Source: Roseibium litorale (GTDB taxonomy: Bacteria > Pseudomonadota > Alphaproteobacteria > Rhizobiales > Stappiaceae). Taken from it: a stretch of 64,000 nucleotides of DNA. This document shows, piece after piece, positions 1 through 64,000 of this stretch (position 1 is its first letter; each line of letters starts with the position of its first letter). The stretch is taken from the NCBI RefSeq assembly GCF_014842915.1, contig NZ_JACYXI010000005.1, positions 186,001-250,000 of the forward strand, given 5' to 3'. The position numbers and the translations under genes were made by a program. A model generated the notes under the pieces. That model saw only the letters and a list, made by a program, of their open reading frames with translations, ran no database searches and had not been told where the DNA came from.

Positions 1-113
1 TCCGGATGCAGTCAGCTTGCCTCCCTGACATGACAAGAGCCGGATTTCCATCCGGCACCCAGAAAATGTCGCGGGGAGCGCCAGTCCGCAGCGCCAATGC
101 CACAGAAAGCCAA

Positions 114-140
114 CGGCCTGCAAGTTCACCTTGCAGGCCG
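114..140 (-). terminator. Hairpin after dnaK
   Basis: An 11-bp perfect inverted repeat (114-124 with 130-140, 5-base loop) lies just past the dnaK stop on the minus strand. The run of T's after the stem is weak, so it may be a terminator, an mRNA-stabilising or processing hairpin, or an attenuating element between dnaK and whatever follows (dnaJ would be usual but lies outside the window). Confidence 0.5.
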
Positions 141-154
141 CCGGTTGCTTTGGG

Positions 155-2068
155 TTAGGCCGACTTCTTGTCGTCGTCCTTGACTTCCTCGAAGTCTGCG
201 TCGACCACGTCGTCATCAGCAGCAGAAGCTTCCGCACCGGCGCCGGCGCCTTCAGCTTCAGCCTGCGATGCCTTGTACATGGCTTCGCCCAGCTTCATGG
301 ACGCTTCGGCAAGAGCCTGGGTCTTGGCCTTGATGTCCTCCAGGTCGGTGCCTTCCAGAGCGGTCTTCAGGCTTTCAACAGCCGTTTCGATCGCACCCTT
401 TTCGTCGGCACTGACCTTGTCACCGTAATCCTTGAGGGACTTTTCGGTGGAGTGCACCAAAGCTTCACCCTGGTTCTTGGCTTCGACCAGTTCCTTGCGC
501 TTCTTGTCCTCATCGGCGTGGGATTCAGCGTCCTTGATCATCTGGTCGATGTCAGCGTCGCTGAGGCCGCCGGAGGCCTGAATACGGATCTGCTGTTCCT
601 TGCCCGTGCCCTTGTCCTTGGCGGACACGTTCACGATGCCGTTGGCGTCGATGTCGAAAGCGACTTCGATCTGCGGCACGCCGCGCGGTGCGGGCGGCAG
701 GCCAACCAGGTCGAACTGGCCGAGGATCTTGTTGTCCGCAGCCATTTCGCGCTCACCCTGGAACACGCGGATGGTCACAGCCGTCTGGTTGTCTTCGGCG
801 GTCGAGAAGGTCTGGCTCTTCTTCGTCGGGATCGTCGTGTTACGGTCGATCAGACGGGTGAAGACACCACCCAGCGTTTCGATGCCGAGGGACAGCGGGG
901 TCACGTCGAGCAGCAGAACGTCCTTGACGTCGCCCTGCAGAACGCCGGCCTGAATGGCAGCGCCCATAGCCACCACTTCGTCCGGGTTCACACCCTTGTG
1001 CGGCTCCTTGCCGAAGAAGTTCTTCACGGTTTCCTGGATCTTCGGCATACGGGTCATGCCGCCGACCAGAACCACTTCATCGATTTCGCCAGCAGAGATG
1101 CCGGCGTCCTTCAGAGCAGCCTTCATCGGCTCGATGGTCCGCTTGACCAGATCGTCCACGAGGGATTCGAACTTCGCGCGGGTCAGCTTGAGCGTCAGGT
1201 GCTTCGGACCGGAAGCATCCGCCGTGATGAACGGCAGGTTGATTTCGGTCTGGGACGAGGACGACAGTTCGATCTTCGCCTTTTCCGCAGCTTCCTTCAG
1301 ACGCTGCAGGGCCAGCTTGTCGTTCTTGAGGTCGATGCCCTGGTCCTTCTTGAACTCGGAAGCCAGGTAGTCGACCAGAACCATGTCGAAGTCTTCACCG
1401 CCGAGGAACGTGTCCCCGTTCGTGGACTTCACTTCGAAGACGCCGTCACCGATTTCGAGCACGGACACGTCGAAGGTACCGCCGCCAAGGTCATAGACAG
1501 CGATGGTCTTGCCATCGTTCTTGTCCAGGCCATAGGCAAGGGCAGCCGCGGTCGGCTCGTTGATGATGCGCAGGACTTCGAGACCGGCGATCTTGCCGGC
1601 ATCCTTGGTTGCCTGACGCTGAGCATCGTTGAAGTAAGCCGGAACGGTGATAACGGCCTGCGTGACCTTCTCACCGAGATAGCTTTCGGCAGTTTCCTTC
1701 ATCTTCTGAAGGATGAAGGCGGAAACCTGCGACGGGGAGTATTTCTCGCCGTGGGCTTCGACCCAAGCATCGCCGTTGTCAGCCTTCACGATTTCGAACG
1801 GAACGAGCTTCTTGTCCTTGGCGACGGTCGGATCGTCGAACCGGCGGCCGATCAGGCGCTTTACCGCGAATAGGGTGTTGGTCGGGTTGGTAACAGCCTG
1901 ACGCTTTGCAGGCTGACCGACGAGACGCTCACCGTCGTCGGAAAAGGCGACCATGGACGGGGTCGTCCGTGCACCTTCGGAGTTTTCAATAACCTTGGAA
2001 TCTTTACCGTCCATGACGGCGACGCACGAGTTGGTCGTGCCGAGGTCGATACCAATGACCTTTGCCAT
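155..2068 (-). CDS. dnaK: Chaperone protein DnaK (Hsp70)
   Basis: Cytoplasmic Hsp70 chaperone; ATP-driven binding and release of unfolded polypeptides with DnaJ and GrpE. The 637-aa product starts [14 protein letters not shown], carries the IDLGTTNS phosphate-1 motif, the [15 protein letters not shown] and DLGGGTFD signatures, a substrate-binding domain from about residue 390, and an acidic C-terminal tail ending in DDDKKSA. Length is normal for the family. The start at 2068 is preferred over an upstream in-frame ATG at 2089 because an AGAGAGG ribosome-binding site sits directly before it and the family begins with MAKVIGID. An RpoH-type promoter lies about 110 bp upstream. Identification is secure. 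Confidence 0.98.
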
Positions 2069-2179
2069 ATCTGCCTCTCTTTCTAGCAAACCGGAAAGAC
2101 CCGTAACGGCATCAATCCGGCTCCTCAGTATGTCTCCGGGATAGCGCCCGGGTTGGCCACGTTTTCGTGGTGTCGAACG

Positions 2180-2210
2180 CTATATAGGTGGATGAATTCG
2201 GCCTCGCAAG
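2180..2210 (-). promoter_or_regulatory. RpoH (sigma-32)-type heat-shock promoter for dnaK
   Basis: Read on the minus strand, CTTGCG is followed after 16 bases by CCTATATAG. This fits the alphaproteobacterial RpoH consensus (CTTG near -35, CCTATnT near -10) and lies about 110-140 bp upstream of the dnaK start, so it probably drives heat-inducible dnaK. It falls in the divergent dnaK-alkB region. Confidence 0.65.
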
Positions 2211-2319
2211 GCACGAGATGCGCCGATTTGCGAGGCTTTCTGTATTCTCTATAAATCTTCCCAGTTGGTTACCAGCTGAAGCTGCCCAAAGCCGGCGAAG
2301 AAGACGAGGAAGGAATACA

Positions 2320-2940
2320 GTGACCAAAGCCGCCTCACAACCCGAAGGGTTCCGCCTGCTTCCGGGCTATTTCAGCCGCCCCGCCCAGGAAGAGCTGCTG
2401 GAAAACCTGCGCATGGTTCTTGTGGACGCACCGCTTTTCCGCCCGGTGATGCCGCGAACCGGCAAGCCTTTCTCGGTGCGCATGAGCAATTGCGGGCCAC
2501 TTGGCTGGGTCTCGGACATCCACGGCTACCGCTATCAGCCGGCGCATCCCGCAACGGGCAACCCATGGCCCGCGATGCCAGACATGCTAGTCAAGCTCTG
2601 GCAAGATGTTGCGCCGGATGCGCCAGAGCCGGAAGCCTGCTTGATCAATTTTTATGAGACGTCCGCGAAAATGGGCCTGCATCAGGACCGGGACGAGGAA
2701 ACCTTTGACACTCCGGTGGTCTCTGTTTCCCTGGGCGACACAGCCACATTCCGGATCGGTGGCACGAACCGCAAGGATCCGACAACCTCGCTACGCCTGA
2801 GTTCCGGAGATGTCGCCGTGCTCGGCGGCCCCTCCCGCCTCGCCTTCCACGGTATCGACCGCATCCTGCCCGGCACTTCAACTTTGCTGAAGAACGGCGG
2901 GCGTATCAATCTGACGCTGAGGCGGGTGACAAAGGCTTAG
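2320..2940 (+). CDS. alkB: DNA oxidative demethylase AlkB
   Basis: Fe(II)/2-oxoglutarate-dependent dioxygenase that repairs 1-methyladenine and 3-methylcytosine by oxidative demethylation. The product (206 aa, close to the 216 aa of E. coli AlkB) shows the iron-binding H-x-D in GLHQDRDE, the distal His in RLAFHGIDRI, and the 2-oxoglutarate-binding Arg in RINLTLRR. I chose the GTG at 2320: it follows a GAGGAAGGA ribosome-binding site, and residues encoded upstream in frame are low-complexity arginine runs. It is divergent from dnaK. Its promoter must lie in the same 250-bp interval, but I could not pick it out. Confidence 0.9.
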   Translation: MTKAASQPEGFRLLPGYFSRPAQEELLENLRMVLVDAPLFRPVMPRTGKPFSVRMSNCGPLGWVSDIHGYRYQPAHPATGNPWPAMPDMLVKLWQDVAPDAPEPEACLINFYETSAKMGLHQDRDEETFDTPVVSVSLGDTATFRIGGTNRKDPTTSLRLSSGDVAVLGGPSRLAFHGIDRILPGTSTLLKNGGRINLTLRRVTKA

Positions 2941-2945
2941 GTGAT

Positions 2946-3141
2946 CAACCCTCACCCGGGCCTTAGGCCCGACCTCTCCCTGGCTTGGGAGAGGTAACTG
3001 GTGGGCCTGGTTGGCGTTTTGGCCAAATTATCCAGTTTGAAGCCATGGCCTAAATGCTCGAGCCACAGCTCTAGCCATGCGAGCGGCGCTTACCTCTCCC
3101 GAGACCGGGAGAGGTCGGACCGCAGGTCCGGGTGAGGGTTG
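2946..3141. repeat. MITE-like element with 52-bp imperfect terminal inverted repeats
   Basis: The interval between alkB and ubiB is almost exactly filled by a palindromic element. Bases 2946-2997 (beginning CAACCCTCACCCGG) match the reverse complement of 3090-3141 with only a few differences. Each arm contains its own small palindromes (GACCTCTCCC...GGGAGAGGT). The 92-bp centre has no coding sense. Such CCCTCACCCGG...GACCTCTCCC units are a familiar intergenic repeat type in proteobacterial genomes. It may also act as a terminator for the convergent alkB and ubiB transcripts. Confidence 0.7.
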
Positions 3142-3146
3142 AACCG

Positions 3147-4730
3147 TCAGAGGAACTGCTTTACCGCAATCGCCGCCAAAGACAGCGCAATGATCCAAAG
3201 CGCCACGCGGCCTGAACGGGTGTGGCGGGCTTCGGCCTTGCCGATGGCTTCAGCTGTCGCCCTGTCGAAACGCAAGCCGTTCTGGGTCATGCTTTCCAGC
3301 TCGTAGGACATGCGGCCGATGCGGTCTGCGAAGATCGGCAGGTCATTGGCGATGCGGAACATTGAGCCCACCAGGCTGCCCGCATCCTTGATCTTGCCGA
3401 CGGGGCCGAGATTATCGCGGATCCAGGAACCAACCACCGGCTCCGCCGTCTTCCACATATCGAGATGCGGATTGAGGGTCCGGGCAACGCCTTCCACCAC
3501 GACCATGGTCTTCTGCAGCATGATGAGCTGGGTCTGGGTGCTCATCTCGAAGAGTTCCGTCACCTCGAACAGCTGGGTCAGCAGCCGGGCCATGGAAATT
3601 TCGCTGGCGTCATGCCCGTGGATCGGCTCACCAATCGCACGGATCGCCTGGGCGAACATGTCCACATCTTGATCCGCTGGCACATAACCAGCCTCAAAAT
3701 GCACCTCAGCCACCCGGCGGTAATTGCGCGTGATGAAGCCGAAGAGGATTTCAGCGAGGAACCGGCGCTCGCGCGGACTGAGGCGCCCGGTGATGCCGAA
3801 ATCGACCGCCACCAGCGTTCCATCCGGCTCCACGAACAGGTTGCCCTGATGCATGTCCGCATGGAAGAAACCATCCCGCAGGGTATGGCGCAGGAAGCTC
3901 TGGATTACGTTGGCGCCGAGCGCCTCAAGGTCCATCCCGTCCGCTCTGAGCCCTTCAACGTCCGACATCTTGCGGCCGTCGATCCATTCCATGGTGAGAA
4001 TGCCCTTGGACGTGCGCAGCCAGTCGACCTGCGGCACGCGGAAGCCCGGATCCTCTGCTGTGTTCTCGGCCATCTCCGAAAGGCCTGCCGCCTCCAGGCG
4101 GAAGTCCATTTCCATGGCGACGGACTTGGCGAGCGTATCGACCACAGCCACCGGACGCAGGCGGCGGGACGGTGGATGGAACCGCTCGGCAACCCGCGCC
4201 ACCAGATAAAAACTCTCCAGATCGCGCTGGAAGCGGCGGGCAACCCCGGGGCGCAGCACCTTGACCGCGACCTTGCGCTCCGTTCCATCACGCGAACGGA
4301 CGACCGCCGGATGAACCTGGGCAATAGACGCAGCTGCAACAGCTTCGCCGAACTCGACGAAGATCTCTTCCACTGGCTGCTGCAGCTGTTCGGCAACTGC
4401 CTTTCGGGCGGCTTCGTGCGAGAAGGGGGGCAGGCTGTCCTGCAGGGAGGACAGTTCGCGGGCCGCTTCCTTGCCGACCACATCTTCGCGGGTCGCCAGA
4501 AACTGTCCGAGCTTCACATAGGACGGACCGAGCTTGTTGAGCGCATCGGAAAGACGCGACTGGGCGCTTTTGTCCCGCACGGAGCGGCGTTCCAGCATCC
4601 GGGCACAGGCAATCGCGATCCGCGGCCCTGCCGGAAGATCAGGAAGCTGCGCCAGTCCGAACACGCCCTCGCGGGCCATGATGTAACCCGCCCGGGCAAG
4701 GCGGATCAGCGGCATCACGGCAAATCCCAT
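3147..4730 (-). CDS. ubiB: Ubiquinone biosynthesis protein UbiB (ABC1/ADCK-family atypical kinase)
   Basis: Membrane-associated ADCK-type ATPase/kinase-like protein required for ubiquinone assembly. The 527-aa product has the family's hallmark KxGQ segment (GPSYVKLGQFLATRED, about residues 70-85), a glycine/alanine-rich nucleotide loop (VAAASIAQVHPA), catalytic HADMHQGNLFV and VAVDFGITG motifs, and a C-terminal hydrophobic helix ending in VKQFL. It lies 3 bp downstream of ubiE, so the two form a ubiE-ubiB operon, a very common arrangement. A distinct, shorter UbiB-like protein is encoded in the island at about 39 kb. Confidence 0.95.
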   Translation of the reverse strand: MGFAVMPLIRLARAGYIMAREGVFGLAQLPDLPAGPRIAIACARMLERRSVRDKSAQSRLSDALNKLGPSYVKLGQFLATREDVVGKEAARELSSLQDSLPPFSHEAARKAVAEQLQQPVEEIFVEFGEAVAAASIAQVHPAVVRSRDGTERKVAVKVLRPGVARRFQRDLESFYLVARVAERFHPPSRRLRPVAVVDTLAKSVAMEMDFRLEAAGLSEMAENTAEDPGFRVPQVDWLRTSKGILTMEWIDGRKMSDVEGLRADGMDLEALGANVIQSFLRHTLRDGFFHADMHQGNLFVEPDGTLVAVDFGITGRLSPRERRFLAEILFGFITRNYRRVAEVHFEAGYVPADQDVDMFAQAIRAIGEPIHGHDASEISMARLLTQLFEVTELFEMSTQTQLIMLQKTMVVVEGVARTLNPHLDMWKTAEPVVGSWIRDNLGPVGKIKDAGSLVGSMFRIANDLPIFADRIGRMSYELESMTQNGLRFDRATAEAIGKAEARHTRSGRVALWIIALSLAAIAVKQFL

Positions 4731-4733
4731 GGA

Positions 4734-5537
4734 TCAGAGCTTCCAGCCTGCGTGAAGGGCGGCAATGCCGCCGGAATAGTTGCGGTAGGTCACCCGTTCA
4801 AAACCGGCTTCGCGGATCATTTCCGCAAAGCGCTCCTGATGGGGGAACTTGCGGATGGATTCCACGAGATAGCGGTAAGGCTCGCCGTCTCCCGTCACCA
4901 TCCGGCCAATGGGCGGAATGACGTTGAAGGAGAAGGCGTCATAGACCTTGTCGAGCAGCGGCACATCGACTTCGGAAAATTCCAGGCACAGGAACCGGCC
5001 ACCGCGCTTGAGCACCCGGTGCGCCTCGCGCAGAGCCTTCGGAATATCCGGCACATTGCGGATGCCAAAGGCGATCGTATAGGCGTCGAAGCTCTTGTCC
5101 GGGAAAGGAAGCTCTTCGGCGTTGCCTTGCGAGAAGGTGATGAGGTCCGAGAGCCCTGCTTTTTCCGCCCGGTCCCGCCCGACGGCGAGCATGGATTCAT
5201 TGATGTCGCAGACGACGGCCTTCACCGTTTCACCGGAGCGGCGCACGACGCGGGTGGAGATGTCACCGGTTCCACCAGCCACATCTAGAAGGGTCCAGGG
5301 ACGGCCACCAGACTTTGGGGGGGCCAGAACGGACACCATCGCATCCTTCCACACCCGGTGCATGCCGGCGGACATGAGGTCGTTCATGACATCATAGCGC
5401 GCCGCAACCTTGTGGAAGACGTCATCGACCAGCGCCTGTTTCTGCCCTTCGCCGACAGTGGTAAAGCCGAAACTGGTCGGCATGTCCTCGGGGGCGCGGC
5501 CGGTGCTGCGCGGATTGAACGGTGTGTCCTGAGCCAT
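4734..5537 (-). CDS. ubiE: Demethylmenaquinone/2-polyprenyl-6-methoxy-1,4-benzoquinol methyltransferase UbiE
   Basis: SAM-dependent C-methyltransferase of ubiquinone biosynthesis. The 267-aa product has the family motif [20 protein letters not shown], the SAM-binding [11 protein letters not shown], and the later NAEELPFPD and AFGIRNV motifs. The ATG at 5537 was chosen because the protein then begins [10 protein letters not shown] and is preceded by an AGGAGTGA ribosome-binding site; the open frame continues upstream without family-like sequence. It is divergent from mutM and followed by ubiB after 3 bp. Confidence 0.95.
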
Positions 5538-5741
5538 GATGGTCACTCCTGGGCCGCCGCGGAAGCGGGCGCGCGGCCTGTGGTCTTTCGCACTGCTTTT
5601 TCCACGGGAACACAGGCAAGGCAATCCCGAGGTGGTCATTTTGCGGCGGACCATAGTACAAGGTTCGGCCTGACGCCATTCCCGGCGCAGGATCACGCCC
5701 ATTTGCCGCATCATGAGGCCCGCCGGAAAAGCGAGGATCGA

Positions 5742-6635
5742 ATGCCTGAGTTGCCCGAGGTTGAAACCGTCCGTCGTGGCCTGACCCCGGCCTTCGAAGG
5801 TTCCAGAATTGAACGGCTTGATCAGAACCGCCCTGACCTGCGGTTTCCCTTTCCCGAAAATTTCGCTGGCAAGCTGACTGGACGGACGGTTCAAGCCTTG
5901 TCCCGGCGCTCAAAATATCTGCTGGCAGATGTCGACACGGGCGACGTGCTGGTGATGCATCTCGGCATGTCCGGCTCCTTCCGGATTGAGGCGGAAGAAG
6001 GGGCGCTGGCACCGGGAGAATTCGTGCATGCCCGCTCCAAAGACAGCAAGCATGATCATGTGGTGTTCCATCTCCGCCGTCCGGACGGCGCCCGCGTGCG
6101 CGTTCTTTACAACGACCCGCGGCGCTTCGGCTTCATGACCCTCATTCCACGCGCAGAGCTTTCAGGCCATCCTCTCTTCAGCGCGATGGGAATAGAACCA
6201 CTCGGCAACGAATTGGACGGCAGCCTCATCTCGCGTTTGTTCGAGAACAAGAAGGCACCGCTCAAGGCCGCACTTCTGGACCAGAAGATGATCGCGGGCC
6301 TCGGCAACATCTATGTGTGCGAGGCCCTCTGGCGCACTGGCCTCGATCCACGGCGCGCGGCGGGCAGCATCGCGGGCAAAGGCGGAAGGGCGACCGCCAA
6401 GACCACCGCCCTCGCCCATCACATCCGCGAAACCCTGCTGGAAGCCATTGAGGCTGGGGGCTCGAGCCTGCGCGATCACACCCAAGCAGACGGCACTCTC
6501 GGCTATTTCCAGCACCGCTTCGCGGTCTATGACCGGGAGGGAGAGCCCTGCCGCACGCCGGATTGCCAGGGCACCGTCGAGCGGATCGTTCAGTCCAACC
6601 GTTCAACCTTCTTCTGCCCGCGCTGCCAGCACTGA
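5742..6635 (+). CDS. mutM: Formamidopyrimidine-DNA glycosylase MutM/Fpg
   Basis: Bifunctional base-excision repair glycosylase/AP lyase removing 8-oxoguanine and FapyG. The product (297 aa) begins [14 protein letters not shown], giving the catalytic Pro next to the initiator Met and the nearby Glu. It has a central helix-two-turn-helix region ([22 protein letters not shown]) and a C-terminal zinc finger with cysteines in CRTPDC and CPRC. The start at 5742 is fixed because the N-terminal Pro must follow Met for catalysis. Divergent from ubiE. Confidence 0.97.
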
Positions 6636-6747
6636 GCGCCGCAGGCATGACGCTACAGCATCATCAAGAAGGTCTGTTGCCAGAGCGGGGCGGGCCGGTT
6701 ACGCGTAGTGCAGACGAAGCAACAATTCTGGATTGGGAGCGAACCAG

Positions 6748-7521
6748 ATGGGTTACGAGAATATCCGCGTTGAAACACGGGGCCGCGTCGGCCTTGTCAC
6801 GCTGAACAGGCCTTCCGCCCTGAATGCGCTGAATTCCGCGCTGATTGCCGAGCTGAACACGGCTCTTGGCGGATTTGAGGCAGATGAGAAGATAGGCTGC
6901 GTCGTGCTGACCGGGTCCGAGAAGGCCTTTGCCGCAGGTGCGGACATCAAGGAAATGGGCTCCCTGACCTATATGGAAGCCTATCTCAACGACTTCATCA
7001 CCTCCTGGGACCAGGTCTCGCGCAGCCGCAAGCCGATTATTGCCGCGGTGGCCGGTTACGCCCTTGGCGGCGGCTGCGAGCTGGCCATGATGTGCGATTT
7101 CATCATCGCTGCAGATACGGCCAAGTTCGGCCAGCCGGAAATCACCCTCGGCGTCATGCCGGGAGCGGGCGGCACCCAGCGCCTCACCCGCTTTGTCGGC
7201 AAGTCCAAGGCCATGGACATGTGCCTGACCGGCCGCATGATGGATGCGGAAGAGGCAGAGCGTTCCGGGCTGGTCAGCCGCGTCGTTCCGGCCGACGAAT
7301 TGCTTGAAGAGGCAATGAAGGCTGCCGAGAAAATCGCAGGCTTCTCCCTGCCCATCGCCATGATGACCAAGGAAAGCGTGAACCGCTCCTACGAGACCAC
7401 CCTGGCCGAAGGCGTGCGCTTCGAGCGCCGGGTTTTCCATTCCATGTTCGCAACGGAAGACCAGAAGGAAGGCATGTCCGCTTTCGTGGACAAGCGCAAG
7501 CCGCAGTTCAATAACCGTTGA
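6748..7521 (+). CDS. Enoyl-CoA hydratase (crotonase family)
   Basis: Probably hydrates short-chain 2-enoyl-CoA in beta-oxidation. The 257-aa product shows the crotonase signatures: oxyanion hole A-F-A-A-G-A-D-I-K, the [15 protein letters not shown] helix, and both catalytic glutamates ([19 protein letters not shown]). Length is typical of mitochondrial-type short-chain enoyl-CoA hydratases. The ATG at 6748 has a GGGAGCGA ribosome-binding site. It lies downstream of mutM, as in many Rhizobiales, and is followed by a strong hairpin terminator. PaaF/FadB1-type substrate range cannot be told from sequence. Confidence 0.93.
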
Positions 7522-7535
7522 CTGTCATTTGACTT

Positions 7536-7568
7536 CGGCCCCCGGCTATTCCGGGGGCCGCTTTAATA
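7536..7568 (+). terminator. Rho-independent terminator after enoyl-CoA hydratase
   Basis: A 10-bp perfect GC-rich stem (CGGCCCCCGG, 7536-7545, with CCGGGGGCCG, 7551-7560) and 5-base loop are followed by CTTTAATACTTT, 15 bp past the stop codon. Confidence 0.75.
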
Positions 7569-7768
7569 CTTTCTATCTTCATTACAAAGATTTGAAATCT
7601 TTCAGTTAACCAATCGTTAACCATCACCAACCTTAGACCTGTGGGCAGTTTTCTCAGCTCCTCTTCTCTCAGCACCGGCGTGTTAATTTTCGAATCAACA
7701 AGTTGGCGCTGATTTGTGCTTCGTAGCAGCGCTAGAGAATTTCATATCTTTGATGAGAGGGCGGTCTG

Positions 7769-9829
7769 TTGCAGAACAGTCAACGACCTGCCGCAGGCAA
7801 TATAGCTCTTTTGGCTTTGCCGGGCGGTGATCTGTTAGCCGGAGCGAGCCGTGCCCTTCTGGAGACGCTCGTCCAGCCGGCGGGACTGGCAAATACAGAC
7901 GGCACCCTGTTTGCGGCCAATGCTCCGCTGATGCGGCAGCTCGGCCTCAAGACCAGCGACCTTCCTGTTGCCCTCCCCAGGGCGCTTTCTCCGGAAAGCT
8001 GGATCAAATGCAAGACGGCTTTTGTAACCGCCTCCAATGGCATGGCCTGTGAGGTGTTCGGGCTTCTTTACGGGTCAGGCGGACAGGCTCTGGGCCCCGG
8101 ACTCGGCTTCTCCCTTTTGACTGGCCCCGCCGCCACGAACCAGATCCTGCTCATTCAGGCCCTGGATCTGCCGGAAGACACCATGTCCTCCGGCGCATAT
8201 GCCGCTGCAAATCCCGGAATGTCGCTCGAGCACTTTCCGGAGGACTGGTTCCTGATCAATCCGGAAGACAGCATCGGCGTCATCAATGCCCGCATCACAG
8301 GTCTGACCGACTGCCTGGTTTCGCCTGTCCAGCTTGCCGAGTGCGTTCAGGAAGCGCGGAGCGGACGGGCCAGCAGCCTGCTGATCCCGATCCGGACCAT
8401 TGGCGATGATGGATTGGCCGCCACCGGACAGCACGCCATCGAGGTCCGTTTCATGCCAGGCTCACGCGAACAGGATGCGGAAGGCGCCGTTCTGGCGGTT
8501 GCCCGCCATGGTGTCCCCTGCCCGCGCGGCAGTGCCAGGACCGGCAAGGAGGGTGACCTCGATCCGCTCACGGGTCTTCTCAACCGCCGCGCCTTCCTGG
8601 AGCAACTCGACGCGGGACTTCAGCAGTCCGGGAGTTCTGAGCTCAAGGATGTCGCTGTTTTCTATCTCGATATCGACGGGTTCAAGACTGTAAACGACCT
8701 TGGCGGCCGCACCTCCGGCGATGCCATGCTCAAGCTCGTGGCCGGCGTCATCAAGGATTGCACGCCAGAGAAGGGCGCTGCTGCCCGGATCAACGGCGAT
8801 GAGTTTGCCCTGTTCGGCCCGATCGATGGCTATGTCGGGGCTCAGGCCATTGCCTTGTCCCTGAGAGATGGCCTCGCTGGACTGCACCTCGACCTTGAGG
8901 ATCACGCCTTCACCGTTGCCGGCTCCATTGGCGTTTGCATCGTTCCGCCGAGCCAGGCACTGGAAGGCGCAGCGGCAGCCGATGTTCTGAACCATTCGGA
9001 CCTCTCCTGCCTGCGCAGCAAGCGTGGCAATGTGGGTTCCGTGCAGGTCGAGATGTTCAATGCGTCGGCGGCCAACGGCCATTCAGCGCTCGGCCCCAAG
9101 CTGGCCTTCAGCGCCCGTCCTGTTCTGTCCGAGTTCAGGATGGAAGAGCTCGAACTGGCCTCCCAGCCCATCCTCCGTCTTGAGACCATGCGCCCCATCG
9201 GCCTGGATGTCGTCCTGAAGCCCCGCTCCGAAGAAGAGGGCCAGGACAACACGTCTCATCAGGAAGACCACCGTTCCAACCAGCAGGCTGTCGCTCTGCT
9301 CGACGCCTGGATCGTCGACCAGGCTTTGGATGCGGCAACTGTCGATGAGACCAAGGTCTTCCGCAGTCTGACCATTTCTCAGGCGGCCCTCGAAGACCGG
9401 CGGTTTTCAGATCTCCTGCGAAATCGTCTTGCAGGCAATCCGCTGCTTGCCGGCCGTCTCTGCCTGCAGGTGAGCGAGCGGACCTATCTTCGCGCGCCCG
9501 GCAGCTCCACGGCCTTCCTGCGCTTTGCGACAGAGCTGGGATGCCAGACCGCCATCGACGATTTCATGGGGCACTGGCCGGTCCTTTCCCGGCTAAGTTG
9601 TTTGCGGCTCGACTGGATCCGCCTGTCTTCAGACCTCACACGGACCATGGAAGAGAACTACGGCCAGAGGGTTCTGCTCAAGGGCGTTGTCGGATCCGCG
9701 CATGACATTGGCCTGCGCGTCATCGCCAAGGGTCCTGCGAGTGAAAGCCGGATTGCGCTCCTGAACGAACTGGCTGTCGACGCGCTGCAAGGCTGTACAA
9801 GACGCCCCGGCATCGCTCTGGAAATCTGA
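7769..9829 (+). CDS. Degenerate GGDEF-EAL domain protein
   Basis: Likely c-di-GMP signalling protein or receptor, 686 aa. The N-terminal 240 or so residues are PAS-like and unrecognised. A GGDEF domain spans about residues 260-430, with FYLDIDGFKTVND and the signature as NGDEF (R-I-N-G-D-E-F) instead of GGDEF. The C-terminal EAL-like domain (about 455-686) is clearly degenerate: the E-x-L motif reads D-V-V, the LTE-type Glu is Gln (LQVSE), and the DDFG motif reads DDFMG. EAL phosphodiesterase activity is therefore unlikely; the GGDEF half could still be active or bind nucleotide. No in-frame ATG is near; a TTG at 7769 with GAGAGG 8 bases upstream is the best start. A terminator shared with gyrB follows. 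Confidence 0.8.
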   Translation: MQNSQRPAAGNIALLALPGGDLLAGASRALLETLVQPAGLANTDGTLFAANAPLMRQLGLKTSDLPVALPRALSPESWIKCKTAFVTASNGMACEVFGLLYGSGGQALGPGLGFSLLTGPAATNQILLIQALDLPEDTMSSGAYAAANPGMSLEHFPEDWFLINPEDSIGVINARITGLTDCLVSPVQLAECVQEARSGRASSLLIPIRTIGDDGLAATGQHAIEVRFMPGSREQDAEGAVLAVARHGVPCPRGSARTGKEGDLDPLTGLLNRRAFLEQLDAGLQQSGSSELKDVAVFYLDIDGFKTVNDLGGRTSGDAMLKLVAGVIKDCTPEKGAAARINGDEFALFGPIDGYVGAQAIALSLRDGLAGLHLDLEDHAFTVAGSIGVCIVPPSQALEGAAAADVLNHSDLSCLRSKRGNVGSVQVEMFNASAANGHSALGPKLAFSARPVLSEFRMEELELASQPILRLETMRPIGLDVVLKPRSEEEGQDNTSHQEDHRSNQQAVALLDAWIVDQALDAATVDETKVFRSLTISQAALEDRRFSDLLRNRLAGNPLLAGRLCLQVSERTYLRAPGSSTAFLRFATELGCQTAIDDFMGHWPVLSRLSCLRLDWIRLSSDLTRTMEENYGQRVLLKGVVGSAHDIGLRVIAKGPASESRIALLNELAVDALQGCTRRPGIALEI

Positions 9830-9855
9830 CAAAGGCGGCGCCTGACGCCATAGCA

Positions 9856-9890
9856 AAAAGCCCTCCGGAACAGCGTTCCGGAGGGCTTTT
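9856..9890. terminator. Bidirectional terminator between the GGDEF-EAL gene and gyrB
   Basis: A perfect 15-bp inverted repeat (AAAAGCCCTCCGGAA / TTCCGGAGGGCTTTT, 5-base loop) sits between convergent genes, with T-runs on both strands. Confidence 0.9.
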
Positions 9891-9911
9891 GTCTTGAAGG
9901 ATCTTGCCAGA

Positions 9912-12365
<2,454 letters not shown>

Positions 12366-12597
12366 TTAGAGTGTGTCAGTCCGTTATACGGGGTTCCGGG
12401 CAGCATTCAACTCAACAGGAGCACCGGGGGAAAACCTTGGAAAACTCTTGGCTTCCCGCGTGGTTGGCCGGGCTCTGCTCCCTCCTCCCGGAGAGGCTCT
12501 TTCAGCTCCATTGTTTCAAGAAAACAGAAGCATTAATCGCAAATTAACCACTCAAGCCTCTTCCTGACTTCCGGGGGCACTTTGAAGGACATTGATC

Positions 12598-12777
12598 ATG
12601 AATGTCGGAAGTGTTGGAAGTGGGGCAACTGCTCAGCAAATCAGCCGGTTTTCTTCAAACGAAATGAAGGAGGGACCGGGTCCGGACAAGATCAACGACC
12701 ATGATGCGGATGACCTGGGCGCAGCTTCGGCTCCAGCTCCCAAGGGCACCGGAACGCTCGTTGACATAACCGTCTAA
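12598..12777 (+). CDS. Small hypothetical protein (59 aa)
   Basis: A 59-aa polar protein (MNVGSVGSGATAQQIS...) with a Ser/Gly/Ala-rich N-terminus, an acidic middle (KINDHDADD) and a Pro/Ala-rich C-terminus ending KGTGTLVDITV. No signal peptide or membrane segment. A GAAGGA ribosome-binding site lies 8 bases before the ATG. It is opposite in strand to the flanking gyrB and recF. Function unknown; I recall similar short KGTGxxVD-ending proteins in Rhizobiales but cannot verify it here. Confidence 0.6.
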   Translation: MNVGSVGSGATAQQISRFSSNEMKEGPGPDKINDHDADDLGAASAPAPKGTGTLVDITV

Positions 12778-12792
12778 GCCGCCTCACGAAAT

Positions 12793-13935
12793 CTACTCGA
12801 CCGGGTCGCGCACCGCTATTCCGCCCTGTGCGATCCGGAAGATTTCCCCCCGGTCTGGCAACCCCGCGAACAGGGCCTTGTCCGTTCCGGTCATGAACAC
12901 CTGCCCGCCCAGCCCCTGCAGCTTGTCGAAAAGGGCCTTGCGCCGGCCCGGATCCAGGTGCGCCGCGACTTCATCCAGCAGCAGAACCGGTTTCATCCCG
13001 CTGACCTGCGCTGTCAGCTCCGCATGGGCGAGAACGAGACCGATCAGCAGCGCCTTCTGCTCACCAGTTGAAGATTGAGAAGCCGGCATATCCTTGGCCG
13101 CATGCCGGACCTGAAGATCAGACAGATGTGGTCCTGTCAGCGTCCGGCCAGCCGCCCGGTCCCGGCCCCGCCCCTCTTCAAGCCATTCGCGGTAAAGATC
13201 TTCCCGGTCGAGTGCGCTCAGACCAACGGTTCCCGTCTCGAAACTCCCCTCAAGGGCCAGTTTCGCTACGGGAAAGGGCAATCCGCTCTCCGCCTGAACC
13301 CGCACGGTCTCGCCAAGCAGGCTGACCGTCTCATTACGGGCGATGGACACAGCCGTCCCCAGTTCGGCAACCTGCGTTTCGATGGCAGAGAGATAGGCGG
13401 CACTCCCTCCCTGATCGAGCAGCCGGTTCCGCTGACGCAGAGCCTTCTCGAAATCTGCGACCCTGCGGCCGTGACCGGGATCGAGCGACAGGGTCAGGCG
13501 GTCCAGAAACCGCCGGCGGTCGCCTGCAGGGCCGGTGAACAGCCCATCCATGGCCGGCACCAGCCAGAGAACACGCATGAAGTCGAGCAAAGCTTCGGAA
13601 CTGCGCGCATCTTCGCCATCGATACGCACGCGCCTTCCGGCTTCTCCCGGCGTCAGGCCCGTTCCAATCCTTGTGTCGAGATCATTGCGCAGCATGCAGG
13701 CCGAAACGCTCCAGCCGCCCGGCCCATCAATACGCGCAACATCCGAGATGACCGCACGGCGCAACCCGCGCCCTGCGGTCAAAAAAGAAATCGCTTCAAG
13801 GATATTTGTCTTGCCGATGCCGTTGTCGCCGACAAATGCAACCAGCTGTCCAGTGAAGGCCAGATCGAGGCGTGCGTAGTTCCGGAAGTCGGTCAATGTC
13901 AGGCGGGTCAACCCCGCCTGCGTCCAATCAGACAT
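12793..13935 (-). CDS. recF: DNA replication and repair protein RecF
   Basis: SMC-like ATPase that helps load RecA at ssDNA gaps. The 380-aa product has Walker A in VAFVGDNGIGKTNILEAI, the LLLDEVAAHLD Walker B region with adjacent signature (STGEQKALLIGL), and the LTDFRNYARLDL N-terminus typical of RecF. It lies downstream of dnaN on the same strand, 33 bp apart. Confidence 0.95.
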   Translation of the reverse strand: MSDWTQAGLTRLTLTDFRNYARLDLAFTGQLVAFVGDNGIGKTNILEAISFLTAGRGLRRAVISDVARIDGPGGWSVSACMLRNDLDTRIGTGLTPGEAGRRVRIDGEDARSSEALLDFMRVLWLVPAMDGLFTGPAGDRRRFLDRLTLSLDPGHGRRVADFEKALRQRNRLLDQGGSAAYLSAIETQVAELGTAVSIARNETVSLLGETVRVQAESGLPFPVAKLALEGSFETGTVGLSALDREDLYREWLEEGRGRDRAAGRTLTGPHLSDLQVRHAAKDMPASQSSTGEQKALLIGLVLAHAELTAQVSGMKPVLLLDEVAAHLDPGRRKALFDKLQGLGGQVFMTGTDKALFAGLPDRGEIFRIAQGGIAVRDPVE

Positions 13936-13968
13936 GATACCTCATCCAGAAACGTGCGCCGGTCCGCC

Positions 13969-15087
13969 TCAGACGCGCATCGGCATCAGGACAAAGATGC
14001 AATCATCGATCGTGTTGTCCTGGATCAGCGTCGGGGAACCGGAATCCGCAAGACGGAACAGGGCCGTATCACTGGTGAGCTGATTGGCGATATCCAGGAG
14101 GTAACGGGAGTTGAACCCGATCTCAAGCGGCGTGGACTCGTACTCGACGGCCAGTTCTTCCGTCGCACTGCCTGAATCCGGATTGTTGACCGCCAGAACC
14201 ATCCGGCCCTCGGACAGCGACAGCTTCACCGCACGGCCACGTTCTGATGAAATGGTCGACACACGGTCCACCGCTTCCTTGAACTCATCGCGGTCAACCC
14301 GCATTTCCTTGTCATTGCCCTGCGGGATGACGCGGCCATAGTCCGGAAAAGTGCCGTCGATCAGCTTGGACGTCAGCACCACTGCGCCGGTGGTGATGCG
14401 GATTTTCGTTTCCGACAGCTCAATCTGCACATTCGCATCCGGCGTCTCCAACAGCTTCTGGATTTCGCCAACCGTCTTGCGCGGCACGATCACGCCCGGC
14501 ATACCCATGGAACCTGAGGGTGCCGTCACTTCTGCCTGGGCCAGACGGTGGCCGTCGGTTGCAACCGCACGGAAGCGCGGCCCCTTGGCCCCGTCGACCG
14601 AATGCATATAGATGCCGTTGAGATAATAACGGGTCTCTTCCGTCGAGATTGCGAACTGTGTGGTATCGATCAGCTTGCGGAACTCGGCGGCCGTCAGCGA
14701 GAAGCCGTGGCTGAATTCGCCAGCGGTCAAATCCGGGAAATCGGTTTCCGGCAGCATCTGCAGCGAGAAACGGGACCGCCCTGCCCTGATTTCCAGCGTC
14801 GCATTGTCACTGGTGGTTTCCAGAACGACCTGCGAGCCATCCGGCAGCTTGCGCACGATGTCATAGATCATATGGGCCGGAACGGTGGTCGCACCGCCCA
14901 TTTCCACCATAGCCGGCACGGTTTCCACGATTTCCAGATCAAGGTCCGTCGCCTTGAGCTGCAAAGCACCACCTTCGGCGCGCAGCAGGACGTTCGACAG
15001 GATCGGAATGGTGTTACGGCGCTCGACAACCCGGTGTACATGGGTCAGGGACTTGAGGAGGTCGGTCCGCTCGAGGGTCGCTTTCAT
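13969..15087 (-). CDS. dnaN: DNA polymerase III subunit beta (sliding clamp)
   Basis: Ring-shaped processivity clamp of Pol III. The 372-aa product begins MKATLERTDLLKSLTHVHRVVERRNTIPIL and ends in the family's CIFVLMPMRV, with the usual three-domain length. The ATG at 15087 was chosen over upstream in-frame starts because the resulting N-terminus matches DnaN exactly. It lies between dnaA (upstream) and recF on the same strand. Confidence 0.97.
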   Translation of the reverse strand: MKATLERTDLLKSLTHVHRVVERRNTIPILSNVLLRAEGGALQLKATDLDLEIVETVPAMVEMGGATTVPAHMIYDIVRKLPDGSQVVLETTSDNATLEIRAGRSRFSLQMLPETDFPDLTAGEFSHGFSLTAAEFRKLIDTTQFAISTEETRYYLNGIYMHSVDGAKGPRFRAVATDGHRLAQAEVTAPSGSMGMPGVIVPRKTVGEIQKLLETPDANVQIELSETKIRITTGAVVLTSKLIDGTFPDYGRVIPQGNDKEMRVDRDEFKEAVDRVSTISSERGRAVKLSLSEGRMVLAVNNPDSGSATEELAVEYESTPLEIGFNSRYLLDIANQLTSDTALFRLADSGSPTLIQDNTIDDCIFVLMPMRV

Positions 15088-15194
15088 ACGCAATGTCCGT
15101 ACTTGAGATGTCCGGGAAGACCTCCCGGCGCATGGAACTCTAGGCGCTTCCTCGAAGGGAAGCGGGGTTGAAGACACTGCCCGGAATGGGTTTG

Positions 15195-15229
15195 AAAAGC
15201 AAGAGGGGCGCCCCGAAAGACGCCCCTCT
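15195..15229 (-). terminator. Terminator after dnaA
   Basis: A 9-bp inverted repeat (AGAGGGGCG at 15202-15210, CGCCCCTCT at 15221-15229) lies 37 bp past the dnaA stop. On the minus strand it is followed by TTGCTTTTC. It separates dnaA from dnaN, so dnaN probably has its own promoter or receives read-through. Confidence 0.65.
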
Positions 15230-15265
15230 CAAACTGTTAAATTCCCGCAGTAAACCTTTGAAGGC

Positions 15266-16747
15266 TCACGCGTCGAGCATGCGCTTCAGCAGCTCCAGCT
15301 CCTGAGCCAGTGCGTTGTCGGCACGGGCCATTTCCTCGATCTTGCGCACGGCATGAAGCACCGTGGTGTGATCGCGGTTGCCAAAGCGGCGGCCTATTTC
15401 CGGCAGGGACCGCGGCGTCATGACCTTTGCCAAATACATGGCGATTTGACGCGGGCGCACGATGGTGCGGGTCCGGCGTGCAGACAGGAGATCCGCCTTG
15501 GTCACGTTGTAGTGCTTGGACACAACGCGCTGGATATCCTCGATCTTCACACGGCGCGGCTCGCTGGACCGGATCAGGTCACGGAGGGTCATCTCCGCCA
15601 TTTCCTGCGTGATCGGCTGATTGGTCAGCTGATTGTGGGCCACGAGGCGGTTCAGCGCACCTTCCAGATCCCGGCCCGACGAGACGACATGGCGCGCCAC
15701 GAAGTCCAGAACCGTATCCGGCACTTCAAAGTTCGGATAGCTGCGCTGCGCCAGATGAACACGTGCGGACAGGATGTTGCGGCGGAGCGAGAAGTCCGGC
15801 TCATGGATGCCGACAACAAGGCCGCCTGACAGGCGTGAGCGGACCCGGTCATCCAGGGTATCCAGTTCCGAAGGGGCGCGGTCGGCCGCCACGATGACCT
15901 GACGGGCACCGTCGATCAGCGCATTCAGCGTATGACAGAACTCCTGCTGAACCTGCTTGCCATGCAGGAACTGCATGTCATCGATCAGAAGGAGATCAAT
16001 CGTGCGCAGGGTTTCCTTGAACGCCAAGGCAGACTGCGCCTTCAGGGCAGACACAAAGCGGTACATGAAGTGCTCGGCGGTGAGGTAAAGCACCTTGCGG
16101 CCGGACGCACGCGTCTTCGCGGCAACCGCCTGCATCAGGTGGGTCTTACCCAACCCGACCGAAGCATGCAGATAAAGCGGATTGAACGTCACCGTTCCGC
16201 CGGACGCGACCTGACGGGCAGCGGCCAGCGCCAGTCCGTTGGATTCACCTTCGACAAACGTCTCGAACGTGTATTTCGGGTCAAGCGCCGCGCCCTGCAG
16301 GATGTCCCTGCTGACCTCGGATACGCTTTCCCCGCGGCCGAGAGCCGCCGTTGCCGCCTGAGCGGCCGCAACCGGATTGCTGTTGTCGGAAAACCCGTCG
16401 AGGCGCTGTTCGACCGCTGCGATCTTCGGGCGCTGAGGAGCCGCGATACCGGCCTTGACCGGAGCGGACACCTGCCGCGGGCGCACCGCACCGCGCACAG
16501 TCAGCTCGATCTTGTGAACGTTCTCGCATTCACCCTTCCACAGACCCATCAGACGCTCATTGTAGTGGGATTGAATCCACTGCTTGAGAAACCGGGTCGG
16601 GACAGACAGGCGCACAGTGCCTTCTGCATGCTCTTCCAAATCAACACGTGCGAACCAGCTGGAAAAGACATCGTCACCAAGTTCCGCGCGGAGCCGCTTT
16701 TTCACACGGTTCCAGTGTTCGGAGCCGCTTGTCTCCTGAACCTGCAT
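15266..16747 (-). CDS. dnaA: Chromosomal replication initiator protein DnaA
   Basis: AAA+ initiator that binds DnaA boxes and melts oriC. The 493-aa product shows the N-terminal interaction domain ([21 protein letters not shown]), Walker A in [16 protein letters not shown], Walker [12 protein letters not shown], and the C-terminal DNA-binding signature [17 protein letters not shown]. Length is normal for alphaproteobacteria. I saw no TTATCCACA-type box cluster in the flanking non-coding DNA. This fits the Rhizobiales habit of having oriC elsewhere (hemE region). Confidence 0.98.
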
Positions 16748-16893
16748 TTCTTCCGCCTCCTGTTTAAAGAGCGATCCGCCACAGCCGCTCTTTGGCTTAA
16801 CGCTGCTTTAGCAGCTATTATATGTCCCGAATGGGACGGTTATGAGATCGGCAGGCTTTTGGCCGCCGGTATTTCCCGCAAAGCTGCTGGGTA

Positions 16894-17325
16894 TTAAGAC
16901 AGGGTCCGGAACACCCTGGTGGCCCTCGCTCCGGGCTGCGTTCCCCGATGGCCCCCAGCATCCAGAGGTCCTTCGAAACCGCCTTCAATGTTAAAGCAAT
17001 TGGCGTAACCGGCCTGCGTCATGGCGATTGCCGCAGCTTGGCCCCGTACGCCGGAGCGGCACAAAAAATCGATTAGAGCCGTCTGGTCAAGCCTTTTCTC
17101 GGACATTTTTTTGACCATCTGGCCAACAAAACCGTTGACATGCAGCACAGACAGCAAACCCGCCACTCCGGCAAATTTACATCCACCGTGGGTGCTCACG
17201 CCAGCCAGAACAGCCCGATGTGCTTGCGGCAAATTTCCACCGGCGGCCTGCGGATCCGCATCGCCGTCACAACATCCTGAATTTTGCACAAGTGCCCCCT
17301 TCGCAACAGCAAAAGCTGTTACCAA
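16894..17325 (-). pseudogene. Decayed rhodanese-like sulfurtransferase
   Basis: The segment FLCRSGVRGQAAA...GYANCFNIEGGFEGPLDAGGHRGT is plainly the C-terminal half of a rhodanese domain, including the active-site Cys. Upstream, the motif usually read as VLVDVRTxAEWxFVGVPDL is recognisable only as VLAGVSTHGGCKFAGVAGL. The following stretch (normally a WQ..P segment) appears deleted, and the C-terminal GWKxxGLPWR motif has become GARATRVFR. There is no in-frame stop, but no good ATG or ribosome-binding site either. It looks like a gene decaying by substitutions and a small deletion. A divergent functional protein cannot be excluded. Confidence 0.5.
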
Positions 17326-17932
17326 CTTTATTCTTTTTTTCTGAGAACTTCAGCCGGAACTAGATATGACCAACAATAGCAATGAGTACATTTTCGTATT
17401 CATTACCAGTCCATCTTTGAAAAACTTCTGATCTATTTATTGTCATTGTGATCATAATTTACCCAGATGGTTTTTTTCTTTTTTTCCCTCACCAGACCTT
17501 TCGGCCAGCCGGTGAAATAAACATATACAGCCCCCTCAGGGTGGGCAACAGCCCCCACTCAACAAATGTCTGGCGGCAGAAAAAGCGCCGTCGCGTAACC
17601 CTGCGCCTCCCTCTATCCAAGGGGGCGGCAAATGCCTTTTACCTCAGGGATTTTCCCCGCACGAACCACCGGAAAACGCCATAAGCTGGGAGCCGGAAAA
17701 AAATGAATCAAGTTCGACCTTGACTCGGCCAGAATCTCCAACGCGGCCAACCGCACCAGGCAACCTATCGCCAACCCATTGTTTTCTTTAAACTAACTGT
17801 GACAAGGTACAAGGTACGGAAAAGCCACTATTTTGCTGACTGAATTAACGGAGCAGCACGCCTTTCAATTGCCAGGCTAAAAAAAAACCCGGCCTGCGGC
17901 CGGGTTTTCATCACAACTCACGCACACGTTAA
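17326..17932. other. Non-coding region between rhodanese remnant and rpsT
   Basis: About 600 bp without a convincing gene. It has AT-rich and pyrimidine-run sequence near 17,320-17,520. No DnaA-box cluster was seen. Its right end contains the rpsT terminator at 17,884-17,908. Confidence 0.6.
17884..17908 (-). terminator. Rho-independent terminator of rpsT
   Basis: A perfect 11-bp stem (AAAACCCGGCC / GGCCGGGTTTT, 3-base loop) is followed on the minus strand by a continuing T-run, 24 bp after the rpsT stop. Confidence 0.92.
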
Positions 17933-18199
17933 TTATGCGCTAATTGCCTTCACGCGCGCGTTCAGACGGGATACCTTGCGGGCGGCCGTGTTGGCGTGAA
18001 GAACGCCCTTGGTCGCAGCACGCATGATCTCCGGCTGAGCTGCCTGCAAAGCGGCATTCGCTGCGGCCTGGTCACCGGAAGCGATCGCTTCCTCTACCTT
18101 GCGCAAAAACGTCCGCACGCGGCTCCGGCGAGCTTTGTTCGTGGCCGTCCGGCGGGCAATCTTGCGGGCCGCCTTCTTGGCCGAGGGTGTATTGGCCAT
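17933..18199 (-). CDS. rpsT: 30S ribosomal protein S20
   Basis: Small-subunit 16S rRNA-binding protein S20. The 88-aa lysine/arginine/alanine-rich product begins [17 protein letters not shown] and has the family's [22 protein letters not shown] ending. It is single-gene transcribed, with a strong terminator. Its position upstream of dnaA is typical for Rhizobiales. Confidence 0.97.
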
Positions 18200-18522
18200 G
18201 GGCTCAATCCTGATCCGTAGGTGGAACTAATGTCCAGGTTATACCGGGGACACCCTCTGCCTAAGCGGAAGCGCACCCGATCGAAAACGACGGCGGCGAG
18301 TAGCCCCGCCACCGGTTGGGCGCACTGTATAAAGCGGACCCCTGGCAACGTCAATGGCCTAGATGAGATTCCCATTCTTTCGTCACCCCCCGTTAGACGA
18401 TGCCATTGGCAGCAATCAGCCGAGGCACCGGGAACACTTCAGAGCTGAGCAGAAGTTTGCGCGTTGTTTCGTCCTTCGAGGGTAAATCTCCGCAAGGAAG
18501 GAAGAGTTCTATATTCATAAAG

Positions 18523-18552
18523 TTGAAATTTGATAGATCAGAGCGATATATT
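18523..18552 (+). promoter_or_regulatory. Candidate sigma-70-type promoter
   Basis: TTGAAA (18523-18528) and TATATT (18547-18552) are spaced by 18 bp. Each is one mismatch from the housekeeping consensus, in an AT-rich patch pointing toward the hairpin terminator at 18,656. No gene lies between, which suggests an untranslated transcript. Confidence 0.5.
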
Positions 18553-18558
18553 TCAGCC

Positions 18559-18686
18559 TCATTGTATTTTTTCAGAAAGCCGAGGATGACACCGTTGGCA
18601 ATTCAATGTATAAATGAAGTGTGGTCGATGGGGCCACGTGCACTAAAACTTTTACCGCGCGGTCCTTAGGGACCCGCGTTTTTTTG
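18559..18686 (+). ncRNA. Candidate small RNA (about 125 nt)
   Basis: Bounded upstream by a consensus-like promoter and downstream by a Rho-independent terminator: a stem around 18,656-18,678 (GGTCC-TTAG-GGACC extended by CGC/GCG across one bulge), then seven T's. The interval contains no plausible ORF but has further pairing potential (GTGG...GCCAC near 18,621-18,637). The end points are inferred from promoter spacing and the T-run. It could also be the 3' end of a longer leaderless transcript. Family not recognised. Confidence 0.45.
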
Positions 18687-19070
18687 TTTAAAGCACTTTC
18701 AGCAAAGCCCTCCAGCCGAGGCATGTGGCCCAGCGGCGCCCAATCGCTTCCAGAGCGGCATCCGCTCCGAAGTGAAAGCCCGTAACGGCTCGCCAGACCG
18801 GAGCCCGGCGTCTTCTGCGCCAGCCCACTCCTGCTTGAAAACAAACCCGGTTCCCAGCGCCGCAGTGGCATGCGGACCCGATCCCCGGACACGCTTCCTC
18901 TTCCTTCCAGCACATTTCCTCCTGTCATGCCCTATGTCATCCAGGCCGTGTGCCTTGCACCCCGGACAATCCGGTTGAACTTGTCCAAAAGCGCAAGAAA
19001 GGAATTGAAGCCGCCATTCCAATCGGCTATCAGGGGCTTCTATCCGACCGGTACCACCGGATCGTGGCAC
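18687..19070. other. Non-coding region before tRNA-Arg
   Basis: About 380 bp with no convincing gene on either strand. Open frames here are low-complexity, Arg/Ser/Gly-rich, and continue through the tRNA gene, so I regard them as chance. The tRNA promoter presumably lies here, but I did not identify it. Confidence 0.5.
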
Positions 19071-19147
19071 GCACCCGTAGCTCAGCTGGATAGAGTACTG
19101 CCCTCCGAAGGCAGGGGTCACAGGTTCGAATCCTGTCGGGTGCGCCA
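19071..19147 (+). tRNA. tRNA-Arg (anticodon CCG)
   Basis: A complete cloverleaf of 77 bases. The acceptor stem GCACCCG pairs with CGGGTGC. The D arm is followed by anticodon stem CTGCC/GGCAG around loop CTCCGAA (anticodon CCG), T arm ACAGG-TTCGAAT-CCTGT, and an encoded CCA. Its 3' end is part of a 12-bp sequence repeated at 40,300-40,311, so it is the likely integration site of the adjoining island. The gene remains intact. Confidence 0.97.
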
Positions 19148-19150
19148 TTT
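19139..19150 (+). repeat. Putative attL (12-bp direct repeat, left copy)
   Basis: GGTGCGCCATTT covers the last nine bases of tRNA-Arg including CCA plus three T's. An exact copy occurs at 40,300-40,311 in the same orientation. Confidence 0.55.
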
Positions 19151-19173
19151 TATCTCTTGTCCGATCCGGAGAG

Positions 19174-20440
19174 ATAGGTAACGGTTTGTGCCGGAGACAT
19201 GGGTTACAACCTCGTGCCGGACGGGTTGTCGATTGTCTGTAGTGTTTTCTGCTCCTGGTCGATGTATCCCAGATCATAGCTCATGAAGCTAATCAGCCAA
19301 ATTTCATCCTCCACTTCCTTGATGCCAAGCTTCTGACCTGCTAGCACGGTGGAGACGTTGATCTTCTTGCGATGCATGCAGATCCGCCCGCAGGCGGTGA
19401 CCAGGGCGTCCCGGTCGTGGAAGGGATAATCCAGGTCCGGCAGGCCCTGATAAGGCCTTTGTGAGGACTTTTAGACCTCCGCGGGTGTCTTCATTGAGAG
19501 CGCTTCATGAGGGCGCTCCTCATTGAATTCCTTAACAAATGCGTCGAACTTGGCCTGCTGCTGAAGACTGTTGATGCCCGGCGGCAGCGTGGCTTCCTTC
19601 TTTAAGGTAAGATGCATGCGCTAATGGCGGCCGTTCTGCTGGGGGTGGCCTGGCTTGATACGCTCGATACCGATACCAAGACGCAACCACCAAACCGACA
19701 GCTTGGACAAGTTGTAGAGCCCGTTCGGCGAGGCAAAGGGCAAGCCGTTGTCCGTACGGATCGCAGCGGGCAATCCGCGCTCTTTGAACAGGGCGAGGAA
19801 GGCCTCGATGACCGGCTTTTCCTTCCTCGAGTCAAAGGCCTCGCAGCTCAGCAGAAAGCGGGACGCGTGGTCGCTGACCGTCAAGGGGTAGCAGGAGTGC
19901 CGGTTGCCCAGCTTGAACTCGCCCTTGAAGTCGGCGGCCCACAGGTCGTTTGGGGCAAGTCCGGCCGAAAGGCGCGTTCCTTCGGCCTTGCTGGCGCGCC
20001 GCCTCTTGCGGGCTCTGCTGACAAGCCCGTGCCGGTCCAGAACAGCATGCACCGTGCTTTGCGCCGGAATACGCATATCGCCGGCCAGCTTGCGCACGGG
20101 CACCTCCCGGATCTTGCGCATACCCCAATCGGGCTTCTCTTTCCGGGTCGCGCCGATCAGACACTCGACCTGCTCCGGCAGCTGGTTGGCGTAACGCACA
20201 GGACGGCGGGACCGGTCGCAAAGCGCCTCCATCCCATCGCGCTAATAGCGGTTTCAGATCTTGTAACCGGTTTTGCGCGAGATTCAGAACTCCCGGCAAA
20301 CCCCACTCATGCCTTCGCCATCTAACAAGCGGGCGACAAAACGAAGACATTCCTCCAGAATAGACACCTCTTGCCACAGCATCGACACCTCCCGAAAACG
20401 GACAGTGTTACCCATCTGGCCGGTAGAAACTGTCACCTAT
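19174..20440 (-). mobile_element. IS481-family insertion sequence remnant
   Basis: The ends form imperfect terminal inverted repeats of about 35 bp. Left 19174-19208 reads ATAGGTAACGGTTTGTGCCGG and onward; the reverse complement of 20406-20440 reads ATAGGTGACAGTTTCTACCGG. Both go on to ATGGGT(T/A)ACA. Between them lies one degenerate transposase frame on the minus strand. The element sits 27 bp from the tRNA gene, immediately inside the island border. Exact outer ends and target duplication are uncertain. Confidence 0.75.
19204..20382 (-). pseudogene. IS481-family DDE transposase, five in-frame stop codons
   Basis: Read straight through, the 393-codon frame matches an IS481-type transposase from start to end: MLWQE..., ISRKTGYK helix-turn-helix, DRSRRPVRYANQLP, APNDLWAADFKGEFKLG with the first Asp, RTDNGLPFASPNG with the second, and IERIKPGHPQQNGRH. 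Then come LTLKKEATLPPG, EFNEERPHEALSMKTPAEV and a C-terminal domain ending at a natural stop at 19204. The frame is interrupted by stops at 20284, 20254, 20242, 19621 and 19471 (leftmost base of each) but has no frameshift. The stop at 19621 replaces the residue after NGRH, where the catalytic Glu of the DDE triad normally stands, so the enzyme is dead. Confidence 0.9.
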
Positions 20441-21336
20441 ATCTAAGGTCGGGCACCAAGAGACGGGCGATCTGATCCCGCCGGGCTCTGCCAGACCTCA
20501 ATGACTGGTCGCTGGCGCGAAGAACCTGGGTAATTGGCGTTGGCCCCACGCGCCTTCAAAAGCTCGAACGACCGCCTTCGCCTTCTTGATTTCCGAGGCT
20601 TTTTTTCAATTGGCGCCTCCTTCATGCAAATTTTATGAGAGAGACCCGTCGGTTATTTGTGACCGGCGGGTCTCGCGCACCTAACAGAATCCAGTAAAGT
20701 TTCGAACGATTCAGAGTGCTTCTAAAAGTTTTAAAATGATTCATTCAAACCTGTGCACCAAGAATGCTCCCACTTGATTTGCTGCAGTTTTGCATCGGGT
20801 TACTCTACAGCCGCAGACTATGTGGCGTATGCGAAAAACCGTGCCCGGCTGATTTCTACGTCAACATTGTATGGCGGTTAGGCACCAATTATGATTGACT
20901 TCCGCGCGATGTTCCCGGCTGCTATAACAGTGACGCACCCCTGAGGTGAACAATACTCACTTTAAAAAATTAACTATCAGGAATTAATCCCAGAATAAAC
21001 AGGGATGAATTATAATTCCGCAAAATAAAATACGCTTATTCCAATATAAATATTCTATCGATAGTTATCACCTATAAGGAATAATCTTAGCAAGAATGAT
21101 GAAACCCTTCGCCACATTCAATTGCATAAAAATATAATACACGTTACAATATGCAAAACAAATCGTAATTTTCACATATGAAATTTTAGCATGTGCTGAC
21201 GTGCGAAAAATTTTCTTTCCGGCGCTGCGGGCAGCAGCCGTGAGCTTGGATCATCTAGCTCGTCGGAAGGGGGAACCTGAAGTATTTTTAGCAGAGCGAC
21301 AATTGGAAGGCATTTTGCTTCTCCGGGAGGGTAGTG
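20441..21336. other. Gene-free, partly AT-rich island segment upstream of the SARP regulator
   Basis: About 900 bp with no convincing gene. Features seen: a 12-bp stem with one G-T pair at 20641-20652/20663-20674 (GAGACCCGTCGG/CCGGCGGGTCTC), and a very AT-rich tract from about 20,940 to 21,200. That tract contains an interrupted inverted repeat, GGAATTAATCCC (20980-20991) against GGGAT and TAATTCC (21002-21019). The AT-rich tract ends just before the SARP gene and may hold its promoter or be a silenced (xenogeneic) region. Confidence 0.5.
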
Positions 21337-22140
21337 ATGCTTCAAGTAAACCTCATGGGTTGCTTCAGTATAGCCGTGAACGGTCAAAGGGTGCACGCCG
21401 AACTTGGGCAGTCGGGGCAGCGAATGGCTGCTATGCTCTTTTCTCAGCCTGGCCGGATGCTACGTCGCGAGTGGATCGCCGAAAGCTTCTGGCCCCAACT
21501 TGAAGAGAGCAAGTCGAGGGCCGCCTTGAACTCCGCCTTGTGGCGCTTGCGGCGGATATTATGCCTGGAGCCCGAAAGCGCAGGCGCGAAAAATCTAATT
21601 TCGGTGGGAGACCATATCGTTCTCGAAGAGAAGCCTTGGCTCGAAGTCGATGCACTGACGATCAGCAGGACGGCCAAGGTTGAGGCACACTGCGCGGAAC
21701 CGGACCTGGAGTATGTCCTGCGCGCGATTGACCTTTATCAGGGGCCGTTTCTTGACGGCGAGGACAGTGACTTCTTCATCGAGGAGAGGGAGCGCCTGCA
21801 TTCATGCTTCGTTGAACTGGCACAAAGCGCACTGAAGCATCATTTGCGTAATCGCGTCTGGAAACAGGCCATTACCACCTGCCGGAATGTCCTCGCCCAT
21901 GATCCCTATCGCGAAATGTTTGTGCGGGCACTCGTGGCCATTCTCTGCCTTGACGACCGTCGGGCCGAAGCCATCCGTTATTGCGAGAGGTGGAGAAACA
22001 CGCTTCTGGCCGATATTGGCGTGGAACCGATGCCGAGAACGCTAAAGGTGCTCGAAAAAATCCGCAGGTGCTCCAGCGAAGAAGACCTCGCTGACTTGGA
22101 AACCACGATAGCATCAGGTCTGGCCCAAAGCGAATTTTAG
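21337..22140 (+). CDS. SARP/BTAD-type transcriptional regulator
   Basis: Probable pathway activator, 267 aa. The first 95 or so residues form an OmpR-like winged helix (LMGCFSIAVNG, RMAAMLFSQPGRMLRREWIAESFWP, ALNSALWRLRRIL). The rest is a bacterial transcriptional activator domain of TPR-like helices (VDALTISRT...YQGPFLDGEDSDFF...RERLHSCFVELAQ...VLAHDPYREMFVRALVAIL). This architecture is that of the Streptomyces antibiotic regulatory proteins. The ATG at 21337 is favoured by GGGAGG 6 bases upstream; a GTG lies one codon earlier. It heads the enediyne-type gene train, 102 bp before the next gene, so it may be its activator and could be co-transcribed. Proteobacterial BTAD regulators exist but are uncommon as cluster regulators. 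Confidence 0.85.
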   Translation: MLQVNLMGCFSIAVNGQRVHAELGQSGQRMAAMLFSQPGRMLRREWIAESFWPQLEESKSRAALNSALWRLRRILCLEPESAGAKNLISVGDHIVLEEKPWLEVDALTISRTAKVEAHCAEPDLEYVLRAIDLYQGPFLDGEDSDFFIEERERLHSCFVELAQSALKHHLRNRVWKQAITTCRNVLAHDPYREMFVRALVAILCLDDRRAEAIRYCERWRNTLLADIGVEPMPRTLKVLEKIRRCSSEEDLADLETTIASGLAQSEF

Positions 22141-22242
22141 TCACCCGAGATTTTGCCGTGAGTTTGGCACAAGGCCACGAACAGATGCCTGTCTCATCTT
22201 GGCTGCAGCTGTCCTTTTCGGCATCCGACCTCGAGGTGTAAA

Positions 22243-23133
22243 ATGGCTTTCGATCATGCTTCTGCACCCACCACGCCCCATCCGTTCACACGCACTCTGA
22301 TCGGACTTGGAGCTCTCGCGACGGGCATTCTGCTGGCCTATATTTGGTCCTACGAGCTTGTCGACAAAGTTGTGGCAGACCATGTAGCCCGGCTCGTCCT
22401 GCATGAAGGCCTGGCGACCTACCAGATCTCCTCCATCGGCACGGGCCTGCTTTTCGCCTTCGTGAGTGGCGTCGCCGGCACGCTTACAGCCTGCAATGTA
22501 TGCGTCCTCGCGACCGCCGTGCCCTTGACACCCCAAACAGGCGGACCAGCTCCGGCCGTGCGGTCGCTGCTGCCGTTTATCGGCTCACTGCTGATCGTTG
22601 CCTGCGGCTACGGCATTGTCGGCGTACTTCTGGGCGCGAACTTCCCCCAGTTGTCGTCTCAAACCCTTGGCAACATGCCTATGCGGCTGATGCAGGCGGG
22701 TTTTGTTTTCGTCTGCCTTGGCCTCTTGCTTGTCGGATGGGGCGTTGCTGTGCTGCGAAATAGTGGTGAACAGGCGGGCGCATGGCATCTGACATCATCC
22801 AACAAGGTACAGATAGCGCTGGGCGTAGTCGTGGCCGCATTCCAGATCGGCAGGCCGTTCCCACCATTTCGCAAGATGTTCGAGGACGCGATTGCCCGAG
22901 GAGATGCTCTCTATGGCGCTGCAGCATTCGGGCTTCAGGCCCTTGGCAACGTCGCCCTTGTCCTCTTGCTGGTGCTGCTGCTCTCCAGCTGGCGTAACGG
23001 CGCGATCCTCACCCGGATCGGCGAACATCCCGGCACGCGGGCAACACTGATCTCGATTGGCTTCCTGATCGGAGGGGCGTTCATGGTCTCTTACTGGGGA
23101 GTGCGCGTGCCTGCGATCTTTCTCGTCCGATAG
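22243..23133 (+). CDS. Polytopic membrane protein, CcdA/DsbD-like (tentative)
   Basis: A 296-aa protein with about six or seven hydrophobic segments (near residues 18-36, 66-95, 107-130, 150-170, 226-248, 265-285). The second contains CNVC in the context SGVAGTLTACNVCVLATAVPL. That resembles the Cys-bearing first helices of CcdA/DsbD-type thiol-redox transporters, which have Pro-Cys motifs, so a role in moving reducing equivalents across the membrane is possible. The similarity is weak and the second Cys-bearing helix of CcdA is not evident. A GAGGTG ribosome-binding site precedes the ATG. It is first after the SARP gene and 48 bp before the 71-aa ORF, so probably in the operon. Confidence 0.6.
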   Translation: MAFDHASAPTTPHPFTRTLIGLGALATGILLAYIWSYELVDKVVADHVARLVLHEGLATYQISSIGTGLLFAFVSGVAGTLTACNVCVLATAVPLTPQTGGPAPAVRSLLPFIGSLLIVACGYGIVGVLLGANFPQLSSQTLGNMPMRLMQAGFVFVCLGLLLVGWGVAVLRNSGEQAGAWHLTSSNKVQIALGVVVAAFQIGRPFPPFRKMFEDAIARGDALYGAAAFGLQALGNVALVLLLVLLLSSWRNGAILTRIGEHPGTRATLISIGFLIGGAFMVSYWGVRVPAIFLVR

Positions 23134-23181
23134 GGCCGCGGGCAATGAGGTCCTGGCACTAGCGATGAGGAATAGACAGAC

Positions 23182-23397
23182 ATGCCCCCCAGGACGAGCG
23201 CTGCCGAGGCGGATGAAGTGTTCATACTCCGCTTCTGGCGAGAAACAGGACGGGAAGCCGACAATGAGATTGTCTGGAGAGCCGAGGTCACGCAGTTGAA
23301 GGAAACGCGCCAGGAGGATTTCCGTGTTGCCGTGCAGGGCGTGGAGGAAGCCTTGAGGCTAGTTGCTGCCCTGCTGGAGGAGGAACGAAATGACTGA
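23182..23397 (+). CDS. Small hypothetical protein (71 aa)
   Basis: A 71-aa charged protein with coherent amphipathic sequence: EVFILRFWRETGREADNEIVW followed by KETRQEDFRVAVQGVEEALRLVAALLEEE, a likely beta-strand pair plus a long helix. A GAGGA ribosome-binding site lies upstream and its stop overlaps the next small ORF (ATGACTGA). Position immediately ahead of unbL in the same orientation suggests a cluster protein. Function not recognised; a small binding or adaptor protein is possible. Confidence 0.6.
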   Translation: MPPRTSAAEADEVFILRFWRETGREADNEIVWRAEVTQLKETRQEDFRVAVQGVEEALRLVAALLEEERND

Positions 23398-23530
23398 GGA
23401 ACCGGCCCGTTCTGCGCAAGCAAATTTCCAAATCGTATGGAGTGACGGGTCGAACCAATCGCGGGGAGGCGATCGTGCCATGCAAATTTCGGAGTTTCGG
23501 ACACGGCTTCCGGCCGTCCTGAGGAGGTGA
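23390..23530 (+). CDS. Candidate small protein (46 aa) coupled to unbL
   Basis: An ATG at 23390 overlaps the end of the 71-aa gene. The 46-codon frame (MTEEPARSAQANFQ...) runs to a TGA at 23528-23530, one base before the unbL ATG. Its last codons are the GAGGAGG ribosome-binding site of unbL. It could be a real small protein, or simply a translated spacer that couples unbL to upstream translation. Composition is ordinary for the locus; no motif recognised. Confidence 0.35.
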   Translation: MTEEPARSAQANFQIVWSDGSNQSRGGDRAMQISEFRTRLPAVLRR

Positions 23531-23531
23531 C

Positions 23532-24575
23532 ATGAGCCACCATCTTGAGCAGAATGCGAGTTCTGAACTGATCTCTCCTGTCGCTTCGCGAGCCGGTGGG
23601 TTCAGCTTGACGGCGCGCCTTGCGAGGCTTTCGCCGCGTGAAGCCCTTCTCTCGGTTCGCGGCTTCACCGCCGCAACCCCCAGCGCCAAGAAATGCCTTG
23701 AAGAGGCGGGAAAGTGCTTCGTCGCGGGCTACAACAGCGCCCTGACCGGACATCTTTCAACGGTTCTGCAGGCCAGCTCCGGAATCGTCGAGCCTGAACG
23801 GTCGGGCTTTTTCATTGAAGGCGCAGCCATGGGCTGCGGGGTCCGTGATGCCATGCCCTGGCACATTTTTGCTGCACCGGGTTTGCCCCGCCTTCTCGCC
23901 GCCACTAGCCAACGCAACCCCTATCTGCCCACGGTCGGTGCCGGTTGGGCCATGGCGCGGTTGCCCTGGAGGCGGAAGGCGATCCTGCGCTGCCTTGATC
24001 GTCTGCTGGCCCCACTCGTCTTTGACGGATGGGGATTTCACGACTGCTATTTCAACGCAAAAATGCTGCGGCGCGGACCCGGCAGCCACATTGCCGGGTT
24101 GGCAGGCGGCATCGCCCGAAACGCGTGGGACCAGGGTGCTGGCCGCGCGACCTGGTTCATCTGTGGCGGTGATATCCATGAGGCATGCGCCCGGATCGCC
24201 CGAACCGATCCCAGTCGGCACGGAGACCTCTTTGCCGGTCTGGGGCTGGCAGTTACCTATGCCGGCGGCATAGACACAGACACCTGCGGGCGGCTGCGAC
24301 TGGCGACGGGAGCGCTGGGCCGGCACCTGGCACAAGGCAGTGCCTTTGGGCTGGTTGCGCATCACGATGCGTCAACCGACACGGCCGCAATCCGCGAGCG
24401 CGCTGCGGCCCTGACCGGCGTCCCCCCCGAGACGGTCGTCGCCATTGTGCGCTCGGCGATGCCAATCGGCCTTGGACAGCCGATGCAAGACCTGGGCGAT
24501 AGCTCGCGCCTCTACGAGCAATGGCGCAGTCGCACAGCCACGGACCTCGATACCGCCATGGAGAGCCGCCGATGA
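23532..24575 (+). CDS. unbL: Enediyne biosynthesis protein UnbL (DUF1702 family)
   Basis: One of the conserved unknown-function partners of enediyne PKSs. The 347-aa product shows DUF1702 landmarks in order: SVRGF near residue 40, CFVAGYNSAL near 62, GFFIEGAAMGCGVRDAMPW near 95, VGAGWAMARLPWR near 136, FDGWGFHDCYFNAK near 165, GAGRATWFICGGD near 200, and DLFAGLGLAVTYAGGI near 235. The last is followed by HLAQGSAFGLVAHHDAS. Length is typical. An AGGAGG ribosome-binding site lies directly before the ATG, and the stop overlaps the unbV start by 4 bases (ATGA), so the two are translationally coupled. Family role is not biochemically settled; co-occurrence with PKSE and TEBC is established knowledge of enediyne clusters. 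Confidence 0.88.
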   Translation: MSHHLEQNASSELISPVASRAGGFSLTARLARLSPREALLSVRGFTAATPSAKKCLEEAGKCFVAGYNSALTGHLSTVLQASSGIVEPERSGFFIEGAAMGCGVRDAMPWHIFAAPGLPRLLAATSQRNPYLPTVGAGWAMARLPWRRKAILRCLDRLLAPLVFDGWGFHDCYFNAKMLRRGPGSHIAGLAGGIARNAWDQGAGRATWFICGGDIHEACARIARTDPSRHGDLFAGLGLAVTYAGGIDTDTCGRLRLATGALGRHLAQGSAFGLVAHHDASTDTAAIRERAAALTGVPPETVVAIVRSAMPIGLGQPMQDLGDSSRLYEQWRSRTATDLDTAMESRR

Positions 24576-26479
24576 CCTCCCCCCTTTCCAGCCATGCCGG
24601 GAAGTTGGTCGCCGGCTTCATCGCCTCCGGTCTGCTGCTCCTTGCCTTGCCGCCGCAGAGCAAGGTAAAGGGCGCACTGGAAGACCCTGCCCGCTTCGCC
24701 TTTGTCCGGGTGCCGCTCGAACCGGCGGACAAATCGGGCTTCAGGCCGATCCGGCCCGTGCATCCTGACTACCAGCACATCGCAGCCTGGATCTCATCGG
24801 TTGGCGCATCCGTCGCAATCGGAGACCTCGATGGGGACAGGGTTTCAAACGAAGCCTGCCTGGTCGATCCTCGCAATGACAGCGTGTCGATCCTTCCGCT
24901 CGGCCGCCGGGAGACTGAGAGCTTCGAACCCTTCACCCTGCTCACGCCGAAGGATGGATATGATGTGGCCACCACGGCGCCGATGGGCTGCCTCTTCGCG
25001 GACGCCAATGCCGACGGGCACGAGGACGTGCTGGTTTACTACTGGGGACGGTCGCCGGGAATATTCGAAAACAGCGGATCAATGTCCCGCGAGGGCTTCA
25101 CCTTTCATGAAATCACCGACCGCGGCGAGGTCTGGTTCACCAATGCCGCGGTGTTCAGCGACATAGACGGCGACGGTTTCGGCGACTTCCTGTTCGGCAA
25201 CTATTTCCCGGATGAGTCCGGCGTGCTCGACACAATCGGGCGCCGACCGGTCGAAATGCAGCATTCGATGTCGCGCGCCTATAATGGCGGCACAAATCGC
25301 CTATTTCTCAATACCGGCGCCAACTCCGGCACGTTTGCCTTCGACGATCATTCGGGCTCGCTCGACGCCACGATGGCAACCGGCTGGACCCTGGCCCTCG
25401 GTGCCGCGGATCTGAACCATGACGGCTACCCCGAAATCTATGTTGCCAATGACTTCGGACCCGACAGGCTTTTACTGAACCGGTCCACGCCGGGCGATCC
25501 CGCCTTTTCAATCGCCGAAGGCAGGCGCGGCTTGACGGATATACGCTCCGGCGTGCTCGGAAGAGACTCCTTCAAGGGAATGGGAGTTGATTTTGCCGAT
25601 GTCGACGGGGATGGCGGTCTCGACATCTTTGTCAGCAATATCGCCGAGGATTATGCGCTGCTGGAAAGCCATCTGCTTTTCCTGCACCAGCAGAATATCG
25701 GCTGGGAGAACGGTCGAGCCCCCTATCGAAACGCCTCCGGCGCACTTGGGCTGGCCCGGTCCAGCTGGGGATGGGACGCCAAATTTGCAGATCTGGACAA
25801 TGACGGGACCTATGAAGCCCTTCAGGCGACCGGCTTCGTCAAGGGGTGGTCCGATCGATGGCCGGAACTGCAGGAACTGGCGATGGGCAATGACGAACTG
25901 CTGCGTCATCCCGGGGTCTGGCCACTTTTCGAGGAAGGCGACGGCCTGTCCGGCGACCGTGCCGACGCTTTTTTCGTGCGCGGCGAAGACGGGCGGTTTC
26001 ATGACATGGCGTCGCAATTCGGTTTAGCAGAGGCAAGCGTCACGCGTGGCATCGCGCTTGCCGATATCGACGGCGACGGCGATCTCGATTTCGCGCTCGC
26101 GCGTCAGTGGGAGCCCTCAGTCCTGTTCGTCAATGCCGCCGGACAGGAACGTCCTTCTCTCATCCTGGATCTGCGATTGACGAATCCCGACGGTTCGACG
26201 CGTCCGGCAATCGGTTCCATCGCAACGGCCACCTTCGAGAACGGAGGCACTCTGTCCGCCATATGCGACAGCAGCAACGGCCATTCCGGGCACCGGTCGC
26301 CCGAGGTGCATTTCGGCCTCGGCAACAGCTCGGCGGAGGTGCCCGTCACGGTTCGCTGGCGCACTGCAAGCGGTTACCACAAGCGCGACTTCCATTTCAT
26401 GCCGGGTCGCCATCGGGTGCTTCTGGATGATGGTCCAAGCCTCGATCTGGCCAGTCTGGGGACAGGGAGCAACCAATGA
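24572..26479 (+). CDS. unbV: Enediyne biosynthesis protein UnbV (FG-GAP repeats plus ASPIC/UnbV domain)
   Basis: A 635-aa protein, probably exported: an N-terminal hydrophobic segment (VAGFIASGLLLLALPP, about residues 13-28) follows a short basic start. It then has a chain of FG-GAP/calcium-loop motifs (DLDGDRVSNEACL, DANADGHEDVLVY, DIDGDGFGDFLFG, DLNHDGYPEIYV, DVDGDGGLDIFVS, DLDNDGTYEAL, DIDGDGDLDFALA) consistent with a beta-propeller. The C-terminal ASPIC/UnbV domain lies around residues 530-610 (GSIATATFENGG...SPEVHFGLGN). This is the architecture of UnbV in enediyne cassettes. The start at 24572 overlaps the unbL stop; an upstream in-frame ATG at 24521 would bury the signal segment. The stop overlaps unbU. 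Confidence 0.9.
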   Translation: MTSPLSSHAGKLVAGFIASGLLLLALPPQSKVKGALEDPARFAFVRVPLEPADKSGFRPIRPVHPDYQHIAAWISSVGASVAIGDLDGDRVSNEACLVDPRNDSVSILPLGRRETESFEPFTLLTPKDGYDVATTAPMGCLFADANADGHEDVLVYYWGRSPGIFENSGSMSREGFTFHEITDRGEVWFTNAAVFSDIDGDGFGDFLFGNYFPDESGVLDTIGRRPVEMQHSMSRAYNGGTNRLFLNTGANSGTFAFDDHSGSLDATMATGWTLALGAADLNHDGYPEIYVANDFGPDRLLLNRSTPGDPAFSIAEGRRGLTDIRSGVLGRDSFKGMGVDFADVDGDGGLDIFVSNIAEDYALLESHLLFLHQQNIGWENGRAPYRNASGALGLARSSWGWDAKFADLDNDGTYEALQATGFVKGWSDRWPELQELAMGNDELLRHPGVWPLFEEGDGLSGDRADAFFVRGEDGRFHDMASQFGLAEASVTRGIALADIDGDGDLDFALARQWEPSVLFVNAAGQERPSLILDLRLTNPDGSTRPAIGSIATATFENGGTLSAICDSSNGHSGHRSPEVHFGLGNSSAEVPVTVRWRTASGYHKRDFHFMPGRHRVLLDDGPSLDLASLGTGSNQ

Positions 26480-27444
26480 CCATTGCAATCGAAAGCGCCC
26501 GACGCGAGACAGCGGCAAGCGGCCGGATGAGTCTCGGCGAACGCTGGTATATCGACACGAGGCTTAAAGGCCTGGCGCGGTTCGCCTTCGCCATCACGGT
26601 CCTCAATGTGCTCGGTCATTTGTGGCTCGGCTTCGAGCAATCCTGGATCACGCCCTTCGTCGCCCTTTCCGCCGCCTACGGTACTGAACTTGCGGCGGAG
26701 ACCGCGCAGGCTTTCGCCGAACGGCGCCAGCCGCGCTACCTCGGCACGCCAGGAAAATTCGTTTCGTTTCTGCTGTCGGCGCATATCAGCGGATTGGCGG
26801 TCGGCATGCTGCTTTTCGCCGCCGAGCAGCTTTGGGTGGTCGCGTTCGGCGCTTCGCTCGCGGTCGCCTCGAAATGGCTCTTCCGCGTCACCGTTCCGAC
26901 CGAGAACGGTCCGGCCTCTCGCCATTTTCTCAATCCCTCCAATTTCGGGATCACGGTCGTTCTGCTGCTTTTCCCCTCCGTCGGGATCGCGCCCCCCTAC
27001 ATGTTCGCCGAAAACACGTCCGGCGTGCTCGACTGGCTGCTGCCTCTGCTGGTGATCTCGACCGGCAGTCTTCTCAACACGAAGCTGACCGGAAGGATGC
27101 CGCTGATCGGCGCCTGGCTCGCCAGTTTCGCCACGCAGGCGATAATCCGTGGTGTCATCAACGGCACGCCAATAGTCGCCGGCCTTCTGCCGATGACCGG
27201 CTTCGCCTTCATCCTCTTTACCTTCTACATGATCACCGATCCGGCAACTTCACCCGGCCGCCCCCGAGACCAAGTGATCTTCGCTGCCTCGGTTGCCGCC
27301 GTTTACGGGCTGCTCATGGAACTGCATGTGGTGTTCGGGCTGTTCTTCGCTCTGACCGCCGTGACGGCGATGCGGGGTCTCCTCTTGAAGCTGCCCCTGA
27401 AACGAGAAGCCGTAGTCCTCGCCAGCTCCGGTGGCGGCAAATGA
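26476..27444 (+). CDS. unbU: Enediyne biosynthesis protein UnbU (RnfD/NqrB-like membrane protein)
   Basis: A 322-aa integral membrane protein with about eight to ten hydrophobic helices and RnfD/NqrB-like features (HFLNPSNFGITVVLLLF near residue 150, MTGFAFILFTFYMITDPATSP near 245). UnbU proteins of enediyne cassettes have this length and fold class. A link to membrane electron transfer is suggested by the RnfD resemblance but unproven. The start overlaps the unbV stop (ATGA), and the stop overlaps the start of the protease gene, so unbL-unbV-unbU-protease is one translationally coupled unit. Confidence 0.88.
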   Translation: MTIAIESARRETAASGRMSLGERWYIDTRLKGLARFAFAITVLNVLGHLWLGFEQSWITPFVALSAAYGTELAAETAQAFAERRQPRYLGTPGKFVSFLLSAHISGLAVGMLLFAAEQLWVVAFGASLAVASKWLFRVTVPTENGPASRHFLNPSNFGITVVLLLFPSVGIAPPYMFAENTSGVLDWLLPLLVISTGSLLNTKLTGRMPLIGAWLASFATQAIIRGVINGTPIVAGLLPMTGFAFILFTFYMITDPATSPGRPRDQVIFAASVAAVYGLLMELHVVFGLFFALTAVTAMRGLLLKLPLKREAVVLASSGGGK

Positions 27445-29192
27445 CGGAAACTGTGCGGCTGGGAGGCGTCGACATCCCCATTCGAAGACGGGACGACCGG
27501 GTACTGTGTGTACAGGATCCGGCGGCGCGCGCCGCGAACTGGCCGGCGGAACTGATTGCACCGGAAAAGATCGGCCGCTCCCAGCGTCTCTCATTCGTCC
27601 CGGTAGAGCGCTCGCTCGACAAGACATCCCGACTGCTGGCGGAAACTGGCGCTCCCGGGCACTTCGTCGTCGCCTATGAGTTTGACGAACCCGGTTATCG
27701 CGTGCCGTTCCTGGCGAACGGCAAGATCAATATGCGGTTCCGACCTGACGTTTCGCCGGAACGGATCGATGAAATCCTGGAAGAAACCGGGCTGCAGATC
27801 GCTCGCCGGCACCCCGGAGATATTCTTGTCTGCCAAGCCCACGGCAAAGGCGTGCAGGACCCGGTCTCTATCGCCACTAGCCTGCTGGACAAGCCGGAAC
27901 TCGAGTTCGTCGAACCGGATTTCGTGCCGCAGGATGAGCCGTCCGATAGGAGAAGCTTCAGCGGTCCTGCCTATGATTGCCAATGGCATCTGCACGGCAG
28001 GCATCCCTCGCTCGGCATTGACAGCGCGGTGAACATCGACGCAGAGGCGGCCTGGAGGCTGAATGGCTACGGCTCGGAAGACATCATCATCGCTGTAATG
28101 GATGACGGCTTCGACCTCACCAATCCGGATCTGCAGAACGGCGTCGCGGACCCCTCCGACTTCCTGCCGGGATTTTATCAAGCCGAACCGGGGGCGGAAA
28201 TTGCTCCCGCCGATCTGGAGCCCTGGGCCGAACGGGATTTGGTGAACTATCACGGAACCCCCTGCGCCGGCATTGCCATCGGCCGGGGCAGCGAAGTCGC
28301 AGGCGTGGCGCCGGGATGTCGTTGGATGCCGGTGCGCTTTGCGATAGGCGACACCGACCAGGAAACGATCCTCGCCATTCTGAGTTATATTTCCGCCCGC
28401 GCGGACGTGCTGTCCTGCTCCTGGGCGAGCAAGCCCTCCTCCTTCGCGCGCCTGTCGTCGACAGCGGATCTCGTCATGGGCGAAATCGCCGCCTCTGGCG
28501 GGCGGCGAGGAAAGGGTCTGGTCATTGTTTTTGCCGCCGGGAACGACGACCTGCCGACCCGGCTGTCTGCAGCCGACAACCCCGACGGCTTCCACTACTA
28601 CCAGCGTGGAAAGCCGACAGGGCCATTCTTCCGGCAAAAGGATATCTACGCGAACTGGGTCAATCAGGCTGACGTGATCAGTGTCGGCGCAGTCAGTCAT
28701 CGTGGCCGCAAATCGCTCTACTCCAACTGGGGCTCGGATATCCATGTGGTCGCACCCTCGGACAATTTCCATCCCCGTCATCTTTCAACCCGCAGCGACT
28801 ACGGCTCGATCAACATCGCGACCACGGACAATGAAAATCACGGTCTAGGCCTGAAGGATGTCGGTTTTTCCAACGAGGAACACGGATTCATCACCTATGG
28901 CATGGGCGGAACCTCCGCAGCCGCGCCCATGGTGGCGGGGGTCTGTGCCCTCGTGCTTTCGGCCGATCCCGCGCTCTCGGCCGGCGAGGTGAAAGACATC
29001 ATCGCGCGATCAGCAAGCCGCTCCGCACTCGACCTTCAGACGGATGAAGACCTGTTGAACAACCGCCATGTCGGGGGCGCGTTCGATCCCGATACCGGGC
29101 GAAGCCCATGGTTCGGCTTCGGCCTCATCAACGCAGCAGACGCAGTGCGGCTTGCACTGGAAGCAAGGATCGATACCCGCATAACCGCGTAA
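27441..29192 (+). CDS. Subtilisin-like serine protease (S8 family)
   Basis: A 583-aa protein with a full S8 catalytic set: Asp221 in IIAVMDDGFDL, His271 in NYHGTPCAGIA, oxyanion Asn368 in FAAGND, and Ser492 in GMGGTSAAAPMVAG. The first 200 residues are a distinct N-terminal domain that may be a propeptide or binding domain. I see no signal peptide, so it looks cytoplasmic unless exported by another route. The ATG at 27441 overlaps the unbU stop; the frame is open upstream only as an antiparallel shadow of unbU. A protease between unbU and PKSE is not part of the classical enediyne cassette. Possible roles include processing a locus-encoded protein or a self-protection or activation step; both are inference. 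Confidence 0.9.
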   Translation: MTETVRLGGVDIPIRRRDDRVLCVQDPAARAANWPAELIAPEKIGRSQRLSFVPVERSLDKTSRLLAETGAPGHFVVAYEFDEPGYRVPFLANGKINMRFRPDVSPERIDEILEETGLQIARRHPGDILVCQAHGKGVQDPVSIATSLLDKPELEFVEPDFVPQDEPSDRRSFSGPAYDCQWHLHGRHPSLGIDSAVNIDAEAAWRLNGYGSEDIIIAVMDDGFDLTNPDLQNGVADPSDFLPGFYQAEPGAEIAPADLEPWAERDLVNYHGTPCAGIAIGRGSEVAGVAPGCRWMPVRFAIGDTDQETILAILSYISARADVLSCSWASKPSSFARLSSTADLVMGEIAASGGRRGKGLVIVFAAGNDDLPTRLSAADNPDGFHYYQRGKPTGPFFRQKDIYANWVNQADVISVGAVSHRGRKSLYSNWGSDIHVVAPSDNFHPRHLSTRSDYGSINIATTDNENHGLGLKDVGFSNEEHGFITYGMGGTSAAAPMVAGVCALVLSADPALSAGEVKDIIARSASRSALDLQTDEDLLNNRHVGGAFDPDTGRSPWFGFGLINAADAVRLALEARIDTRITA

Positions 29193-29204
29193 AAGGAGAC
29201 TGGA

Positions 29205-30119
29205 ATGCCCGGAGGAATATGCGCTTCATCCAATATCCTAGCTCTCGACCAGGCCGCGGTGCGCTGCGCCGAACTGGTACTCGATATCAGAGGCAACAAG
29301 TTCACGGTGAATCTCGGCGGGTGCGCCAAGGCGCGCTTCATGGAAATCGAGGACCTCGACCAGGCCACCCTGCTCGACCCGGGGACAGAACTGACTGTGG
29401 AATGGGAAACGGCCGTCTTTTACGGCACCGACCCGATCCTCGGGCCGGTCCATGCCTATCTGCGCCCGCCTTCGGCAATTCCGCGGCGCCCCAAGTCCAG
29501 CGTTTTCAGCCTCGCAGCCCGCGAGCCATCGGAGGCGCCCGCCGCGGCCCCGGGCGGTTTCTTCCCGGCCGTGAACAGGAACTACTTCGACTTCCGCGTC
29601 CGCATGCCACGGGTCGGTGTGGTCCTCGACAGTCGCGAACCTGTGGTGAACTCTGCCCGCATCACGACCATTCCGCCGATGAGCGTCGAATACAAGCTGG
29701 ATGCGCCGGTCGAGTTCGAAATCAACCGCTCCCGTTCGAGCCCCATCGGCGGTGCGGTTACGAGTGCGCTGACCGGCAAGATTGTCCTGGAATCCTGCCG
29801 CGTGAAGCTCATGGAACTGGAGGGGCTGAAGTGCGACATCCGTCTCGTGAGTTCGGACTGGGATACATCCGTTTTCGAAGTCGAAGTGCTCAACCAATCG
29901 ACAGAGGACAATGTGACTGTCACGTGGATGATGTGGCCTCGCCCCGAAGAAGAAGCCCCGGATTCCGAAGGTGTCCTTCAGCTTGGCCGGGATCCGGTAA
30001 AGCTCCGCCTGAGCATCCCGCGAGATCTCTTCTACCGCGAGCGCTGGCTGGCGATATCGCTCACAAAACCGTTTGAAACGGAGGCCGCCTTCGCAGGGCG
30101 ATTCCCGGCGCTGGGCTGA
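29205..30119 (+). CDS. Hypothetical protein (304 aa) between protease and PKSE
   Basis: Not recognised. The 304-aa product has no signal peptide or membrane segment and is rich in predicted beta-strand, with alternating hydrophobic pattern in CAELVLDIRGNKFTVNLGG and FDFRVRMPRVGVVLDSREPVVNSARITTIPPMSVEYKL. A Pro/Ala-rich linker sits near residue 105-125 (EAPAAAPGG), so it is probably two beta-rich domains. An AAGGAG ribosome-binding site lies 13 bp past the protease stop, so it belongs to the same operon. It could be a protease substrate, binding or carrier protein, or chaperone of the polyketide; nothing in the sequence decides. Confidence 0.7.
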   Translation: MPGGICASSNILALDQAAVRCAELVLDIRGNKFTVNLGGCAKARFMEIEDLDQATLLDPGTELTVEWETAVFYGTDPILGPVHAYLRPPSAIPRRPKSSVFSLAAREPSEAPAAAPGGFFPAVNRNYFDFRVRMPRVGVVLDSREPVVNSARITTIPPMSVEYKLDAPVEFEINRSRSSPIGGAVTSALTGKIVLESCRVKLMELEGLKCDIRLVSSDWDTSVFEVEVLNQSTEDNVTVTWMMWPRPEEEAPDSEGVLQLGRDPVKLRLSIPRDLFYRERWLAISLTKPFETEAAFAGRFPALG

Positions 30120-30211
30120 CTGGAGTTCCTGCAGTGGCTTCTTAACCGCAGGGGTTTTCTTTGGGATTTCGGCTCGGCCGCACGAGAGGCAAAAGGTTGG
30201 AGACAACGGCT

Positions 30212-33200
30212 ATGACAAGTGTTGGCCACATCGCCATCTGCTCGCTTTCCTGCCGGTTTCCGGATGCCGGTTCGCCGGAGGAGCTGTGGGGCAACCTGAT
30301 GGATGGCCGCCGGTCGTTTCGGGCAATTCCACCGCAGAGACTGCCGATGGACGCCTACGCCCGCAGCAGGATCGGAACCGCCGATTCCATTACCCCCGTG
30401 CTCGCCGGCCTGCTGAACGACTGGCACTTCGATCGCGAGGCTTTTCTGATCCCGAAGGCAGCATTCGAAAACACCGACCTTACGCATTGGCTGGCCCTGC
30501 AGCTCGCCTCCGAGGCACTCGCCGCCGCAGGCGGCATCGACAGGCTCGACCGGGCGAGAACCGCCGTCGTTGTCGCCAACACGCTGACCGGGGAATTCAG
30601 CCGAGCGGCAATATTGCGTCTGCGGCAACCGTTTCTCGACGAACTCCTGGAAGAGACATTGGCCGCAACGGGAGCAGGAACCGAGGCGGCGGACCGTATC
30701 CGCGAGGAATTCGCCAACCGGCTGAAATCCGCGTTTCCCGAGCCGAATGAGGATTCGCTCGCGGGCGGGCTTGCCAACACGATCGCCGGACGGATCGCGA
30801 ACCACTTCGACCTGAAGGGTGGCGCCTACACCGTGGACGGAGCCTGTTCGTCTTCGCTGCTGGCCGTGGCCAATGCCGCGACCTTGCTGCGGGACGGTAT
30901 CGTGGACACAGTGATAACGGGCGCGGTGGACCTGTCGCTCGACCCGTTTGAGCTTGTCGGTTTTTCACGCAACGGCGCGCTGTCGCCCACCCGAATGCGG
31001 GTCTTCGATGCCCGCTCGGATGGCTTCTGGCCCGGTGAAGGAGGAGCGTTCAGCGTCTTCATGCGCGCCGAAGATGCCCGTCGGCGCGGTTTCCCGATCC
31101 GGGCCGTCCTGCGTGGATGGGGAATGTCGACCGATGGTTCGGGCGGCCTCACCCGCCCTGACAGCCAGGGCCAACTGCTCGCCTATCGACGGGCACACGA
31201 AATGGCCGACAGCAATCCTGCAGACCTCGCCTATGTGGAAGCACACGGAACCGGCACGGCGATCGGCGACCCGACCGAGGTCACGGCGCTCGCCGCCCTG
31301 CGCGAAGGCGCATCCAAACCACTACCCATCGGTTCGGTGAAGGCCAATATCGGCCACACCAAGGCTGCGGCGGGCTTTGCTGGACTCGTCAAGACGGTGA
31401 TGTCCTTGCAAAAGGGTGGCGTCCCGCCCCACGCAGGCTGTGAGGAACCGCATGCGATCTTCCGCGAGACCGATAGCCGGCTGTTTCCTGTCCAACAGGC
31501 CAAAGCTTTCGGGAACAGCAAGGCGCCGCTGGTGGGGGTGTCGAGCTTCGGCTTCGGTGGCATCAATCTGCACGTGGTCCTTGAGGGGGGCGAGAGGCAA
31601 ACGGCGCGGGTGACGGCTTTCACGGGATCGTCCCTGCGCGGAGAACAGGGAGCCGAGTTGTTCCTGTTTCGTGCGGGCGACCGCTCCGGATTACGTGAAT
31701 GTCTGGAGGTCTTGCGCACCACCGCAGCGAACCTGTCTCTGGCCGAACTGGCGGACGCGGCAGCGAACGCATTCGACACCTTGGGACTGGGCTCTTTCCG
31801 TCTCGCGTTCGTTGCCCGTGACGCCAGGGAGCTGTGCACGCGAATCGATGAGGCGCTTACGCTGCTGATGCGTGAGGATGGCGCGAAAGGTATGAGTTCG
31901 AAGGACACGGAGCAGAAAATCCATATCGGCTCAGGCGCACGCCGCAAGATCGGTTATCTGTTCTCAGGACAGGCTGCGCCCGCGGTCAAACCATCGCCCG
32001 TGTGGCTCGCTCGCTTCCCCTTCCTGCGGCCGTTGGCGGATGCCTTGTCCATTGAGGTCGAGGGCACGGTCACAGATACTGCGGTCGCCCAACCCGCGAT
32101 TACCTATGCCAACCTCGCCGCGATGCAGGTGATGGCCGCATTCGGCGTCGAGGCGGAGGTAGCGACCGGCCACAGTCTGGGCGAACTCGCGGCACTCGCC
32201 TGGGCGGGCAGTCTCGAACCTGTCCACGCACTCGATCTCGCCGCCCGGCGCGGCGCGGTCATGGCCCACCACGGCCGGGCGAACGGTGCAATGCTCCGCC
32301 TCGGGTTGTCTGCGGACGCCGCACCCGCACTTGCAGATGGTCTCGACTGCTACCTGGCCTGCGTCAACGGTCGTCAGGAAACCGTGTTCAGCGGCAGCGC
32401 GGGGGCGCTTTCCGAATTGTCAAAACGCGCAGTACGGGCTGCTGTCACGTGTCAGCCGCTCCAGGTCTCGCACGCCTTCCACAGTCCCGACATGGCTGCT
32501 GCGGTCGATCCCTTCCGGGCTGTTCTCGCAAATATCTGCTTCGCCGCGCCGGCACGGGCGGTGGTCTCTACAGTCACCGGCGCTCAATTGACTGAGGCCG
32601 CTTCCATTGGCGGGCTTCTGGGGGATCAGTTGGTGCGGCCGGTGCAATTCGTCCGCGCGCTCGATGAAATGGCCGCAAACACGTCGCTGTTCATCGAACT
32701 CGGTCCCGGATCCGGCCTGACCCGGCTTGCCAACGACCATGGATTGACCGCGCTTGCGCTGGACTCTCAGTCCGACGATCTCGTGCCGCTATTGAGTGGG
32801 CTCGCCGCAGCATTCGCCGCTGGGCACGACATCGACCGGAAGCAGCTCCTGGCCTTTCGTGGCATCCGGTCCATCGATCTAGGCAGAGGGATCGAGTTCC
32901 TGTCCAATCCCTGCGGCCGGCGTGCGGATCGTTCCACGCGAACGCGTTCCGAATTGCGCGTGCGGTCGCAAACTCCGGCACCTGCCGTTCGTTCCAGGGA
33001 AGCGGCAACCCTCCGGACCGGCGGTGCACCTGCAGGGGAAACGCTGATCCAGGCGGTCCTCGGGGTCGTGGCCGAGGAGACAGGCCTGCCGGTCGCCGCG
33101 ATCGATCCCGAAGCCCGGTTCCAGTCGCAGCTGCACCTGAATTCTCTGGCGGTGACCCGCATTGTTGTTTCGGTCTGCAAACGACTCGGCCGCCAGCCCG

Positions 33201-35911
33201 TGCGCAATCCAACCGACTTCGCCGAAGCGTCGCCGGCAATCCTGGCCGCTGAGCTGGCGGAATTGGCAGAATTCCAACCGGAAAGCAGCGGGTGGACGAG
33301 AGTGAACGGCGTTCGCCGTTGGGTCGCAGACTATGGCATAGTCTGGCGCGCCTGCGGCCTGCCCAAGCCCGGGGTACGGCGTGTCCAATGGGCACCTGAT
33401 CCCTCGATTCCGGAGACCGGGTCGGCCGCCGACCTCGGGCTGTTGATCGACCTGCCATCCGGCTTCGCGGTCGTTGAGGCCTTGAGGCTTATCGAACGGC
33501 TGCAACAGGCCGAGCGCCAGGGTATCCGCAGGCTCGCCGTGATCCATGACCACCTGCCGGTATCTTCGCTGTTTCGCTCTTTGTTCCAGGAACGCGCCTT
33601 CGAGGCAATCCTGCTGATCGATCGCAACGGCCAGAGTCCGGGCGATCCCCGGATAGACGATCTGCTTCGCCTTGCCCCGGATGGCTTCGCCGACCATCGG
33701 CTTGCTAATCAGCACATTATCGATCGCGCCATTTTCGAACCACAGCCACAGAGACCAGCTCGCCCGACCGGCGGAATGCCCGGTCCCAAAGAGATCGTGC
33801 TGGCAGTTGGCTGCCATCGTGGCATCGGTGCGGAATGCGCCTTCTCCCTTGCCGCAGATGGGGCGCCACTCGTACTCGTCGGCCGCAGCAATCCAACCGA
33901 TCGTGCCGTGACCAATACGCTGGCGATCGCCCGCTCGCGCGGCATCGAAGCGCGCTATGAGCAATGCGACGTGACCGACCCGTCATCTGTCGCGGAACTC
34001 GCGCAGAGGCTCAATAACGCGGTCCTTGAGCCCAGCGTCTTGTTGTTCGCCCCGGCGGTGAATGAACCGATGCGCCTGGGCGCGCTTACGGCCAAGAGCG
34101 TCCGGTCGACCCTCGCGCCAAAGGTGGAGGGGCTGACCGCAGTTCTTGACCGTTTCGGCTCAGGTCTGCACCAGGTGATCGCCTTCGGATCAATCATCGG
34201 GCGCATCGGCCTGGAGGGCGAAAGCCATTATGCACTGGCCAATGCCATGCAGAGCCGGATTGTTGAGGATTTCGCCGAGGCGCATCCGGCATGCCGTTGC
34301 CTTTCGCTGGAATGGACCGTCTGGGGCGGTGCCGGGATGGGCGAACGGCTTGGAACCATTGAACGGCTGGCCGAAAACGGCGTCGATGCCCTGTCTTTCG
34401 AAGCAGCCATGGCCACCTTCTGTCAGCATGTCAGCGCGGGAACGTCGGGCACCATAGTGATCACCGGACGCTTCGGTCCGCCCAAGGGGCTTGAAATCGG
34501 GTCAACCGGGAGCCGCCCCTTGCGTTTCGTCGACCGCGTCCTGATCGATTTCCCCGGAACCGAACTAGTCGTCGAGACGGACCTCAACGCTGGTCGGGAC
34601 CTGTTCCTTGCCGATCACCGCATCGACGGCCGGACCATGCTGCCAGGTGTGATAGGTATCGAGGCTATGGCCCAGGTGGTGGCCACCCTGATCGGGGGCG
34701 AAGCGCCCCGCCGAATCACCGATTCCGTGTTCCATCGGGCAGCTATCGTCGGCCGTGACGGCTTGCGAATCCGGATTGCCGCTCTGCGGGCCGCGGATGC
34801 CAGCGTCGAGGCTTGCATCTTTACGCAGGACGACGACTTCCAGTCGCCGTGTTTCAGCGCGCGGTTCCATTCGGTCGCCAACCTGAGCGCCTCGCCGAGT
34901 ATCGCCCGGGTCGGATCCGATGCCGAAATGGACGAGAGCACCTCGGCCACTCTCCTCTACGGTCCGTTGTTCTTTCATGGCCCAAGGTTCCGAAAGTTGC
35001 ACGGCATTGAACGTGTCTCGTCGCGTGGCGTTGACGCCCGACTGACGGAGAACAGCAGATCGGACTGGTTCGGCGCCTTCGAGCCAGCGGAGCTGCTCCT
35101 CGGCGATCCGGGCGTCGCCGATGCGGCGCTGCATGTCCTGCAGGTGACCATCCCGCATAGACGCGTGCTACCGCTTTCGATCGGCGAGTTCGTCCGCTTG
35201 GGCTCCCTGGGTGCGGTCCGCCGTTTCGTCGGTGTCGAGAATTGGACCCGAGGCGACATCTACAGTTTCGACGTCGAGGCCTTCGATGACGACGCCCGCC
35301 TCGTCGCGGCCTGGCGGGACGCCCAGTTCAAGGCGATTGGAGACATCGACGCCGGTGCGTGTCTTCAGGCGGCCCCTCTTCTGTTCCGGCCCTATCTCGA
35401 ACGGATCGCGCGCGCAGAACTGGGCGACGACAGTGTGCGTGTCGCGTTCGTGCGCGGGTTTCGGGCCGAAAGGGAGCAACGCCGCGTTCAAGCGCTTCGG
35501 GCGCTGGGGCTCAACGGAAAGGTCAAGCAGAGGGTCGACGGCAGCCCGATGCTAGTCACCGGTGAAGGCTTCCTGGGGTTGAGTCATGGCGCGGGCGTCA
35601 GCCTTGCTGTCCATGGCTCACATCCAATCGCCTGTGATGTAACGGAGCTCGGCGCGGTCTATCCCGATGTCGCGGGCAGGTCGCTTACGGCCGAAGACTG
35701 GGCCCAAGCAGAGGTGCTGCGCAAACTTGGCGAACCGGAGCCTTTCGCGCTTCCGTTGCGGGCTGTCTCAAGAGGCGCGGACCCGCACCGTCCTGTCGTT
35801 TTTTCCCGTTCTCTGCCCGCTCTCGATCTGGCCGTCGCCATCGGAACAATCCAAGCGGCGGCTGCGTCGGAGCCGGAGCCGTCCCGCAACTTTTCGGAGA
35901 TCGCGCTATGA
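30212..35911 (+). CDS. pksE: Enediyne-type iterative polyketide synthase (PKSE)
   Basis: Single-module iterative type I PKS, 1899 aa, within the usual PKSE size. Domains in order: KS with Cys212 (TVDGACSSSLLAV), His345 (EAHGTGT) and His382 (NIGHTKAAAG); AT with Ser655 (GHSLGELAAL); one ACP with Ser978 (LHLNSLAVTRI). A linker follows, then KR with nucleotide-binding GCHRGIG near residue 1200 and Ser/Tyr1340/Asn (SHYALAN). Next is DH with His1469 (DHRIDGRTMLPG) and YGPLFFHGP, then a C-terminal PPTase with RVDGSPML, LSHGAGVSLAV, Asp1809 (IACDVTE) and WAQAEVLRKLG. KS-AT-ACP-KR-DH-PPTase is diagnostic of enediyne PKSs, which self-phosphopantetheinylate and build a C15-16 polyene from malonyl-CoA. 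The ATG at 30212 has GGAGA 8 bases upstream. The stop overlaps TEBC. Confidence 0.93.
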   Translation: MTSVGHIAICSLSCRFPDAGSPEELWGNLMDGRRSFRAIPPQRLPMDAYARSRIGTADSITPVLAGLLNDWHFDREAFLIPKAAFENTDLTHWLALQLASEALAAAGGIDRLDRARTAVVVANTLTGEFSRAAILRLRQPFLDELLEETLAATGAGTEAADRIREEFANRLKSAFPEPNEDSLAGGLANTIAGRIANHFDLKGGAYTVDGACSSSLLAVANAATLLRDGIVDTVITGAVDLSLDPFELVGFSRNGALSPTRMRVFDARSDGFWPGEGGAFSVFMRAEDARRRGFPIRAVLRGWGMSTDGSGGLTRPDSQGQLLAYRRAHEMADSNPADLAYVEAHGTGTAIGDPTEVTALAALREGASKPLPIGSVKANIGHTKAAAGFAGLVKTVMSLQKGGVPPHAGCEEPHAIFRETDSRLFPVQQAKAFGNSKAPLVGVSSFGFGGINLHVVLEGGERQTARVTAFTGSSLRGEQGAELFLFRAGDRSGLRECLEVLRTTAANLSLAELADAAANAFDTLGLGSFRLAFVARDARELCTRIDEALTLLMREDGAKGMSSKDTEQKIHIGSGARRKIGYLFSGQAAPAVKPSPVWLARFPFLRPLADALSIEVEGTVTDTAVAQPAITYANLAAMQVMAAFGVEAEVATGHSLGELAALAWAGSLEPVHALDLAARRGAVMAHHGRANGAMLRLGLSADAAPALADGLDCYLACVNGRQETVFSGSAGALSELSKRAVRAAVTCQPLQVSHAFHSPDMAAAVDPFRAVLANICFAAPARAVVSTVTGAQLTEAASIGGLLGDQLVRPVQFVRALDEMAANTSLFIELGPGSGLTRLANDHGLTALALDSQSDDLVPLLSGLAAAFAAGHDIDRKQLLAFRGIRSIDLGRGIEFLSNPCGRRADRSTRTRSELRVRSQTPAPAVRSREAATLRTGGAPAGETLIQAVLGVVAEETGLPVAAIDPEARFQSQLHLNSLAVTRIVVSVCKRLGRQPVRNPTDFAEASPAILAAELAELAEFQPESSGWTRVNGVRRWVADYGIVWRACGLPKPGVRRVQWAPDPSIPETGSAADLGLLIDLPSGFAVVEALRLIERLQQAERQGIRRLAVIHDHLPVSSLFRSLFQERAFEAILLIDRNGQSPGDPRIDDLLRLAPDGFADHRLANQHIIDRAIFEPQPQRPARPTGGMPGPKEIVLAVGCHRGIGAECAFSLAADGAPLVLVGRSNPTDRAVTNTLAIARSRGIEARYEQCDVTDPSSVAELAQRLNNAVLEPSVLLFAPAVNEPMRLGALTAKSVRSTLAPKVEGLTAVLDRFGSGLHQVIAFGSIIGRIGLEGESHYALANAMQSRIVEDFAEAHPACRCLSLEWTVWGGAGMGERLGTIERLAENGVDALSFEAAMATFCQHVSAGTSGTIVITGRFGPPKGLEIGSTGSRPLRFVDRVLIDFPGTELVVETDLNAGRDLFLADHRIDGRTMLPGVIGIEAMAQVVATLIGGEAPRRITDSVFHRAAIVGRDGLRIRIAALRAADASVEACIFTQDDDFQSPCFSARFHSVANLSASPSIARVGSDAEMDESTSATLLYGPLFFHGPRFRKLHGIERVSSRGVDARLTENSRSDWFGAFEPAELLLGDPGVADAALHVLQVTIPHRRVLPLSIGEFVRLGSLGAVRRFVGVENWTRGDIYSFDVEAFDDDARLVAAWRDAQFKAIGDIDAGACLQAAPLLFRPYLERIARAELGDDSVRVAFVRGFRAEREQRRVQALRALGLNGKVKQRVDGSPMLVTGEGFLGLSHGAGVSLAVHGSHPIACDVTELGAVYPDVAGRSLTAEDWAQAEVLRKLGEPEPFALPLRAVSRGADPHRPVVFSRSLPALDLAVAIGTIQAAAASEPEPSRNFSEIAL

Positions 35912-36402
35912 CCGTCCTGGGCAGCCCCCCGTACCTAGGTCAGGACTATGGGGCCGAAGGCTCGCCCCCACAGGACCGGCCCGCCTTCGTCTACCGCCAT
36001 GTCGTATCCTTCGAGGAGACGAATGTCGTCGGCAACGTCTATTACGCCCGCCACGTCGCCTGGCAAGGGCGCTGCCGGGAAATGTTTCTGAAGACGCATG
36101 CGCCGGGGGTCCTCGACGAGATCCGGCAGGATCTGAGGCTCGTGACGTTGCGGGTGTCGTGCGATTACTTCGCCGAACTGCAGGCCTTCGACGAGGTCGA
36201 GCTGCGCATGCGCCTCGCCTTCGTACGCCAGCACCGGATCGGCCTCGATTTCGATTACTGGGCTGTCACCGGCGGCACAGACCAGCTTGCCGCCCGCGGC
36301 TTCCAGGAAATTGGCTGCATGCGCCAGCGCCCCGACGGCCTGAGCGCCGTAGCCGTTCCCGAAGAACTGGCCGAAGCTTTGCGCCCGTTCGAGGCGCACT
36401 GA
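35908..36402 (+). CDS. Enediyne thioesterase TEBC (4HBT hotdog fold)
   Basis: A 164-aa hotdog thioesterase that releases the PKSE-bound polyene. It carries the signature FEETNVVGNVYYARHVAWQGRCREMF (residues 35-60), the pattern shared by enediyne thioesterases such as CalE7, DynE7 and SgcE10, with Asn39 and Arg57 at the positions I recall as catalytic in CalE7. The residue equivalent to the conserved Tyr of YYxxY is His49 here. The N-terminal 25 residues are a variable extension. The ATG overlaps the PKSE stop, so the two are coupled. An AraC-type gene follows after 2 bases. Confidence 0.92.
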   Translation: MTVLGSPPYLGQDYGAEGSPPQDRPAFVYRHVVSFEETNVVGNVYYARHVAWQGRCREMFLKTHAPGVLDEIRQDLRLVTLRVSCDYFAELQAFDEVELRMRLAFVRQHRIGLDFDYWAVTGGTDQLAARGFQEIGCMRQRPDGLSAVAVPEELAEALRPFEAH

Positions 36403-36404
36403 CA

Positions 36405-37211
36405 ATGGCGAGCGAAGCGATCCGCACAAGCCCACCCGGGCGCTTTCGCGCCGAAGAACACCGGCGCGTGGTGAGCAAGGTCATCTCGGGTATGAAGAAG
36501 CTGGAAAACGGCGATGTTTCGCTATGCGAATGGGCTGAGTACGCCTCGCTCAGTAAGTTCGAGTTGATCTCCGCCTTCAAAAAGCTAACCGGCATTCCAC
36601 CGATGGCGTTCCACAATGCGGAGAAACTCGAGATCGCCAAACGGCTACTGGTGTTCGAACGCATGCGGGTCACCGACGTCTGCTTCGAGATCGGTTTCGA
36701 GAGCCTCGGCTCCTTCGTCAGTAAGTTCTCTTGTTGCGTCGGGATCTCGCCAAGAAACTATGCGAAGGCCATGAGTGCCGTCGGCTTCACCGGCCTCTTC
36801 GTCCAAGCACTCCTACACGGTAAGCCCCGCTCACCGAAAGCCGGTACGGTGATCGAGGTGCAATTCGAGTCCCCCGAAGCGCACGACCGGCCAAGCCTGA
36901 TCACAGCCGTCTTCCCGCGTGCCCATCCCTCCGGCATGCCCTCCGACTGGCGCTTCGTGCCGCCGACACGCCGCATCGCTCTATTCGGTGGTGGCCTAAA
37001 GGGGTATTGCCTAGCGGCGGCGTTGCCACTGTGGCCACGACTGACCGAACTGGTCAACTTCCGCCCCGTCCTGATCGGGCGGACATCGATACAGCCCAAT
37101 CTCGACAAGATCCGAGTGGCACTCCATCCGCCGACGATCTTCGATCCTCCGGTCACACTTGCCGTGCCTGCGCTGTTCTGCCACCAGATTACCGAGGTCG
37201 AAAGACCATAG
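36405..37211 (+). CDS. AraC-family transcriptional regulator
   Basis: A 268-aa regulator with the AraC/XylS double helix-turn-helix at the N-terminus (about residues 20-120: LCEWAEYASLSKFELISAFKKLTGIPP and VTDVCFEIGFESLGSFVSKFSCCVGISPRNY). An unrecognised 145-residue C-terminal domain may bind a ligand. Having the DNA-binding domain first is the reverse of most AraC proteins. The start lies 2 bases after the TEBC stop, so it is co-transcribed and coupled. A feedback regulator sensing pathway product or intermediates would fit, by inference. A much longer in-frame opening begins upstream inside PKSE and is not used. Confidence 0.85.
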   Translation: MASEAIRTSPPGRFRAEEHRRVVSKVISGMKKLENGDVSLCEWAEYASLSKFELISAFKKLTGIPPMAFHNAEKLEIAKRLLVFERMRVTDVCFEIGFESLGSFVSKFSCCVGISPRNYAKAMSAVGFTGLFVQALLHGKPRSPKAGTVIEVQFESPEAHDRPSLITAVFPRAHPSGMPSDWRFVPPTRRIALFGGGLKGYCLAAALPLWPRLTELVNFRPVLIGRTSIQPNLDKIRVALHPPTIFDPPVTLAVPALFCHQITEVERP

Positions 37212-37425
37212 GAGATGGTCGATGGAAGTTGCGTATTTGATTTCTGCAATTTTCGAGAAGAGAAGGGCCTAGGTAGGAAATACAATTCTGTTCAACAAAA
37301 CAATCTGAATCATCAATATCCGGCAGATCACAAGAAAATAGGACGACAGTAAAAGTATAATAAATCGGAAATTGGTGAGGGAACTGCTTTTCAGACAAGT
37401 TTAGGCTCCCAGATGGAGGTTGATG

Positions 37426-38847
37426 ATGGTTATTCCTATCGTTTCAGGTCCGTATAGAACATTCAGAGCACTAACGCAGGATGAGAGTTTTATCGAATTC
37501 GAAGGATCGACAATCACAATTCCGATGAAAGCCAGGCGTTCGCCGAATGAGCCGTGGATGGAGGAGATCATAAAACTGCGCGCCTTCATGCGTCTGGAAA
37601 TCTACCCGGCTTATGTCAACAATCTGGGGACGCGCGAATTCCAGTTCACGATCCGGGATTGGGATCTTTATGGGAAAAGCCCGATGCTCAATCAGCTCTT
37701 CTACGGTGATCCGAGAGGAAAGCTGGTCGTCGACAAAAAGACCGGATTTGCGGATCATATTCCGGCCGCAGTGACCTTTACCGTCAATCACGGTTACAGC
37801 CTGACTGTTGACGAGGGCGCCGGCGAGGGAGCGAGGGAGCTTTTCGGTAAGAACAGCGATATCGAGATTCGCGATTTGTGCAGCCATCACCTTAGGACTT
37901 GGGCCCCTGCTCCGGAGCGGAATTCGGCGATAACACCCTACGGAAATCCGAATACTCGGATCTATTGGCAAATCATCCCCGCAAGCCGTGCCAAGGCTGC
38001 CAAACTGAACTATCTCTTCGAGAATCCGGAAGCCGAACGACTTGGTCTTCAGGTCGGCATGGGGATCATGATCTTTCACAAGAAGGCTCCGAACATTCCG
38101 GGCGATACCGCGGAATTCGACATCGCGAACCCGGAGGATCGGGCCCGATATCTGCTGGCGATCACAACGCTTGGTGAAGCCCGGTCGTTACGCACTGACG
38201 ACGGGTCCGTTCCTATTCTCCAGGCAAAACTTCCCTCGCGTGGATTTGAAGCGGCACGAGGGCAAATCAAGGGCAACTCGGTCATTTCGAGCCTCTATAG
38301 GCCGCGCTCGGGCCTCGATATTCGAATTCCTATCGCCGCGCGATTCCGCTCCGGCGGTGATTTTAACGAAAGCGCGGAGAAACTGGCTTCGACGTCTCGG
38401 GGAGAAATCCTGAAGGGAACGATCGATATCAAAAGCCCGGCCCGTAGTCTTGGAACGGCGGATCAAGCGCCGGACCCAGGAAGACCGTTCGACTCAGCAG
38501 ATTTTCCCGCCCGGATCACCTATGCCGCCAATTACGACATCTACATCAATCGAGAACGCTTCGTCGAAGATCAGGCGGGGATCGCCATCGCCGTCGGTGC
38601 AGAGGACGTTCCGCCTCGAGACGTCAAAGTAGCCTTCGAAAAACCGCAGGCCGGTTTGGTCGCGGGGAGGTTCATTGAATTTTCTTCGGGCGATTGCACT
38701 GGAATGTTCGAAATTCCGATGGAAGATTACAGGGACGGACTTAATTTTGCCCGGTACTGGCGCACCGTCCCGCTGGAGCCGGAAGCCGTCAGGTTCAAAT
38801 CTGAAGGCGGCCAATTCGAGGATTACGATCCTTTGCGCGAATACTAA
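37426..38847 (+). CDS. Hypothetical protein (473 aa)
   Basis: Not recognised. The 473-aa product lacks a signal peptide and clear membrane helices. Sequence is beta-rich with repeated hydrophobic strands (EFQFTIRDWDLYGKSP, AAVTFTVNHGYSLTV, LRTWAPAPERNSAI, ARITYAANYDIYINRERF). The C-terminus is acidic. GGAGG at 37415-37419 favours the ATG at 37426 (6 bases away); an ATG at 37423 and a TTG at 37420 are in the same frame. It follows a 214-bp lower-GC gap after the AraC gene, so may have its own promoter. The next gene starts 10 bp after its stop. Its base composition is visibly less GC-rich than the PKSE block. Confidence 0.75.
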   Translation: MVIPIVSGPYRTFRALTQDESFIEFEGSTITIPMKARRSPNEPWMEEIIKLRAFMRLEIYPAYVNNLGTREFQFTIRDWDLYGKSPMLNQLFYGDPRGKLVVDKKTGFADHIPAAVTFTVNHGYSLTVDEGAGEGARELFGKNSDIEIRDLCSHHLRTWAPAPERNSAITPYGNPNTRIYWQIIPASRAKAAKLNYLFENPEAERLGLQVGMGIMIFHKKAPNIPGDTAEFDIANPEDRARYLLAITTLGEARSLRTDDGSVPILQAKLPSRGFEAARGQIKGNSVISSLYRPRSGLDIRIPIAARFRSGGDFNESAEKLASTSRGEILKGTIDIKSPARSLGTADQAPDPGRPFDSADFPARITYAANYDIYINRERFVEDQAGIAIAVGAEDVPPRDVKVAFEKPQAGLVAGRFIEFSSGDCTGMFEIPMEDYRDGLNFARYWRTVPLEPEAVRFKSEGGQFEDYDPLREY

Positions 38848-38857
38848 CCAGCGCTTG

Positions 38858-40210
38858 ATGCTGACTGATAGCCAAACAGCGGGGGTATGCGAGGACGATG
38901 CCCTGAAAGGTAGGGCGACCTCGTTTCCCTCCCGTACAAAGCTTGCCGGGCGCTGCGTGCGTGTTGGGGCAATCGCTGCAGGCATGCTTCTTTCGCGCAC
39001 ACCACGATGGGCATATTTGCGGAGCCGCGGTCGGGTGAACGAAGCGAACCAATGCCTGGGAGAAAGCATCGCACAAACATTGGAACGGTTGGGGCCGGTG
39101 TTCCTGAAATTGGGGCAGATCGTTTCCCATAGGTCTGACCTCTTGCCAGAAGACCTGCTGCGGCCATTGCGGCGGATTCAAGATCAAGTCGGACCGGAGC
39201 GCTTTGAGATCTCCCGTGCGACCCTCGAACGGACATTCAACCGCCAAACTGGAGAACTATTCTCAGCCTTCGAGGCAAAGCCGATCGCGGCCGGCAGCAT
39301 TGCAACCGTTTACAGGGCGAAACGGTGCGACGGACGGGAAGTTGCGGTCAAGATTGTCCGTCAGGACGCCGCTCGGATTTTAACGATGGACCTCCGGATT
39401 GGCGCATGGCTCGCAGGCTTTGTCGCGAACCTCAAAGCATTCAAAGCATTACCCATTGCAGAATGCTACTCCGAGATCGAAGCGCTGTTCGTCGCGCAAC
39501 TCAACATGCATATGGAGGCATCAAATCTTGAGGCGATGCAGGAAGACAATTTCATTCAGCGGCACGTCAATATTCCTTCAGTGCACGCGGATCTCGTTGG
39601 TCCCGATGTGCTGGTGATGGATTTTGTCGACAACGCCGTCAGTATCAGTGCCGATCACATCGAGACGACAATCTACAAGCAGGCCGCGCAGTCCGTTCTG
39701 GCAGTCCTTTACCGGATGGCATTCGAAACCGGTTTTGTCCATTGCGATATGCACCCGGGCAATCTCCTTCTGGACGAATCTTGCGAAGTCTGGCTTCTCG
39801 ACGGAGGCTTTTTCGCACACTTCAGCGAGAGAGATAGGCTATGTTTTCAGGACCTTTTCCTCGGCCTGGCATTCGGCGAACCCGACCGGTGTTGTGACAG
39901 TCTCGTCGGGTCTGCAATCACCATCCCGCAATCTTTGGACCGGGAGGCGCTCCGGAGCGACGTGAACAGGCTAATCGAGACCCATCACAGCAAGAGGGCA
40001 GGGTCATTCCTTGTAGCAGCCTTCGTTTATGACCTGTTCACGCTACAGAAGCGCCACGGCCTCTATGCACGGTCAAGTTTCGTTGCGGCGATCTGGGCAT
40101 TCGTTACATTCGAAGGAATCGTGCGCGACCGGTTCCCAGAACTCGATTTCCAGGGTGAAGCAAAACCTTTTGTAGTCAGCAGAATCATCAAGAGCATGAG
40201 AACCCGATAG
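38858..40210 (+). CDS. UbiB/ABC1-family atypical kinase (island copy)
   Basis: A 450-aa ADCK/UbiB-type protein, a paralogue or xenologue of the core UbiB at 3.1-4.7 kb. It has the KxGQ hallmark (GPVFLKLGQIVSHRSDLLP, about residues 75-93), the Ala-rich nucleotide loop (IAAGSIATVYRA), VAVKIV with the Lys, a catalytic loop FVHCDMHPGNLLL, and a variant of the metal-binding motif, WLLDGGFFAHF, instead of VDFG. It is shorter than UbiB at the C-terminus and lacks an obvious terminal membrane anchor. The ATG at 38858 is 10 bp after the previous stop with no strong ribosome-binding site, suggesting coupling. Its role in the island is unknown; UbiB-like proteins act on isoprenoid or lipid-soluble substrates. 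Confidence 0.85.
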   Translation: MLTDSQTAGVCEDDALKGRATSFPSRTKLAGRCVRVGAIAAGMLLSRTPRWAYLRSRGRVNEANQCLGESIAQTLERLGPVFLKLGQIVSHRSDLLPEDLLRPLRRIQDQVGPERFEISRATLERTFNRQTGELFSAFEAKPIAAGSIATVYRAKRCDGREVAVKIVRQDAARILTMDLRIGAWLAGFVANLKAFKALPIAECYSEIEALFVAQLNMHMEASNLEAMQEDNFIQRHVNIPSVHADLVGPDVLVMDFVDNAVSISADHIETTIYKQAAQSVLAVLYRMAFETGFVHCDMHPGNLLLDESCEVWLLDGGFFAHFSERDRLCFQDLFLGLAFGEPDRCCDSLVGSAITIPQSLDREALRSDVNRLIETHHSKRAGSFLVAAFVYDLFTLQKRHGLYARSSFVAAIWAFVTFEGIVRDRFPELDFQGEAKPFVVSRIIKSMRTR

Positions 40211-40299
40211 TGAAGAATGTCTGCGGCTCCAGAAGCCTACAGAAGTCAAAATTCATATAATAAATTCAATTATTTACAGGTCTAAGTCCTATTTCTACT

Positions 40300-40311
40300 G
40301 GTGCGCCATTT
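40300..40311 (+). repeat. Putative attR (12-bp direct repeat, right copy)
   Basis: GGTGCGCCATTT, an exact copy of the tRNA-Arg 3' end plus three T's at 19139-19150, lies in the gap between the UbiB-like gene and the LysR gene. Sequence on either side is not conserved, so this is a minimal att core. Confidence 0.55.
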
Positions 40312-40379
40312 CTTTCTATCAGCGCCGCTATATCGCCACCATTTTCGCAGGCAGCGGAAAGAATCGCGAAAGCGGGAGC

Positions 40380-41318
40380 CTATAGTTTCCTCCCACGCAG
40401 ACATCTGAGCCCTTCGACGACGAGATCGCGCAAGAAGCGGTGTGCAGGGGCTTTGTCGCTGGCCGCATGCCACATGAGCATGAGTTTTGCAGGCGCAAGG
40501 CCGATTTCTTCCGGAAGCGGCCTGACGGACAGGTCGAAATGCTCGGCGAAACGTTCCGCCACCTGGGTGTGGACGGCGGCGATCATCGGTGCCTGGGAAA
40601 CGATGGAAGGCACCGTCAGAAGATGGGACGTTCGCAAAGCTATGTGCGGCCATACGTCCAGACGTCCCAACGCGTCCAGGATTGCGTCTCCGTCCGGTCC
40701 CTCGACCACCACCATCGGATAGCGTCTGTAGTCATCAAGCGTCATCGCTTCACCGATGGCGACCAGGGCGGCATTGAAAACCGTATGATACCCTTCGTGA
40801 TAGATCACGCGTTGCTTGTGGTAGCTTCTTCCCCCGGCGAAAGTGCCAATGGCGAGATCGAAGACGCCCGTCTCCAGACCATCGGCGACATCGGCCCCGT
40901 CTATGGGGATCAACTTGAGCGTGACGCCGGGCGCCTTTTCAAGCAACAGGGCTGAGACTGCGGGAATGAGGATTGCTTCGGCGCTGTCGGTCACGCCAAG
41001 CCGAAAGGACATTTGCGCTGTTGAAGGGTCAAATGGCATTTGCTCCGCAAACAGCATGCGTATTTTCCGCATGGTAGTCCGAAGCTCGACTTCGAGACTG
41101 ACGGCCTTCGGCGTCGGCACCATGCCGCCCGCACTTCGCACCAGCAATTCGTCCCCCAATAATCGTCGAAGGCGCGCCAGATTGTGGCTCATGGCGGGCT
41201 GGCCAAGAGAAAGCCGCCGCGCCGCGCGCGAGACGTTCTTTTCCTCCAGAAGGGCCTCCATCGCGATCAGCAAGTTGAGATCGATGGTTGAGATATCAGT
41301 CATGTCGATTTTCAGCAT
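40380..41318 (-). CDS. LysR-family transcriptional regulator
   Basis: A 312-aa LysR-type regulator: N-terminal winged HTH (LNLLIAMEALLEEKNVSRAARRLSLGQPAMSHNLARLRRLLGDELLVRSAGG) and a NodD-like effector domain with SDxAE-type motifs. It is divergent from the DAPG-hydrolase-like gene, the classic arrangement for a LysR regulator and its target. Start choice is uncertain between 41318 and an internal Met at 41303; neither has a strong ribosome-binding site. It lies just outside the putative attR. Confidence 0.88.
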   Translation of the reverse strand: MLKIDMTDISTIDLNLLIAMEALLEEKNVSRAARRLSLGQPAMSHNLARLRRLLGDELLVRSAGGMVPTPKAVSLEVELRTTMRKIRMLFAEQMPFDPSTAQMSFRLGVTDSAEAILIPAVSALLLEKAPGVTLKLIPIDGADVADGLETGVFDLAIGTFAGGRSYHKQRVIYHEGYHTVFNAALVAIGEAMTLDDYRRYPMVVVEGPDGDAILDALGRLDVWPHIALRTSHLLTVPSIVSQAPMIAAVHTQVAERFAEHFDLSVRPLPEEIGLAPAKLMLMWHAASDKAPAHRFLRDLVVEGLRCLRGRKL

Positions 41319-41396
41319 GCCCCAGATTGATTTGATTAATGAGGATCATGGCGTAGTTTCAGGGTCAAGCATCGAATTTCCGCCAAGGAGCTCGCC

Positions 41397-42404
41397 ATGA
41401 CCCGTACCCTGTCCCGCCGCACCCTTCTCAAAGGCGCTCCAGCTGCAATCGCCGGAGCCGCGTCTGCTGCTGTCCTGTCCCATTCTGACCTCGCACAAGC
41501 AGCGCCCGCGGCCAAACCCGAAGCGCATCGCGACGCTTACGGCGACTGGAGCGCTGTCACATACCTTTCCCTGGAGTGCCAGAAGCAGCGCATTGCCAAT
41601 GAGCAGGCCGTGGGCGCCACCCCTTATGCCCCCTATCTCGACACGGATCTCTCGGTTCCCTCGGCATCGGCAAAAGCCCTCCAGTTCGGACCCCTCGATC
41701 CCGGCGATGTGCCCACGCCGAGTGCGCAGAACCTCAACCGTCTGATCGACCCGTCCTTCAAGACGAAAGACAACGGCTATGCCGTTCTGGATGGCCAAAT
41801 GGCCTATGCGCAAAGCCGCATTGTCATGCCCGGCGTGACCACCGGCATGTTCAAGTGGTGGTTCACCTGGCATCCGCTCGAAAAAGAACGCTATATGCTC
41901 TGGTTTCCGCAGGCTCATATCGACACAAGCGTTGACGACCCGTCCCGCCTGCAAGATACGTCGCTGAGCTACGAGAAGCGGTTTTTCAACAATCCCAACC
42001 GCATCCAGGAATGGATCGGACCTAGCCGTCTCGACGCCATCATCCATTTCTCCGAACCGGCAACGCTTGGCTTCGACGCCCAGGCCCTGGCGCGAGAAGG
42101 CTTCACCGCCAGCGCCAGTGCCGTGTGTTATCCGACGCCGGCACCCGATATCCCGTTCACGCTGATGGTCCATATTGCCCGCGATACAAGTGCCGGCATG
42201 GAGCTCTTAAGCCGGTACTGGATCGGAGCTCATGCGGACATGGCGCGGTTCGCCAATGCGGAGAAGGCTCCGGCAATGCTGCAAAAGATTGGCTTCAACG
42301 AGCAGGTTGCGGAAATGACAGCCTATGAAATGTCGGTTCACGACATGACCGAGTTCAACCATCTCGCGCGCATCCTGCCAGGTATTTATCGCGCATTCGG
42401 GTAA
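41397..42404 (+). CDS. Tat-exported DAPG (2,4-diacetylphloroglucinol)/phloretin hydrolase-like enzyme
   Basis: A 335-aa protein with a twin-arginine signal (SRRTLLKG, then an Ala-rich hydrophobic stretch to about residue 35). The mature part resembles PhlG-type zinc C-C hydrolases: GVTTGMFKWWFTWHPLEKERYMLWFPQAH near residue 140-165 supplies candidate His/Glu ligands, and the C-terminus HDMTEFNHLARILPGIYRAF matches the family's H..(E)E..N LA..LP..Y ending. Likely cleaves an acyl group from an acylphloroglucinol or similar polyketide in the periplasm. Substrate is inferred. It is divergently controlled by the adjacent LysR protein. Confidence 0.75.
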   Translation: MTRTLSRRTLLKGAPAAIAGAASAAVLSHSDLAQAAPAAKPEAHRDAYGDWSAVTYLSLECQKQRIANEQAVGATPYAPYLDTDLSVPSASAKALQFGPLDPGDVPTPSAQNLNRLIDPSFKTKDNGYAVLDGQMAYAQSRIVMPGVTTGMFKWWFTWHPLEKERYMLWFPQAHIDTSVDDPSRLQDTSLSYEKRFFNNPNRIQEWIGPSRLDAIIHFSEPATLGFDAQALAREGFTASASAVCYPTPAPDIPFTLMVHIARDTSAGMELLSRYWIGAHADMARFANAEKAPAMLQKIGFNEQVAEMTAYEMSVHDMTEFNHLARILPGIYRAFG

Positions 42405-42975
42405 CGAGCGGCGGGAGCCAATCCCGGCGCGGGGCGCCGTTTTTCCAAACGACACGCGATCACCCCTGAATGCCTTGAAAGGCATAGTAAAATCAGGGGT
42501 CACCGCCCTTTTCGCGGCGGGACGATAACCGCCTTACAAAGGCCTGTCTGAGCACGGTTTTCTTATCAGTCAGACTATCAAAAACCCAAAACTCCCAAAG
42601 GCTTGACAGAAACTCAATAGCGAGTTTGGATCGTGTCCCAAGGCGTGGTGCGGCTGGTGAACCAGCAAGCCGTCAGCGGTTTACCGCATGAGCCGCAGGT
42701 CACAAAGCCTGTGTGTTTAGTCCGCAAGCTAAGGCCACTTATTCGGCCTCAAAGGCGCATCTATGCGGTACTGGTGAAATCAGCGCAGACTGCCAGTCTA
42801 TCGACCAGCGCGTTGAGCCGCCGCTTTCCTGCCACATGCAGGAGCCTGGGAGCTGGTTTCAAACCTCTCCTGAGTGGTGTAGGATCCTAGGGAATCCGGG
42901 CAGGTACAACATCCCTCCCGAAGTTGCTCTCCGGGCAGTATCTGAAGACTGCAGCCGTACAATCTGACGGACCCC
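42405..42975. other. 571-bp non-coding region with promoter-like and structured elements
   Basis: No convincing protein gene. From left to right: a nested palindrome (CACCCCTGA ... TCAGGGGTCA enclosing ATGCCTTTGAAAGGCAT-like arms, about 42,463-42,502); TTGACA at 42603-42608; and an 18-bp palindrome AAACTC-N6-GAGTTT (42610-42627) overlapping the promoter spacer. Then come about 350 bp rich in short hairpins (CTGGTGAACCAG; AGGCC-N8-GGCCT; CCCGAAG...CTCCGGG) up to the lipoprotein-like gene. It could be a regulated long leader or a non-coding RNA. No known RNA family was recognised. Confidence 0.45.
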
Positions 42976-43173
42976 ATGATCTTGACCCGCCTCGTGTTTC
43001 TCACCTGCCTATGCCTTCTGACGGCCAATTGTGCCGTGGTTTCGGTGGGCGGCGCCGTCGTCGGCACAACCGCTTCGGTTGTCGGCACCACCGTGTCGAC
43101 CACAACGAAAGTGGCTGGCGGCGCTGTCAGCCTTGCCATTCCGGATGGCGACAGCGATGAGGAAACGCAATAA
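42976..43173 (+). CDS. Small exported, possibly lipid-anchored protein (65 aa)
   Basis: A 65-aa protein with an N-terminal hydrophobic signal (LTRLVFLTCLCLLTANC, residues 3-19). Its Cys at residue 19 could be a lipoprotein cysteine, though the residue before it (Asn) is a poor lipobox. The mature part is a Gly/Ala/Val/Thr repeat (GGAVVGTTASVVGTTVSTTTKVAGGAVSLAIPDGD) like small alphaproteobacterial outer-membrane lipoproteins. The acidic tail is DSDEETQ. It is preceded by the long structured non-coding region and 54 bp before the GT4 gene. Confidence 0.6.
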   Translation: MILTRLVFLTCLCLLTANCAVVSVGGAVVGTTASVVGTTVSTTTKVAGGAVSLAIPDGDSDEETQ

Positions 43174-43227
43174 ACTGCACCTGGATCGCTTTTCCCATCC
43201 TCCGTTCCAACTGGAAAATCCGCTGTC

Positions 43228-44295
43228 ATGAAAGCCGGTATTGTCCTGCCGCGCGGGATGCACTTTTCCCCGCAAGGGGCAACGTCCATCGATATCGTCG
43301 CCCATGAGCTCCTGTCCGGCAGCCGGTTCAAGGATCAGAGCTATGTTCTTGGTGCGAGCGTGGAGGGTCCCTATTCCGGCATCGACTTCCGGCCCTTGAA
43401 GGCCCGGCGTCAGAACGACCTGATCAGCGCGGCCATTAAAGGCCTGAAACGAGACCGCCCGGATGTGATCGTTGTGCATCAGCATCCTGAATCCGCCGCC
43501 CGTATTGCCAAGGCACTGGCGCCAACCCCTGTTGTCCTGCACCGGCATGGTCTGCTGCGCGCGGAGCGGAGCTGGTTCTCAAAATGGTGCAAGCAGCGGC
43601 AATTTAATCGGCTGAGCGGACTGATCTTTGTGAGCGGCTTTCTGCGCAGCCGGTTTCTGGCGTCCTATCCCAGCCTCAAGGCCAGATGCCAAATCGCCTA
43701 TAATTCGCTCGACACGGACTTCTGGCGCCCTGCGGCGGAGAAGCAGCAAACAATCTGTTTCGTTGGACGCGCGAGAGCCGACAAGGGCATCCGTGAACTG
43801 GTCGAAGCCTTTGTCTCCAGTCCTTGCCCGTCCTGGGAACTCACGCTCATTCTGGCCGTCCTGACCGAAGAAGAGCGGCAATTCTGTTCCGGGATCGAGG
43901 CCATGACCTTTGGTCATCCGGAGATCCGCATCCTGCGCAATCTGACCCAGGAGGGTGTCCGGGATCAGCTTGCAACGGCACAGATCGCTGTCTTTCCCTC
44001 GATCGTGGAAGAAGGTTTCCACAGGGCGGCAATCGAGGCCATGGCCTGCGGCTGTGCCACGATCGGCGTCAACCGGGGCGGCGTGCCGGAAGCGACCGGC
44101 GGCGCAGCCTTGTTGATCGATCAGGTCTCCCCACAGACCATCCGCCAGCCGCTGGACCGCCTCATGTCCCGGCCAGAGGAAATCAGCCGTCTCGCGGCGG
44201 CCGGGAGGGCGCATGTTCAGTCCAAGCTGGAAACGCGGTTGGTCTGCGGCCAGTATGATGACCTGCTTGAAACAATCGCCCGCCAACGCGCCTGA
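43228..44295 (+). CDS. Glycosyltransferase family 4
   Basis: A 355-aa GT-B glycosyltransferase transferring sugar from an activated donor to a surface polysaccharide or LPS intermediate. Landmarks: N-terminal GIVLPRGMHFSPQGATSIDIVAHELL, central FVGRARADKGIRELVEAF, and the nucleotide-sugar site VFPSIVEEGFHRAAIEAMACGCATIGVNRGGVPE with the E-x7-E pattern typical of GT4. It starts a surface-glycan block with the GT2 gene 21 bp downstream. Confidence 0.9.
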   Translation: MKAGIVLPRGMHFSPQGATSIDIVAHELLSGSRFKDQSYVLGASVEGPYSGIDFRPLKARRQNDLISAAIKGLKRDRPDVIVVHQHPESAARIAKALAPTPVVLHRHGLLRAERSWFSKWCKQRQFNRLSGLIFVSGFLRSRFLASYPSLKARCQIAYNSLDTDFWRPAAEKQQTICFVGRARADKGIRELVEAFVSSPCPSWELTLILAVLTEEERQFCSGIEAMTFGHPEIRILRNLTQEGVRDQLATAQIAVFPSIVEEGFHRAAIEAMACGCATIGVNRGGVPEATGGAALLIDQVSPQTIRQPLDRLMSRPEEISRLAAAGRAHVQSKLETRLVCGQYDDLLETIARQRA

Positions 44296-44316
44296 CCGGA
44301 ACGGACCATAGACGCC

Positions 44317-45396
44317 ATGACCACCCCGCCGGCTGTTTCCATTGTTCTGCCTGTCCGCAACGGAGAAGCCTATATTTCTGCCGCCATCGACAGCATGCTG
44401 AACCAAAGCTTTAGCGGCTTCGAAATGCTGGTTATCAACGATGGGTCTACCGATGGGACGCCTGATCTCCTCACTGAGGCTGCAAAAAAGGATGCGCGTA
44501 TTCGCATTCTTCAAGGAGACGGCAAGGGCCTTGTTCATGCCCTCAATCTCGGCATTAGCAAGGCCAGGAGCCATCTGATCTGCCGCATGGATGCGGATGA
44601 TCTATCAGACACCAACCGTCTGGAAAGGCAGGTCGCATTTCTCGAAGCATCCCCGGAGGTTGATCTGGTTTTCTCGCAAATGCGCATGATGAATGCGGCA
44701 GGCGAATTGACCGGAAAGCAGACCCATGCGCTGACCAGCCCGGAGGCGGTGAAGCAGGCGCTTGAGCGCGGCGATTGTGAAGTTCATCACCCGACGGTTC
44801 TTGGACGCCGACAGGCCCTTCTCGAAGCAGGGCTTTACCGGGAGGCCTTCGCAAGGGCCGAAGATCTCGATCTCTGGCTCCGCATGTCCGAGCGCGGCAA
44901 GATCGCGGGTCTTGACGAAATTCTTCTGACCTACCGGATTCACGGCGGTCAGGTCAGCCGCGAGCACACGCTGCGCCAGCGCTTTTCCCGCGACCTGGCG
45001 GTCCTGTGCGCAAGGCACCGGCGCACATCTGGCCAGGATCCGATGAAGGGCCTTGAGAACCCAATCGCGCTTGATGAGAACACAGTGGTGCTGACGGCCG
45101 AGGGCGAGCCGATGCCCTCCGATATTCTGGCGCTTTTGAAAACCTACAGGGCCCTTGATGCTGTGCTGTCAGACCAGCCTGACAGAATACCGGATACGGA
45201 AACCCTGCGCTGGCTTTTGAAGGACCTGCGCCAGAAATCGATCTTCCCGAGCGCCCGTCTGCGACAGAAGGTCTATCATCACATCGCGCAAACTGCCTTT
45301 GGCCGCGGCGAGATCAGTCTTGGGATTAAAGCCGCTCTGAGAGCCTTGCAGAACAATCCGAGCCGGGCCATCAAACAGCGCTTCAAGCCTGTCTGA
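44317..45396 (+). CDS. Glycosyltransferase family 2
   Basis: A 359-aa GT-A glycosyltransferase. N-terminal nucleotide-binding region VSIVLPVRNGEAYISAAIDSMLNQSF, then INDGSTDGTPDLL, and the metal-binding DxD region as CRMDADDLSD near residue 90. It is followed by an EDLDLWLRMS motif common in this family. The C-terminal 100 residues are less conserved. Co-directional with the GT4 gene and convergent with the GT11 gene. Confidence 0.92.
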   Translation: MTTPPAVSIVLPVRNGEAYISAAIDSMLNQSFSGFEMLVINDGSTDGTPDLLTEAAKKDARIRILQGDGKGLVHALNLGISKARSHLICRMDADDLSDTNRLERQVAFLEASPEVDLVFSQMRMMNAAGELTGKQTHALTSPEAVKQALERGDCEVHHPTVLGRRQALLEAGLYREAFARAEDLDLWLRMSERGKIAGLDEILLTYRIHGGQVSREHTLRQRFSRDLAVLCARHRRTSGQDPMKGLENPIALDENTVVLTAEGEPMPSDILALLKTYRALDAVLSDQPDRIPDTETLRWLLKDLRQKSIFPSARLRQKVYHHIAQTAFGRGEISLGIKAALRALQNNPSRAIKQRFKPV

Positions 45397-45405
45397 TCCA
45401 TTCGA

Positions 45406-46308
45406 TCAGAGCCTGATCCACTCCGGCGGCATCAGATCGCAAGTGTTCTTCTTCCGGAGCGTTTCTTCCGAAAACCACTGGCGCGGAGCAATCACCTGCT
45501 TGCCCTGTGGCCTGTTCAGCACCGCAGCCCACCAGCTGTAGCTGCTGTTTGCTGTGATGTGGTGATGGCAACGGGACATGAGCGCCAGATCCTCATCCTG
45601 CGCGTTGCGCGGCAGAAAGACGGCCTTTTCGCCCCAATGCGCAAGTTCCCGGGCGGCAGCCTCCGGCTGATCTGAGAAAACCAGATAGCGGTCGGGCGCG
45701 GCGAGCCCGTCCATCACTTGCTTGGCCCGGTCGTAATAGTCGCGCCCGAGAACGCCGTGTACCTTGGTGGCAGCCGCATCGCGCACGTAGTCGCCGCGCC
45801 GGATGTGAACGCTGCAGACGCGCTCAAACCCCGCCGTCCATTGCGTCCAGCGCTCGTCGACCACATCACTGCCCGCAGCAGGGCGGATGATCTGGCCAAG
45901 ATGGCCAAGATCCTGCTCGAAATAGCGGTAGCTCTGCCAATACCCGGACAGAAGGCACCCCGGCTTCAAACTCTCAAAGCTCTTGAAATAGTGATAGTGA
46001 GGCTCGCAGACCGGGCGGGCAGGCCATTGCCCGCTGATCATGTGCAACGCAGTCTTGATCGGGGCAGGCCTGCGCTTGGCAGCCCGTTTAAGAAGGCTGG
46101 GGGGCACAGAGACATAGGATGGCTGCAGCCCAACCAGCTCCAGCGTGGACTGATGGTCGCTCTCTTGCGGACTGACGCAATAAAGCGGCACCCCGAGGCG
46201 CATTGAGAGGGCATGGCCAGCCATGTACTGGAACAGCATGTTGCCCAATCCGCCAAAGACATGGACCGAGACGGCATTCTTCAGATCGGGTTTCGCCTGA
46301 CTGCTCAT
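45406..46308 (-). CDS. Alpha-1,2-fucosyltransferase-like glycosyltransferase (family 11)
   Basis: A 300-aa protein with the GT11 motifs: VFGGLGNMLFQYMAGHAL at the N-terminus, the donor-binding SVHIRRGDYV near residue 165, and ITANSSYSWWAAVL near residue 255. It probably adds alpha-1,2-linked fucose (or another deoxyhexose) from GDP-fucose to surface glycan. It lies 4 bp downstream of the GT10-like gene on the same strand, so the two form an operon. Confidence 0.87.
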   Translation of the reverse strand: MSSQAKPDLKNAVSVHVFGGLGNMLFQYMAGHALSMRLGVPLYCVSPQESDHQSTLELVGLQPSYVSVPPSLLKRAAKRRPAPIKTALHMISGQWPARPVCEPHYHYFKSFESLKPGCLLSGYWQSYRYFEQDLGHLGQIIRPAAGSDVVDERWTQWTAGFERVCSVHIRRGDYVRDAAATKVHGVLGRDYYDRAKQVMDGLAAPDRYLVFSDQPEAAARELAHWGEKAVFLPRNAQDEDLALMSRCHHHITANSSYSWWAAVLNRPQGKQVIAPRQWFSEETLRKKNTCDLMPPEWIRL

Positions 46309-46312
46309 GCGC

Positions 46313-47326
46313 TCATCCCCTTTCGGCGGCAGAGAGATAGAGGTCCCGCAGCACAGGCCGGAGCGGCTTCGGTACGGAAACTATCTTCTTCCACTGCGGC
46401 TTGGCCGCCGAACGGAAACCTTTGAGCGCGGGGAGACGCTGCGGCGCCTGAGTTTCATGTGCAGCCAGGGTGCGGATAAGATTGACCGCAATCGGGAAAA
46501 ACTGATGCTGCATCATCAAGCGGCGCTTATTTTCGGCCATAGCCGCCTGAGCGCCCTCGAAAGGATCTTCTTCCAGAATCCTGAGCACCGTCTCGACTGC
46601 TGCCCTTGGCTTGCGCGTGTCGATGAGGCGGAAACCTTCCGGATCGAAATAGTCAGCGAGGTTCTCACCACCAGAGACAATCGGGAAGGCCCCGCCCAGG
46701 ATCGGGTCGGCCAGCTTTTCGGTCCAACCGTTGTCGATCAGGTTGTTTTCCAGCACCAGATGATAGCGGAAGGAATTGATCGCGTCAGACTTGTCCTCGA
46801 TTGGATTGGAGCCACGCCCGAACAGGGTCAGCCGGTCGCCGAGAGCTTCCTTCAGCATGCCGAGAAAGCGCAAGCGGCGGTGCTGGTTCAGGTTCATCTT
46901 CTTGGTCGAGCAAACCACCGACATTTCTCCGGTCTTGGCAACCTGAGATCCGGCGACGAGCTCCTGCCAAGGCATGGGCGCAGGCTTCTGGTCGAGACCA
47001 TACATCCAGGGCAAACCACCCGTGCCAAGCACCATGCGGCCGGAAACGCCCCTGATCGGCGCCATGGAGACAACCGTTCCGAACTGCTGGAGAAACACCG
47101 GCGGATAGTACTTGATCGTATAGGGTTCGCTGGTGATCAGGATCCTCCGCTCCAGCGGCAGATGCGTGAGGCATCCGGGTACCGGCTCATCATAGCCGAT
47201 GAACCAGTCCGCCTGGTGTTCGGTATCCCCGGTCACGAACCGGAAATCCTCCCAGATCCCATCATTTCCGGGCGTCTGGCGGAAAATCCGGCGGATATCG
47301 TGAATGGAGGAAACGTGAACCAGCAT
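46313..47326 (-). CDS. Alpha-1,3-fucosyltransferase-like glycosyltransferase (family 10)
   Basis: About 337 aa from the chosen start. The GT10 signature FRYHLVLENNLIDNGWTEKLADPILGGAFPI is clear near the middle, with FGRGSNPI and a basic C-terminal region (RPVLRDLYLSAAERG). It likely transfers fucose from GDP-fucose in alpha-1,3 linkage to a surface glycan. Start is uncertain: the ATG at 47326 has an AGGGAAG-like site upstream, while an in-frame ATG at 47365 and GTG at 47380 would add 13-18 residues. Pairs with the GT11 gene. Confidence 0.85.
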   Translation of the reverse strand: MLVHVSSIHDIRRIFRQTPGNDGIWEDFRFVTGDTEHQADWFIGYDEPVPGCLTHLPLERRILITSEPYTIKYYPPVFLQQFGTVVSMAPIRGVSGRMVLGTGGLPWMYGLDQKPAPMPWQELVAGSQVAKTGEMSVVCSTKKMNLNQHRRLRFLGMLKEALGDRLTLFGRGSNPIEDKSDAINSFRYHLVLENNLIDNGWTEKLADPILGGAFPIVSGGENLADYFDPEGFRLIDTRKPRAAVETVLRILEEDPFEGAQAAMAENKRRLMMQHQFFPIAVNLIRTLAAHETQAPQRLPALKGFRSAAKPQWKKIVSVPKPLRPVLRDLYLSAAERG

Positions 47327-47506
47327 CTTGATGCGACTTCCCTGTTGGCCATGGCCGGGCAGCATTCTGCCCCAATGCACTTAACCACCTGACTTTCCGC
47401 ATGCTATAGCCGCTAGATCGCCGCGAGGCTATCATTGCGGACAAGCGGCTTGCCCCGCATCCGCACGATTGCGATCCAGAAGTTCAGAGCGACCGGAGAA
47501 ACCCGC

Positions 47507-48043
47507 GTGAAGCTTTCCAAACTGTTCCGGTCCAAGCCGAAGAAAAAGTCGACGCGCATTCAGCCCGGAACGCATATCAGTGACGACACAGTCATTGGCG
47601 AGCACAGCTATATCGGCTCGAACTGCAGCATCACCAGGACGCGGATCGGCCGGTATGTCTCCATCGCCAACAATGTTTCCATCGGTCAGGGCGAACACGA
47701 CCTGTCGCGGGCCTCGACGAGCAGCCTGTTCTATGACAGCCCTTATGAAACGCTGACCGCCGGTGAATGCGTCATCGAAAGCGATGTCTGGATTGCCGTC
47801 GACAGCATCATCCGCCGGGGTGTTACGATCGGTACTGGGGCTGTCGTCGGCGCCAATTCCTTCGTTAACAAGGACGTGCCGCCCTTTGCCATCGTCGGCG
47901 GATCTCCCGCCCGTATTCTCGGCTACCGGCTGGATGAGGAAAAGCGTGCAGCGCTTCTTGCCAGCCGCTGGTGGGAGCTGGGTCTGGAGGAGGCCCGTCA
48001 GACCTTATCCCGCCTCGAAGCTTCCTGGGCCACCGAAGCCTGA
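47507..48043 (+). CDS. Left-handed beta-helix (hexapeptide) acyltransferase, CatB/xenobiotic acetyltransferase-like
   Basis: A 178-aa protein with hexapeptide repeats (HISDDTVIGEHSYIGSNCSITRTRIGRYVSIANNVSIG) and the CatB-like segment ESDVWIAVDSIIRRGVTIGTGAVVGANSFVNKDVPPFAIVGGSPARILGYR. It probably O-acetylates a sugar in the adjacent glycan pathway. The GTG at 47507 was chosen because GGAGA lies 8 bases upstream; the open frame extends upstream from a TTG without family-like sequence. Divergent from the GT10 gene. Confidence 0.88.
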   Translation: MKLSKLFRSKPKKKSTRIQPGTHISDDTVIGEHSYIGSNCSITRTRIGRYVSIANNVSIGQGEHDLSRASTSSLFYDSPYETLTAGECVIESDVWIAVDSIIRRGVTIGTGAVVGANSFVNKDVPPFAIVGGSPARILGYRLDEEKRAALLASRWWELGLEEARQTLSRLEASWATEA

Positions 48044-48049
48044 TCCTTC

Positions 48050-48967
48050 TTATGGCCGCCGGAACCTCACCGCAGACGGCAAAGCCTTGAGACTGAAGCT
48101 CCTGCCGTGGACCGGTTCACCATCCAGATTGATCTGCAGGTCCTCGCGGGTCTCGATCCTGCACTCGGCCATGCGCGCGGTCACGGCGCCATAGCGGCGC
48201 ATCTGTTCCAGCCCGCCATCCATCAGATGCCCGATCAGGTCGGGCACCTGATCCCGCTCCGGTGATGGCACAATGGTCAAGTCCAGAAGCCCGTCGTCAA
48301 GCTTGGCATCCGGGCACAAAGGCACGCCGCCGCCCGCCTGCCGGCCATTGCCCGCGGCAATCGCCAGAAACTCGCCCTGCCAGGAAAGATTCTCACCCGT
48401 CACTTCGGCGCTGCAATTGGCCAGCTCGGAAAACCGGTTGAGCCCGGTGAAGAAATAAGCAGCTCCACCCAGAATCCGCTTCAGGCCGGAATCCGTCTCT
48501 GTGGTCACGCGCGTGCCGAACCCTCCGGTCGCAACATTCACAAAGATCCGGTCATTGACCTTGCCGAGATCCATCACCCGCGCCGAACCGGTCGCGGCAA
48601 TCCAAAGGCACTCGGCGATGTTTCTCGGATCGAGACCGATGCCCCAGGCAAAGTCATTGGCCGTGCCAAGCGGCAGCAATCCGAAGGAGAAGGGCATGTT
48701 GTCCGCCCCGCAAACCTCTTCACAAACGGCGCCCACCACCTGATTGAGGGTTCCGTCCCCGCCGCCCGCAACCAGCGTATCAATGCCGTCCTTCGCGGCA
48801 TCAGAAAGTGCCTCCAAGGCGTAACGGGCTGCATCCCCGCCTTCCCATGTCACGCGCACAGTGACTTCATGCCCCTTGCTTCTCAGCTTCTGGATCGCAG
48901 TCCGTACATCCTCCCGCCCCGCCGCCTTACCGTGAAGAATGATCCGAAGATGCGTATGTTCGGGCAT
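48050..48967 (-). CDS. yegS: YegS-like lipid kinase (diacylglycerol kinase family)
   Basis: A 305-aa lipid kinase. The DAGK catalytic glycine-rich motif is VAGGGDGTLNQVV near residue 75, followed by LPLGTANDFAWGIGL and FVNVATGGFGTRVT, then a C-terminal beta-sandwich with LDDGLLDLTIV. It phosphorylates a lipid, probably phosphatidylglycerol as reported for E. coli YegS, or diacylglycerol. The ATG at 48967 has AGGAG 7 bases upstream and gives a MPEHTHLRIILHGK start. Convergent with the acyltransferase gene. Confidence 0.92.
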   Translation of the reverse strand: MPEHTHLRIILHGKAAGREDVRTAIQKLRSKGHEVTVRVTWEGGDAARYALEALSDAAKDGIDTLVAGGGDGTLNQVVGAVCEEVCGADNMPFSFGLLPLGTANDFAWGIGLDPRNIAECLWIAATGSARVMDLGKVNDRIFVNVATGGFGTRVTTETDSGLKRILGGAAYFFTGLNRFSELANCSAEVTGENLSWQGEFLAIAAGNGRQAGGGVPLCPDAKLDDGLLDLTIVPSPERDQVPDLIGHLMDGGLEQMRRYGAVTARMAECRIETREDLQINLDGEPVHGRSFSLKALPSAVRFRRP

Positions 48968-48997
48968 GTATTTACTCCTGCGTACACCCAAGCCTGA

Positions 48998-49921
48998 CTA
49001 GCTGGGCAACATGGTTTCCCGATCAACCCGTGCCGCGCGGGCCTCTTCCATCAGCCACTTTCTGAAGTGAGCCACGACGGGCCGCATGGTGCGGTTCTCG
49101 GGATAAACGAAGAAATAGGCCGTTTGTTGCCTCATCGAGAGATCAAAAAGCCGCACCAGCCTGCCGGAGGCCAGTTCGTCCTGCACGAAGAACTTCGGCA
49201 TCAGGGCAGCGCCTGCATGATGAATGGCAGCTTCGGCGATCATGACGAATTGTTCGAACCGTGCCCCTTGGAAGGCAGCATCCGTTTCAACGCCCGCAAG
49301 ATCGAACCATTGCCGCCAGGCCAGAGGGCGGGTGGACAACTGAAGGCGGGGCACATTCGCCAGATCCGCCGGAGTCCGGATGCCATGCCGGTCGCGGAAG
49401 GCGCGAGAGGCGACCGGAATCACTTCCTCGGCAAACAACGGTTCGGCGATGGCCCCTGCCCAGACAGGATCGCCATGGTGGATCGCCCCGTCAAAGGGCT
49501 CCGCATCAAAATCGAACGGTTGCAGGCGAACGCTCAGATTGAGCCCTGCGCTCGGATGCCGGCGCTGGAATTCGGCCAGCCGCGGCGCCAGCCAGCGGGT
49601 GCCGAATGTCGGTAGAACCGCAAGGTTCAGCACATCCTCGCTGCCTGCATAGGACATGACCTGCCGGGTGGCAGAAGTCAGCTGATCGAGTGCGCCGCGG
49701 ATGTCGTGAAGATAGAGCCGGCCCGCATCTGTGAGCACGATCCGCTGGCGGATCCGGCGGAAAAGTTCCACCCCCAGCCGGTCTTCCAGATGCCGGACCT
49801 GTTTGGAGATGGCCCCCTGTGTCAGGTGCAGCTCCTCGGCAGCCCGTGTGAAGCTGGAATGACGGGCAGCGCACTCGAAAGCGATCAAGGCATCTGCGGG
49901 CGGCACAAAAGCACGTTTCAT
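48998..49921 (-). CDS. LysR-family regulator, probably of gcdH (GcdR-like)
   Basis: A 307-aa LysR-type regulator with HTH ALIAFECAARHSSFTRAAEELHLTQGAISKQVRHLEDRLGVELF and a GcvA-like effector domain. The ATG at 49921 (MKRAFVPPADALI) is the best start; a TTG 30 bases upstream adds little. It diverges from the glutaryl-CoA dehydrogenase gene across a 216-bp gap. That is the usual position of the local activator of lysine/glutarate catabolism, so regulation of gcdH is inferred from position. Confidence 0.88.
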   Translation of the reverse strand: MKRAFVPPADALIAFECAARHSSFTRAAEELHLTQGAISKQVRHLEDRLGVELFRRIRQRIVLTDAGRLYLHDIRGALDQLTSATRQVMSYAGSEDVLNLAVLPTFGTRWLAPRLAEFQRRHPSAGLNLSVRLQPFDFDAEPFDGAIHHGDPVWAGAIAEPLFAEEVIPVASRAFRDRHGIRTPADLANVPRLQLSTRPLAWRQWFDLAGVETDAAFQGARFEQFVMIAEAAIHHAGAALMPKFFVQDELASGRLVRLFDLSMRQQTAYFFVYPENRTMRPVVAHFRKWLMEEARAARVDRETMLPS

Positions 49922-50137
49922 CGGAATTTGCTCACGAGGGCCAGAAAACAAAAAACCGGTTCATTCCAGTTTGTCATGAATAAGGGAGAGAAAATCGCTT
50001 TTTTGCAAGCCCTCTCCAGCTCAATATCTGCCGCACGAGACAGAACACTTCACTGCCCCCGCCTCGATCCCATGACCTGACCGCAGGCGGGAGAGGCCGG
50101 AAACCGGGCAATCCGGACATTCTTCAGGGAGACCACC

Positions 50138-51355
50138 ATGAACGCCAAGACTTCTTCCACGTCCTCTCCGGCAGGTGGTGGCACGTTCGATTGGCAGGAT
50201 CCTTTCCTGCTGCGCGGCCAGCTCAATGAAGACGAGCTGCTGATCATGGAAACCGCCCGGGCCTATGCGCAGGAAAAGCTGCTGCCGCGGGTGATCGAAG
50301 CCTACCGGGAAGAAAAGACCGACCGCAGCATTTTCAACGAAATGGGCGAGCTGGGCCTTCTGGGCGTCACCGTTCCGGAAGAGTATGGCTGCGCCGGTGC
50401 CTCCTATGTGTCCTACGGGCTGGTTGCCCGCGAGGTCGAGCGCGTTGATTCCGGCTACCGCTCGATGATGAGCGTCCAGTCTTCCTTGGTCATGTATCCG
50501 ATCTACGCCTATGGCTCGGAAGAACAGCGCCAGAAGTATCTGCCGAAGCTCGCAACCGGCGAGTTTGTCGGCTGCTTCGGCCTGACCGAGCCGGACGCGG
50601 GCTCCGATCCGGCAGGCATGCGCACCCGCGCGGAAAGGATCGATGGCGGTTACAAGCTGACCGGCTCGAAGATGTGGATCTCCAACTCGCCGATTGCCGA
50701 TGTGTTCGTGGTCTGGGCGAAGTCGGAAGCCCATGACGGGGCTATTCGCGGCTTTGTCCTGGAAAAGGGCATGAAGGGTCTGTCCGCACCGAAGATCGGA
50801 GGCAAGCTGTCGCTGCGCGCTTCCATCACCGGTGAAATCGTCCTCGACAATGTTGAAGTTTCCGAAGACGCCCTGCTGCCGAATGTGTCCGGCCTGAAAG
50901 GCCCGTTCGGCTGCCTCAACCGCGCCCGCTATGGCATTGCCTGGGGCTCCATGGGTGCGGCCGAGGATTGCTGGACCCGTGCCCGTCAGTATGGCCTGGA
51001 GCGCGTCCAGTTTGGCCGTCCTCTGGCCCAGACCCAGCTCTTCCAGAAGAAGCTGGCCGATATGCAGACCGAAATCACCCTCGGACTGCAGGCCGCGCTT
51101 CGGGTCGGCCGACTGTTCGACGAAGGCCAGATGGCACCGGAAATGATCTCCCTGATCAAGCGCAACAACTGCGGCAAGGCGCTGGACATTGCCCGTCAGG
51201 CCCGCGACATGCACGGCGGCAACGGCATTTCCGAGGAATATCACGTGATGCGTCATGCGCAGAATCTGGAAACGGTGAACACCTATGAGGGCACGCATGA
51301 TGTGCACGCCCTCATTCTGGGCCGCGCCCAGACCGGCCTGCAGGCATTCTTCTAA
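50138..51355 (+). CDS. gcdH: Glutaryl-CoA dehydrogenase
   Basis: FAD acyl-CoA dehydrogenase oxidising and decarboxylating glutaryl-CoA to crotonyl-CoA in lysine and tryptophan degradation. The 405-aa product has the acyl-CoA dehydrogenase signatures [15 protein letters not shown] and [19 protein letters not shown]. The [18 protein letters not shown] ending is characteristic of GcdH, with the catalytic base Glu in YEGTHD. A GGGAG ribosome-binding site precedes the ATG. A strong terminator follows. Confidence 0.94.
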
Positions 51356-51367
51356 GATCCAACGCCA

Positions 51368-51397
51368 ACCGGAGGCTCCCCGCCTCCGGTCTTTTTT
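51368..51397 (+). terminator. Rho-independent terminator after gcdH
   Basis: A perfect 9-bp stem (ACCGGAGGC / GCCTCCGGT, loop TCCCC) is followed by CTTTTTT, 12 bp after the gcdH stop. Confidence 0.92.
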
Positions 51398-51409
51398 CAG
51401 GTAAGACGA

Positions 51410-52591
51410 ATGGGTTCCTCCACCGCAGATGTCATCATCATCGGCGGAGCCGTGATGGGCTCCTCCACCGCATGCCAGCTGGCCCAGCGCCCGGATTTTT
51501 CCGGCCGCATCGTGGTGATCGAAGCCGATCCCACCTATGAGATCTGCGCTTCGGCCCGTTCCGCAGCCTCGATCCGCCAGCAATATTCCAGCGCCATCAA
51601 CATCGAGATCTCGCTGTTCGGCATCGATTATCTGCGTAACATTGGTGAGCGGCTGGAGGTGAACGGAGACAAGCCGGTCATCGACCTTCACGAAGGCGGG
51701 TATCTGTTCCTGGCAACCTCCGAAACCGAGAGCATCCTTCGGGAAAACCATGCCCTGCAGGACAAGCTCGGAGCGGATATAGCCTTCCTGGAAAAAGCCG
51801 CCCTGCAGGCGAAGTTTCCCTGGCTTAATACGGAAGACCTGACGGCTGGCTGCCATGGCCTGTCCGGTGAAGGCTGGTTCGACGGCTATGGCCTGATGCA
51901 GGCCTTCCGCCGCAAGGCCCGGTCGCTTGGGGTCGAGTATATTTCCGCGCGCGCCGAGACCTTGAAGAAAAACGGCTCCGGCTGGGATGTCGTCCTGTCC
52001 AACGGTGATACGCTGTCTGCTCCTATCGTGGTGAACACCGCAGGCGCTTCGGGCGGTGCGGAAATCTGCCGCCAGGCCGGGCTTGATGTGCCGGTGCACA
52101 GCCGCAAGCGCTGCGTCTTTACCTTCGACTGCAAGGACACGCTGCCGCTGTTTCCGCTTCTCATCGATCCGAACGGCACCTATGCCCGTCCGGAAGGCGC
52201 GGGCTTCATCTGCGGCTTGGCGCCTTCAGACGAAAATGATCCGGACACCGACGATTTCGATGTCGATTACGCCCTCTTCGAGGAAGAAATCTGGCCAACC
52301 CTGGCCAACCGCGTTCCCGCCTTCGAAGCGATCCGTCCGGGCCGGGCCTGGGCCGGGCATTACGACATGAACCTCTTCGACCACAATGCCTTTGTCGGCG
52401 CGGTGCCAGGCATTGAAGGCTTCTATCTGGCGCTCGGCTTCTCCGGTCACGGCTTGCAGCAATCGCCTGCCGTCGGCCGGGGGCTGTCGGAACTGATTGC
52501 CACGGGCAGCTATCAGACGCTTGACCTGTCACCGCTCGGCATCGAACGGTATTTCTCTGGTACGAAGCTGATCGAGCGGAACGTCGTTTAA
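51410..52591 (+). CDS. FAD-dependent oxidoreductase, DAO/glycine oxidase family
   Basis: A 393-aa flavoprotein of the D-amino-acid oxidase superfamily. N-terminal Rossmann motif DVIIIGGAVMGSSTACQLA with the acidic ribose-binding residue in VVIEADPTYE; ASARSAASIRQQYS matches the sarcosine/glycine oxidase-like flavin loop; the C-terminal GFSGHGLQQSPAVGRGLSELI is typical. It oxidises a secondary or D-amine; substrate unknown. It sits 12 bp past the gcdH terminator and is convergent with the N-formylglutamate amidohydrolase gene. Confidence 0.9.
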   Translation: MGSSTADVIIIGGAVMGSSTACQLAQRPDFSGRIVVIEADPTYEICASARSAASIRQQYSSAINIEISLFGIDYLRNIGERLEVNGDKPVIDLHEGGYLFLATSETESILRENHALQDKLGADIAFLEKAALQAKFPWLNTEDLTAGCHGLSGEGWFDGYGLMQAFRRKARSLGVEYISARAETLKKNGSGWDVVLSNGDTLSAPIVVNTAGASGGAEICRQAGLDVPVHSRKRCVFTFDCKDTLPLFPLLIDPNGTYARPEGAGFICGLAPSDENDPDTDDFDVDYALFEEEIWPTLANRVPAFEAIRPGRAWAGHYDMNLFDHNAFVGAVPGIEGFYLALGFSGHGLQQSPAVGRGLSELIATGSYQTLDLSPLGIERYFSGTKLIERNVV

Positions 52592-52625
52592 GGCAAGAAA
52601 CCGTATGGGTTGCCGGAGGCTTTGG

Positions 52626-53528
52626 CTATTCGGCAACCAGCGGCGGATCGAACATATCGAAGTCAAGATCCAGATCCTGACCGAAGTCGAGCTCGATTCC
52701 GCTCCTCTCCCGCTCTTGCGAAACCGGCATGCCTTCCTGATAACTGCGCGCCCAGTCAAGGGACTGGGTGAAGGCATCGGTCAAGACCATTTTCATGCGC
52801 GAAATCCGCGCCCGGTCCGGCTCATAAGGGGTGGACTCGTGGCGGAGGTAGGAACGCTGCGCAATGGAAACACCCAACGCGTGAATTCCCCGCTCCGGCG
52901 CCCCGTAAGCCCGCAGGATATAGCCATCCGCCAGCGGGCTATCCGCACCGATCGAGAAGCCACTCAGGCCCTCGAACGCTCCGAGGAAGGCACTCTGCAG
53001 CCCCGGAAGACCAGCCTGGCCGTCTGCTGTCGTGGCGCTAATCACAGGGACACTGTCTTCAGCCCGTCCTGCAATCTTCGAGCGGATGGACTTGCAATCG
53101 AACAGCACGCAATAGCCGTGGATAGAGCGGACCCTTGCAATCTCCTGGATCAGTTCCTGATGGAAAGGCTGATGAAAGAGATATCCTCGTTGCTCGATCT
53201 CGATTGGGCCCGGCTCTTCGCCCGGCTTGTAGATGCGCTTCATGTCGAGCGTCGACACCGGACACAGGCCATCGCCCGGTACCTGTGGGGATGGGTCGGG
53301 GCTATTGGGATCCTTGTCGACATCGATGACATAACGCGAAATCGTCGAGCGAAGGGTTGTCGCATCCAGGTCCGCAGCAAAATCGAAAACCTGCTCAAGG
53401 CGCCAGGAAATGTCCGTTTGCAGACGGCCCGTCGCGCTCAAGCGCTTGTCGATCGCCGGCGGAAGGTCGGCTCCCGCGTGCGGAAGGCACAGGATCAACG
53501 GGCTCTCGCCTTTTTCGACTATGATCAT
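52626..53528 (-). CDS. N-formylglutamate amidohydrolase (HutG-like)
   Basis: A 300-aa zinc-dependent amidohydrolase that would release formate from N-formylglutamate, last step of one histidine-degradation route. It shows the family patterns LILCLPHAGADLPP near the N-terminus, ISRYVIDVDKDPNSPD, and YLFHQPFHQEL with HGYCVLFDCKSIRSKI. The ATG at 53528 has AGGGA just upstream; a TTG start 15 bases earlier is possible. It is a single gene here, with no other hut genes visible, so the exact substrate is open. Confidence 0.85.
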   Translation of the reverse strand: MIIVEKGESPLILCLPHAGADLPPAIDKRLSATGRLQTDISWRLEQVFDFAADLDATTLRSTISRYVIDVDKDPNSPDPSPQVPGDGLCPVSTLDMKRIYKPGEEPGPIEIEQRGYLFHQPFHQELIQEIARVRSIHGYCVLFDCKSIRSKIAGRAEDSVPVISATTADGQAGLPGLQSAFLGAFEGLSGFSIGADSPLADGYILRAYGAPERGIHALGVSIAQRSYLRHESTPYEPDRARISRMKMVLTDAFTQSLDWARSYQEGMPVSQERERSGIELDFGQDLDLDFDMFDPPLVAE

Positions 53529-53886
53529 TGTGTCCCTGCCCAAGACATCAAATCGACAAGGTTCAGTTTGATCCGTTTACCTAACGGGAACAAGATGGTT
53601 GCCTTGAAGATCCGAAATTCCGGAAGCACACCTGCTGCGAGGCATTTGGAGCGCCAGGCGCTCCATTCCGGAATGGGTGATTCGAAATTATGCAGAATGA
53701 ATGTCTGAACCTAGTCAGCCAGGCGCTCTTGCCAAGGCGATAGCCGCCGTTCCGCACAGAATTATGCATTATGCCCCCTCCGGTTCCATGAAAAGCTGTC
53801 GTGCATTCATCACGCATTCGAATTTCTATGTGCCCCCGATCTGCCTTAAGTTCACGGCACTTAACCTATCCCCGGAGTACCCCTGA
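53529..53886. other. Non-coding region upstream of the aminotransferase gene
   Basis: About 360 bp without a convincing gene. It contains a near-perfect palindrome GGAGCGCC-A-GGCGCTCC at 53648-53664 that could be an operator or a hairpin. A 61-codon open frame ending directly before the aminotransferase start looks like chance (no ribosome-binding site, unpatterned sequence). Confidence 0.5.
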
Positions 53887-55065
53887 ATGACGCTGCGCAA
53901 CGGCAAAGAATTCCTGATGATCCCGGGCCCGACGAATGTGCCGGATGAGGTGCTGCGCGCCATGCACCGTCCTGCACTGGACATTTACGAAGGGCCGATG
54001 ATCCAGACGACTTACGACTGCCTTGAGGGATTACAGCGTCTCTTCCGCACAAAAGAGCGGACCTATATCTACGCCGCCAACGGCCACGGCGCGTGGGACG
54101 CAGCGCTCACCAACACGCTTTGCCGGGGCGACAAGGTTCTTGTGCTGGCCTCCGGGCGCTTTGCCATCGGCTGGGGAGAGGCCGCCTCCGTCTCAGGCCT
54201 GGACGTCGAAGTGCTTCCGGGGTCCTGGCAGCATCCGGTCGATCCCACTGCGGTCGAAACGCGCCTGCGGCAGGACACAGACCATCAGATCAAGGCCATT
54301 CTCGTTGTACAGGTCGACACCGCTTCAGGCGTCTGCAACGATATTCCAGCCATCCGCAAGGCAATCGATGCCGCGGGGCACCCCGGCCTGTTCATGATGG
54401 ACTGTATCGCCTCCCTTGGCTGCGTCCCGTTTGAGATGGATGAATGGAACGTCGACCTTGCTTTGACAGGATCGCAAAAGGGGCTGATGACCCCTCCTGG
54501 CCTCTCCTTCGTCGCAGCCGGAAAGCGTGCGCTGAAAGCCCATGAAACGGCCGATCTCCGGGTCAACTATCTCGACTGGACCTTCCGGCATGGCCCCGAG
54601 CACTACCAGAAATACTGCGGCACACCGCCGGAGCATCTGCTTTTCGCCTTCAAGGCGGCTCTTGACCTGATTGAGGCGGAGGGTCTGGAAAATGTTTGGA
54701 AACGCCATGCCATCCTGGCCGAAGCCTGCCGCCGGGCCATTGCGGTCTGGGCCGAGGGCGGTGTGATTTCGTTCGGCGTGACCGGCCCGCAGCACCGTTC
54801 CAACAGCGTGACCGTCTTCAAGCTGGATGGATATGACCCGGCCCCGCTTCGCGAATTTACCCGCTCGGTCTGCGGCGTGACCATCGGCGGCACGATCGGC
54901 GACCTGTCCGGAAAGGGCATCCGCATCGGCCATATGGGCCACATCAACGCCGTGATGATCCTCGGAACCCTCTCCGCCATAGACCTGGGCTTGAAGAAGC
55001 TCAACATCCCGCATGGCGAAGGCGCGGTACAGGCGGCCATCGAGTACATTGCCGGAGCGCTCTGA
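53887..55065 (+). CDS. Class V aminotransferase (serine/alanine-glyoxylate aminotransferase-like)
   Basis: A 392-aa PLP enzyme. The N-terminal MIPGPTNVPDEVLRAMHRP motif, central VDTASGVCNDI, MMDCIASLGCVPFEMDEWNVDLALTGSQKGLMTPPGL (with the PLP Lys in GSQKGLM), and KGIRIGHMGH near the C-terminus are those of alanine/serine-glyoxylate aminotransferases. A role in glyoxylate/serine metabolism is likely, while the neighbouring amidohydrolase gives no clear pathway context. The start codon at 53887 lacks a strong ribosome-binding site, but the family N-terminus fits. Confidence 0.9.
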   Translation: MTLRNGKEFLMIPGPTNVPDEVLRAMHRPALDIYEGPMIQTTYDCLEGLQRLFRTKERTYIYAANGHGAWDAALTNTLCRGDKVLVLASGRFAIGWGEAASVSGLDVEVLPGSWQHPVDPTAVETRLRQDTDHQIKAILVVQVDTASGVCNDIPAIRKAIDAAGHPGLFMMDCIASLGCVPFEMDEWNVDLALTGSQKGLMTPPGLSFVAAGKRALKAHETADLRVNYLDWTFRHGPEHYQKYCGTPPEHLLFAFKAALDLIEAEGLENVWKRHAILAEACRRAIAVWAEGGVISFGVTGPQHRSNSVTVFKLDGYDPAPLREFTRSVCGVTIGGTIGDLSGKGIRIGHMGHINAVMILGTLSAIDLGLKKLNIPHGEGAVQAAIEYIAGAL

Positions 55066-55082
55066 CCTCGAGCTTCAACGTC

Positions 55083-55110
55083 AAAAGGCGGCCTCTCCGG
55101 GCCGTCTTTT
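55083..55110. terminator. Terminator between the aminotransferase and otsA genes
   Basis: An 11-bp stem with one mismatch (AAAAGGCGGCC / GGCCGTCTTTT, short loop) lies between convergent genes, with T's on the + strand and on the complement. Confidence 0.8.
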
Positions 55111-55121
55111 CTCTCTCCGGC

Positions 55122-56501
55122 TCAATTCCTGCGGATAGTTTTCACATCTTCCATGATGGAGCGGGACCAGGCTGCGGCATCTTCCTGGCAGAGGCGGTCG
55201 AACATGATCTGCCAGCGGTTGCGCCGCTCTTCCAGCGGCATTGTGATGGCCCGTTGCAACCCAGCAGCCACCTCTTCGGCCGAATGCGGATTGACGATGA
55301 CGGCCTCCGGCATGCGCTCTGCCGCGCCGGCAAAGCGTGACAGAACAAGCACGCCGGGGTCTTCGGCCCGCTGGGCGGCCACATATTCCTTTGCCACAAG
55401 GTTCATACCATCCCGCAGGGGCGTGACCAGCCCGACACGGCTGACCCGATAGATCCCCGCCAGCACCCGGCGTGGAAACGACCGGGTCATGAACCGGATG
55501 GGTGTCCAGTCCAGATCCGAGAAGCGGCCATTCACATGGCCGGTCAACTCATCCAAAGCCCGGCGGATATCAATATAGGCATCCAGCTCCGAGCGGGAGG
55601 GTGGCGCCACCTGCATCATGGACACCCTGCCCCGGTTCTCCGGATAGTCCTCCAGCAGCCGCTCAAAGGCCTTGAACCGCTCTGGCAATCCCTTTGAATA
55701 GTCGATCCGGTCAACCCCGATGATCTGCTGGCGGCCGCCGAGCAGCTTTTCCAGCCGGGTCATGTTTTTGCGGGCTTCCGGTGTCATAGGGAACTTCGAG
55801 AAAGCATCCGCGTCGATGCCGATTGCATAGGCCTTCGCAATCACCACACGTCCGTTCACTCGGACATGTCCATCGCCCTCATCTACACCGCCCAGTTCCT
55901 CAATCACGAAGCGGCGGAAGTTGCTGGCGTCGCGTTCGGTCTGAAATCCGACGAGATCATAGGAGAGCATCGCCCGGACAATGCCAGCGGCATTGGGCAA
56001 AGCTGCCAGGATTTCCGGAGCCGGGAATGGAATGTGCAGGAAGAAGGCGAGAGGATTGTTCACATCCATCGCCCTCAGCGAGGCGGCGAAGGTCAAAAAG
56101 TGATAGTCATGCACCCAGATGACATCGTCATCCTGAATGAGAGGCTTCAGCCGGGTGGCAAAGCGGTCGTTGACATAACGGTAGCCCTGCTCGAACCGAT
56201 GGTCGAAATCTGCTAGATCAAGCCGGTAATGCAGCACCGGCCAGAGCGTCCGGTTGGCATAGCCCGCATAGAAGGCATCGTAGTCCGCCTGGGTCATGTC
56301 GACCTGGGCCATCTGCACGGACCGGGTCTTCTGGGTCTTCATCTGACCGAAACTGCCCTCTTCGGACACGTTTCCGCTCCAGCCAAACCAGAGCCCTCCC
56401 GTTTCCATCAAGGCATCCACCAGCGCCACGGCCAAGCCGCCGGCGCGTCCCGTATCCTTCAGTGGCCCCACACGATTCGATACGACGACGAGCCGTCCCA
56501 T
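55122..56501 (-). CDS. otsA: Alpha,alpha-trehalose-phosphate synthase OtsA
   Basis: GT20 enzyme making trehalose-6-phosphate from UDP-glucose and glucose-6-phosphate. The 459-aa product has LVVVSNRVGPLKDTGRAGGLAVAL at the N-terminus, VIWVHDYHF and FFLHIPFPAPEILAALP, the acceptor-site IGVDRIDYSKGLPERFKAFERLL, and the donor-site GLVTPLRDGMNLVAKEYVAAQ. Length is normal. It is the third gene of an otsB-GH15-otsA operon, 51 bp after the GH15 gene. Confidence 0.96.
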   Translation of the reverse strand: MGRLVVVSNRVGPLKDTGRAGGLAVALVDALMETGGLWFGWSGNVSEEGSFGQMKTQKTRSVQMAQVDMTQADYDAFYAGYANRTLWPVLHYRLDLADFDHRFEQGYRYVNDRFATRLKPLIQDDDVIWVHDYHFLTFAASLRAMDVNNPLAFFLHIPFPAPEILAALPNAAGIVRAMLSYDLVGFQTERDASNFRRFVIEELGGVDEGDGHVRVNGRVVIAKAYAIGIDADAFSKFPMTPEARKNMTRLEKLLGGRQQIIGVDRIDYSKGLPERFKAFERLLEDYPENRGRVSMMQVAPPSRSELDAYIDIRRALDELTGHVNGRFSDLDWTPIRFMTRSFPRRVLAGIYRVSRVGLVTPLRDGMNLVAKEYVAAQRAEDPGVLVLSRFAGAAERMPEAVIVNPHSAEEVAAGLQRAITMPLEERRNRWQIMFDRLCQEDAAAWSRSIMEDVKTIRRN

Positions 56502-56552
56502 AAAGATCTCCTTTGTTGCTTCAAACCATGATCCCGGCGGTTGCCCGAATCC

Positions 56553-58361
56553 TTAGATAACGCTCTCCCAACCAGCGCTGAGGCGCATGGCCCCGTTGAT
56601 GATGCCGACCATCGAATAGGTCTGCGGGAAGTTGCCCCACAGCTCGCCCGTCGAAGGCGTCGTGTCTTCGGACAGAAGTCCCACGTGATTGCGGCACGAG
56701 AGCATGGTCTCGTAAATCTCGCGGGCCTCTTCCTTGCGGCCGATCCGGGCCAGAGCGTCGATGTACCAGAAGGTACAAATATTGAAGGCGTTCTCCGGCG
56801 TGCCGAAGTCATCCGCCGCCCGGTAGCGGAACAGATGATTGCCCCTGCGCAGCTCCGCACCGATCTTGTCGACCGTCGCGATGAACCGCGGATCTTTCGG
56901 CGGCAGGAAACCGACTTCTGCCATGAGAAGCAGGCTCGCATCCAGATCGGATCCTTCAAAGCTCTCGACAAACGCCCCCTTCTCTTCGCTCCAGCCCCTG
57001 TCGCAGATAACCGCATGGATCTTCTCGGCCCGCTCGCGCCAGTATCTTGCCCGGTCTTCGAGAGCAAAGTTCTGCGCGATGTTGGCGAGACGGTCACACG
57101 CTGCCCAGCACATCAGGGAGGATGATGTATGAACGCGCGCGCGGGTTCGAAGTTCCCAAATTCCTGCATCTGGCTGGTCATGCATGGCAAAAGCCCGCTC
57201 GCCCACCTGTTCCAGACGGCGGAAATCATCCAGTCCCGGCTGATGCAGCATGCGCTTGTCGAAGAAGGCCTGCGCCGCGCCCAGCACGATCTGACCATAA
57301 ACGTCGTGCTGGAAATGCTCGTAGGCCTGGTTGCCGACCCGGACCGGTCCATTGCCGCGATAGCCGGGCAGATCAACAAATTCCTCGACCAGCTTTTCCT
57401 CAAGACCGATACCGAACAAGGGCTGAACGTGACCGCCATGGGTCACCGCCGCGATGTTGTTCAGGTAACGGAGATAATTCTCCATGGTCTCCATTTCGGA
57501 GAGGGAATTCAGCGCCCGGACCACGAAGAAGGCATCCCGGATCCAGCAATAGCGGTAGTCCCAGTTGCGCTCCGTTCCCGAAGCTTCCGGAATCGAGGTC
57601 GTGGCTGCCGCGATGATGGCACCCGTTTCCTCATAGGTGCAGAGCTTCAGGGTGATCGCCGCCCGGATGACAGCTTCCTGATATTCGAGCGGCAAACCGA
57701 GACGGCGCGTCCAGTGGCGCCACTGCAGCTCCGTGCTTTCCTCAAAGTCCCGGCACAGACGTTCCGGATTGTCGGTCAGCGTCTCATCCGGCCCGAGATA
57801 GAAGGACATGGGTCCATCCAGCAGGAAGGGCGTCTCGTTGCGGACATAGGTGATCGATCCGTTGGTCGTCAGACGCACGGTCAGGCCATTGCCGACCCAG
57901 CGCACATGGTTCGAGCCATAGGTCTGGTCAGGAACCCGCTCGCCCCAGGCAAAGCGCGGACGGCAGCGCACCCGGATGCGCGGATGGCCGGACAGGGGCC
58001 GCACCCGCCGCACGATGGCGGTCGGGCGGAACATCCTCCCTTTGGCGGTGAAGCGCGGGCAGAAATCCGTGATTTCGATGGAGTTGCCTTCATCATCGAA
58101 GACGCGCGTCTTCACGATGGCAGTGTTCGGAACATATTCCTGTTCGGAGCGGGTGGCGCCATTCAGCTCGATGGAGAATGATCCATCTCCCTCTTCTCCG
58201 CGGGTGCCAAGAATGGAATGGAATACGGGCTCGCCATCAAAGCGCGGCAGGCAGCACCAGACAAGCGACCCCATCTTGTCGACCAGCGCATTGATCGAGC
58301 AATTGCCGATCATCGCCAGATCCAGCGAACTCTGCATCTTTACGGGCGGCGTCCACACCAT
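56553..58361 (-). CDS. Glycoside hydrolase family 15 protein (glucoamylase/trehalase-like)
   Basis: A 602-aa GH15-type (alpha/alpha)6-barrel protein: an N-terminal beta-sandwich domain (about 1-230, beginning IGNCSINALVDKMGSLVWCCLPRFDG) and the catalytic barrel with NWDYRYCWIRDAFFVVRAL, whose WIRD is the substrate-binding signature, and a C-terminal LLSEDTTPSTGELWGNFPQTYSMVG. No signal peptide, so cytoplasmic. Embedded between otsB (3 bp upstream) and otsA, so it probably acts on trehalose or related alpha-glucosides. Some bacterial GH15 members are trehalases; this is an inference from context. Confidence 0.9.
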   Translation of the reverse strand: MVWTPPVKMQSSLDLAMIGNCSINALVDKMGSLVWCCLPRFDGEPVFHSILGTRGEEGDGSFSIELNGATRSEQEYVPNTAIVKTRVFDDEGNSIEITDFCPRFTAKGRMFRPTAIVRRVRPLSGHPRIRVRCRPRFAWGERVPDQTYGSNHVRWVGNGLTVRLTTNGSITYVRNETPFLLDGPMSFYLGPDETLTDNPERLCRDFEESTELQWRHWTRRLGLPLEYQEAVIRAAITLKLCTYEETGAIIAAATTSIPEASGTERNWDYRYCWIRDAFFVVRALNSLSEMETMENYLRYLNNIAAVTHGGHVQPLFGIGLEEKLVEEFVDLPGYRGNGPVRVGNQAYEHFQHDVYGQIVLGAAQAFFDKRMLHQPGLDDFRRLEQVGERAFAMHDQPDAGIWELRTRARVHTSSSLMCWAACDRLANIAQNFALEDRARYWRERAEKIHAVICDRGWSEEKGAFVESFEGSDLDASLLLMAEVGFLPPKDPRFIATVDKIGAELRRGNHLFRYRAADDFGTPENAFNICTFWYIDALARIGRKEEAREIYETMLSCRNHVGLLSEDTTPSTGELWGNFPQTYSMVGIINGAMRLSAGWESVI

Positions 58362-58364
58362 GTT

Positions 58365-59123
58365 TTATCTCTCCTGCTGCGGGCGGGCGTCTTCCAGAGC
58401 ATCCCGGCCAGCCTGAAGCCATTCCAGAACAGCGGTCACATTGGCCAGGCGGAACCTGGCGCAAGTCGGGCCATCGCCGACCTTGATACCGAAACCGCCA
58501 CCGGCATTGGCTGCCGACAATCCATCTTCATCGGTCACGTCATCACCTATGAAAACCGGACGGCGCCCGCTAAAGGGTTCACGCTCCATAAAGCCGCGCA
58601 AGGCAGTGCCCTTGTCGCGCCCTTTCGGCTTGGCCTCAGCCACCATTTTTCCGTGAACCATGTGCAGGTCCGGCAGCAGGCTGAGAGTGCGGGTCATGAA
58701 ATCCACCACCTCTGCCTCAAGCTCCGGTACGGCGCGATAATGAAGAGCGATGGCTGGCCCCTTGTCTTCCAGCGTAACGCCCCGCTCCAGAAGACCGGAC
58801 CCGGCGATGTGGTGCGCCAGACGGGTAATCTGGTTGTCCGGCGGCGACGATAAGACCTTGCCGCCCGGCGCATCCCGCTGCTCCAGACCATGAAGTCCGG
58901 CGGCGGGCAGGCGGACGGGCTGGAGAAAGGCATCAATCTGCTCAACCGGGCGGCCGGAAACCACGGCAACAGCCCCGCCGAGCAGGTCTTGCAAAGACAC
59001 CAGAACATCTGAAAGTGAAGGGTCGACGCGAACGTCTTGCGGGCGCGCCGCAAGCTCCACGAGGGTTCCGTCGAAATCGAGAAACAGAGCCATGTCCGGC
59101 TCAAGGTGCGGCAAATCCGTCAT
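58365..59123 (-). CDS. otsB: Trehalose-6-phosphate phosphatase OtsB
   Basis: HAD-superfamily phosphatase that dephosphorylates trehalose-6-phosphate. The 252-aa product has the HAD motif I nucleophile in ALFLDFDGTLVELA, motif II VAVVSGRPVEQI, and motif IV FIGDDVTDEDGL. An AGGAAG ribosome-binding site precedes the ATG. It is the first gene of the operon otsB-GH15-otsA. Confidence 0.95.
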   Translation of the reverse strand: MTDLPHLEPDMALFLDFDGTLVELAARPQDVRVDPSLSDVLVSLQDLLGGAVAVVSGRPVEQIDAFLQPVRLPAAGLHGLEQRDAPGGKVLSSPPDNQITRLAHHIAGSGLLERGVTLEDKGPAIALHYRAVPELEAEVVDFMTRTLSLLPDLHMVHGKMVAEAKPKGRDKGTALRGFMEREPFSGRRPVFIGDDVTDEDGLSAANAGGGFGIKVGDGPTCARFRLANVTAVLEWLQAGRDALEDARPQQER

Positions 59124-59272
59124 GCTTCCTGTTCTAGGGTCTGGGCTGTCCTGAAAAAAGCCCCCAGAGCGGATTTTGCTGGCATCAGCTGCCGAAATTG
59201 GCAGCAGACCTGCCAGATGCCCCGAAAGGCAGGCTGCCCGCGCACAGGAAAGGGCGCGCGGGCAAAGGACCG

Positions 59273-60583
59273 TCAGACGTAACGGTTGACCACGTTCTCC
59301 AGGTATTCCTGGCGGCCAGAGCGCGGTTCCGGATTGATGTTGTCGCGCTCGACCCGGGCGGCAATGTCCTCAAGCGAGGTTTCGCCCTTCAGCATCTTCT
59401 GGGCTTCGGCGCTGTTCCAGCCGGCATAACGCTCGTCCAGCGGCTTCTGCAGAGCGCCGTCCTCGATCATCTTGGCCGCAGCCTTCAGGCCCCGTGCGCA
59501 GCAGTCCATACCGCCGATGTGGCCGTAGAGCAGGTCTTCGGCGACCAGCGACTGGCGGCGCAGCTTGGCGTCGAAATTGGTACCGCCGGTGGTGAAGCCG
59601 CCAGCCTTCAGAACCTGGTAATAGGCCAGCGCCATTTCCGGAACATTGTTCGGGAACTGGTCCGTGTCCCAGCCCGACTGATAGTCGTTCCGGTTCATGT
59701 CGATGGAGCCGAAGATGCCCAGAGCATTCGCCATGGCCAGCTCATGCTCGAAGGTGTGACCAGCGAGGATCGCGTGACCCTGCTCGATGTTCATCTTCAC
59801 TTCATTTTCCAGGCCATACTTCTTCAGGAAGCCGTAGACCGTCGCGACGTCATAGTCGTACTGGTGCTTGGTCGGCTCCTGCGGCTTCGGCTCGACCAGG
59901 ATCGCGCCCTTGAAGCCGATCTTGTGCTTGTAGTCGACGACCATGTGCAGCATGCGCGCCATCTGGTCGAACTCACGGGTCAGATCCGTGTTGAGCAGGG
60001 TTTCATAGCCCTCGCGGCCGCCCCACAGAACGTAGTTCTCGCCGCCCAGCTTCTGCGTGGCATCCATGCAGGTCTTGATGGTTGCCGCCGAGTAGGCAAA
60101 CACATCCGGATCCGGGTTGGTGGCAGCACCGGACATGAAGCGGCGGTTGGAGAAGAGGTTCGCCGTGCCCCAGAGCAGCTTGACGCCGGTTTCTTCCTGC
60201 TTCTGCGCGAAATAATCGACGATCTCGTTCAGGTTCCGGGTGTTTTCGGCAAAGGTTGCCCCTTCCGGACGCACGTCGGCGTCATGGAAGCAGTAATAGG
60301 GCGCGCCGAGCAGGCTGAACATTTCAAAGGCCACATCGGCCTTCAGCTTGGCCTTGGCCATGCCGTCGCCATACCAGGGGCGGTCGAAGGTGCGCCCGCC
60401 GAACGGGTCGCCGCCTTCCCAGGCCAGCGTGTGCCAATAGGCAACGGCAAAACGCAGATGGTCTTCCATCCGCTTGCCGAGCACGACTTCGTCCGGATTG
60501 TAGAAGCGGAACGCCAGCGGATTTGTGCTGTCCGGGCCTTCATACTTGATCTTGGCGATATCGCCGAAAAATCCAGTGCTCAT
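59273..60583 (-). CDS. xylA: Xylose isomerase
   Basis: Converts D-xylose to D-xylulose in the cytoplasm. The 436-aa product starts [16 protein letters not shown] and has the family motifs [18 protein letters not shown], the metal-site [16 protein letters not shown], and GSIDMNRND. The ATG at 60583 follows AAGGAG; an in-frame start 78 bases upstream overlaps xylB and is not family-like. It is the last gene of the xyl operon, 10 bp after xylB. Confidence 0.97.
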
Positions 60584-60593
60584 GGGTATCTCC

Positions 60594-62045
60594 TTAAAAA
60601 CCGGCCTGCTTGAGAGCCGGGTAGAGGGTGCGCCAGCGGGCATGAGCGTCGCCGTAGGCACGTGTCAGGTTGGGATTGGGTTCTATGCTGAGACGCATCG
60701 GGGGCTGGGCGAAAACGCCGTCGAGACTGCCGGTCGCTGCCGCCTGACCGAGACGGGCTGCGCCAAGCGAAGCGCCGAAGTCACCATCTGCGGGCACATC
60801 GACCACAACATTCAGAAGGCTCGCGATGATTTCCAGCCACACGGTGGAGCGCGAGCCACCGCCGACTGCGGTCACCCGTTCCACGCGGGTTCCGGCAACG
60901 GCAAGCGCGTCCAGGCAGTCTTTCAAGGCAAAGGCAACACCATCCAGAACCGCATGGGTCAGATTGGCCGCTTCCGTGCCGTGGGAAATGCCATAGAAGC
61001 CCGCGCGGATGCCAACATCGTTGTGCGGTGTCCTTTCGCCGCCGAGATACGGCAGGAACAGAACGTCCGACGGACCGGTGACGGATCCGAGCGCGCCCGT
61101 TAGCGCCGATGGCGTCTGCCCCATGGTTCCAGCCAGCCAGTTCAAGCTGTCGGTCGCAGACAGGATCACACCCATCTGGTGCCAGGTGTCCGGCACGGCG
61201 TGACAGAAGGCATGAACCGCGTTGCCGACATTGGGCGAGAACCGGTCATTGGAGACGAACAGAACGCCGGATGTGCCAAGAGAAACAAAGCCGGTGCCTG
61301 GCGCGATCGCCCCGACACCGCAGGCCGAAGCCGCATTGTCGCCGCCGCCGCCAGCCACCACGGGCGCGGAGGCAAATCCCCAGCGGCTGCACAGTTCACG
61401 ACGGACGGTTCCGGAGACTTCGGAGCCTTCGACCAGGCGCGGCATATGATCCCGGGTCAGCCCGGTGGCTTCCAGCAGCGGCTCGGACCAGTCGCGCTTG
61501 GCCACATCCAGCCAGAGCGTGCCGGCACTGTCGGACATATCGCCCGCATGCTCACCGGTGAGCTTCAACCGGACATAGTCCTTGGGCAGCAGAACCTTGG
61601 CGGTCTTCTTGAAGACATCCGGCTCGTTCTCGCGCACCCATTGCAGTTTCGGCGCGGTAAAGCCCGGCATGACCCGGTTGCCGCCGAGAGACAGGAACTT
61701 CGGTTCTCTCTCTTCCAGCTCGGCACATTGCGCGGCAGAACGGCCATCGTTCCAGAGAATGCAGGGACGCAGTGGCTTGTCGTCGTCGCCAAGCAGGGTC
61801 GCGCCATGCATGTGACCGGACAGGCCGATGCCCTTCACGGCAGCCATTTCAGCGGAAGCTGCGGCTGCCAGCTCATCCAAGGCCGCTTCACAGGCGGTCC
61901 ACCAGCTCTCCGGGTCCTGTTCGGACCAGGAAGGATGCGGCCGCTGGACGGTCAACTCGGACGAAGCCTGGGCAACAAGCTTCTGGTTCTCATCCAGAAG
62001 GATCGCCTTGACCGAACTCGTCCCAATATCGAGACCGATATACAT
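60594..62045 (-). CDS. xylB: Xylulokinase
   Basis: FGGY-family carbohydrate kinase phosphorylating D-xylulose. The 483-aa product has [31 protein letters not shown], and the FGGY signature regions [16 protein letters not shown] and [19 protein letters not shown]. Coupled closely to xylA (10 bp). The 114-bp gap to the upstream transporter gene is compatible with one transcript. Confidence 0.96.
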
Positions 62046-62159
62046 GAGGTACGTCCCTCAGATTTAGATCAGAAAAAGGTGCCGATGGAGGCCCACCGGC
62101 ACCGGTTGCTTTTCCGCCTCCCGCCCTTGCGCTGTCAAGCACGGACAGGAAAGGCCGGC

Positions 62160-62948
62160 TCAGTCAGCCAGAACCTCATCGGTCAACGCTCCAGGCCCCG
62201 GGGTTGCGCCCGGGGGGCACTTGCCCAGAATGATCATGCCCAGAACGTCATCATCGGTCACATCCGTCGTCTTCGCCGTCCCGACCAGCTGACCGTTTTT
62301 CATCACGGCAATCCGGTCACAGAGCTTGAAGACGTCGTGAATGTCATGGCTGATCAGGAAGATCCCGAGGCCCTGCTTCTTCAGTTCCTCGATCAGCTCC
62401 GCCACCATCTGGGTTTCGTGAACCCCGAGAGCAGCTGTTGGCTCATCCATGATCAGGATGCGGGCGTTGAAATAAACCGCGCGGGCAATCGCGACAGACT
62501 GGCGCTGACCACCGGACAGGGCTTTCACCGGCGCATGGAACTTTTTGAAGTTCGGGTTGAGCCGGCCCATGATCTTGCGGGTTTCCGCTTCCATGCGGTC
62601 GTCATCGACGAAGCCAAGCGGCGTCGTCAGCTCACGGCCGAGGAAGAGGTTCGACGCCGCATCAAGGTTATCCGCCAGCGCAAGCGTCTGGTAGATCGTC
62701 TCGATGTTATAGGACCGGGCATCGCGCGGGCTGTGGATCGTGGCAGGCTTGCCGTCGATCAGGATTTCGCCGCTGTCCTGCCGGTAAGCGCCGGACAGGA
62801 TCTTGATCAGCGTCGACTTGCCGGCACCGTTGTGGCCCAGAAGGCCTACCACTTCGCCAGGGTAAAGATCGACGGATACGTGATCGACAGCGTGCACCCC
62901 GCCAAAGGCGATGCAGATGTCTTTCATTTCGACCAGGGGAGTTGTCAT
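62160..62948 (-). CDS. xylG: Sugar ABC transporter ATP-binding protein (XylG-like, single NBD)
   Basis: A 262-aa ATPase of a carbohydrate-uptake ABC importer: Walker [19 protein letters not shown]-loop, signature [16 protein letters not shown], Walker [12 protein letters not shown]. It has one nucleotide-binding domain, whereas enteric XylG has two, as with FrcA-type rhizobial sugar ATPases. It is followed by xylB-xylA and preceded 4 bp upstream by the permease gene, so xylose is the likely substrate. Confidence 0.9.
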
Positions 62949-62952
62949 AGGA

Positions 62953-64000
62953 TCAGGCTCCCGTGCGCTTGCGGTAAATGATGTCGATGAAGACGGCGAC
63001 GACCAGAACGATGCCGACGACGATGTTCTGGAGCGGCGCGTCGACGCCGACCATGGCCATGCCGGACTGCAGCGACTGCATGATCAGGGCGCCGAGAATG
63101 GCCCCATAAATCGTGCCGACGCCACCTGCGAGAGCCGTCCCACCGATCACGGCAGCAGCAATCACGCGCAGTTCGTCGAGCGTGCCGATGTCGTTGGTCG
63201 AGAAGCCAAGACGGGCAGCGGCCACGGCAGCTGCGAGAGCGCTAAGGCCTCCCATCAGGGCGAATACCTTGACCGTCAGGAAACGCGTGTTAATGCCCGA
63301 CAGTTCAGCTGCGTCCGGGTTGCCGCCGGTCGCGAAGATGTAACGGCCAAGACGCGTGCGCTGAGCGACAACCGTCATGACGACGGCAACGGCAATCAGC
63401 AGCAGCACCGAATAAGGGATGCCATAGCCCATGGTGTAGCCATCCGGCATGGTCTGCCCCTTGGCCTCGAACATCCGTGCCAGCTTGGCGGACGGAATTT
63501 CATAGGCATTGAGCAGCGCCACAAAGCCGAGAATGGCCGCTGACATCATGCCAGTCAGCGTCAGCTCCGCCCAAACGGGCTTGATCGGGAAGCCATGAGA
63601 CTGCTTGCGATTGCGGGAGGCGTACTGAAGACCAATGACGGCGAGCGTGGCCAGGATGCCAACAACCCAGGAGGCCGTGGTGCCAAGCGTGCCGTCGATG
63701 CCGCCGATCTTGACGAAGGTTTCGTCGAGCGGGCCAATCGTCTGACCATCGGTAATGAACCAGGCCACGTTGCGCCAGACCAGAAGGCCGCCGAGCGTCA
63801 CGATGAAAGCGGGGATGCCGAGATACCCGACCAGCCAGCCCTGAAAAGCGCCGATCAGCACACCAACGATCACGCCGGCCACAATGGCCAGGATCCAGAT
63901 CGCCGGATTGCCGAGCCCCATCATCGGGGGCAGGATTTGCGTTTGCATGACCGCCATGACGGCAGCCACCGTCGCCAGCAGCGAGCCGACCGACAGGTCG
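62953..64000 (-). CDS. xylH: Sugar ABC transporter permease (XylH-like), 5' end beyond window
   Basis: A partial gene: the frame stays open to the right edge and reads [14 protein letters not shown] there, which belongs to the conserved GIDLSVGS motif normally about 60-80 residues into such permeases. The visible 349 codons have eight or so hydrophobic helices, a longer cytoplasmic insert ([12 protein letters not shown]) typical of XylH, and [32 protein letters not shown], the EAA-like permease loop. The missing upstream gene is probably the periplasmic xylose-binding protein. Confidence 0.9.

What the first reader, a model, noticed from the sequence alone, without database searches (positions are those of the whole stretch)
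21337..40210. Complete minimal enediyne PKS cassette on an alphaproteobacterial island
Seen directly: UnbL (DUF1702), UnbV (FG-GAP plus ASPIC/UnbV), UnbU (RnfD-like), a KS-AT-ACP-KR-DH-PPTase synthase of 1899 aa and a TEBC thioesterase with FEETNVVGNVYY, all co-directional with ATGA overlaps. Established knowledge: these five genes together mark enediyne biosynthetic loci, described mostly from actinomycetes. Inference: this host makes an enediyne-type polyene or a related compound. I am not aware of a characterised example in this lineage.
Basis: partly seen in the sequence, partly recalled or inferred. Interest (0 to 1): 0.93.

Follow-up and report, generated by a model that had tools for sequence, protein, structure and literature searches.

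The report
Enediyne-type synthase cassette in an alphaproteobacterium
An alphaproteobacterium carries the five core genes with which actinomycetes start making DNA-cutting enediyne antibiotics, but without the finishing genes checked here, so it probably makes a simpler polyene or polyyne relative.

Summary
Window 23532-36402 encodes UnbL (DUF1702), UnbV, UnbU, a KS-AT-ACP-KR-DH-PPTase synthase and a TEBC thioesterase, co-directional. The KS falls in the enediyne clade (100/99.8); the TE's best solved structures are CalE7, an ACP-polyene thioesterase and DynE7.

Refinements: a subtilase and an unknown gene lie between UnbU and synthase. Proteobacterial cassettes or enediyne KSs are in print (PMC8788690, PMC10308959).

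New here: a supported alphaproteobacterial clade, patchy (DUF1702 over cut-off in 3 of 87 family genomes), closest found relative on a Sinorhizobium pSymA. C-1027 accessory genes E6-E9/E11 are near 44 of 51 actinomycete loci, 0 of 7 alphaproteobacterial and 0 of 20 other loci. An unannotated membrane protein (22243-23133) tracks the cassette: all 23 plasmids bearing it also carry an enediyne synthase.

Most likely function: a C15 polyene, oxidised by UnbL/V/U to an (iodo)polyyne-type product; a mature enediyne by the C-1027 route is unlikely. Chemistry is untested. New variant of a known kind.

The parts
21334..22140 (+). SARP-type (BTAD) transcriptional activator; GTG start 21334 or ATG 21337
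   Evidence: BTAD 7.7e-19; matches in 7 of the 9 other alphaproteobacterial loci, 71% to Mesorhizobium L-8-3
22243..23133 (+). P0002, multi-helix membrane protein without a Pfam family, recurrent in enediyne loci
   Evidence: 0 Pfam families up to E 5; 23 plasmid records, all also with an enediyne synthase; 18 of 50 PKSE-bearing genomes; 1 of 385 class genomes, the own one
23532..24575 (+). UnbL / E3, DUF1702
   Evidence: PF08012 4.2e-64; 33% to SgcE3, 56% to S. meliloti T073
24572..26479 (+). UnbV / E4, FG-GAP repeats with UnbV_ASPIC; the ORF opens at 24521, likely start ATG 24572
   Evidence: Pfam FG-GAP_3 1.9e-24, UnbV_ASPIC 1e-8; ATGA overlap; 41% to SgcE4
26476..27444 (+). UnbU / E5, RnfD-like membrane protein
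   Evidence: 49% to SgcE5, 78% to S. meliloti T073; weak RnfD match
27441..29192 (+). Subtilase (peptidase S8), found only here among the compared loci
   Evidence: Peptidase_S8 1.7e-34; no homologue at 1e-5 in the 80 loci
29205..30119 (+). P0007, unknown protein of 304 aa, found only here
   Evidence: 0 Pfam families up to E 5; no plasmid match; none at 1e-5 in the 80 loci
30212..35911 (+). PKSE, iterative KS-AT-ACP-KR-DH-PPTase, 1899 aa (open frame from TTG 30161)
   Evidence: Pfam; DynE8 AT structure matched over 499-917; 59% to S. meliloti T073, 37% to SgcE; KS tree
35908..36402 (+). TEBC / E10, hot-dog thioesterase
   Evidence: CalE7 1.7e-43, ACP-polyene thioesterase 2.7e-43, DynE7 1.1e-39
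36405..37211 (+).
   Evidence: HTH_18 6.1e-15; similar genes in 5 of 9 other alphaproteobacterial loci
37423..38847 (+). P0010, unknown protein of about 474 aa
   Evidence: 52% to a protein after TE in Mesorhizobium L-8-3; 1 of 385 class genomes, the own one
38858..40210 (+). ABC1/UbiB-type atypical kinase (open frame from TTG 38675; likely start ATG 38858)
   Evidence: ABC1 1.8e-44; relatives in 8 of 80 PKSE loci; same family as TnmR2/TnmR3 of the tiancimycin cluster (PMC9464397 passages)
19071..19147 (+). tRNA-Arg(CCG), left edge of the variable region
   Evidence: conserved with relative G044 up to 19154, no blastn match at 1e-5 in the next 37 kb there

Best explanation
This is a horizontally spread, cassette-only enediyne-type locus in an alphaproteobacterium (probably family Stappiaceae). 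PKSE phosphopantetheinylates its own ACP and builds a C15 conjugated polyene from malonyl-CoA by repeated KS-KR-DH cycles, and TEBC releases it (polyene making and release are reported for CalE8/CalE7; for SgcE and DynE8 recalled; here inferred from homology and intact motifs). UnbL, UnbV and UnbU then oxidise the chain at the membrane, most likely to the iodinated polyene / diiodotetrayne / polyyne level that I recall being reported for the actinomycete cassette (Gui 2024; title seen, content recalled). Without the C-1027-type E6-E9/E11 enzymes the product is probably not carried to a mature nine-membered enediyne. The end product would be a reactive linear polyene or (iodo)polyyne, perhaps trimmed by locus-specific proteins (P0010, P0007, subtilase). 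SARP, AraC and ABC1-kinase genes would keep expression tight, as AraC and ABC1 genes do in tiancimycin; P0002 is probably an accessory membrane protein for redox, export or protection. Shown: gene content, clade membership, absence of the listed accessory genes where searched, patchy distribution. Inferred: all chemistry, regulation and the role of P0002.
For: Pfam and solved-structure matches for core proteins and identity to C-1027 proteins for all five. KS inside a 42-row PKSE clade at 100/99.8, alphaproteobacterial subclade 100/98, window with S. meliloti T073 100/96 (96-row tree). Core partners together in 7 of 7 alphaproteobacterial loci. Accessory genes at 40% identity or more: 44 of 51 actinomycete, 0 of 7 alphaproteobacterial, 0 of 20 other loci; none in the window, S. 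meliloti or G015 stretches. SgcE8 in 3 of 25 whole genomes searched, exactly the three actinomycete ones; SgcE9 no match in the own genome. [quoted passage not shown] Sporadic: DUF1702 over cut-off in 3 of 87 family genomes and 1 of 385 class genomes.
Against: No product is known to me from any alphaproteobacterium, so the chemical step rests on homology at 33-52% to C-1027 proteins. The iodopolyyne claim is recalled from a paper that is not held. Accessory genes were tested only with the C-1027 (nine-membered) set and within 10 kb, except E8 and E9; 7 of 51 actinomycete loci also lack them, and some contigs are short. Ten-membered-type tailoring genes were not tested. Enzymes elsewhere in the genome could finish the molecule. 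The sister lineage (Puniceibacterium, G015) does carry a P450 and a methyltransferase after TE, so tailoring can occur in this clade.
Confidence: 0.6

Rival explanations
1. The host makes a true, cyclised enediyne, using non-C-1027 tailoring enzymes in or outside the window.
For: The five genes said to be common to all enediynes are present (PMC5181780 passages). AraC and ABC1 genes resemble regulators of the tiancimycin cluster. Unknown proteins P0010 and P0007 and a DAPG-hydrolase-like protein are nearby.
Against: No E6, E7, E8, E9 or E11 match in the window, no E8 or E9 match in the own genome, and no such match at 40% or more near any of the 27 non-actinomycete PKSE loci plus 2 Thalassospira loci. 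No self-resistance gene was recognised; none was searched for with a dedicated model.
Confidence: 0.2
2. The locus makes only the PKSE/TEBC polyene (heptaene-type) as a pigment or membrane antioxidant, and UnbL/V/U handle or anchor it rather than making triple bonds.
For: CalE8 makes conjugated polyenes that CalE7 releases (PMC3107222 abstract and passages). Thalassospira keeps a PKSE with none of the four partners found in the stretches held (2 of 2 loci).
Against: UnbL, UnbV and UnbU are kept in 7 of 7 alphaproteobacterial loci, and UnbU is among the best conserved (58-78%), which points to a needed chemical role.
Confidence: 0.15
3. The cassette is a silent or decaying passenger in this genome.
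For: Present in few relatives; a subtilase/P0007 insertion interrupts the operon.
Against: All frames are open, and the motifs that I take as catalytic are intact in the alignment with SgcE (roles recalled); ribosome-binding-like sequences and ATGA junctions are kept.
Confidence: 0.05

Closest known systems
Enediyne PKS cassette E3/E4/E5/E/E10 of actinomycetes (C-1027, Streptomyces globisporus plasmid SGLP1)
   Same: Same five gene families, same order E3-E4-E5-E, same PKSE domain order, KS in the same clade
   Different: 33-52% identity; one DUF1702 gene in the genome instead of two in the cluster; subtilase and P0007 inserted; TE directly after PKSE; no E6-E9/E11 match
Tiancimycin (anthraquinone-fused enediyne) cluster regulators
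   Same: AraC regulator and ABC1/UbiB kinase genes accompany the cassette (PMC9464397 passages)
   Different: No TnmR1-type regulator was looked for; the window has a SARP; no direct sequence comparison with the tnm genes was made
Cassette in Sinorhizobium meliloti T073 pSymA (NZ_CP021805.1)
   Same: Closest relative found: PKSE 59%, UnbV 72%, UnbU 78%, TE 74%, SARP 50%
   Different: No subtilase, P0007, P0002, P0010 or ABC1 match in the 35.6 kb taken; lies on a megaplasmid typed as conjugative
sgcE-like cluster reported in Methyloprofundus INp10 (PMC8788690)
   Same: Proteobacterial cassette E3, E4, E5, E, E10 (passages)
   Different: A methanotroph (gammaproteobacterial, recalled); not compared by sequence here
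PUFA synthase PfaA
   Same: Iterative reducing type I synthase logic
   Different: KS falls outside: 35% identity, 206 bits to a PfaA-like KS that itself scored below the family cut-off

Membership tests
Enediyne PKS cassette | PKSE with KS-AT-ACP-KR-DH-PPTase in one protein | tested here: met
   Pfam for KS, AT, ACP, KR, DH; PPTase region only by alignment with SgcE
Enediyne PKS cassette | KS inside the PKSE clade, outside PUFA and other KSs | tested here: met
   42 PKSE rows against 5 others, 100/99.8 (47 of the 96 rows); the PUFA stand-in is a PfaA-like KS below that family's cut-off; the window protein scores 398.8 against PfaA's 1010 cut-off
Enediyne PKS cassette | TEBC/E10 thioesterase | tested here: met
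   CalE7, ACP-polyene thioesterase and DynE7 are the best hits
Enediyne PKS cassette | UnbL/E3, UnbV/E4, UnbU/E5 beside PKSE | tested here: met
   UnbU's Pfam match is below cut-off, its SgcE5 match is clear
Enediyne producer | Makes a nine- or ten-membered enediyne | not testable with these tools
   no chemistry available
C-1027-type (nine-membered) enediyne cluster | Accessory genes E6, E7, E8, E9, E11 with the cassette | tested here: not met
   no match in the 64 kb window at 1e-6; E8 and E9 no match in the own genome
Ten-membered / anthraquinone-fused enediyne cluster | Dyn/Tnm-type core enzymes beyond the cassette | not tested
   no reference sequences were fetched
PUFA synthase (PfaA) | Score over the PfaA family cut-off; KS with PfaA | tested here: not met
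   398.8 bits against a cut-off of 1010.1; KS outside; one PP-binding match
CcdA/DsbD membrane electron transporters (for P0002) | Shared fold | tested here: inconclusive
SARP regulators | BTAD domain after a winged-helix N-terminus | tested here: inconclusive
   BTAD met; no Pfam match to an N-terminal DNA-binding domain

The most novel reading that the evidence does not exclude
Cassette-only loci in Alphaproteobacteria and other non-actinomycete groups are a separate, working natural-product pathway: stand-alone iodopolyene/polyyne makers, not degenerate enediyne clusters. Enediynes would be a derived actinomycete elaboration of this older or parallel pathway, and P0002 would be an overlooked membrane component shared by both.
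Probability: 0.3. Interest if true: 0.75.

Novelty: new variant of a known kind. Interest (0 to 1): 0.52.

Why it matters
It points to Gram-negative hosts (Stappiaceae, rhizobia) for the least understood part of enediyne biosynthesis: what E3, E4 and E5 do. A natural cassette without the tested accessory genes is a clean place to see the direct cassette product. The contrast of 44 of 51 actinomycete loci against 0 of 27 non-actinomycete loci (0 of 29 with Thalassospira) makes a sharp, testable prediction about product type by group. P0002 is a candidate overlooked partner.

Tried and rejected
PUFA-synthase reading: rejected. Other PKS: rejected; the AT matches the DynE8 chain over its residues 7-421. 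tRNA-borne integrative element with direct repeats: no repeat of the tRNA end among the families found in 18900-43000, and of the window ORFs scanned only the rve-domain ORF at 19621-20232 looked like an integrase or transposase; not every window ORF was scanned, and the right edge is not fixed. P0010 structure: model useless (pLDDT 38, two sequences), so no fold search. P0002 fold: good model (pLDDT 83), but no match above background; the CcdA likeness of its TACN motif is my impression. The subtilase and P0007: P0007 has no plasmid match and neither has a relative in the 80 loci; kept as locus-specific. First KS tree held a very long stray row (L030_1) and other long branches; the clean tree is. 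A reading of L011:16188-16960 was in a wrong frame and dropped. Literature: the search by the Unb names listed unrelated papers; searches showed no paper on an alphaproteobacterial enediyne product among the rows listed (two found nothing; one held 138 papers and listed 20, none of these 20 with the word enediyne; one held 55 and listed 15).
Full report
WHAT WAS CHECKED. The five claimed genes were translated and scanned. UnbL matches DUF1702 at 4.2e-64, UnbV matches FG-GAP repeats and UnbV_ASPIC, the synthase matches KS, AT, PP-binding, KR and DH models, and TE matches 4HBT_2. UnbU is only weakly RnfD-like in Pfam, below cut-off, but is 49% identical to SgcE5. Against solved structures the AT region matches DynE8 over residues 499-917, and the TE matches CalE7, an ACP-polyene thioesterase and DynE7, at 1.7e-43 to 1.1e-39. 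The names E2 to E11 for C-1027 genes are assigned from gene order and annotation on plasmid SGLP1 with recalled nomenclature; only SgcE6 is named in that record.

IS IT IN THE ENEDIYNE CLADE. In the careful tree of 47 KS rows (chosen from the 96 rows), 42 PKSE rows separate from a PfaA-like KS and four other KSs with support 100/99.8. The ten alphaproteobacterial rows (window, S. meliloti T073, G015 and seven loci) form a subclade at 100/98; two Thalassospira PKSEs fall elsewhere among the PKSEs. The window pairs with S. meliloti T073 (100/96). The other carrier in the host's own genus, G015, pairs with Puniceibacterium instead (100/98). The PfaA-like outgroup, L090, scored below its family's cut-off, so it stands in for a true PUFA synthase only roughly.

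WHO IS THE HOST. The window lies in a 4.94 Mb, 99.86% complete genome. Its GyrB is 87% identical to that of congener G015, 81% to Pseudovibrio (L010's genome) and 57-74% to the best segments in the other nine genomes with a match. I infer family Stappiaceae, Alphaproteobacteria; the genus is not named by any tool.

LAYOUT. SARP (21334) - P0002 (22243) - UnbL - UnbV - UnbU - subtilase - P0007 - PKSE - TE - AraC (36405-37211) - P0010 - ABC1 kinase (to 40210). In nine other alphaproteobacterial loci, the SARP has a match in 7 and the AraC gene in 5 (in Novosphingobium some 6 kb beyond TE); the Pseudovibrio contig is too short to judge either. P0002, P0010 and the ABC1 gene have matches only in Mesorhizobium L-8-3 among these nine. 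There the SARP is 71% and P0002 68% identical while PKSE is 41%, so the locus is a mosaic. The subtilase and P0007 have no counterpart at 1e-5 in the 80 loci.

WHAT IS MISSING. With C-1027 proteins as queries (tblastn 1e-6, at least 40% identity, up to 10 kb each side where the contig allows), any of E6, E7, E8, E9, E11 lies near 44 of 51 actinomycete PKSE loci, 0 of 7 alphaproteobacterial, 0 of 2 Thalassospira and 0 of 20 others, the last including gammaproteobacterial, planctomycete, cyanobacterial, acidobacterial and chloroflexal loci and one unplaced. For loci of at least 25 kb the numbers are 38 of 43, 0 of 5, 0 of 1 and 0 of 11. Weaker P450 matches to E7 exist in L013 (27%) and L018 (37%). 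The four core partners are found together in 39 of 51, 7 of 7, 0 of 2 and 10 of 20. The window, S. meliloti and G015 stretches have no accessory match either. Whole-genome searches of 25 genomes found E8 only in the three actinomycete genomes; E9 gave full-length matches only in those three, none in the own genome, and weak partial ones in 15 others.

SPREAD. DUF1702 over cut-off is in 2 of 45 genus genomes, 3 of 87 family genomes, with one further sub-threshold match, and 1 of 385 class genomes, the own one. S. meliloti T073 carries the cassette on pSymA, typed as conjugative. In relative G044, stretches holding rpsT and tRNA-Arg match the window at 82% and 90%, and nothing after window 19154 matches in the next 37 kb of G044 (blastn 1e-5). 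Patchy presence plus discordant relatedness supports horizontal spread.

MECHANISM. In print: CalE8 makes conjugated polyenes and CalE7 releases them (PMC3107222 abstract and passages). The five-gene cassette is common to the ten enediyne clusters then compared (PMC5181780 passages). In anthraquinone-fused enediynes the cassette is said to make both the iodinated anthracene precursor and the enediyne core, and iodine is essential for that precursor (PMC9464397 passages). Recalled, not read: Gui 2024 reports an iodoheptaene, a diiodotetrayne and pentaynes as cassette products; only its title was seen. From these, a locus with the cassette but without the tested accessory genes should stop at a linear polyene/polyyne. 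PMC9464397 also reports that the growth defect on loss of the ABC1-family TnmR3 is relieved without iodine; the ABC1 gene here may play a like part. All this is inference for the present host.

PRIOR KNOWLEDGE. [quoted passage not shown] The cassette's presence outside actinomycetes is therefore known. The alphaproteobacterial clade with its SARP/AraC partners, the counted lack of accessory genes and the P0002 link were not seen in the rows and passages of my paper searches, within the limits of the held library; no search was made for P0002 by name, since it has none.

VERDICT. Observation confirmed; interpretation partly supported; new variant of a known kind; interest 0.52.

Noticed in passing
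L082:10040-16006 and L060:2158-8067: Thalassospira PKSEs lie inside the enediyne KS clade, yet no UnbL, UnbV, UnbU or TEBC match was found in the stretches held (25.7 and 8.2 kb); two small genes precede the synthase in both.
   Followed up: partly
L013:14658-19633 and the matching stretch of G015 after its TE: Puniceibacterium and G015 share a post-TE block: an unknown 441-residue protein (78%), AraC, a methyltransferase and a P450, so this sublineage does carry tailoring genes.
   Followed up: partly
41397-42404 (+) and 40380-41318 (-): A DAPG-hydrolase (PhlG-type, 5.6e-66) protein with a possible Tat signal, divergent from a LysR regulator, right after the locus.
   Followed up: no
27441-30119: Subtilase plus an unknown protein inserted between UnbU and PKSE; the region before the peptidase domain looks to me like a propeptide. 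No counterpart in the 80 PKSE loci.
   Followed up: partly
19621-20232 (-): Integrase-core (rve) ORF, likely a transposase remnant, between tRNA-Arg and the SARP gene.
   Followed up: no
G000:C35:154336-156339: The genome holds a second large type I PKS (open frame 2551 aa) outside the PKSE clade.
   Followed up: no
L058, L071, L081: Three Pseudonocardiaceae PKSEs branch at the base of the non-alphaproteobacterial PKSEs and show no C-1027 accessory gene at 40% or more; L058 and L071 have an ABC1 gene nearby.
   Followed up: no
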